Shown piece by piece: positions 1 through 26,588 of a stretch of DNA of 26,588 nt. How positions within the stretch are numbered: the stretch's first letter is position 1; each line of letters starts with the position of its first letter. Below the pieces are notes generated by a model, which had not been told where the DNA came from, searched no databases, and saw only the letters and a list, made by a program, of their open reading frames with translations. This DNA is from a virus. Where the stretch lies: IMG/VR virus record IMGVR_UViG_3300029448_000342, positions 1-26,588 of that record, one strand, 5' to 3'. The position numbers and the translations under genes were made by a program.

Positions 1-283
1 TTGGACAAGTTTTTCCATACATCTCCATACAAGGTACTTGTACCTGTACAGGTCTTGAATCTGTTTGTCCTTTGATCCCTGCAAATGGCAGTTTGATCAT
101 GTTTCTTTCAGTCCAGAAAAAAGTGTTTGCAGTATCCTTATCGGGTAAGAATCTTAAAACTGCTTCTTGTCCTTCCTGTATATTCCAATGTGGATATATG
201 GCGTTGTCTCCGCCAGTTGTAGAAGTGGAGCGATTCACTTCTTGGGATTTTAACTTCGCTCTTATTTCAGCCAATGTAGCCAT
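1..283 (-). CDS. 32: gp32-like single-stranded DNA-binding protein (5' part, cut by window edge)
   Basis: The first 94 codons are open to the window edge. The protein begins MATLAEIRAKLKSQEVNRST, followed by an IYPHWNIQEG...LRFLPD segment at about residues 29-48 and Cys85 and Cys93 in PCMEMYGKTCP. This is the N-terminal layout of T4-like gp32: a basic lead-in for cooperative binding, then the start of the OB-fold core with its zinc-binding cysteines. gp32 coats ssDNA during phage replication, recombination and repair. The start is fixed by a strong TAGGAGGC ribosome site 7 nt upstream, at about 291-298. The gene lies downstream of the radical SAM gene that ends at 392, with its own leader. 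The C-terminal half is missing because of the edge, so it cannot be judged. An ORF on the opposite strand here is a shadow. Confidence 0.88.
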   Translation of the reverse strand, partial: MATLAEIRAKLKSQEVNRSTSTTGGDNAIYPHWNIQEGQEAVLRFLPDKDTANTFFWTERNMIKLPFAGIKGQTDSRPVQVQVPCMEMYGKTCP

Positions 284-297
284 AATGTAAGCCTCCT

Positions 298-321
298 ATG
301 TTTGTGCCTATGTTTGTGCCT
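298..321. repeat. Tandem 12-bp direct repeat in the gp32 leader
   Basis: ATGTTTGTGCCT occurs twice head-to-tail with no mismatch. In the transcript it reads AGGCACAAACAT twice, immediately before AGGAGGC. A third copy of the core AGGCACAAA lies just before the 59-aa ORF near 16650. Confidence 0.85.
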
Positions 322-358
322 AAATGTATCTTAAGCATTTACACTTAATATACACAGA

Positions 359-366
359 TATTTATC
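359..366 (-). promoter_or_regulatory. Late-promoter-like box upstream of gp32
   Basis: GATAAATA on the minus strand matches the T4 late consensus TATAAATA at 7 of 8 positions. It sits about 75 nt before the gp32 start, so unlike most boxes here it would give a true 5' leader. Confidence 0.5.
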
Positions 367-391
367 TAAAGTCTACTACTATTATTGGTAA

Positions 392-1273
392 TTATGAACC
401 ACACGATTGTATACAAACAGGTAACCAATTTTTTTCATCAAAGTTTTTTTGTATATTGTGATTTTCTAATTTTCCGTTTCTTACACCAATCATACAACAA
501 GGTGCTAATACTCCATATGCATTTAAAAATATGCTAGGCATAGATAAATGCACACAATTATTTTTTTCTACTTTTGTTTTTACGTATTTTGGATCCTGTA
601 TAGTGTTTAATAATCCATTATTGTGTCTTTGCCATGTTTCAAGATGTTTGCTCCATGGCTCTATTTTAATTTCTTTACCTGTTCGAAAATGATAACTTTT
701 TTCTTCATACCTAGCATCTTTGATGAATCGAAATTCTTTGAAGCCTAATTTTTGACTAAGTTTTAGACAGTCTTTAATTTGATGTTCGTTATGCTTAAAA
801 GGAATGAACTGCCAAACTGCATGGCCTCCAGCATCAATAAAAGCAGTTGCATTTTCTAAAATTTTTTTAAAGTTGGTGCCTTGTCTGTAATATGAATGAG
901 TATCTTCCAACCCATCCAAAGCAAACCAAACTTCACTGTTTCCTTTAAATTTTTTACCAAGTTGTTGCCACCATTTCTTTGATCTTAAACTTCCATTTGT
1001 TTGTAACTGCAAATATAATTTTTTTTCGTAGATTATGTCTAGTTGTTTATCAATCAGTTTACTTGCACATGGATCTCCCAAGTTCCCACAGAAAATTACA
1101 TGCTCTAATTTAGGCAACGAATCTATTACTTCTTTTAATCTTGTAGGATCTAAGTCTGTAAGTTTAACATTTTTAGATAGGCCGTAACCATTGTTGTTTC
1201 TTGGGCAACTAGGGCACCAAGCATTACATCTAGTGGTAGGCTCTACATGAAGCCATTTTATGGTGTTAAACAT
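392..1273 (-). CDS. Radical SAM protein with C-terminal SPASM-like cysteines
   Basis: This 293-aa protein has a radical SAM 4Fe-4S motif, C16-x3-C20-x2-C23 (TRCNAWCPSC). A glycine-containing strand segment (FCGNLGDP, about 61-68) stands in the GGEP position, and an LQTNG strand lies at about 90-94. Further cysteines in the C-terminus (240, 259, 260, 287, 291) resemble a SPASM/twitch domain that would hold an auxiliary cluster. Such enzymes cleave S-adenosylmethionine to a 5'-deoxyadenosyl radical and often modify peptides or proteins. The substrate is unknown. It is cytoplasmic, with no signal peptide. A CTTAAATA late-type box lies 6 nt before the ATG and no Shine-Dalgarno is visible. It is transcribed after the 595-aa gene and a second radical SAM gene, to which it is not closely similar. 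Confidence 0.82.
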   Translation of the reverse strand: MFNTIKWLHVEPTTRCNAWCPSCPRNNNGYGLSKNVKLTDLDPTRLKEVIDSLPKLEHVIFCGNLGDPCASKLIDKQLDIIYEKKLYLQLQTNGSLRSKKWWQQLGKKFKGNSEVWFALDGLEDTHSYYRQGTNFKKILENATAFIDAGGHAVWQFIPFKHNEHQIKDCLKLSQKLGFKEFRFIKDARYEEKSYHFRTGKEIKIEPWSKHLETWQRHNNGLLNTIQDPKYVKTKVEKNNCVHLSMPSIFLNAYGVLAPCCMIGVRNGKLENHNIQKNFDEKNWLPVCIQSCGS

Positions 1274-1279
1274 AAAGAT

Positions 1280-1287
1280 TATTTAAG
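1280..1287 (-). promoter_or_regulatory. Late-promoter-like box abutting the radical SAM gene at 1273
   Basis: CTTAAATA on the minus strand, 6 nt from the ATG. If used like a T4 late -10 box, transcription would begin at or next to the start codon. Confidence 0.4.
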
Positions 1288-1309
1288 ATAGTAAAGATTA
1301 TATAAAAAT

Positions 1310-3097
1310 TTATTGATAGTTTGCTAGGTTAACTATTCTGTCTACTTCTTCGTCAACGCCTGCGATGTTGAAACCGCTGTCTTCTTTTTTGTCTTCGTTT
1401 AAAGATTCTTTTACTTCAGTTTCTTCTTCTTGAAAAAATTCTTCTAATTTTAAACCTGCAAGTTCAATTGCATCTTTCAGTGTGTATTCTTTGTCGCCTA
1501 CCTTGAACTTGTCGCCTGCTTTCATGCCCGCCGCTTTGGCCTTTTGCACTGCCATTGCAAATTCATTACCTTCTGCTTTTGGTTCTTCGGCTGGAACTTG
1601 TAAAGCACTTTTTTCAATATTGTCTGCCCACTGCTCAAACTGTTCTGCTTCTTTTGGTTTTCCTTTTCTGTCTACTTTAGGTTTATATGCTCCTGGATCC
1701 ATTCTTACTTCATCTCCGTATTTTGGATTGGCCTGCATTTTTTTGTAGTCATCAATGTATCTTTTTGCTAATTGGATAGCAAGTTTCTTATTTTTCATAT
1801 AGTCTGCACTTGGTTCAAAGAATGGTGCTCCTTCTTGCTCTAGTTCATCAGCAACTCTAGAAGCAAAGTTTGCAATGTTGTCTTCTTCATCGCCTTTAGA
1901 TAAAATTCTTGATGCTATGTCTGACATTATTGATCCCAACATAGTATTTTTATTTGTAAATTTTGTAACTTTAAGCATGTTGTCTGCTGATGGGTCTTTT
2001 CTTAAAACTAATTTCTTTTCTGGATCATTTAAAAAACCTTGTACAACTGCACCGTAGTTTACAGGTGCCGGTGCTTTAGGTTCTTTGTCTTTGAATTCAC
2101 TCATTACTCTGTGAATCAAAGGTAAAGCATCTTCAACTCTACTGTCTAAATTTTTTAATGTAAATTTGTCTTTATAAGAATTTGCTGTTTCATCGTCTAA
2201 TTCAATTGCTTCTTGCTTTCTATAACCTTTACAACTTGATTCATAATGGCCTTGTTTTGATAAATTTTTAATATACATTCTTAAATTTTCAAGTGTCATT
2301 TTTGTTTGTTCAATTATGTCACCTGCATTGTCATTAAGTTGGTCTTTGTTAGAAGCATATCTTTGAAAGGAAGCCAGTTTAGCAATATCTTCTGAAGTTT
2401 GTATAATATGTTGACCAAAGTCATCGTGTGGTCTTCCACCATTTGCTACGTGTCTGGTCATTGCTCTAGCGCCTGCTAAATGGATCACAGGATATTTGAA
2501 TCTTTCACCGTCTTCGTTTTCAATGTATAATGAGTTAATGTGTCTTGATCTTGCACCAGGTACAGTTTCGTCAACTGGTCCTGAGTGTCTAATTATTAAT
2601 CTTGTTTTGTCTAGATTTTCATATGAACTTTTACGTGTGCCTGTTAAGCCTTCTTTGACTTCAACGCCTGCAAGTTTAGTAATTCTGTTTAGTTCTTCTG
2701 ACATTCCATCAGTATTTACCGTTTGTCCTGTGTCAGCCATATTTTGATAATCCTGCTTGGATAGGCTTGATTTAGTAATGTCTCTTATGTCAAACTTGAT
2801 TTGGTGCTCTACAGCAAAGTCTTTAAGTTCTTTTATAAAACTATACCAGTCTTTTTTGTCGTCTTCTTCAATTTTTGCTACCATGTCACGGTTATAAAAC
2901 ACTTTCATTGACTCACCATCAGCCAATGATATCGAAATTCTCCCAAATTTGTCCTCATCTTCTGTAAATTCAAAGTCAAAAAACACCGCTTTTTTTGGAT
3001 CTGCAGTGGCATTGCCCTGAGAATCACCAATAGTAATGTTTCCAAACTTGCTTCTTATTTTGTTAAACAGGTCGTTAGAGGTTTTTTCTGAGATCAT
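1310..3097 (-). CDS. Conserved T4-like phage protein of unknown function (595 aa)
   Basis: No enzymatic motif is recognisable. The N-terminal ~110 residues look globular, with acidic patches. A short NRITKLAGV segment follows at 137-145, then a mixed region of conserved appearance (about 165-330). The C-terminus is a charged, Lys/Glu/Ala-rich, probably flexible tail (about 450-580). It ends in VDRIVNLANYQ, which echoes the NRITKLAG segment. The same type of motif (ILKLAGV) occurs in the 320-aa protein at 6954-7916. Large charged proteins like this are common in marine T4-like phages and are annotated only as hypothetical or virion proteins. It sits between two radical SAM genes, so it is a candidate partner or substrate for them, but that rests on position alone. 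A CATAAATA box lies 4 nt before the ATG. Confidence 0.75.
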   Translation of the reverse strand: MISEKTSNDLFNKIRSKFGNITIGDSQGNATADPKKAVFFDFEFTEDEDKFGRISISLADGESMKVFYNRDMVAKIEEDDKKDWYSFIKELKDFAVEHQIKFDIRDITKSSLSKQDYQNMADTGQTVNTDGMSEELNRITKLAGVEVKEGLTGTRKSSYENLDKTRLIIRHSGPVDETVPGARSRHINSLYIENEDGERFKYPVIHLAGARAMTRHVANGGRPHDDFGQHIIQTSEDIAKLASFQRYASNKDQLNDNAGDIIEQTKMTLENLRMYIKNLSKQGHYESSCKGYRKQEAIELDDETANSYKDKFTLKNLDSRVEDALPLIHRVMSEFKDKEPKAPAPVNYGAVVQGFLNDPEKKLVLRKDPSADNMLKVTKFTNKNTMLGSIMSDIASRILSKGDEEDNIANFASRVADELEQEGAPFFEPSADYMKNKKLAIQLAKRYIDDYKKMQANPKYGDEVRMDPGAYKPKVDRKGKPKEAEQFEQWADNIEKSALQVPAEEPKAEGNEFAMAVQKAKAAGMKAGDKFKVGDKEYTLKDAIELAGLKLEEFFQEEETEVKESLNEDKKEDSGFNIAGVDEEVDRIVNLANYQ

Positions 3098-3101
3098 GCA
3101 G

Positions 3102-3109
3102 TATTTATG
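3102..3109 (-). promoter_or_regulatory. Late-promoter-like box abutting the 595-aa gene
   Basis: CATAAATA (7 of 8 to TATAAATA) lies between the TAG of the upstream radical SAM gene and the next ATG, with a 4-nt gap. It is the tightest spacing in the window. Confidence 0.5.
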
Positions 3110-3110
3110 G

Positions 3111-4646
3111 CTATTTTATGTATTTTCGACATTCTTCAAGTTGTGGTATGTAGTCTGACAATTTCGAGCCTCTTTTTTTGTCTAAAGTATCGTTGTAATA
3201 AAAAAAGTTTGATAATTTTTCTTTATCAAATGTATTATTTTTGGAGTAGTAATCATAAAGTGCATCAACAATTGTTTTTGCTCCTCTTTCTTGGTGATAG
3301 TAACATTTTGTTTCTTTTGCTTTTTTTAAACTTTTCAAAACTAAATTTCTATTAGGATGATTCCATGCTGACAATAAATCATGTCTATAGCCTGCGTGAT
3401 TAAGTTGAATTGTAGCGTATGGAAATTCTTTGTCAAAAAACTGCATAGTTTCTCCTATTTCGTGAACATTGTATATCGATATCACTGATATTATATGTAT
3501 TCCAGCACCATTTTTTTTCAACTTATGTATGTTCTGTATTTGTATTTTACTAGTTGTACCCCATCGAGAATATTCTGTTGTTTTTGGTGTTCCATCTATA
3601 CTACAAGTAAACCAAAGTTTAGGAAATTTTTTAAAAAGTTTAAACAATGGTTCACTGATTTTTACTGCATTGGTGTTTATATTAATTTCAAAATTTGTTT
3701 TGTTTTTATTAATACATTTTCGTAAAAAACCGTATACTTCTGGCATGACTGTAGGTTCTCCTCCAGCAATGTATACTCTTTTAATAGTGTCTAAATTTAG
3801 AAGATTAAAACTAGGAGTGTTCAGTATCGACTTGTCATAATCACTATGTGTTACTAATGCTTGAAATTTTTTATCTTTAATTGATTCTGTTTCTTTTTTT
3901 ATAAGGTGGCTGTACATTGGAGCACACATTCTACATTTTATATTACATTTATTTGAAGGCCTTACTTCAAAATAAACTGGATTTTGTAATTTTTGTAAGT
4001 CGTTTGTATTTTTAAGTTTTAATTTTGTAATCCAATCAAAACTATCGGTCCATCTCATATCTTTCATACCTTTTTTTTCAAAATCATAACACATTTGACA
4101 GCCGCTTAGTTTTTTTCCTTTTAGCATTTTTTGTCTCACTTTTAGGTAGTCAGGATCTGTTTTCCAATTTTTTATATCTTTTCTTTTTTTAATTCTAGTC
4201 CAATTTCTTCCGCATAGGTTTGTGTAACCACTTTGGCCATCGTGCATTAAAATCCATGGATTCATGCAAATGCTTTTGTTTTTGTTAAAAATTTTTTCCC
4301 AATTATATAGATATTGCATATTGTTTTTGTTTTGTACTTCAACGGAGACACCTGCTTCATTTAAATCATTTACAAGTTTCCACATGGCTAAAAAAATACG
4401 TGAATGTGAAAATTGCTCCTGCTTTTGATCTATAAGCACTACTTTAGAAAACAATTTTGCTTTTTTTATAATGTCTTTTTGTTGAAAAACTACTGGGCCA
4501 ATATGATAGCAACCTGATTCTAGTTTGTCTACTCCTTCTAAAGAACCTCTAAAAATAAGGTTGTTTTCTTTTGAAAATTTTTCCGTAAGTTTATGTCCCC
4601 ACGCATCCGCAGACGAGTTATCAGCAAGGCATAATACTTTTTGCAT
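3111..4646 (-). CDS. Twitch-type radical SAM protein (511 aa)
   Basis: The radical SAM core lies in the C-terminal half: C234-x3-C238-x2-C241 (NKCNIKCRMC), then AGGEPT at 294-299 and a strand with INTNA near 325. An extra cysteine-bearing region precedes it (C127, C145, C183, C186; ICMNPW...LCGRNW...CQMC), as in the twitch-domain radical SAM proteins seen in marine phages and bacteria, where it may hold a second Fe-S cluster. The first ~110 residues have no clear family but look like a Rossmann-like lead-in. The reaction and substrate are unknown; peptide or protein modification is the commonest role of relatives. The gene begins 15 nt after the terminase stop, with a TTTAAATA box between them and no Shine-Dalgarno, so it is probably expressed with the late genes. 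Confidence 0.85.
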   Translation of the reverse strand: MQKVLCLADNSSADAWGHKLTEKFSKENNLIFRGSLEGVDKLESGCYHIGPVVFQQKDIIKKAKLFSKVVLIDQKQEQFSHSRIFLAMWKLVNDLNEAGVSVEVQNKNNMQYLYNWEKIFNKNKSICMNPWILMHDGQSGYTNLCGRNWTRIKKRKDIKNWKTDPDYLKVRQKMLKGKKLSGCQMCYDFEKKGMKDMRWTDSFDWITKLKLKNTNDLQKLQNPVYFEVRPSNKCNIKCRMCAPMYSHLIKKETESIKDKKFQALVTHSDYDKSILNTPSFNLLNLDTIKRVYIAGGEPTVMPEVYGFLRKCINKNKTNFEININTNAVKISEPLFKLFKKFPKLWFTCSIDGTPKTTEYSRWGTTSKIQIQNIHKLKKNGAGIHIISVISIYNVHEIGETMQFFDKEFPYATIQLNHAGYRHDLLSAWNHPNRNLVLKSLKKAKETKCYYHQERGAKTIVDALYDYYSKNNTFDKEKLSNFFYYNDTLDKKRGSKLSDYIPQLEECRKYIK

Positions 4647-4653
4647 ATAAAGT

Positions 4654-4661
4654 TATTTAAA
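4654..4661 (-). promoter_or_regulatory. Late-promoter-like box abutting the 511-aa radical SAM gene
   Basis: TTTAAATA directly follows the terminase TAG and lies 7 nt before the next ATG. Confidence 0.38.
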
Positions 4662-6257
4662 CTATGTGCCGAGGTTGGCAAAAATAGGCATTGGCGCAGT
4701 GTATTCAGATGTCCTGTTAGTCCACTGTTCAAAAATTTTAGGATCAAAATCTGCTAGGACTTTCATCATACGTGTTGCTAACAGACATGCACTTACTAAA
4801 TCGTCGTGTTCTCCTGGTTTGCCTTTATAACTTACTCCTGTTGCAACAAAGTTTTTAAGTTCTGTTATCAAAGGTTTGGAGTTTATTTCCATTTTGTTGT
4901 TTTCTACTAGTTCTTTAAATTTTGCACAAGCGTCAATTTTGTGTTTTGCAGTGGTGTTAAATCCTCTTCGAAACTTTCTTCTATGTCCTTTTCTAATTGG
5001 CTCACTTAAAAACATACCCATAATATTTTCTTCTCCGATGTCCATTACTCTCATCAAAGCGGCCTCACCAAGTGTGTTGTTTTCCATACTATAAAAGATA
5101 CTAGGTGACGCAGTTGAATCTTGTTCCATTATTGTATCATGAATGTATTTTGTTATGCTTTGTAAAATTCTAATTTGCTGATTAGCCGGTGTTGTGTTGT
5201 GATGCCACTCGCCGACCTGTTTAAATGTTGGTAGTTCAAATATTTGTATGGCCGCATAATCTCCACCTGTACCTAAACTTGGATCAAGTGCTACCATATA
5301 TGTGTGTTTTGCTTTTGGTTTCGAATACCATCTTACTTGGCCTTGATTCCAAATAGGATCTACGCCTTCTAGTTCAACTAATCTTACACTGTTTATTAAT
5401 GTTTCATCATAGATTAAGAATTCACATTCATGTTCTCTTCTAAATCTTTCATCGCCAATTCTTGATTTTTCTTGTTCTGCCCATGCTTCATTTCTGTCAG
5501 GATGTTCACTCCAATGTGCTTTCATGGCATAAAAACCATTTGTTCCAACAACATTATCATTTCCAAAGTCATCGAATCTTTTTTGTGCTTCTTTCCAGAT
5601 CAAAGCAAATTGATCTTCATCTGAATTGGGTGTTGACGTAATTAAACATTTACCACCTGTGGACAGTGTTGGTGATAGTGATGTCCAAAACTCAACTGCT
5701 TTTTCTGGTGGTTGAACGAATGCAAACTCATCACAATAGATTAATGTTAAGGACATACCCCGTCCTGTGTTTTCAGTTGTGGTGGTTGCCATAATTTTTG
5801 AACCGTTGTCAAATTCAATACTGTTTCTATTGTATTGTGTTACACCTGCCTTAATCCAACTTGGCAACATTTCATACGCATAACGTACTCTTGACATAAT
5901 GTCAGAAGCACCTGCATATTTGTGTGCGGCAATTAGTATCTGTGAATCTGGCTTGAACATAGCATACCATATTAGATAACCTGACGCACAAGTAGTTTTT
6001 CCTGTTTGCCTAGGCAACATAGCAATGCTAAATCTATGATCGTTGTAACTTTGTATTAGCCTTTTTTGATAATCATAAGGTTTAAAAGCCATTGATCCTT
6101 TTGTTGGATGTTGTATTTGCATGAAAGTTTCCATAAAAAAAAGTGGACCATTTTTTTCGTCCATACACTTTTCAAGTTGTAACACTTGATCTTTTGTGTA
6201 TTTGTGTTTCTTATTGGCTTTTTTAATTTGTTCGCTGTCTAATGATACATATGCCAT
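4662..6257 (-). CDS. 17: Terminase large subunit (gp17-like)
   Basis: This is the packaging motor ATPase and headful nuclease that pumps DNA into the prohead through the portal. The 531-aa protein is complete. It carries Walker A at about 82-89 (PRQTGKTT), Walker B at about 172-177 (LIYCDE, with the catalytic Glu), and a coupling motif at about 206-211 (ITSTPNS). The RNase H-like nuclease domain follows, with acidic residues at Asp325 (ALDPSLG), Glu391 (SMENNT) and Asp484/485 (EHDDLVSA). Length and motif order fit cyanophage-type gp17. No intron or intein interrupts it. It lies 16 nt downstream of the oxygenase-like gene. No clear Shine-Dalgarno or TAAATA box precedes it, so it may be read from the upstream promoter. 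Confidence 0.97.
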   Translation of the reverse strand: MAYVSLDSEQIKKANKKHKYTKDQVLQLEKCMDEKNGPLFFMETFMQIQHPTKGSMAFKPYDYQKRLIQSYNDHRFSIAMLPRQTGKTTCASGYLIWYAMFKPDSQILIAAHKYAGASDIMSRVRYAYEMLPSWIKAGVTQYNRNSIEFDNGSKIMATTTTENTGRGMSLTLIYCDEFAFVQPPEKAVEFWTSLSPTLSTGGKCLITSTPNSDEDQFALIWKEAQKRFDDFGNDNVVGTNGFYAMKAHWSEHPDRNEAWAEQEKSRIGDERFRREHECEFLIYDETLINSVRLVELEGVDPIWNQGQVRWYSKPKAKHTYMVALDPSLGTGGDYAAIQIFELPTFKQVGEWHHNTTPANQQIRILQSITKYIHDTIMEQDSTASPSIFYSMENNTLGEAALMRVMDIGEENIMGMFLSEPIRKGHRRKFRRGFNTTAKHKIDACAKFKELVENNKMEINSKPLITELKNFVATGVSYKGKPGEHDDLVSACLLATRMMKVLADFDPKIFEQWTNRTSEYTAPMPIFANLGT

Positions 6258-6273
6258 AGTATATTACTTATTT

Positions 6274-6924
6274 CTATTCATCACCAGTTTGTATTATGAT
6301 ATAGTCTTTAAAATCTATTCCACTGGATTTAAAATTATTGCTACAATGTGGTTGTGATCTTCTTCCCCTAAAAGCATTACCTTTTGTCCATTCACCTATT
6401 CCGTCCAGTTTTAAAAAATCAATAAGTTTTGGATTATGATAGTAAGCATTAGTTAAGTCTAGTTCGTTCCTTAAATTATTTGTTTTTTCTTTTGTGTCAA
6501 AATTTTGTGCGGAAATCCAATTGTCAAATATTGGTTCGAATACCTTTTCATTGAACCAAATTGTTTTTATTTTTTTATTAAATGTTAAAGGTATTATAAT
6601 AGTGTCTCCGTCTCTTTTATCTTCTGCAATATCAACATGCACAGCAATTGGTAAAATTCCTCTAGCAAAATTCATATATGATCCTTGTAAAATTTTCTTT
6701 GGTATCCCAAAACTTGCTATGGCTAACATAATTTCTTTTCTTATTTTTTTGTCTATGATTTCACCCCTTTTAGATTGATAGTCTTTTTCTTTATCTATAC
6801 CATAAAGATTTTTTAAAATTTTTTTATTACATTGCCATTGAAAGTCATTAAACTTTGGCAAACTTTCGTCAAAATATATCCTGAATTGATCAATTATATC
6901 GTGTGGAATGGTAATGTTGTCCAT
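6274..6924 (-). CDS. 2OG-Fe(II) oxygenase-like protein (216 aa)
   Basis: The central part reads LPIAVHVDIAEDKRDGDTII, with a His96-x-Asp98 pair and a following double strand (TIIIPLTF...TIWFN). A distal His193 lies in RGRRSQPHCSNNF, followed by a strand (DYIIIQT). This HxD...H order fits the iron-binding facial triad of 2-oxoglutarate-dependent dioxygenases that are frequent in marine T4-like phages. The downstream residue expected to bind 2-oxoglutarate (Arg/Lys) is not certain; Lys199 or nearby residues are candidates. The substrate is unknown; hydroxylation of a protein side chain or a nucleobase is possible. It sits between a virion-type gene and the terminase gene, with a CTTAAATA box 5 nt before its ATG, which argues for late expression. 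Confidence 0.65.
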   Translation of the reverse strand: MDNITIPHDIIDQFRIYFDESLPKFNDFQWQCNKKILKNLYGIDKEKDYQSKRGEIIDKKIRKEIMLAIASFGIPKKILQGSYMNFARGILPIAVHVDIAEDKRDGDTIIIPLTFNKKIKTIWFNEKVFEPIFDNWISAQNFDTKEKTNNLRNELDLTNAYYHNPKLIDFLKLDGIGEWTKGNAFRGRRSQPHCSNNFKSSGIDFKDYIIIQTGDE

Positions 6925-6929
6925 ACAAC

Positions 6930-6937
6930 TATTTAAG
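6930..6937 (-). promoter_or_regulatory. Late-promoter-like box abutting the oxygenase-like gene
   Basis: CTTAAATA, 5 nt before the ATG, in the 29-nt gap after the preceding gene. Confidence 0.4.
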
Positions 6938-6953
6938 GATGTCTAAGATAAGG

Positions 6954-7916
6954 TTACTTTTTGTCTTCTACAGACTCTGCTTTTTTGGCTTCTGCCTGGT
7001 ACTGTTTTTTAAAACTTTCGTACTGTGCAGTTAAACTGTTAGCAATGTCTTCTGCTGTAAGTTCATTGTCGCCTGGATGACCTTTTTTGACTTGCACTTT
7101 TTGTCTGTTCAATCCACCTGAATGTAAATTAACTAAGTCATCAACTGATTGAACTTTTTGATCATTTGTATAACCTGCTGGTGAATTTGCAAGTTCTGTT
7201 TCGTCTGCTGGTTCTTCAGCACCCATCATTTTTGCGTCAACTGGTTTAACACCTGCTAGTTTTAAAATTGTCATCATCATGCCCATTTCTTCTGGAGAAT
7301 CTGTCATGATGTGCATGTCTTCTTTTACTGTTTCTTTTTTCATTTCTTTATCCTTTGCCGCTTTTTTCATTGGTTCTGTTTTGTTGCCGTCTTTGTCTAG
7401 ATCTAAAAAATCTGGTTTTGCTTTCTCTTCTGTTTTTGGTTCTACAGTTTCGTCTACTGCTTTACCTGCATCATCAAACTTGTCAGCAACCATCTTCATT
7501 GCAGTTTCTATTTCGTAACTCTGTGGGAAACTTGCTTTGTCTTTTTCAGCACTCATCGCTTTCATAACTTCTGCTTTTGGCATTTTTAAATCACCATCAT
7601 CTGTAGTGTAGTTGCCAATAAATTCTTGTGCACCGATGTGTATATCGCTCATGCCACCTTCTTTAACTGATTCTTCTTTTGCCATTTCTGCTTTATGTTT
7701 TGCATACATTTCTGCCGCTTTAGCATAGTCAGTGAAGTTCATTTTTTCTACTGGTGGAAGGTTTTCTCTTTTCAAGAAATCTTGAAAACTGTGACAGTGT
7801 TCTTGCACTGGCTTTTCTGTTTGTGTCATCTCTGTGCTTTTTATTGCATCAGATACTTCATGACCTTGCGTTTCGTATTCTCTTAATTTGTTTAGTATGT
7901 CGATCATTTCTGCCAT
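6954..7916 (-). CDS. Charged phage protein, probable virion or prohead component (320 aa)
   Basis: The function is not recognised. The protein is rich in Lys, Glu, Met and Ala. It has a DLDKDGNKTEPMKKAAKDKE stretch in the middle and an ILKLAGVKPVDAK segment towards the C-terminal third. Proteins with the DLDxDGNK and KLAG motifs recur in marine T4-like phages as unassigned structural or prohead genes. I chose Met at 7916 (MAEMIDILNKLREYE) rather than the longer open frame. That ATG directly follows the TAA of the upstream gene (one base between them) and has an AGAGAAGA-like ribosome site. The longer N-terminus would overlap the upstream gene by about 110 nt in a lysine-rich stretch. The helical, low-complexity composition fits a scaffold or core role, which is inferred. 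Confidence 0.7.
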   Translation of the reverse strand: MAEMIDILNKLREYETQGHEVSDAIKSTEMTQTEKPVQEHCHSFQDFLKRENLPPVEKMNFTDYAKAAEMYAKHKAEMAKEESVKEGGMSDIHIGAQEFIGNYTTDDGDLKMPKAEVMKAMSAEKDKASFPQSYEIETAMKMVADKFDDAGKAVDETVEPKTEEKAKPDFLDLDKDGNKTEPMKKAAKDKEMKKETVKEDMHIMTDSPEEMGMMMTILKLAGVKPVDAKMMGAEEPADETELANSPAGYTNDQKVQSVDDLVNLHSGGLNRQKVQVKKGHPGDNELTAEDIANSLTAQYESFKKQYQAEAKKAESVEDKK

Positions 7917-7917
7917 G

Positions 7918-8523
7918 TTATCTTCTCTTTGGATCTGGATGTTCGTTTTTTGGTTTTGTAAATGGACTTGGTGTTCCTTTTTCGTCTTTGTCCATGTGTT
8001 TTTGGTCAGGTTCTTTTTTTTCTGCCTCAACTTTTTCTTGTCTGTCTTTTAATAATTCTTTGAATAAACTTTTGTTTGCTTCATCTCCAAATGCTTTTTC
8101 TTTAGGCAGTTCTGGAGTATCTTTATATTCTAGATCTTGTAATACTGATCTAAATTCGTTTTCGTCTTTTTCTTTAGCCATATTGTCTTGATATTCTTCA
8201 GTTGGTTCACCTGGCTTTCTCACAACCACTTGATTTCTTGCTATGTTCATGTAATTGGCAATATATTCTGACATTTCAAAAACAGACGCAGGATAATTTG
8301 TTGTCAATTCGAAAATTGTTACATTAGTATTTTTAAACATAGGAAAATCTAAAGGTGTCTCTTGGATTGGCGTTGTTTTGCCTGCTGAAAGTTTTGCAAC
8401 TTCAAACTTTTGTAATCCTTGTTCTAATTTTGTGCCAAAATCTTTGTCAAGTTCACCCGCAATTTTGATACGGTAGTCGTATTGTGTAGTAGATTCTGCT
8501 AGATACTGTGTAAAATCACCCAT
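7918..8523 (-). CDS. Conserved T4-like phage structural-type protein (201 aa)
   Basis: This is a two-part protein. The conserved-looking N-terminal half (about 1-110) begins MGDFTQYLAES and includes YRIKIAGEL, a TPIQETPLDFP segment, a VTIFEL strand and VVVRKPGEPTEEYQ. The charged, disordered tail is rich in Lys, Glu, Asp and Pro. The N-terminal pattern is common among uncharacterised proteins of marine T4-like phages, near terminase and gp16. No catalytic residues are evident. It is placed directly after gp16, and its ACTAAATA box overlaps the gp16 stop. A head-assembly role is likely from context only. Confidence 0.68.
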   Translation of the reverse strand: MGDFTQYLAESTTQYDYRIKIAGELDKDFGTKLEQGLQKFEVAKLSAGKTTPIQETPLDFPMFKNTNVTIFELTTNYPASVFEMSEYIANYMNIARNQVVVRKPGEPTEEYQDNMAKEKDENEFRSVLQDLEYKDTPELPKEKAFGDEANKSLFKELLKDRQEKVEAEKKEPDQKHMDKDEKGTPSPFTKPKNEHPDPKRR

Positions 8524-8531
8524 AGTGCTAT

Positions 8532-8539
8532 TATTTAGT
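8532..8539 (-). promoter_or_regulatory. Late-promoter-like box overlapping the gp16 stop codon
   Basis: ACTAAATA contains the TAA stop of gp16 and lies 8 nt before the next ATG. Confidence 0.4.
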
Positions 8540-9059
8540 CTTTTTTCATTAGTTTACGCATCAATTCATTACGGTCAGTTATTATAGTGCCTTCACTATC
8601 AACTGCTTCGCTAACCTCATCTGAACCGTCTTTATCAATTTTCAACTTTTTAAGTTGTAATTCAACCATTTTTAGTTTTTTGTCTATTTTACTACCTTTT
8701 GCGTCAATAGCATTTCTCAACATGGTACTTGCTACCTCAAAAATACGTCCTGAATATCTACTATCAACGTTCATACCCAGATCCATTAAATTTTTATATG
8801 AATCTTCTGCTTCCATAGCCAGTTTGTCTAATTCAAGATCAGACAGTTCGCCTAATCCTGCTACTTGTGGAAGTGCTTTTTCGATTTTGTCAAATTCGTC
8901 ATATGCGGCCTGTAAAGACTTTGCAGTTTTTGGATCAACGTTTTTTTGAACTTGTCTAGTATTGTCTTTGTTTTCTCTTGCTTGTTCTTTTTTGTCTACC
9001 TGCTTGAATGCTTCTTTTACATTTGGTAAATTTAAAATTTCTTCTAGTTTTCTTGTCAT
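8535..9059 (-). CDS. 16: Terminase small subunit (gp16-like)
   Basis: gp16 recognises or regulates DNA for packaging and stimulates the gp17 ATPase. The 174-aa protein is largely helical, with the central region typical of marine gp16 proteins: LMDLGMNVDSRYSGRIFEVA (about 90-110), then a Lys-rich coiled-coil-like helix (KIDKKLKMVELQLKKLKID) and a polar tail. Length fits the family (T4 gp16 is 164 aa). It stands immediately after gp4 and a few genes before gp17, not directly next to gp17 as in T4. An AGTAAATA box containing the gp4 stop precedes it by 5 nt, with no Shine-Dalgarno. Confidence 0.82.
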   Translation of the reverse strand: MTRKLEEILNLPNVKEAFKQVDKKEQARENKDNTRQVQKNVDPKTAKSLQAAYDEFDKIEKALPQVAGLGELSDLELDKLAMEAEDSYKNLMDLGMNVDSRYSGRIFEVASTMLRNAIDAKGSKIDKKLKMVELQLKKLKIDKDGSDEVSEAVDSEGTIITDRNELMRKLMKKD

Positions 9060-9064
9060 GGTTT

Positions 9065-9072
9065 TATTTACT
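9065..9072 (-). promoter_or_regulatory. Late-promoter-like box overlapping the gp4 stop codon
   Basis: AGTAAATA contains the TAA of gp4 and lies 5 nt before the gp16 ATG. It repeats the stop-in-box arrangement seen at 8532-8539. Confidence 0.42.
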
Positions 9073-9511
9073 TACGTGTGCCTTGATGGAATAGTTGTTC
9101 TTCTGATACCACTCTAAATCGTATTTTTCTTTGTTTGGCATAGGCATTGGCGGCCTCCCATTTAGCCATATTGATTACAACTTGTTTTTTCTTACCCATA
9201 CTTTTGCCAGCGGCTTCCATGCTCATTTGTGCTTTTGGTTTTACTTCAATCATTTCAGCATGTTTTTTGCCGTTTTTATCCATGTACACAATAAAAAAAT
9301 CTGGCACATACACAGTATACTTTCCTGTAAGTGGATGCCTATAAGGAATTTTTATTGATTCACTGGCCCATTGATAAACATTTGGATGTTCATCACACAG
9401 TCGCATAAAAGCATGTTCCCAACTGCTTCTATAAGTTGGAGTTTTGAGACCTACGTATTTTTGTGAATTTTTCGGGGAGAATTTTCCACGAGCAAATCTT
9501 GGAATAGTCAT
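9068..9511 (-). CDS. 4: Head completion protein (gp4-like, PD-(D/E)xK-type fold)
   Basis: T4 gp4 (also called gp50/4) completes filled heads before tail joining. The 147-aa length matches T4 gp4 (about 150 aa). It has the family opening GKFSPKNSQKYVG, then TYRSSWEHAFMRLCDEHPNV, the IPY strand and YVPDFF, and ends the core with IEVKPK. Glu32, Asp71 and Glu89-x-Lys91 form a PD-(D/E)xK nuclease-like set, as in TnsA-type endonucleases, so a nuclease activity on DNA ends is possible. Its ATG overlaps the stop of the upstream 125-aa gene (TAATG), which suggests translational coupling. Confidence 0.9.
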   Translation of the reverse strand: MTIPRFARGKFSPKNSQKYVGLKTPTYRSSWEHAFMRLCDEHPNVYQWASESIKIPYRHPLTGKYTVYVPDFFIVYMDKNGKKHAEMIEVKPKAQMSMEAAGKSMGKKKQVVINMAKWEAANAYAKQRKIRFRVVSEEQLFHQGTRK

Positions 9512-9888
9512 TAGTCAACAATGTTTCTAGATACTATGTCCTTTGAAGACCTTGTGTTTCTTACTCCCAATCTACTAGACTTGTATCTGTTTGCATTAAG
9601 GATAGTCGAAGTTAATTCTGAAAGTTGTGCTGGATTGGCATATGTCAACTGATCTAAAATTTTTGTAACAGGTACCGAGTCTATTTTTGCCTGCTGTAGT
9701 ATTATATAAGCAGTATCTTCTGCCGCTTGCCTTGCAAATCCTCTTTTTACAAAAAATCCAACTGTGGCATCATAGTCATTAACACTAAATTCAAATTTAG
9801 TCTTATAGTTGTCATTTACTAAAGTATCTACCGACTTTTCAAGAGTGTCTTTTTCCTTCTGTGGTAAATTGGAATAAAATTGTGTCAT
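9511..9888 (-). CDS. Small conserved T4-like phage protein, probably virion-associated (125 aa)
   Basis: This gene is not assigned to a T4 gene. It is predicted mostly helical in the middle (VGFFVKRGFARQAAEDTAYIIL, then VTKILDQLTYANPAQLSELT) with a polar Arg/Ser-rich tail ending SRNIVD. Similar small proteins occur in marine T4-like phages next to tail or head-completion genes. Both ends are tightly coupled. Its ATG overlaps the TAA of the upstream tube-like gene and its TAA overlaps the gp4 ATG. A GAGAAGG ribosome site lies inside the end of the upstream gene. Tail or neck assembly is the likely context, but the function is unknown. Confidence 0.65.
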   Translation of the reverse strand: MTQFYSNLPQKEKDTLEKSVDTLVNDNYKTKFEFSVNDYDATVGFFVKRGFARQAAEDTAYIILQQAKIDSVPVTKILDQLTYANPAQLSELTSTILNANRYKSSRLGVRNTRSSKDIVSRNIVD

Positions 9889-11288
9889 TATATATTTGCC
9901 TTCTCTGCTACGATGTTTACGTTTTGTGTTACCCTATTAATTTTTATGTATCCATCTGCTACTAGTCCTTGTATATCTGTAGTTACTTGATCTCTGTAAA
10001 CGCTTTTTTCATTGTCAGTCAAGGCGGCATACGCCACGTCACTTTCTGCAATGGTTAACGAGTTTCGAGATCCAATTTTTTGATAATATAAAGCACTTGC
10101 AACTCTGTCTTTAGCAACTGTGTTTGTGTTAATTAAATTTTGTGCTTCTGCTGGTGACAGTATATTTGTGTATTGGCCGACATTATTGTTCACTGTTGTG
10201 TTATTTTCTGTACTGTTAGAATCCACATATCCTTTTGCTGTAGCAATAGCCGCTCCAGCCGCAACCGCGGTAACCGCCGCGTTACCTACACTAAAATTGC
10301 CTACAGGATTTGTAATGGTTCCTGCCTGTTTACCTATATCTAGCACACCTTCTTTTACTATTCCTTTAAGTTCTTCTTTGACTGCATCTTTGGCTTTAAT
10401 TTTTTTTGCATTGTTGTAAGTGTTTATACCTTTCAATATTGTTGCAACTCCAAATCTGCCTGTTTGGACATCTTCAATCACTGACCCAATACCGTCAACT
10501 ATGCCACCTGGCCCAAATATACTAGTGGTTCCACCACCTAATACTGATAAAGGTGAAGGTTCTAAATCATAATGTATTGTTGCAAAGCCAGGTACGCCAC
10601 CATTCTTAACCAGTCCTGCACCGTATAGTACAGTTTCATAAAATATTTGCATGTTGTTCTGCATAACACCTTGCCCATCTGCTTGATCTAATCCGTCATG
10701 TGACCATGAACCAATAATTGGATTTACAAGTGTAAAAGAAGTAAATCTTTGCTTATGTAATGCAAAAATTTGAATTGATTTTAGCAAAGGTTCTTTTCTT
10801 TTTTGTGCATTATCCATACCGAATTGTGTTACATTTGGATTGGGATCGTACATATTGTCTTGCGTTCCGAATCCTACTGTGCCAGGCTGTGTAGTTAAGG
10901 AATCTGCTATATTATACTCGTAATATGCTTTCCAAAATGCATTAACTGTGTCTGCATGATCATCGTGGAAATTTATATTGACAGGACTGTAACTAATTTT
11001 TGTGCCGATGTATGTCTTTTTGTTGTATTGTTGTTTTTCTTCTATGTTCATGTCATACTTGGGAAGGTCGCAAGATCTTACAAGCATGTTTAGTTCTAAT
11101 CTTTCATTATTAGTAAATCTTCTTACTGGAATATTGTTATCGATATCAAAAACAACATGAAACAGAAATTTCTGTTTCGGCATAAGTTTAAAGTTGTCAT
11201 CGAAGTATAATCTACTTGCATGACGATAGTCCTTCATGCCTGGTAGACCATTGGAAAATGCATTTAAAAAATTGTTAATACTTGGCAT
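9888..11288 (-). CDS. Tail-tube-fold baseplate/tube protein (gp48/gp54-like)
   Basis: The 466-aa protein has an N-terminal domain with tail-tube character: KFLFHVVFDI, SCDLPKYDM, a YNKKTYIG...ISYSPVNINFHDD stretch, SFTLVNPIIGSWSHD and MQIFYETVLYG. These match the order of strands in gp19-type tube subunits, as in the tube initiator and cap proteins gp54 and gp48. The C-terminal ~200 residues are Gly/Ala/Asn-rich. It probably starts tube polymerisation at the baseplate; whether it is gp48 or gp54 cannot be decided. The frame is open to a Met at 11306, but that codon abuts a terminator U-tract with no ribosome site. I prefer Met7 at 11288 (MPSINNFLNAF), which has GGTAAATA 5 nt upstream like many genes here. 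Confidence 0.7.
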   Translation of the reverse strand: MPSINNFLNAFSNGLPGMKDYRHASRLYFDDNFKLMPKQKFLFHVVFDIDNNIPVRRFTNNERLELNMLVRSCDLPKYDMNIEEKQQYNKKTYIGTKISYSPVNINFHDDHADTVNAFWKAYYEYNIADSLTTQPGTVGFGTQDNMYDPNPNVTQFGMDNAQKRKEPLLKSIQIFALHKQRFTSFTLVNPIIGSWSHDGLDQADGQGVMQNNMQIFYETVLYGAGLVKNGGVPGFATIHYDLEPSPLSVLGGGTTSIFGPGGIVDGIGSVIEDVQTGRFGVATILKGINTYNNAKKIKAKDAVKEELKGIVKEGVLDIGKQAGTITNPVGNFSVGNAAVTAVAAGAAIATAKGYVDSNSTENNTTVNNNVGQYTNILSPAEAQNLINTNTVAKDRVASALYYQKIGSRNSLTIAESDVAYAALTDNEKSVYRDQVTTDIQGLVADGYIKINRVTQNVNIVAEKANI

Positions 11289-11293
11289 AACTG

Positions 11294-11301
11294 TATTTAC
11301 C
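11294..11301 (-). promoter_or_regulatory. Late-promoter-like box fixing the start of the tube-like gene
   Basis: GGTAAATA lies 5 nt before the ATG at 11288, just behind the terminator. It falls inside the longer annotated frame, which supports the shorter start. Confidence 0.45.
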
Positions 11302-11306
11302 GCCAT

Positions 11307-11336
11307 AAAAAAAGCGCCAAAAAAGGCGCTCTTTTT
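11307..11336 (-). terminator. Rho-independent terminator after gp19
   Basis: On the minus strand, stem AGCGCC/GGCGCT with a T6 loop is followed by at least six T residues. On the plus strand the mirror also has a C-T5 run, so it could work both ways. It lies between the gp19 stop (11359) and the tube-like gene, and should end the gp18-gp19 transcript. Confidence 0.85.
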
Positions 11337-11358
11337 ACTTTACAAATGCAAAATTTGT

Positions 11359-11985
11359 TTAGATACCACCACCAGTTGCTAAAGTACCAATGGTTCTAGT
11401 TACTGCTGTTCCTATTCCTGTACCTGTTGGAGTTTGAACTGCGTTGTCGTATCTCACGTTCATTGTGATTGTTGCTGGATCTGATGTTGCATAAGCCAAT
11501 GAATTGTAGTTCACTGATTCTATGTATGCACCATACAACTCAAATGTTTCTAACACATTTGGTGTACTAGCACCGTTTCCACCGTCAAGCATTTCAATTC
11601 TTGAAGTAAATTTGTAGTCAATTCCTGAAGCGGCACTTGATTGCTCAAAGAAATCAAATTGTTTCTGTACTTGTTCGCCAACCAATTTAGTAACAGCGTT
11701 GTTTACGTCATCTCTTACTGTGATTGTTATTGGATCCCAAGTGTGTTTGCCTGCCATGTAAACTTTTGAATTGTAAACATCTAATGTTACGTTGTCAAAA
11801 GTTAAATTTGGTCTTGAACAATCAACTACTTGTTTTGTTAGTTCTGATCTAGGAGTAGATACACCAAAGTTTTCTAATATCACTCTAAATCGATATTGTA
11901 ATTTTGGCATCAACAAACCTTGTGATGCTGAACTTTGATCGTTTGCTAAAGGAACTGTAAATTTTGATAAAGTTGATATTGCCAT
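11359..11985 (-). CDS. 19: Tail tube subunit (gp19-like)
   Basis: This is the main subunit of the inner tail tube through which DNA passes. The 208-aa protein reads like marine T4-like gp19 throughout: GLLMPKLQYRFRVILENFGV (about 24-43), TKQVVDCSRPNLTFD, VYNSKVYMAGKHTWDPI, VGEQVQKQFDFFEQSSAASG, and IDYKF...LETFELYGAYIESVNYNSLAY. It is longer than T4 gp19 (163 aa) because of insertions and a Gly/Thr-rich tail. It begins 25 nt after the sheath stop and has both an AATAAATA box and a clear AGGAGA ribosome site, so it can be made in excess over the sheath transcript. A terminator follows it. Confidence 0.93.
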   Translation of the reverse strand: MAISTLSKFTVPLANDQSSASQGLLMPKLQYRFRVILENFGVSTPRSELTKQVVDCSRPNLTFDNVTLDVYNSKVYMAGKHTWDPITITVRDDVNNAVTKLVGEQVQKQFDFFEQSSAASGIDYKFTSRIEMLDGGNGASTPNVLETFELYGAYIESVNYNSLAYATSDPATITMNVRYDNAVQTPTGTGIGTAVTRTIGTLATGGGI

Positions 11986-11995
11986 ATGTTTCTCC

Positions 11996-12003
11996 TATTT
12001 ATT
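11996..12003 (-). promoter_or_regulatory. Late-promoter-like box before gp19
   Basis: AATAAATA (7 of 8 to TATAAATA) lies 10 nt before the ATG, and AGGAGA fills the gap. It is the only start-adjacent box that also has a Shine-Dalgarno. Confidence 0.5.
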
Positions 12004-12009
12004 CCAAAA

Positions 12010-15000
12010 TTAGTTTCCTAAATTTGCAATCTCTCCTGTGTTTTTGATTCTTAAAGGTATGTAGATAAATTCAACTGATTTTACTGGTTCAATTGCTATA
12101 TCAACATACAATTCGTTTCTGTCTATTCTAGTAGGTGTGTTGTTTGTGTCATCACATACTACCAAGAAGTCGAACAATGCTCTTTGACCAACAAGTTCTA
12201 ACAAGAATGATTCAACTGCTTGTTTAATTTCATTTCTAGTCAATTCATCATTTGGTTCGAAAATGAAAGGTTTAGCAATTGCGTCTAGTTGTGATCTTAA
12301 AAATACAACTAATCTTGAAACGTTAATTCTATCTAAAGCACTAGATCCTGAAACTTTAGTTAAGTTACCAAAGTTTACAATACCTGCTCCTGAGAAGAAC
12401 GTTATTGGATTTACTTTTGCTGTGTGTAAAGCATCTCTCGCTGATTCAGTTAATGATACTGTCTCAAATTCACCTGTTGTAGATTCAATATATCCTACTC
12501 CAGTTGCATTGTCAACTATACCTCTTCTGGTTCCTGCTGGTGCAAACCATGGGAATCCAATGTTGTCGTTGTTAGCCAATGTTCTTAGTATCATATGAGA
12601 TGGTGGAACAATTATAGTTGAGCCTGCATTATCAGTGGTTTGACCCGATGGATAAAATACTCCAAGGTGTTCACTTGCAGACACTAGTCCGTCTTCACCG
12701 TCTGCCGCGGCTCCTGCTGAGTTATTTGCCCAGTTGCTCACTGCTGTAGATGTTCCTGCCAGTCTTAATGGTGTATCACCTACCACAAACGCTGTGTTGT
12801 TTCTGTCTGTGTTTAGGTTAATCATGTTAGAAATAACTTCTGGATAACCAGGACAAGCAATTACATTAAAGCCTCTTTGATCTTCTCTAATTGCTTGGTT
12901 TGTGTCTATTTCTGATTTAAGTTGGTTTACTATTACTTGTCTCTGTGCTTTTCTACCAAATGTGCCACTACCATCAGCATTGTTAGTAGATTTAGTTACC
13001 CATCTGTCTGGATAGTAACCTGCAACTGATTCGTTGCTTGATCTAATATTACCTAGGCCAGTTGATCCTGATCCAGGGTAGATTGCTGTAGTAACATAAT
13101 CATTTCTGTATTCTTTTACATTGTATCCAGATCTTCTAGTATTGAATAACAACATACCTTTTGGATATAATGCTGGATCTGGAGCATCTGGATCTAAGTG
13201 GTTATCACTTAAAAGATCCTTAATTGAAGATGCTGTTCCTGCACCTGTGTTGCCATCAGCATCTTTTTCTGCTGTTGTTTGCCATCTAGCGTCAGCAAAC
13301 ACAACACCGTCTTCTGTGGTTTGGTCTGTTTTGTCAACTAGTTCAAAAGCGGCACCTGTTGTTGTAACAGTTGTACCATTGGATGTGTTAGTTGAACTCA
13401 ATGTAGCAGATGTGTTATATCTGTAAAGTTTTGGATAATTTTCTAAATCAGAGGTGTCAATCCATAGATCGTTATTGACTAATGGAGTTCCATCTGATTG
13501 AGAAGTTGGTTCTGTTGCACTAAATTGTGGACCGTTCGGATCAGTGCCACTGTTAACATTTAAGTAGCCTCTGAAACTTGTGCCATCGTGCTCTAAGATA
13601 TCAGCATCTAAGTTTGTGTTGTACCATAATTTTCCATTGCTTGGTTCATTAGTTGGTGCTGATGAACTTGCAGTGTATGATAAACGTTTAAAGTTAGATG
13701 CAATTATTGTTGCTGGAAGAGCAGTTGAATCTTCTGTAGCACCTGCTGGAGCATCATACAAATTATCAATTAATGTTGTGCTGTTAGCAGTGTAGGTTCC
13801 ATATGAATGAGCAGTTGAGGCACTAAAACCTGCATCTGCTAATGGAGTTCCTGATGTGTCGTACATTCTAAACTCTCCGCCTAGTTTGTGTTTGATTTCA
13901 ATTGCACCTTTTAAAGCACCTGAATCAATAACTCTGGCTTCAATGTTTGTAAATCCAGCATTTGAAATTGAAGTTACAAAATCTTCTGAATCAGATCCTG
14001 TAGAATCTCCCGGACCTACAATTGTAACTGTTTTGCTTGATAATGCTGATTGTCCTTTAAGAGACTCAGCAAGTACAAATGTTTCGTCTTTTACAAATAC
14101 TGGTGCAGTGTTATTACTTTGAATAATTGTTTCTCCACCTTCATATCTAAATACTTGGAAGTCACCAACTCTTAGTGTTGTGTCTCCGTCATCCACTGCA
14201 TTTTGTTCTGCAACATTAAATTGCGTGTATAGTGTTCCTTCATCAATTGAAGTACCACCGTTGTTTGGATCTAAGTTAAAGATTGCTGTGTGATTGTTTT
14301 CATGTAATGGTGCATCAACAGTAGAAAAAGTTGCAGTGCTAGCATTATATAATTTAACAACAATATCTGCTCCTGAATTAGGAGTTGTTGTTTTAAACCA
14401 TAAAGAACCGTTTGGTCTATTGTCTTCTGCTGTTTTCCAAGTTGGTCTATTAGAATGTTTCTTTTGTTCGAAACTTACACCTTTATAAACACCTGCGGTT
14501 AAACCTGCTACGGTCAATATTGTACCTGTTCCGTTTTCAAGTCTAATTGTGTTTGCACCGCCTACTGAATCACCGTAGTTAGTACCGTTGTGATATATTT
14601 CAACTTTACCTGTTGTAGAATCAACTGCGGCAGTTACTCCTTCAATACTTGCGTTGTTGATTGAAGTAGCCAAAGCGGCAAACGTTGTACCTGATAAAGT
14701 TACTGTTGCATCATTTATTTTGATTGTGTTTCCGTTGACTAAAGTGCCTGAAGTTGCTGTACCTTCAATTGTTGGCCAACTAGTGTGCCAACTTGTTGAA
14801 CCTACTTGTACCCAACTACCTGTGTCGTTTTTGTAATAGATCGGATTTGTAACAGCAGTTGTGTTAATAGCATACTGACCGTTTGATCCATAACTTGTTT
14901 TTGGAACACCTGTTGATACATTTCCTACAAGGTTAGTAACTGATGTAATAAGTTTAGGTGTTATTGTTGTAAATGATTGATTTGTTTTTGACCATTCGAA

Positions 15001-15441
15001 TAATCCATATACTGAACTCGCTAAATCAAACCAGTATGTGCCATCGTTTGGTGCTGAAGTTGGTGCTGAAGTTGATCCAACTAATTCTGTCATGTTTACA
15101 TTGGCTCTTAAAATGAACGCTTTGTTGGCAACTCCAAGGAATGAGTAAGCCGCTTGTAAACCATATTCGTTTAGTTCGTAACCGTTTATAGCACCACCTG
15201 CTGAATCCGTATAAAATTTTGGATCCCCAAATGTTTCTGTTAATTCTCTTTGTGATGATATCAAGAATGCTGTATTAGCATTTGCAGTTTGTGTGCCAGA
15301 CGCTGTGCCGTCACCTGCTCCGTTTTGTTTGTCTTGACCTGATGCTACTATTATAAGTGGAGTTGTACCTGCATCTGATGGTACGTAGAAACTTTCATCT
15401 ATTACTGAAACGTTTACTCCTGGACTAGTTAATGTTGCCAT
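12010..15441 (-). CDS. 18: Tail sheath protein (gp18-like), unusually large with inserted modules
   Basis: The contractile sheath subunit is shown by its N-terminus (MATLTSPGVNVSVID) and its conserved C-terminal domain. The latter runs from about 830 to 1143, including GFNVIACPGYPEV, KVNPITFFSGAGIVNFGNLT, VVFLRSQLDAIAKPFIFEPND, and the ending YVDIAIEPVKSVEFIYIPLR, which is typical of marine T4-like sheaths. The protein is 1143 aa against 659 aa in T4. The extra length (about 120-790) is filled by repeated short modules of the form pxxGtLWyxT...lyxydGtxW, for example at about 123-165, 185-213, 340-375, 592-628 and 642-700. These probably form a decoration on the outside of the sheath. It has an AAGGAGA ribosome site 9 nt upstream and a perfect TATAAATA box. 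Confidence 0.93.
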   Translation of the reverse strand: MATLTSPGVNVSVIDESFYVPSDAGTTPLIIVASGQDKQNGAGDGTASGTQTANANTAFLISSQRELTETFGDPKFYTDSAGGAINGYELNEYGLQAAYSFLGVANKAFILRANVNMTELVGSTSAPTSAPNDGTYWFDLASSVYGLFEWSKTNQSFTTITPKLITSVTNLVGNVSTGVPKTSYGSNGQYAINTTAVTNPIYYKNDTGSWVQVGSTSWHTSWPTIEGTATSGTLVNGNTIKINDATVTLSGTTFAALATSINNASIEGVTAAVDSTTGKVEIYHNGTNYGDSVGGANTIRLENGTGTILTVAGLTAGVYKGVSFEQKKHSNRPTWKTAEDNRPNGSLWFKTTTPNSGADIVVKLYNASTATFSTVDAPLHENNHTAIFNLDPNNGGTSIDEGTLYTQFNVAEQNAVDDGDTTLRVGDFQVFRYEGGETIIQSNNTAPVFVKDETFVLAESLKGQSALSSKTVTIVGPGDSTGSDSEDFVTSISNAGFTNIEARVIDSGALKGAIEIKHKLGGEFRMYDTSGTPLADAGFSASTAHSYGTYTANSTTLIDNLYDAPAGATEDSTALPATIIASNFKRLSYTASSSAPTNEPSNGKLWYNTNLDADILEHDGTSFRGYLNVNSGTDPNGPQFSATEPTSQSDGTPLVNNDLWIDTSDLENYPKLYRYNTSATLSSTNTSNGTTVTTTGAAFELVDKTDQTTEDGVVFADARWQTTAEKDADGNTGAGTASSIKDLLSDNHLDPDAPDPALYPKGMLLFNTRRSGYNVKEYRNDYVTTAIYPGSGSTGLGNIRSSNESVAGYYPDRWVTKSTNNADGSGTFGRKAQRQVIVNQLKSEIDTNQAIREDQRGFNVIACPGYPEVISNMINLNTDRNNTAFVVGDTPLRLAGTSTAVSNWANNSAGAAADGEDGLVSASEHLGVFYPSGQTTDNAGSTIIVPPSHMILRTLANNDNIGFPWFAPAGTRRGIVDNATGVGYIESTTGEFETVSLTESARDALHTAKVNPITFFSGAGIVNFGNLTKVSGSSALDRINVSRLVVFLRSQLDAIAKPFIFEPNDELTRNEIKQAVESFLLELVGQRALFDFLVVCDDTNNTPTRIDRNELYVDIAIEPVKSVEFIYIPLRIKNTGEIANLGN

Positions 15442-15474
15442 ATGTTTTGTTCTCCTTGCAAGGTTCGTTATTGC

Positions 15475-15482
15475 TATTTATA
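15475..15482 (-). promoter_or_regulatory. Late promoter of gp18
   Basis: A perfect TATAAATA on the minus strand, 33 nt before the ATG, with a ribosome site between them. It would drive gp18 and gp19. Confidence 0.75.
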
Positions 15483-15538
15483 GTGAATACGGTAAAATAC
15501 CTTATAACTGTGGCTATTTTAGGTACCTATATAGGGCA

Positions 15539-15546
15539 CGTAAATA
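15539..15546 (+). promoter_or_regulatory. Late-promoter-like box before the HNH-type gene
   Basis: CGTAAATA on the plus strand, 6 nt before the ATG at 15553. It sits in the same 111-bp divergent gap as the gp18 promoter, which also holds a 10-bp palindrome TAGGTACCTA at 15520-15529. Confidence 0.4.
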
Positions 15547-15552
15547 CAACTA

Positions 15553-15903
15553 ATGAAAAGACCTTTATGCAAAACCTGTAGAAACAAGCCTAGAGCGTAT
15601 GCCTACAAAAAAGGCAAAACTGTCTATTGGCGAAGCCAATGTGATACTTGCATTAGAAAGAAAAACAAACTTAAAACAGGTTATGCGGCTAAATGGTACA
15701 AAGCCGGATATAGGAAGAAAAAAAGATGTGAATTGTGCGGCTTTAAACAAGCATCATCTGCACAAATGGATGTATATCATGTGGATGGAAACAGAGCAAA
15801 CATATCTGCTTATAACCTCAAAACAATTTGTGCAAACTGTCAGCGATTAAAATCTACGCAGAATCTCGGTTGGTCTCTAGGGGATTTGGAAGTAGATGAT
15901 TAG
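15553..15903 (+). CDS. HNH-type zinc-binding protein, possible endonuclease (116 aa)
   Basis: Four Cys pairs are visible: C6-x2-C9, C30-x2-C33, C59-x2-C62 and C93-x2-C96. Between the last two pairs lies YHVDGNRAN...YNLKTICANC (about 75-96). This is the layout of a zinc-bound HNH/His-Me finger, with His76 and Asp78 near the catalytic position and Asn80/Asn88 following. It is small and strongly basic, consistent with DNA binding. A free-standing homing nuclease or a packaging-associated nuclease are both possible. No intron is evident in neighbours, and no target can be named. Its last 50 bases overlap the end of the convergent dNMP kinase gene. It is one of few plus-strand genes here. Confidence 0.72.
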   Translation: MKRPLCKTCRNKPRAYAYKKGKTVYWRSQCDTCIRKKNKLKTGYAAKWYKAGYRKKKRCELCGFKQASSAQMDVYHVDGNRANISAYNLKTICANCQRLKSTQNLGWSLGDLEVDD

Positions 15904-16456
15904 TCATATCATAGATCTGTTTGTGTAGAGATTCAATTGTGTCTGTGTTTTCTAACACATAATCATAATCACAGCCAATCCAGTCCCATTCGGATCTATG
16001 GGCTCCTGCATCTATCATGTGTTGTTTGTTAGGCATTGTTGTACGTTTAACCAACACAATTTTACCGCCTTGTGCTCTGATCTGTTTTATTTCGTTTAAA
16101 AATCTTGTGTCTGATATCACAGTATTCTTGCCAGCATATCTTGCCATGCAGGAATCTACCCAAATACTATCAAGCATATTACCTCTACATACTTCTGTAC
16201 CAAAATACTGAAGTACCCATCTTGGAGTTGTGGGTTTTCCAAATTTGTTGCTCCAAAATTCATCAGGTTGTTCTCTCCATGCTCTCGATTCTTTAGTGTC
16301 ACCTTCTAGCATTTCTCTACTCCACCCAAAAATGTTTGACACAGCATCTTTTAAACTTTTTGCAAATGAATCCTGAATAAAGCCATGGTGAGACACCAGC
16401 CTATTGGCCACTGTGTCTTTGCCAGAGCCTATTAGTCCTACTAAACCTATCAACAT
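15854..16456 (-). CDS. Deoxynucleoside monophosphate kinase (T4 gp1-like)
   Basis: It phosphorylates dNMPs to dNDPs to feed phage DNA synthesis. The 200-aa protein starts with a P-loop, GLIGSGKDT at 7-15. It has the family's DSFAKSLKDAVSNIFGW stretch (about 29-45), a QYFGTEVCR segment, a strand plus VISDTRFLNEI (about 114-124), and a lid-type KRTT and late acidic region. Length and order match phage dNMP kinases such as T4 gp1. In T4 gene 1 is near gene 3 and the head/tail completion genes; here it is near the neck genes. No clear ribosome site or TAAATA box precedes it. It is probably read with the 59-aa gene 13 nt upstream. Confidence 0.86.
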   Translation of the reverse strand: MLIGLVGLIGSGKDTVANRLVSHHGFIQDSFAKSLKDAVSNIFGWSREMLEGDTKESRAWREQPDEFWSNKFGKPTTPRWVLQYFGTEVCRGNMLDSIWVDSCMARYAGKNTVISDTRFLNEIKQIRAQGGKIVLVKRTTMPNKQHMIDAGAHRSEWDWIGCDYDYVLENTDTIESLHKQIYDMTNHLLPNPLETNRDSA

Positions 16457-16469
16457 AAGTTTTAGTAGT

Positions 16470-16649
16470 TTAACAGTTTTTTATTCTTTTTTCAAGTTCT
16501 TTCTTGATTTCTCTTACAGCATTTAACATATGATATGTTATACGCCAATTGGGTCCTGCTTTTAACAGGATTTCAAATGCTATTGTCAATTGTTTAAGTT
16601 GTGTGTAAGATAATTTGGATAGAGTTTTGAAGTATTTTTTTTGTGCCAT
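16470..16649 (-). CDS. Small basic hypothetical protein (59 aa)
   Basis: An open frame of 59 codons starts at ATG 16649 (MAQKKYFKTLSKLSYTQLKQ) and stops with TAA at 16470. It is predicted to be two amphipathic helices joined at an AGPNWR turn, with a Lys/Glu-rich C-terminal helix ending KNC. It fills the 250-bp gap between gp13 and the dNMP kinase gene on the same strand, 13 nt before the kinase start. An AGGCACAAA stretch, also present twice in the gp32 leader, lies 2 nt before the ATG and may act as a weak AAGG ribosome site. Function unknown; a small regulator is possible. Confidence 0.5.
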   Translation of the reverse strand: MAQKKYFKTLSKLSYTQLKQLTIAFEILLKAGPNWRITYHMLNAVREIKKELEKRIKNC

Positions 16650-16707
16650 AATTTGTGCCTTTTGTTTGCCTGTTTAACAATTGTACTTATTATGTTAGTA
16701 GATTGAA

Positions 16708-17469
16708 TTAACCTATAACAAAACTATGAGGTGAGCCACCTTCTGCAAAGTTTCCAACTTCTGCATCAAGTCTTTCCATTTCAGCAAAGCCTTGCTGTTT
16801 GAGTTGGTCTCCGTTCAGAGTTGTTCCACCCTGCGGTCCTGCAATAGTATTGAATTTGCCTCTTGCTTCACCCAGCATGGTTTTACATACTGCAAGTGTG
16901 TAATCTCTGATCCACGGTTTGCTGTAGATATCTTTTAGTAAAGTTATGTCAGGTCTAAAATTATCAGTATGCATCAAGATTGTTTCGTTATCTGCTCTAG
17001 GTCTTTGTGTGATTGTCAGTTGTTTTGTCGCCACATCAAAATGAAACTGAATAAAAGATCCAAACAGTTTGCCCACTAATTCTTGGTAACTTGCAAAAGC
17101 ATAATAGGTTGCAAGACCACCTGTGGCACCTGCTCTTAGCAGGTATGTGTTGGTATAGGCTAGGTTAAATGGTTCAAACAAAGTTCCACCTTCACCACCT
17201 TCTGTTCTGGATCCCACAGTTCTTCTAAACAATTTTCTTACATTGATAATTTCATCAGGCAAAATGTATTTGTTCTGATTTTCTGTTAGTGTTAAAAAAG
17301 CATAGGATTCCTCCACAGCATTTGATGACTTTTGTCTATATCTGTTTATGGCTCTTTCTAGTGCAGTTTCATAGTGTTTTGGATCAAGTTCAACCTCGAT
17401 CATTCCTTCACCTAGGTTGTTTTTGACATAGTCAAACACTTCTTGTTGCATAGTTTGTAGTTCTGACAT
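16708..17469 (-). CDS. 13: Neck protein (gp13-like)
   Basis: gp13 binds the filled head and, with gp14, forms the neck to which the tail attaches. The 253-aa protein has the family opening (EVFDYVKNNLGEGMIEVEL, then a TALERAINRYR helix), a central YYAFASYQELVGKLFG segment and FHFDVATKQLTI. It ends with WIRDYTLAVCKTMLGEARGKF and the gp13 hallmark GGTTLNGDQLKQQG...MERLD. It is shorter than T4 gp13 (309 aa). I start it at ATG 17469 (MSELQTMQQ) rather than the longer frame. That frame begins at a TTG inside the divergent promoter region, and ATG 17469 has AATAAATA 5 nt upstream. Unlike in T4, it is divergent from gp14. Confidence 0.85.
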   Translation of the reverse strand: MSELQTMQQEVFDYVKNNLGEGMIEVELDPKHYETALERAINRYRQKSSNAVEESYAFLTLTENQNKYILPDEIINVRKLFRRTVGSRTEGGEGGTLFEPFNLAYTNTYLLRAGATGGLATYYAFASYQELVGKLFGSFIQFHFDVATKQLTITQRPRADNETILMHTDNFRPDITLLKDIYSKPWIRDYTLAVCKTMLGEARGKFNTIAGPQGGTTLNGDQLKQQGFAEMERLDAEVGNFAEGGSPHSFVIG

Positions 17470-17474
17470 ACTGA

Positions 17475-17482
17475 TATTTATT
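17475..17482 (-). promoter_or_regulatory. Late-promoter-like box for gp13
   Basis: AATAAATA on the minus strand, 5 nt before the gp13 ATG. It is the mirror partner of the plus-strand box at 17497. Confidence 0.55.
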
Positions 17483-17496
17483 GCCTTTGCCCTAAC

Positions 17497-17504
17497 AATA
17501 AATA
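17497..17504 (+). promoter_or_regulatory. Late-promoter-like box for gp14
   Basis: AATAAATA on the plus strand, 6 nt before the gp14 ATG. The two identical boxes are 14 bp apart, back to back, in a 41-bp gap. Confidence 0.55.
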
Positions 17505-17510
17505 TGTGCA

Positions 17511-18692
17511 ATGCCTAGACTATCAATTTTTAAGCCTGAAAAAGGCAATGACTACAAATTTTTTGATCGTAACATCAAAGAGATGTTTACGGTAGGAGGC
17601 ACTGATCTGCATTTACACAAATATATAGGTCCACACAGACAGGGGGATACAAACAAAGACGGAGCGGCATCACCTACTCAACCAAATTATGCACCTAGTG
17701 AAATAGGGGAAAGAACCATTCAAGATCTTCTATTTTTAGAAAACAGAGATAGAAAATACGCCGATGATATCTACACTATTAGGGGAATATACAATGTGCA
17801 AGATATTGACTTTAATTTAAGTCAGTTTGGAATGTTTTTACAAAACGATACGCTATTTTTGACTGTACATTTGAATGACTGTGTGGAAAGAATAGGCAGA
17901 AAAATTATGTCAGGTGATGTTATTGAATTCCCACATATGAAAGATGATTTTAGTTTAGACGCTAGTATTCCGATTGCACTTAAAAGATATTACGTAGTAG
18001 AAGATGTCAATAGAGCCGCAGAAGGATTTTCACAAACTTGGTGGCCGCATTTGTTAAGAGTCAAACTCAAAACTTTAGTAGACTCTCAAGAATTTAGAGA
18101 TATTATTGGAGATGCAGACTCAACTGGATCATTAGCAAGTTACATGAGTACATTTAACAAAGAAAAAGAAATAAATGATCAAGTAGTCTTACAGGCAGAA
18201 GCAGACGCTCCTAAATCAGGTTTTAATTACAAACAGTATTATGTGGCACCAATTGACGAAAGAGGTAATATAAGGACTGATAACGTTAACACAGAAGAGC
18301 AAAGAGCAAGTTCTGATCAAAAAGTAAATGCTGTTATTGACACTCCTGCAAGTTCACACTATGGATTTTATTTAGATGGAGATGGTGTTGCGCCAAACGG
18401 TCATCCTGCAGGATTTGGAAATAGTTTTCCACCTAGTGGAGTAGACAAAGGAGATTATTTCTTAAGAACTGACTTTTTACCTAATAGATTATTTAGATAT
18501 GATGGCCTACGTTGGGTCAAAATTGAAGATAGTGTAAGAATATCAAATACACTTAATACTTCCAACGATGATACAGTCAATAACTACAAAACAAAGTTTA
18601 TCAATAGGTCTAGCACTACAACTGTAAATGGTTTAACAGTTGAACAAAGACAAGCACTTACTGATGCTTTAAAACCAAAGGCTGACAATTAA
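17511..18692 (+). CDS. 14: Neck protein (gp14-like), with C-terminal extension
   Basis: gp14 works with gp13 to close the head and join the tail. The conserved core reads ERTIQDLLFLENRDRKY (about 67-83), FNLSQFGMFLQNDTLFLTVH, and MSGDVIEFPHMKDDF followed by KRYYVVEDVNRAAEGF and WWPHLLRVKLKTL. These parallel T4 gp14's QVQDEVTL, GDLIYFP and EINWVEPY segments. It is 393 aa against 256 aa in T4. The extension contains a SGVDKGDYFLRTDFLPNRLF...YDGLRWVKIED module (about 309-340), related in style to modules in gp15 and gp18. Its stop overlaps the gp15 start (TAATG). Confidence 0.85.
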   Translation: MPRLSIFKPEKGNDYKFFDRNIKEMFTVGGTDLHLHKYIGPHRQGDTNKDGAASPTQPNYAPSEIGERTIQDLLFLENRDRKYADDIYTIRGIYNVQDIDFNLSQFGMFLQNDTLFLTVHLNDCVERIGRKIMSGDVIEFPHMKDDFSLDASIPIALKRYYVVEDVNRAAEGFSQTWWPHLLRVKLKTLVDSQEFRDIIGDADSTGSLASYMSTFNKEKEINDQVVLQAEADAPKSGFNYKQYYVAPIDERGNIRTDNVNTEEQRASSDQKVNAVIDTPASSHYGFYLDGDGVAPNGHPAGFGNSFPPSGVDKGDYFLRTDFLPNRLFRYDGLRWVKIEDSVRISNTLNTSNDDTVNNYKTKFINRSSTTTVNGLTVEQRQALTDALKPKADN

Positions 18693-20167
18693 TGTTACAT
18701 TTTTACGAAGGACAAATAAGAAAATTTCTTACACAATTTATAAGAATTTTAAGTAATTTTAGTGTTGAAACAGGCAAAGGATCTGATGGAGAAATAAAAT
18801 TACGTGCTATACCTGTTATGTATGGTGATATGACTAGGCAGGTTGCTAACATTATAAGAAACAATTCAGAAAATGCCTTACAATATGCGCCAAGAATGAG
18901 TGCTTACGTGACTTCTTTGGATTATGACAGAGAAAGAATGCAAAATCCATATCATATTGAAAAACAACATCTCAAAGAAAGAGAGTTTGATGAAACAACC
19001 GGGGAATATACTGATAAGTTAGGTGCAGGTTACACAGTTGAAAAAGTTATGCCATCGCCTTTTAGACTCAACGTTGCATGTGATATCTTTACATCCAACA
19101 CTGATCAAAAATTGCAAATATTAGAGCAAATTTTATATCTATTCAATCCAGATTTCGAAATACAAAAATCCGACAATTATATTGATTGGACAAGTTTAAG
19201 TTATGTCGAATTGACAGATATTACCTTTAGTTCGAGAACGATACCGGTTGGTGCTGATACTGAAATAGATGTTGCTAGTATAAAATTTAGTATGCCTATC
19301 TGGTTGTCACCACCTGTGAAGATTAGTAAATTAGGAGTTGTACAAAAAATTATTATGAGTATCTATGACGATGATGGTGGAATAGCAAAAGGACTAATTG
19401 ATGGAGATTTAATTTCAAGAAGTTATATTACACCAAATAATTTTAATTTACTTTTGACAGGAAATCAATTAAGACTAATAGGATCCACCGGCACTAGTGT
19501 CAAATCAGGAGGTGATGGTTTTTACACTGGAGCAAAAGAACCAAGCACATTTGACCCACTTGAGCCGTTTGGGCCACCAGTAAATTGGAATGTTTTATTA
19601 AATCAATATGGAAAAATAACAAACGGAACCAGCCAAATAAAATTACAACAACCTGGAGGAAATGAAATAGTTGGTACTATTTCTACTACTCCGCTTGACG
19701 AAACAATCTTGCTGTTTAACATAGACACTGACACTATTCCAGCAAACACATTGTCAAATGTCTTAAAAGTTATAAATCCTTTGACTTTCAATTCAGACAG
19801 TCCTAGCAACGGTGATAGGTATCTTATAACTGATGACATAGGTGATTCAACCAATACCTTTGACGCTAGTGCATGGGGAAACTTACGTGCAAGTGTCAAT
19901 GATATTATACAATACAATAGTAGCACAGGAAAATGGGGTGTTGTATTTGATGCTAGTAATCCAGATTCTACACAACACTATGTCACTAATAGTAACACAG
20001 GCATTCAATACAGGTTTAACGGAACTAGTTGGGTAAAAAGTTACGAAGGTATCTATATTGCCGGTAAATGGACAATGGTTTTACCAGGTGGCTCAACGCA
20101 ATACAATGCAGACGAAGATGTGAATCAATCAGGTTCAGGATCGGACGTTAAACACAATAATAATTAA
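18692..20167 (+). CDS. 15: Proximal tail sheath stabiliser (gp15-like), with C-terminal extension
   Basis: gp15 caps the tail at the neck and connects tail to head. The N-terminal ~215 residues fit gp15: FYEGQIRKFLTQFIRILSNF, a LRAIPVMYGD strand, an MPSPFRLNVACDIFTSNTDQ segment, ILEQILYLFNPDF, and a FSMPIWLSPPVKI strand. T4 gp15 has about 272 aa; this one has 491. The extra ~200 residues hold PSNGDRYLI (about 371-379) and a module from about 397 to 465 (DIIQYN...GKWGVVFD...YRFNGTSWVKSYEGIYIAGKW). They end in a polar tail. It is translationally coupled to gp14 by TAATG, with AAAGG upstream. The Nudix gene follows 5 nt after it. Confidence 0.86.
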   Translation: MLHFYEGQIRKFLTQFIRILSNFSVETGKGSDGEIKLRAIPVMYGDMTRQVANIIRNNSENALQYAPRMSAYVTSLDYDRERMQNPYHIEKQHLKEREFDETTGEYTDKLGAGYTVEKVMPSPFRLNVACDIFTSNTDQKLQILEQILYLFNPDFEIQKSDNYIDWTSLSYVELTDITFSSRTIPVGADTEIDVASIKFSMPIWLSPPVKISKLGVVQKIIMSIYDDDGGIAKGLIDGDLISRSYITPNNFNLLLTGNQLRLIGSTGTSVKSGGDGFYTGAKEPSTFDPLEPFGPPVNWNVLLNQYGKITNGTSQIKLQQPGGNEIVGTISTTPLDETILLFNIDTDTIPANTLSNVLKVINPLTFNSDSPSNGDRYLITDDIGDSTNTFDASAWGNLRASVNDIIQYNSSTGKWGVVFDASNPDSTQHYVTNSNTGIQYRFNGTSWVKSYEGIYIAGKWTMVLPGGSTQYNADEDVNQSGSGSDVKHNNN

Positions 20168-20172
20168 TATTA

Positions 20173-20601
20173 ATGGAAAGAAACATTATCTGCTCAGGAG
20201 CATTGTTTTATGCTACCAGCACTAAAAGATTTTTATTTTTACAAAGAAATGACCCAAAAACAAAAGGCTCATGGGGACTTGTGGGCGGACGTGCAAAATA
20301 TACAGAGAGTGCATTTGAAGGATTGTCCAGAGAAATACAAGAAGAAGTTGGTGCTGTATCAAAATTTAAAAAAGTAATTCCTCTAGAACTTTTTACAAGT
20401 AATGATCAAAAATTTTATTTTAACACTTATGTAATTGCAATTGAATCAGAATTTTTGCCAAAACTAAATGAAGAACATTCGGGTTACTGCTGGACTGCTT
20501 TTGAATGTTGGCCAAAAAATTTACATGCAGGTTTAAGAAATACTTTAAACAACAAATCTATAAAAGGTAAACTTCAAACAATTTTAGATTTAATAACCTA
20601 A
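20173..20601 (+). CDS. Nudix hydrolase (142 aa)
   Basis: A full Nudix box (G-x5-E-x7-REUxEExGU) is present at about 39-61, with GRAKYTE and REIQEEVGA carrying the metal-binding glutamates. Upstream lies LFLQRND, then GSWGLVGG, the usual strand-loop leading into the box. Such enzymes cleave nucleoside diphosphates linked to another group (dNTPs, nucleotide sugars, ADP-ribose, Ap4A or capped RNA). Family members cannot be told apart from the sequence alone. Several T4-like phages carry one (T4 NudE). It ends the plus-strand gp14-gp15 operon, with a terminator right after its stop. Confidence 0.87.
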   Translation: MERNIICSGALFYATSTKRFLFLQRNDPKTKGSWGLVGGRAKYTESAFEGLSREIQEEVGAVSKFKKVIPLELFTSNDQKFYFNTYVIAIESEFLPKLNEEHSGYCWTAFECWPKNLHAGLRNTLNNKSIKGKLQTILDLIT

Positions 20602-20632
20602 AAAAAAAGGGTGACATTTCTGCCACCCTTTT
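20601..20632. terminator. Bidirectional terminator between Nudix and fibre genes
   Basis: Stem AAAAGGGTG (20605-20613) pairs with CACCCTTTT (20624-20632) around a 10-nt loop, with A and T tracts on both sides. It can end the plus-strand neck operon and the minus-strand fibre operon that converge here. Confidence 0.85.
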
Positions 20633-20659
20633 ATACTACTTAGGAAGTGTAATTACTTA

Positions 20660-21697
20660 TTAGTTGTTAGTTCTCACCACACAATTTACCAAACCGATAC
20701 CATCGGTAGTCTTGTTTTCAAGAGCTCTACCAATTACATGGAAAGGATTAATTGAGTCTGTGTTTGAAACTGCTCTTGCAGTTCCTTTTACATTTGATGA
20801 TACTAATCTTTGTCCTTTACTTACTTGACCTGTTACTCTCACTGGAGTTCTACCTGTCATTGCAACAAAAGGATGTGATTCGTTGTTTCCGGCACCTGTG
20901 TTCATTGCATAGGCTGGCATAGTTGAAACTACACCAAAAACTGTGTCAGACATATCTGCATCAGTTTCTGTAATTTCTTGTGCACCACCTAACATTACAA
21001 CAGCACCTTCGGCCATAGGCGCATCTGCGGCAAAACGCTCCGCCACGTCCGCGTATTGAGCCGATGTTGCTAAAGCGTGTACTACGTTTGCTCTTATGTC
21101 TACTAGGTCCGCTGTACCTGGTCTTAATGTTCCTGATCTTTCTCTGGCAAAAGCAGTGAAAGCACCACCCACGTTTCCGTGAATTGTTGTTCCGTCATCT
21201 GCAAAGGTTTCGTCCCAGGCCCAAAGAAGTGCTTTCTCTGTGGCAGTTGATCCTTCACCTCTGTTTATTTGTAATCCTGATACGTCAGGAGTTGTTGCGT
21301 TACTCGAAATGTTTCTGTTAACTTCGATAAGGTTGTCTTCTACAGATAATGTTGTGGTGTTCAAAATTGTTTCTGTCCCGTCAACTGTTAAGTCTCCGTG
21401 TACTCTTACACCTGCGTCTGTGACAGTCAATTCAGTGTTTCCGTCACATACAACTGTCAAGGCACCATTTGTACCTGAGTCAGTTACTGTTGCACTAGTG
21501 TTATTAACTGTTAATTCAGTTTTTGCCGTTAATTGATCATCAACGTATTTTTTATTGGCCAATTTTGCATTAGCATTAGGTGCCGTTTCGTTATCCAATG
21601 TTATTGAACTCACGCCTGTTATAGCATTTGATGATGCTGTGGCTGTGATATCGCCTACTTCTAATCCGTTATTGACTCTAAAGTTTCTTGTTGTCAT
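20660..21697 (-). CDS. Fibre or virion decoration protein (345 aa)
   Basis: The N-terminal half (1-130) is made of short beta repeats (GLEVGDITAT, SITLDN..., DLTVDGTETILNTTT), a style common in trimeric phage fibres. The second half has SGLQINRGEGSTATEKALLWAW (140-161) and then a compact domain from about 205 to 342 (YADVAERFAAD, GAVVMLGG, TGRTPVRVTGQVSKGQRLV). This end domain recurs at the C-terminus of marine phage fibre or structural proteins and may be a trimerisation or tip domain. Some similar ends are autoproteolytic, but no catalytic residues can be assigned here. It has GGGAGA 9 nt before the ATG and a perfect TATAAATA promoter. Exact virion location is unknown. Confidence 0.68.
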   Translation of the reverse strand: MTTRNFRVNNGLEVGDITATASSNAITGVSSITLDNETAPNANAKLANKKYVDDQLTAKTELTVNNTSATVTDSGTNGALTVVCDGNTELTVTDAGVRVHGDLTVDGTETILNTTTLSVEDNLIEVNRNISSNATTPDVSGLQINRGEGSTATEKALLWAWDETFADDGTTIHGNVGGAFTAFARERSGTLRPGTADLVDIRANVVHALATSAQYADVAERFAADAPMAEGAVVMLGGAQEITETDADMSDTVFGVVSTMPAYAMNTGAGNNESHPFVAMTGRTPVRVTGQVSKGQRLVSSNVKGTARAVSNTDSINPFHVIGRALENKTTDGIGLVNCVVRTNN

Positions 21698-21734
21698 GGT
21701 TCCATATCTCCCGCATGATTGTTATTGATGTGTA

Positions 21735-21742
21735 TATTTATA
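21735..21742 (-). promoter_or_regulatory. Late promoter of the 345-aa fibre gene
   Basis: A perfect TATAAATA on the minus strand, about 37 nt before the ATG, followed by a GGGAGA ribosome site. Confidence 0.72.
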
Positions 21743-21753
21743 AAGAAAAGGAT

Positions 21754-24700
21754 TTATTCGGCCTTAAGGTTAATTCTATAAGCATTTACAGTGGTTGAAC
21801 CACCAGATGTTGACGAACATGATAATGCATAAGTGTTGTGTGCTGTTGTAGAAAAGTCTCCTGTAAATGAGAGCTGAGATGTTTCTTTACTAGAAACAAA
21901 ACCACCATTTCCAACTGCGGCGGCCGTAAAACTAGCGGCAGTGTATATTTCTTGTATACTGAATGCACCTTCTGTTGAATTAGCACCTACAACATAGTAT
22001 ACTGCACCATTGGCAGTATCTAGATCATATGTGTCTAACACTGTTGAACTAGAACTTACTGTAGTGGCTCCTATTGCTTTTTGATTTCCATTTTCGGCGG
22101 CTGTCATGCTATCAGATAAAAGTATTTTATGTATGGTAAGATTTAAATTTGGTTCTAAACCTGCCGCAGATACAACAACATTACTTCCATCTATTGTTGC
22201 AGATAAAGTAACTTGATCATTGTTACCTGAATTTACTACACCATATGTTGATATAAAAGCATTTGATCCATCATGTACAACCAGTGCTTCTAAGCAAGAC
22301 GTTTCTGTTTTTGCATTGTTATCAATTAAAATAAAATACTTGGCACCTCTAAATGATGCATGAGCAAATGAGTCAATTGATTCCGAAGCACTATCAACGT
22401 CTGTATTACTTGTGGTGACTGTGTTTCCTCTTGTACCATCTGCTGTGTTGGCAGTTGATAAAGGCACACGATAAAAACTTACCTTGGTGTTTGTACTTGG
22501 ACCTGCTAATCTTAATCTAATCATGTTGCTAGAACTATCTGACGTAAGAGTAGAAAAATCATTGGCAGTGTGTGTACCTGTACCTCTTATACCTCCAACA
22601 AAACCATCACTGTTATTATGTAACACATTAAAACTAAATGTGCTTACACGTTCGTTAGTAATATCATTTTGCACCATTACATAATGAACAGCATCAGTAA
22701 CACTTTCACTAAAAGCATCAACTGTTTGTGCTGATGTGCCTATTGATTTATTATTTTTTACTAATGCTAAAGTATCGTCAGATATTGATTCCGCTACAGT
22801 ACCAAAACTTAAAGTACCTCCTCCATCTGTTATAAGAGCCTGTCCAGATGATCCATCGGCTGTTGGCAAATTAAAAGCAGTACCACCGGATGTTATAATA
22901 ACTTTACTACCATCGGATGCAATTGATTCGTTAGCATCATGTAATTGTAACGTTGGAGTGCCACCTGAGTCTTCTAGTAAAAGTCCAGTGTCATGAACAT
23001 GTGTAAGAGTTATTTCGTTATTGACGCCAAATCCTAAAACTGATGAATCACTATTTAATTTTAAATCATTACTAATCAATACTGCTGTTGATGCATTAAG
23101 ATCGATTGTGGCCTCACCGTCGATGGTCATTACACCATCTGCAGATTGATGTATAAATGTTGCGGCGTCTCCAAAGGTTAATTTATTAGTGCTGTTTAAA
23201 GTTAGTCCTGTGCCGTCTGTGTGTGTTAAAGTTGTGTCGCCGTCTGCACCAAATTTTAAAACTGAAGAATCAGAGGATAATTCTAAATTATCTCCTACTA
23301 TCACAGTGTCATTAAATGTGGCCTTACCTGCTTCACTCATGTCTAGTGTTAAAGCAGTGATTGTGGCTGATGCATCAACACCTTTGAAAACTATATCTTT
23401 ATTATTTGTTGCTGATTTAATTACAAAATCCGATGATACCCTACTGAATCTTCCAAATTCTGTGCCGTCATCTTTTAAAATTACATCGGCATTGTCAGCA
23501 TCAAGTATGACATCACCGCCTGCGTCAAGGATAATGTCTCCTGTACCCGATGAAGCAATTGTTAATTCTGCATTTGACCCATTTGATACTATGTCGTTTG
23601 TGGTAACACTTGTTGACGTCACTGCGCCTGCAAAAGTTCCTGCTCCGTCTACATCTAATGTTGTGCCATTTAATAATTTCAATTCGTCACTATTGATCCT
23701 CATGGCGATATTATTGGCTCCTGCTTTTTTAACATTGAATTCAATTGCACCGTCTTCTGTGCCATCTGAAGCATCTAGTATTTTTCCTGATATTGAACCA
23801 TACTGCACTTCCTGGTCAGCATCATTTTCACCTTTAAATTTAATTCTACCTAGGTAGTCAGCATCCGCTGGACTAGAACTGTTTCTTTTCAATGTTATAA
23901 CAGGTGCCGCTGAATTTGAATCTTCTGTTGTTGTGACTAAAAATGAATCATCTGTGGTTGTGGTTGCTATGCTTAAAGTGCCTGTAATACTGCCGTTGCC
24001 TGTGCCACTGAATGCGTTAATGGTAGGATTGGTTAAAACTTTGTTTGTAAGTGTTTGTGAATCTGCTAAAGTTACAACTGTGCCTGTATCTATTGCATGT
24101 GTAACCGTATTGTTGCTGACTGATGTGCTAATACCTGTGCCACCTGCAAAGTGTAAAACTTCAGAATCTAAATCAATTGATAATACAGTGGAGTCATCCG
24201 CACTAAAGTCTAAGTCTTCGGCTGTAATTTGAGTATCAACGTAATCTTTGACTGCGGCTGATGTAGGTAATGACGTGTCATTGTCGTTTGACCCTATACC
24301 TTCTGATTCTGTTGTAATAGCGGCCGCTTTGAAGTCTGCAACATCAATATTTGAAATGGAGTTACCTGTTCCTTCAACATCAAAAGTTTTATTTGTTAGT
24401 GTTAAAGTATCTGATGCAATATTGGCATCTTGAGTATCAACGTATGCTTTGATAGATTGCTGTGTTGCAATTTGTGTTGCACTGTTGGAAGCAAAATTGT
24501 CCTCGTCTAAAACTGCTGTGCCACTAACACCTGTATTTAAAATTGCACTGGTTAAAGTTTTGTTAGTTAAATTTTGTGAGTCACTTAACGTTACAACTGT
24601 GCCTGTATCTATATCAATTGTGACTGTATTCGCACTACCTCTGGTAGATATACCAGAGCCACCAGAAAATTGTAATGATTCAGTGCTTAATGAAATTGAA

Positions 24701-25443
24701 AGTGCTGTAGAATCATCTGTTGAAAAATCTAAATCACTAGCAGTAAGTTGTGAATCAACATATGACTTGATTGCTTTTGCTGATGCTAAAGTATCATCGG
24801 ATCCTGAAACACTACTTAGATCTGTATCTAAAACTCCGGATTTAAGATCTGCTACATCAATATTACTAATACTGTTACCTGTGCCTTCAACGTCAAAAGT
24901 TTTATTTGTAAATGTTAATGTGTCGGACGCTATGTTAGCATCGTGGGTGTCAACATATGCTTTAATTGATTGTTGAGTTGCCAATGATGTTGCACTGTCG
25001 CTACCCATTGCGTCTTCATCTAATATTGTTGTAACAGTTGCACCTGTACCTACTTTTAAATTTTCTAATACAACTGTACCAGAACCACTTGCATTTATTT
25101 TAAGATCATCGTTTGATCTATTTGTTGAAATGCTATTATCAGAAATTGTTAGGTCATTTAAAACAATGTTACCTGTGCCTGCTGTGGTTATTGTGAAATC
25201 TGCGTTACTGGGTGCTGTAAGTGTTGATCCTATTGAACCAATATCACCTAAATCTTCTAGTGTGCCAAACTCTAGAGCATTACCTGCCGCATTTACTCTT
25301 AAAACTTGTAATGAACTTCCTATTGATGCTAAACCTGTTCCACCGTGACTAACCGCAACCGTTTCTCCGGTTTGAAATTCGGCCATTCCTGTGGCCACAT
25401 TGTCGCTATTAAAGACGACTCGTACGGGTGTTTTATCTGCCAT
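21754..25443 (-). CDS. Large repeat-rich tail fibre-like protein (1229 aa)
   Basis: The N-terminus (MADKTPVRVVFNSDNVATGM, then AVSHGGTGLASIG) is a common marine phage fibre attachment start. Two tandem copies of a unit of about 172 aa follow (about 141-310 and 313-476). Each holds VLDED/ILDED, ATQQSIKAYVD, DTLT.TNKTFDVEGTG, NSISNIDVAD and TGTVVTLSDSQ-type segments. A long stretch of beta-structured LTLTHTDGTGL-style repeats continues to about 880. The C-terminal third (about 890-1229) is non-repetitive and has three related SIGTSAQTVDAF/VSSSSTVLDTYDLD-type units, perhaps the receptor-facing part. It is likely a trimeric fibre; host recognition is inferred. No clear Shine-Dalgarno is seen. A GTTAAATA box lies 60 nt upstream. 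Confidence 0.75.
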   Translation of the reverse strand: MADKTPVRVVFNSDNVATGMAEFQTGETVAVSHGGTGLASIGSSLQVLRVNAAGNALEFGTLEDLGDIGSIGSTLTAPSNADFTITTAGTGNIVLNDLTISDNSISTNRSNDDLKINASGSGTVVLENLKVGTGATVTTILDEDAMGSDSATSLATQQSIKAYVDTHDANIASDTLTFTNKTFDVEGTGNSISNIDVADLKSGVLDTDLSSVSGSDDTLASAKAIKSYVDSQLTASDLDFSTDDSTALSISLSTESLQFSGGSGISTRGSANTVTIDIDTGTVVTLSDSQNLTNKTLTSAILNTGVSGTAVLDEDNFASNSATQIATQQSIKAYVDTQDANIASDTLTLTNKTFDVEGTGNSISNIDVADFKAAAITTESEGIGSNDNDTSLPTSAAVKDYVDTQITAEDLDFSADDSTVLSIDLDSEVLHFAGGTGISTSVSNNTVTHAIDTGTVVTLADSQTLTNKVLTNPTINAFSGTGNGSITGTLSIATTTTDDSFLVTTTEDSNSAAPVITLKRNSSSPADADYLGRIKFKGENDADQEVQYGSISGKILDASDGTEDGAIEFNVKKAGANNIAMRINSDELKLLNGTTLDVDGAGTFAGAVTSTSVTTNDIVSNGSNAELTIASSGTGDIILDAGGDVILDADNADVILKDDGTEFGRFSRVSSDFVIKSATNNKDIVFKGVDASATITALTLDMSEAGKATFNDTVIVGDNLELSSDSSVLKFGADGDTTLTHTDGTGLTLNSTNKLTFGDAATFIHQSADGVMTIDGEATIDLNASTAVLISNDLKLNSDSSVLGFGVNNEITLTHVHDTGLLLEDSGGTPTLQLHDANESIASDGSKVIITSGGTAFNLPTADGSSGQALITDGGGTLSFGTVAESISDDTLALVKNNKSIGTSAQTVDAFSESVTDAVHYVMVQNDITNERVSTFSFNVLHNNSDGFVGGIRGTGTHTANDFSTLTSDSSSNMIRLRLAGPSTNTKVSFYRVPLSTANTADGTRGNTVTTSNTDVDSASESIDSFAHASFRGAKYFILIDNNAKTETSCLEALVVHDGSNAFISTYGVVNSGNNDQVTLSATIDGSNVVVSAAGLEPNLNLTIHKILLSDSMTAAENGNQKAIGATTVSSSSTVLDTYDLDTANGAVYYVVGANSTEGAFSIQEIYTAASFTAAAVGNGGFVSSKETSQLSFTGDFSTTAHNTYALSCSSTSGGSTTVNAYRINLKAE
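24016..25023 (-). repeat. Two tandem ~170-residue repeats in the large fibre gene
   Basis: Residues 141-308 and 313-476 align in order over their full length. ATQQSIKAYVD-DANIASDTLT-NKTFDVEGTGNSISNIDVAD is nearly identical between them, and the spacers differ more. The DNA copies differ mainly at third positions, so the duplication is not very recent. Confidence 0.8.
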
Positions 25444-25503
25444 AGTTTAGTTCTGTGCCCAGCCTTAGTAAAATCGCTGGATGCATTTCCTTTTAACTTT
25501 ACG

Positions 25504-25511
25504 TATTTAAC
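25504..25511 (-). promoter_or_regulatory. Late-promoter-like box before the large fibre gene
   Basis: GTTAAATA on the minus strand overlaps the TAG end of the preceding fibre gene and lies 60 nt before the ATG. Confidence 0.35.
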
Positions 25512-26500
25512 TAAAATTGAAAAAGTGTTATGCCTGCCGCACTGGCTCCAAGTTCTGAACCATCACTTAAAGTAAAGGTTTGCCCTGCATCTGTGTAAAC
25601 AGGTACATCTTCAACAGTGGCATTGAACTCTAAATTTAATGGCGCAGTAGTGGCTAGCAATTGTGAATCTGTAAATGTAGTACTCCCATCACTTATATAT
25701 ATAGGTACGTTTTGTATGGGTCTTGCCTGTGTACCTGCAGTTGCTCCTAGCAACGCTATTGGGTTGGCAGACACTTTACTGCCGGTTGGTAATACAGCAC
25801 CTTCTGCCGCTATGGTCACTGAACCTGTTCCATCAGAACTTATAGTTGCTCCACCAAGGTCAATGGTGTTTGCGGCAACAAACAAAGTTTGCCATCTTCG
25901 TGTGCTGGAACCTAAAGTAAAAACTCCGTCCTGAGTAGGTATCAAATTGCCTGCAATTTGTACGCCTGCAGTTGAATCTTCAGTTTGTATAGTGGTGCCC
26001 GATATTCTTATACCTTCAACAACAACATTACCATTGCTTGAAGTTAATGTTAGGTCTGCATTACTTGGAGTGCTTATAGTGGATCCACTTATTGTAAGAT
26101 CTCCTGTGCCACCACCAGCATTATTATCAACATATGCCTTTATTGATTGTTGTGTAGCCAATGCAGATGCTGAATCTGAACTTAAATCATCTTCGTCCAG
26201 TATTGTTGTAACTGTGGATCCTGAACCTATTTTAAAACTATCATTTACTACAACTGCACCAGCACCTGAAGTTTGTAAAACTAAATCAGCACTCGTGGGT
26301 GCCGAAAGTGTTGAGCCAACTGCTGATAAATCTCCCAAACTTGAACTTCCACCAGTGCTTATGGCATTACCGCCTGCAGTAACACCGTCACCTAGAGCAA
26401 GACTACCGGTATCTACGTCTACTACTAGGTATCCGTCTTCTATTACTGTTGTGGCTAAGTTATAATCTTTGTATGAACCGACTAGTTTTCTAAATGCCAT
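25511..26500 (-). CDS. Fibre or virion structural protein (329 aa)
   Basis: It starts MAFRKLVGSYKDYNLATTVI and then DTGSLALGDGVTAGG, a common N-terminus in marine phage structural proteins. Residues 55-125 (GDLSAVGSTLSAPTSADL ... TVTTILDED ... ATQQSIKAYVD) match the start of the 1229-aa fibre in order, so the two share a module. A LGSSTRRWQTLFVAANTIDLGG segment lies at about 196-217, a motif often seen in marine phage fibre proteins. The C-terminal ~100 residues are unique. The start is supported by AAGGAG 5 nt upstream, which overlaps the stop of the previous gene. It may be the upstream partner of the large fibre. Confidence 0.7.
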   Translation of the reverse strand: MAFRKLVGSYKDYNLATTVIEDGYLVVDVDTGSLALGDGVTAGGNAISTGGSSSLGDLSAVGSTLSAPTSADLVLQTSGAGAVVVNDSFKIGSGSTVTTILDEDDLSSDSASALATQQSIKAYVDNNAGGGTGDLTISGSTISTPSNADLTLTSSNGNVVVEGIRISGTTIQTEDSTAGVQIAGNLIPTQDGVFTLGSSTRRWQTLFVAANTIDLGGATISSDGTGSVTIAAEGAVLPTGSKVSANPIALLGATAGTQARPIQNVPIYISDGSTTFTDSQLLATTAPLNLEFNATVEDVPVYTDAGQTFTLSDGSELGASAAGITLFQF

Positions 26501-26509
26501 GTACGCTCC

Positions 26510-26588
26510 TTAAATTTGGCCAGATAACTTTTTTAATGTTTGAATAAATTCACTCTCGTTTTGTGGTTCTTTATTTTTCATAGACGCA
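26510..26588 (-). CDS. 3' end of an upstream minus-strand gene
   Basis: Twenty-five codons before the TAA remain open to the window edge. The last residues read FIQTLKKLSGQI, a charged helical end. A Met lies 23 codons before the stop, but the frame continues past it, so the gene probably extends outside. The stop overlaps the ribosome site of the next gene, which indicates co-transcription. Nothing can be said of the function. Confidence 0.45.
   Translation of the reverse strand, partial: ASMKNKEPQNESEFIQTLKKLSGQI

Follow-up and report, generated by a model that had tools for sequence, protein, structure and literature searches.

T4-like late transcription is a textbook system, in which promoters are usually drawn with a Shine–Dalgarno (SD)-bearing leader. 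The locus considered here, a 26,588-nt stretch of virus DNA (positions 1 to 26,588 of IMG/VR record IMGVR_UViG_3300029448_000342, referred to below as the window), raises the question of what a TAAATA box is doing immediately ahead of so many start codons. The window is a piece of a T4-superfamily jumbo phage genome and has no direct DNA match in the phage collection. Eleven of its 22 starts, on both strands, have TAAATA 4–10 nt ahead of the ATG, the gap being the number of nucleotides between the last A of the box and the ATG. The original prediction, made from sequence alone, had named these eleven boxes and all are present; it also held that ten of the genes lack an SD and that only gp19 (start 11985) has both, which is confirmed (AGGAG). 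Four further copies lie 33–75 nt ahead of starts 283, 15441, 21697 and 25443, and the strong SDs claimed for the first three were likewise found. The full TATAAATA element occurs only at 15475–15482 and 21735–21742. The terminase large subunit gene TerL (start 6257), absent from the original list, has a box with one mismatch, and its orthologues have TAAATA at 4–8 nt in 51 of 54 cases. The features are as follows.

359..364, minus strand: TAAATA, 75 nt before the ATG at 283 of a gene truncated at the window edge; leader with an AGGAGG SD
1280..1285, minus strand: late box TAAATA, gap 6, radical SAM gene 392–1273; kept in 2 of 4 aligned relatives
3102..3107, minus strand: late box TAAATA, gap 4, virion protein 1310–3097 (phrog_13484); at 4–8 nt in 37/37 orthologues, none with an SD
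4654..4659, minus strand: late box TAAATA, gap 7, radical SAM gene 3111–4646; kept in 4 of 5 relatives
6265..6270, minus strand: degenerate late box TAAGTA, gap 7, terminase large subunit 4662–6257
6930..6935, minus strand: late box TAAATA, gap 5, gene 6274–6924
8532..8537, minus strand: late box TAAATA, gap 8, virion protein 7918–8523; orthologues 45/48; the upstream gene ends on its TAA
9065..9070, minus strand: late box TAAATA, gap 5, gene 8535–9059; orthologues 46/50; the upstream gene ends on its TAA
11294..11299, minus strand: late box TAAATA, gap 5, tube-like tail protein 9888–11288; orthologues 47/47; directly behind a terminator-like hairpin
11996..12001, minus strand: TAAATA, gap 10, gp19 tube gene 11359–11985, whose SD the box overlaps
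15475..15480, minus strand: late box TATAAATA, 33 nt before the ATG of tail sheath gp18 (12010–15441); AAGGAG SD in the leader
15541..15546, plus strand: late box TAAATA, gap 6, HNH endonuclease 15553–15903; orthologues 42/42
16467..16495, minus strand: sigma70-type promoter TTGAAA-N17-TAAACT, its −10 ending 10 nt before the ATG of dNMP kinase 15854–16456
17475..17480, minus strand: late box TAAATA, gap 5, gp13-like neck protein 16708–17469; orthologues 35/35
17499..17504, plus strand: late box TAAATA, gap 6, gp14-like neck protein 17511–18692; orthologues 39/39
21735..21740, minus strand: late box TATAAATA, 37 nt before the ATG of structural gene 20660–21697, with an SD; far box and SD in 9/9 relatives
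25504..25509, minus strand: TAAATA, 60 nt before the ATG of gene 21754–25443, without an SD; start unconfirmed, no start-matched relatives

TAAATA occurs 21 times in the window over both strands, and 11 of these copies are the start-proximal ones. When the 22 upstream regions were dinucleotide-shuffled, a mean of 0.39 genes had a box and the maximum was 5 in 5,000 shuffles, other A4T2 hexamers reached at most three genes, and of 967 non-start ATGs a single one has the box at 4–10 nt. The box fills −5 to −14, the slot an SD would use, so the absence of SDs from box-proximal genes is partly mechanical.

As the record spans only 27 kb, related IMG/VR contigs were used for wider counts. Across 660 ORFs from 80 relatives, gaps of 4, 5, 6, 7 and 8 nt occur 24, 70, 93, 57 and 14 times, a sharp peak flanked by nearly empty zones at 0–3 and 9–14 nt. 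Comparison of box counts with shuffles, a test set in advance, did not refute the prediction when run on the relatives G001 (21 versus 1.1), G011 (15 versus 0.75) and G020 (34 versus 3.6). The box is conserved gene by gene across orthologues (TerL, tube-like protein, gp13, gp14 and others), and these relatives are not independent, representing 13 late-box families and 3–4 sigma70 families. An SD of at least four bases is found in 12 of 249 proximal-box genes, 34 of 46 far-box genes and 145 of 300 genes without a box; many genes have neither signal, and the downstream genes gp15 and hyp9511 are clearly SD-dependent. In G020, a 326-kb relative, 34 genes have the box at 4–8 nt (SD in 3%), only two at 9–14 nt and 57 at 15–50 nt (SD in 65%), a bimodal spacing that represents avoidance of leaders too short for an SD yet too long for leaderless translation.

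The start codons following the box in the relatives are ATG 417 times, GTG three times and TTG never, compared with 107, 62 and 17, respectively, after AGGAG (p about 1e-42). The −1 base is a pyrimidine in 79% of cases when weighted over the 13 late-box families, against 39% in SD families, and in the tube-like tail protein orthologues it is T without exception. A third-codon-position excess begins at codon 2, right after the ATG, which supports the called starts. The first two positions of the element (−13/−12 of the T4 consensus) vary in the clade, as is known for Aeh1 (PMC2988020), and the six-base core TAAATA is conserved. The positions, conservation and spacing of the box, together with the start-codon and −1 biases, are shown by these data.

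The likely explanation, with no transcript 5′ end yet mapped, is that promoter and start codon are fused and the mRNAs leaderless. TAAATA would be the −10 of T4-type late promoters, recognised by host RNA polymerase with a phage gp55-like late sigma, and most late genes at the head of a transcript would have this promoter fused to them. If the box sits at −13 to −6, as in T4, a gap of 5 would make the A of AUG the +1 position, and gaps of 4–8 nt, as observed, would leave between 0 and about 3 nt of leader; such an mRNA, leaderless or nearly so, would be translated by recognition of its 5′-terminal AUG without an SD. Both ATG exclusivity and the −1 pyrimidine fit a +1 on the A of AUG. The marks of T4-type late promoters are present (TAAATA core, no −35, virion genes on both strands by PHROG annotation, including TerL, gp13, gp14 and tail proteins), as are those of leaderless genes (a −10-like signal about 10 bp before the start, near-exclusive AUG, and no SD, subject to the mechanical effect noted above). 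Leaderlessness is strongly inferred from box geometry, not shown; the 5′ ends and 70S leaderless initiation are inferences too, and the single-gene late promoters with leaderless or near-leaderless mRNAs originally proposed are supported in silico only.

Homologues of gp55 are present in clade contigs, MAG contigs and jumbo relatives; dependence on gp55 is inferred. The window's own 27-kb fragment does not contain the gp55 gene. A search for the clamp gp45 (phrog_223) found it neither in the clade's virus records nor in the complete genomes of Phosso, Atu_ph07, PA5oct and GAP32; it gave one weak match in MAG G017 and positive results for T4, Syn9 and HTVC008M. As no gp45 was detected in the clade, T4-like clamp activation is unproven.

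A second promoter class is shown at the same place. Non-virion genes (dNMP kinase, NUDIX) have TTGAnA-N16-18-TATAAT with TATAAT 5–7 nt before the ATG in most orthologues, the window's dNMP kinase promoter being degenerate. At this 5–7 nt peak a −35 matching at least 4/6 bases accompanies TATAAT in 90 of 93 cases (background 15.5%), whereas a TTGACA-like −35 accompanies proximal late boxes in 44 of 296, not above that background. In both dNMP kinase and NUDIX the −35 overlaps the upstream coding sequence or its stop. These genes would have sigma70-type promoters fused to AUG in like manner, and two different −10 elements in one place are consistent with promoters whose +1 falls on or close to AUG and not with a translation signal read in RNA. 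Pelagibacter-named MAG contigs showed no clear TATAAT peak near ATG, in a bin that is mixed. MAG co-binning places the contigs in bins labelled Rickettsiales, Pelagibacter, Betaproteobacteria and Gammaproteobacteria, and this spread means that no host is assigned.

The SD is kept by high-copy proteins, namely sheath gp18, tube gp19 and major head protein gp23. All 22 gp18 orthologues have the box 30–72 nt upstream together with an SD, and all 30 gp19 orthologues have an SD, with a box in only 21, at varied distance. The original prediction had counted gp19 among the fused-promoter genes; given these proportions, it is better regarded as sharing an operon with gp18 and using its own SD, its box likely secondary to read-through from gp18. 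In this arrangement gp18 would have a conventional late promoter and leader with gp19 behind it, and the presence of a leader would probably set yield, a dosage role that is inferred.

The rival that survives best, although unlikely, accepts the boxes as real late promoters and holds that most of the protein is made from mRNAs that are polycistronic or have a leader, or by initiation at a start codon further downstream, leaderless mRNAs being minor. Short intergenic gaps favour it, as do the overlap of the gp19 box with an SD usable by gp18 read-through and the SD reliance of gp15 and hyp9511. Against it, ten of the eleven proximal-box genes of the window offer a read-through mRNA no SD, the codon-2 excess backs the called starts, and the near-empty 9–14 nt zone and the exact gap of 5 in HTVC008M (see below) tie the box to AUG. 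Less tenable still is the alternative, raised with the original prediction and now disfavoured, that the box works at the RNA level, within a longer transcript, as an A/U-rich signal that binds ribosomes or S1 independently of an SD. The box does sit in the SD place in genes without one, and many boxes fall in the short spaces between genes of one strand, where read-through mRNA could carry them. However, the same box is kept far ahead of gp18 beside a real SD, a different hexamer with its −35 takes the equivalent position in other genes, relatives have the same box 15–50 nt away, other A4T2 hexamers are not enriched, and neither near-complete ATG use nor the −1 pyrimidine is expected of a leadered A/U signal. 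A chance or composition effect, suggested by the 36% G+C of the genome and its A/T-rich upstream regions, is all but ruled out by the shuffles, permuted hexamers, non-start ATGs and T4 and Syn9 controls.

Two other candidates were rejected. Phage bS21 as the cause of SD-free translation is found in G020, Phosso, Atu_ph07 and PA5oct and not in other clade fragments, and is not specific, since SD-led jumbo relatives also have it. A generic alphaproteobacterial host effect fails because leadered boxes are retained in phages that infect S. meliloti, Agrobacterium and Caulobacter.

Returning to the fused-promoter reading, the layout is absent in T4, Syn9, phiM12, Cr30 and cultured jumbo phages, the box lying about 15–50 nt from the ATG in Syn9, phiM12 and cultured jumbo relatives. 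T4 late promoters (gp55/gp33/gp45-dependent TATAAATA) share with the window the TAAATA core, use on both strands, late virion genes and lack of a −35, and the gp55 of T4 has its homologue in clade relatives. In T4, however, boxes lie about 9–50 nt before the ATG, with 0 of 247 genes at 4–8 nt, and usually with an SD, whereas the window clade has the box at 4–8 nt without an SD, −13/−12 not conserved and gp45 undetected. The nearest late motif described in related jumbo phages is the ATAAATA of CBB and GAP32 (RaK2-type; PMC5259590), which precedes structural genes in phages with a gp55-like sigma and no detected gp33 or gp45; unlike in the window, the GAP32 box lies about 20–50 nt upstream, and the bearing sections of that paper describe no leaderless layout. 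The NATAAATA late promoters of marine cyanophages S-PM2 and Syn9 (PMC2984593) show that the motif is common to marine T4-like phages and the window, but Syn9 has no boxes at 4–8 nt and a peak near 20–30 nt. Leaderless ‘TA-led’ bacterial genes (PMC3160421) and mapped AUG-starting S. meliloti mRNAs (PMC3616915) resemble the window in having a −10 about 10 bp before the start, AUG only and no SD; these are bacterial genes, mostly served by host sigma factors, whereas in the window clade it is a phage late promoter that supplies the −10, and most late genes standing first in a transcript share the layout. The open-access literature searched yielded no account of T4-like phages with leaderless late genes, though one elsewhere is not excluded.

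An uncultured, abundant lineage appears to have made a single element of promoter and start codon. This predicts that leaderless translation is a major mode of phage late expression, and it offers a compact rule by which the start codons and transcription units of these phages can be called. The fused layout may also account for the failure of an earlier search for late promoters in pelagimyophages (PMC7029224). A bolder reading, which as a whole we favour only narrowly, is that leaderless mRNA is a main mode for transcript-first genes in a large aquatic T4-superfamily jumbo lineage and, independently, in some SAR11 Kyanoviridae (HTVC008M, probably Mosig), with gp55-type late promoters, and in the jumbo lineage sigma70-type ones too, fused to AUG, the SD being kept for high-copy virion and operon-internal genes and the leader setting virion stoichiometry. 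Melnitz (OM43 host) has three proximal boxes, all at gap 5, a total not above shuffles, and Mosig has seven, six at gap 5 (shuffle mean 2.0, maximum 6). The cultured pelagiphage HTVC008M has 15 box-fused genes against a shuffle mean of 2.0, and 11 of them, at gap 5, match exactly the T4-geometry prediction for a leaderless start.

PHROG profiles identify the following structural and packaging genes in the window, which covers nearly all of a virus record of 27,046 bases:
4662-6257, terminase large subunit (TerL)
9888-11288, second tube-like protein
11359-11985, tail tube (gp19)
12010-15441, tail sheath (gp18)
They also identify a head closure protein, dNMP kinase (dNMPK), NUDIX hydrolase, HNH endonuclease, two radical SAM proteins and gp13-, gp14- and gp15-like neck or tail proteins. 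The closest sheath matches, all below 46% identity, are the jumbo phages Phosso (Sinorhizobium), Atu_ph07 (Agrobacterium), PA5oct and the CBB/GAP32 group; local gene order is common to the window and Phosso, and close relatives are encoded on hundreds of IMG/VR contigs. Taken together, these features place the window among the late genes of an uncultured jumbo phage of the T4 superfamily, for which MAG co-binning gave contradictory indications of host. The radical SAM genes (392-1273 and 3111-4646) sit amid head and packaging genes, each preceded by a late box, TAAATA, and align in few relatives (four and five, respectively).

The original prediction listed eleven starts with a late box 4-10 nt before the ATG, and all eleven held, with gaps (box's last A to ATG) of 6, 4, 7, 5, 8, 5, 5, 10, 6, 5 and 6 nt. 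These represent 11 of 22 starts, where shuffled sequences average 0.39, with 5 the most in 5,000 shuffles; other A4T2 hexamers occupy this position at no more than 3 starts, and only 1 of 967 non-start ATGs has a box at the same distance. TerL, absent from that list, has TAAGTA at gap 7; among its 54 orthologues, 51 carry TAAATA 4-8 nt before the start. The one listed exception, gp19, said to have both box and Shine-Dalgarno (SD), is recast as a probable operon partner of gp18, since the SD is kept in 30/30 orthologues while just 21/30 have the box, whose distance from the start varies. A terminator-like G+C-rich hairpin with a T-run (11307-11338) lies behind gp19, directly before the late box of the tube-like gene. 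At the divergent gp13/gp14 pair (17469-17511), each strand has its own late box, the two separated by about 18 bp, an arrangement kept in relatives (loci L101-L135).

Among 660 distinct ORFs from 80 relatives, TAAATA occurs at gaps 4, 5, 6, 7 and 8 in 24, 70, 93, 57 and 14 cases. Gaps of 0-3 are nearly empty and those above 8 hold isolated values only, apart from a small peak at 10 which is gp19. When relatives' starts were aligned to window proteins, the proximal box was present in every orthologue of virion protein 1310-3097 (37/37), the tube-like protein (47/47), HNH (42/42), gp13 (35/35) and gp14 (39/39), and in 45/48 and 46/50 orthologues of two further genes. Far boxes accompanied by an SD were found in 22/22 gp18 orthologues (30-72 nt) and in 9/9 relatives for structural gene 20660-21697, and the operon-internal gp15 and hyp9511 have an SD and no proximal box. 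The relatives are phylogenetically dependent, and box-fused genes lack an SD partly for mechanical reasons. Differences in codons 2-11 concentrate at third positions in TerL, gp13, gp14, tube-like, p16202 and dNMPK, indicating that coding begins at the called ATG.

A second, sigma70-type promoter class is also fused to start codons, again on sequence evidence. The non-virion dNMPK and NUDIX genes of relatives lack TAAATA and instead have TTGAnA followed by TATAAT 5-7 nt before the ATG, a layout seen also before the relatives' portal gene. TATAAT gaps peak at 5-6, with 49 and 35 genes respectively. A -35 that matches TTGACA in at least 4/6 positions at spacing 16-18 accompanies 90 of the 93 proximal copies, where the background rate is 15.5%; late boxes have no such -35, TTGACA-like sequences occurring in 44/296. 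In dNMPK and NUDIX this -35 runs into the coding sequence lying upstream or into the stop codon of that sequence. The window copy of the dNMPK promoter is degenerate:
16456-16495, minus strand, dNMPK promoter (TAAACT, gap 10; TTGAnA-N17-TATAAT in orthologues, loci L002-L180)
Just upstream of dNMPK lies an unlisted 59-aa ORF (16470-16649, minus strand) that overlaps the dNMPK -35 at its 3' end.

The T4 late-promoter consensus lies at -13 to -6 (PMC2988020), so gap 5 places +1 on the A of AUG; the sigma70 -10 hexamer lies at -12 to -7, so gap 6 does the same. For both elements the observed modes are 5-6. Transcription of box-fused genes would thus be predicted, from geometry and without transcript 5'-end data, to begin at or near this A, giving leaderless or near-leaderless mRNA. 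Homologues of the late sigma gp55 (phrog_234) are widespread in IMG/VR. Within the clade they occur in contig G012 and in MAG contigs that share bins with clade TerL contigs; they are also present in Phosso, Atu_ph07, PA5oct, GAP32, SCTP-2, T4, Syn9 and HTVC008M. Searches for the T4-type clamp gp45 (phrog_223) were negative in the virus records of the clade and in the complete jumbo relatives Phosso, Atu_ph07, PA5oct and GAP32, in agreement with the CBB paper (PMC5259590). A T4 sigma role is therefore probable, as inferred from gene content, while the T4 activation mechanism is not supported; activation of late genes may need no T4-type clamp, or may rely on one that escaped recognition.

Five observations speak for a promoter and against the alternative reading, that the box acts in RNA as an A/U-rich translation signal. 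First, the identical box is kept far upstream where an SD-bearing leader exists, and second, there is the TATAAT class. Third, starts after proximal late boxes are 417 ATG, 3 GTG, 0 TTG and 2 CTG, against 107, 62, 17 and 8 after AGGAG; in E. coli leaderless translation non-AUG codons are much less efficient, and mapped leaderless mRNAs of S. meliloti all begin with AUG (PMC9031893, PMC3616915). Fourth, a pyrimidine immediately precedes the ATG in 79% of cases across 13 late-box families, weighted by family, and in 39% across SD families. Transcription typically starts with a -1 pyrimidine and +1 purine, so a start on the A of AUG would produce this bias. Fifth, box distances in G020, a 326-kb relative, are bimodal (34 genes at 4-8 nt, 2 at 9-14 and 57 at 15-50), with an SD in 3% of the 4-8-nt genes versus 65% of the 15-50-nt genes, suggesting that leaders too short for an SD yet too long for a leaderless start are avoided. 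G020 also encodes ribosomal protein bS21 (134235-134390), as do Phosso, Atu_ph07 and PA5oct. The predicted layout is thus confirmed, and its interpretation as promoters yielding leaderless mRNAs is supported in silico only, without TSS data. On this reading a T4-type late promoter is merged with leaderless initiation.

In relatives, the sheath gp18 (far box), tube gp19, major head protein gp23 and protease gp21 are SD-bearing; at TerL, gp13, gp14 and portal a fused promoter takes the place of the SD. This fits a role for the presence of a leader in stoichiometry control, although few gene functions are sampled and there are no expression data.

Unlike the clade, cultured jumbo relatives, T4, Syn9, phiM12 and Cr30 have most of their boxes 15-50 nt before the start and next to none, if any, at 4-8. 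T4 and Syn9, with no such genes, differ in this from HTVC008M, a cultured Pelagibacter phage of another family (Kyanoviridae) than the window phage, which shares the fused layout in 15 genes (shuffle mean 2.0, maximum 6). The gap is exactly 5 in 11 of these 15, which include an annotated tail-completion gene, and 8 at the gp13 gene:
NC_020484 positions 6280, 7562, 11972, 19456, 31132 and 75830, examples of proximal-box genes
Because HTVC008M has the layout and T4, Syn9 and the cultured jumbo relatives do not, at least two independent origins seem likely. A general trait of alphaproteobacterial phages was rejected given the distribution across cultured phages. Mosig has seven proximal genes, six at gap 5, and Melnitz three, all at gap 5.
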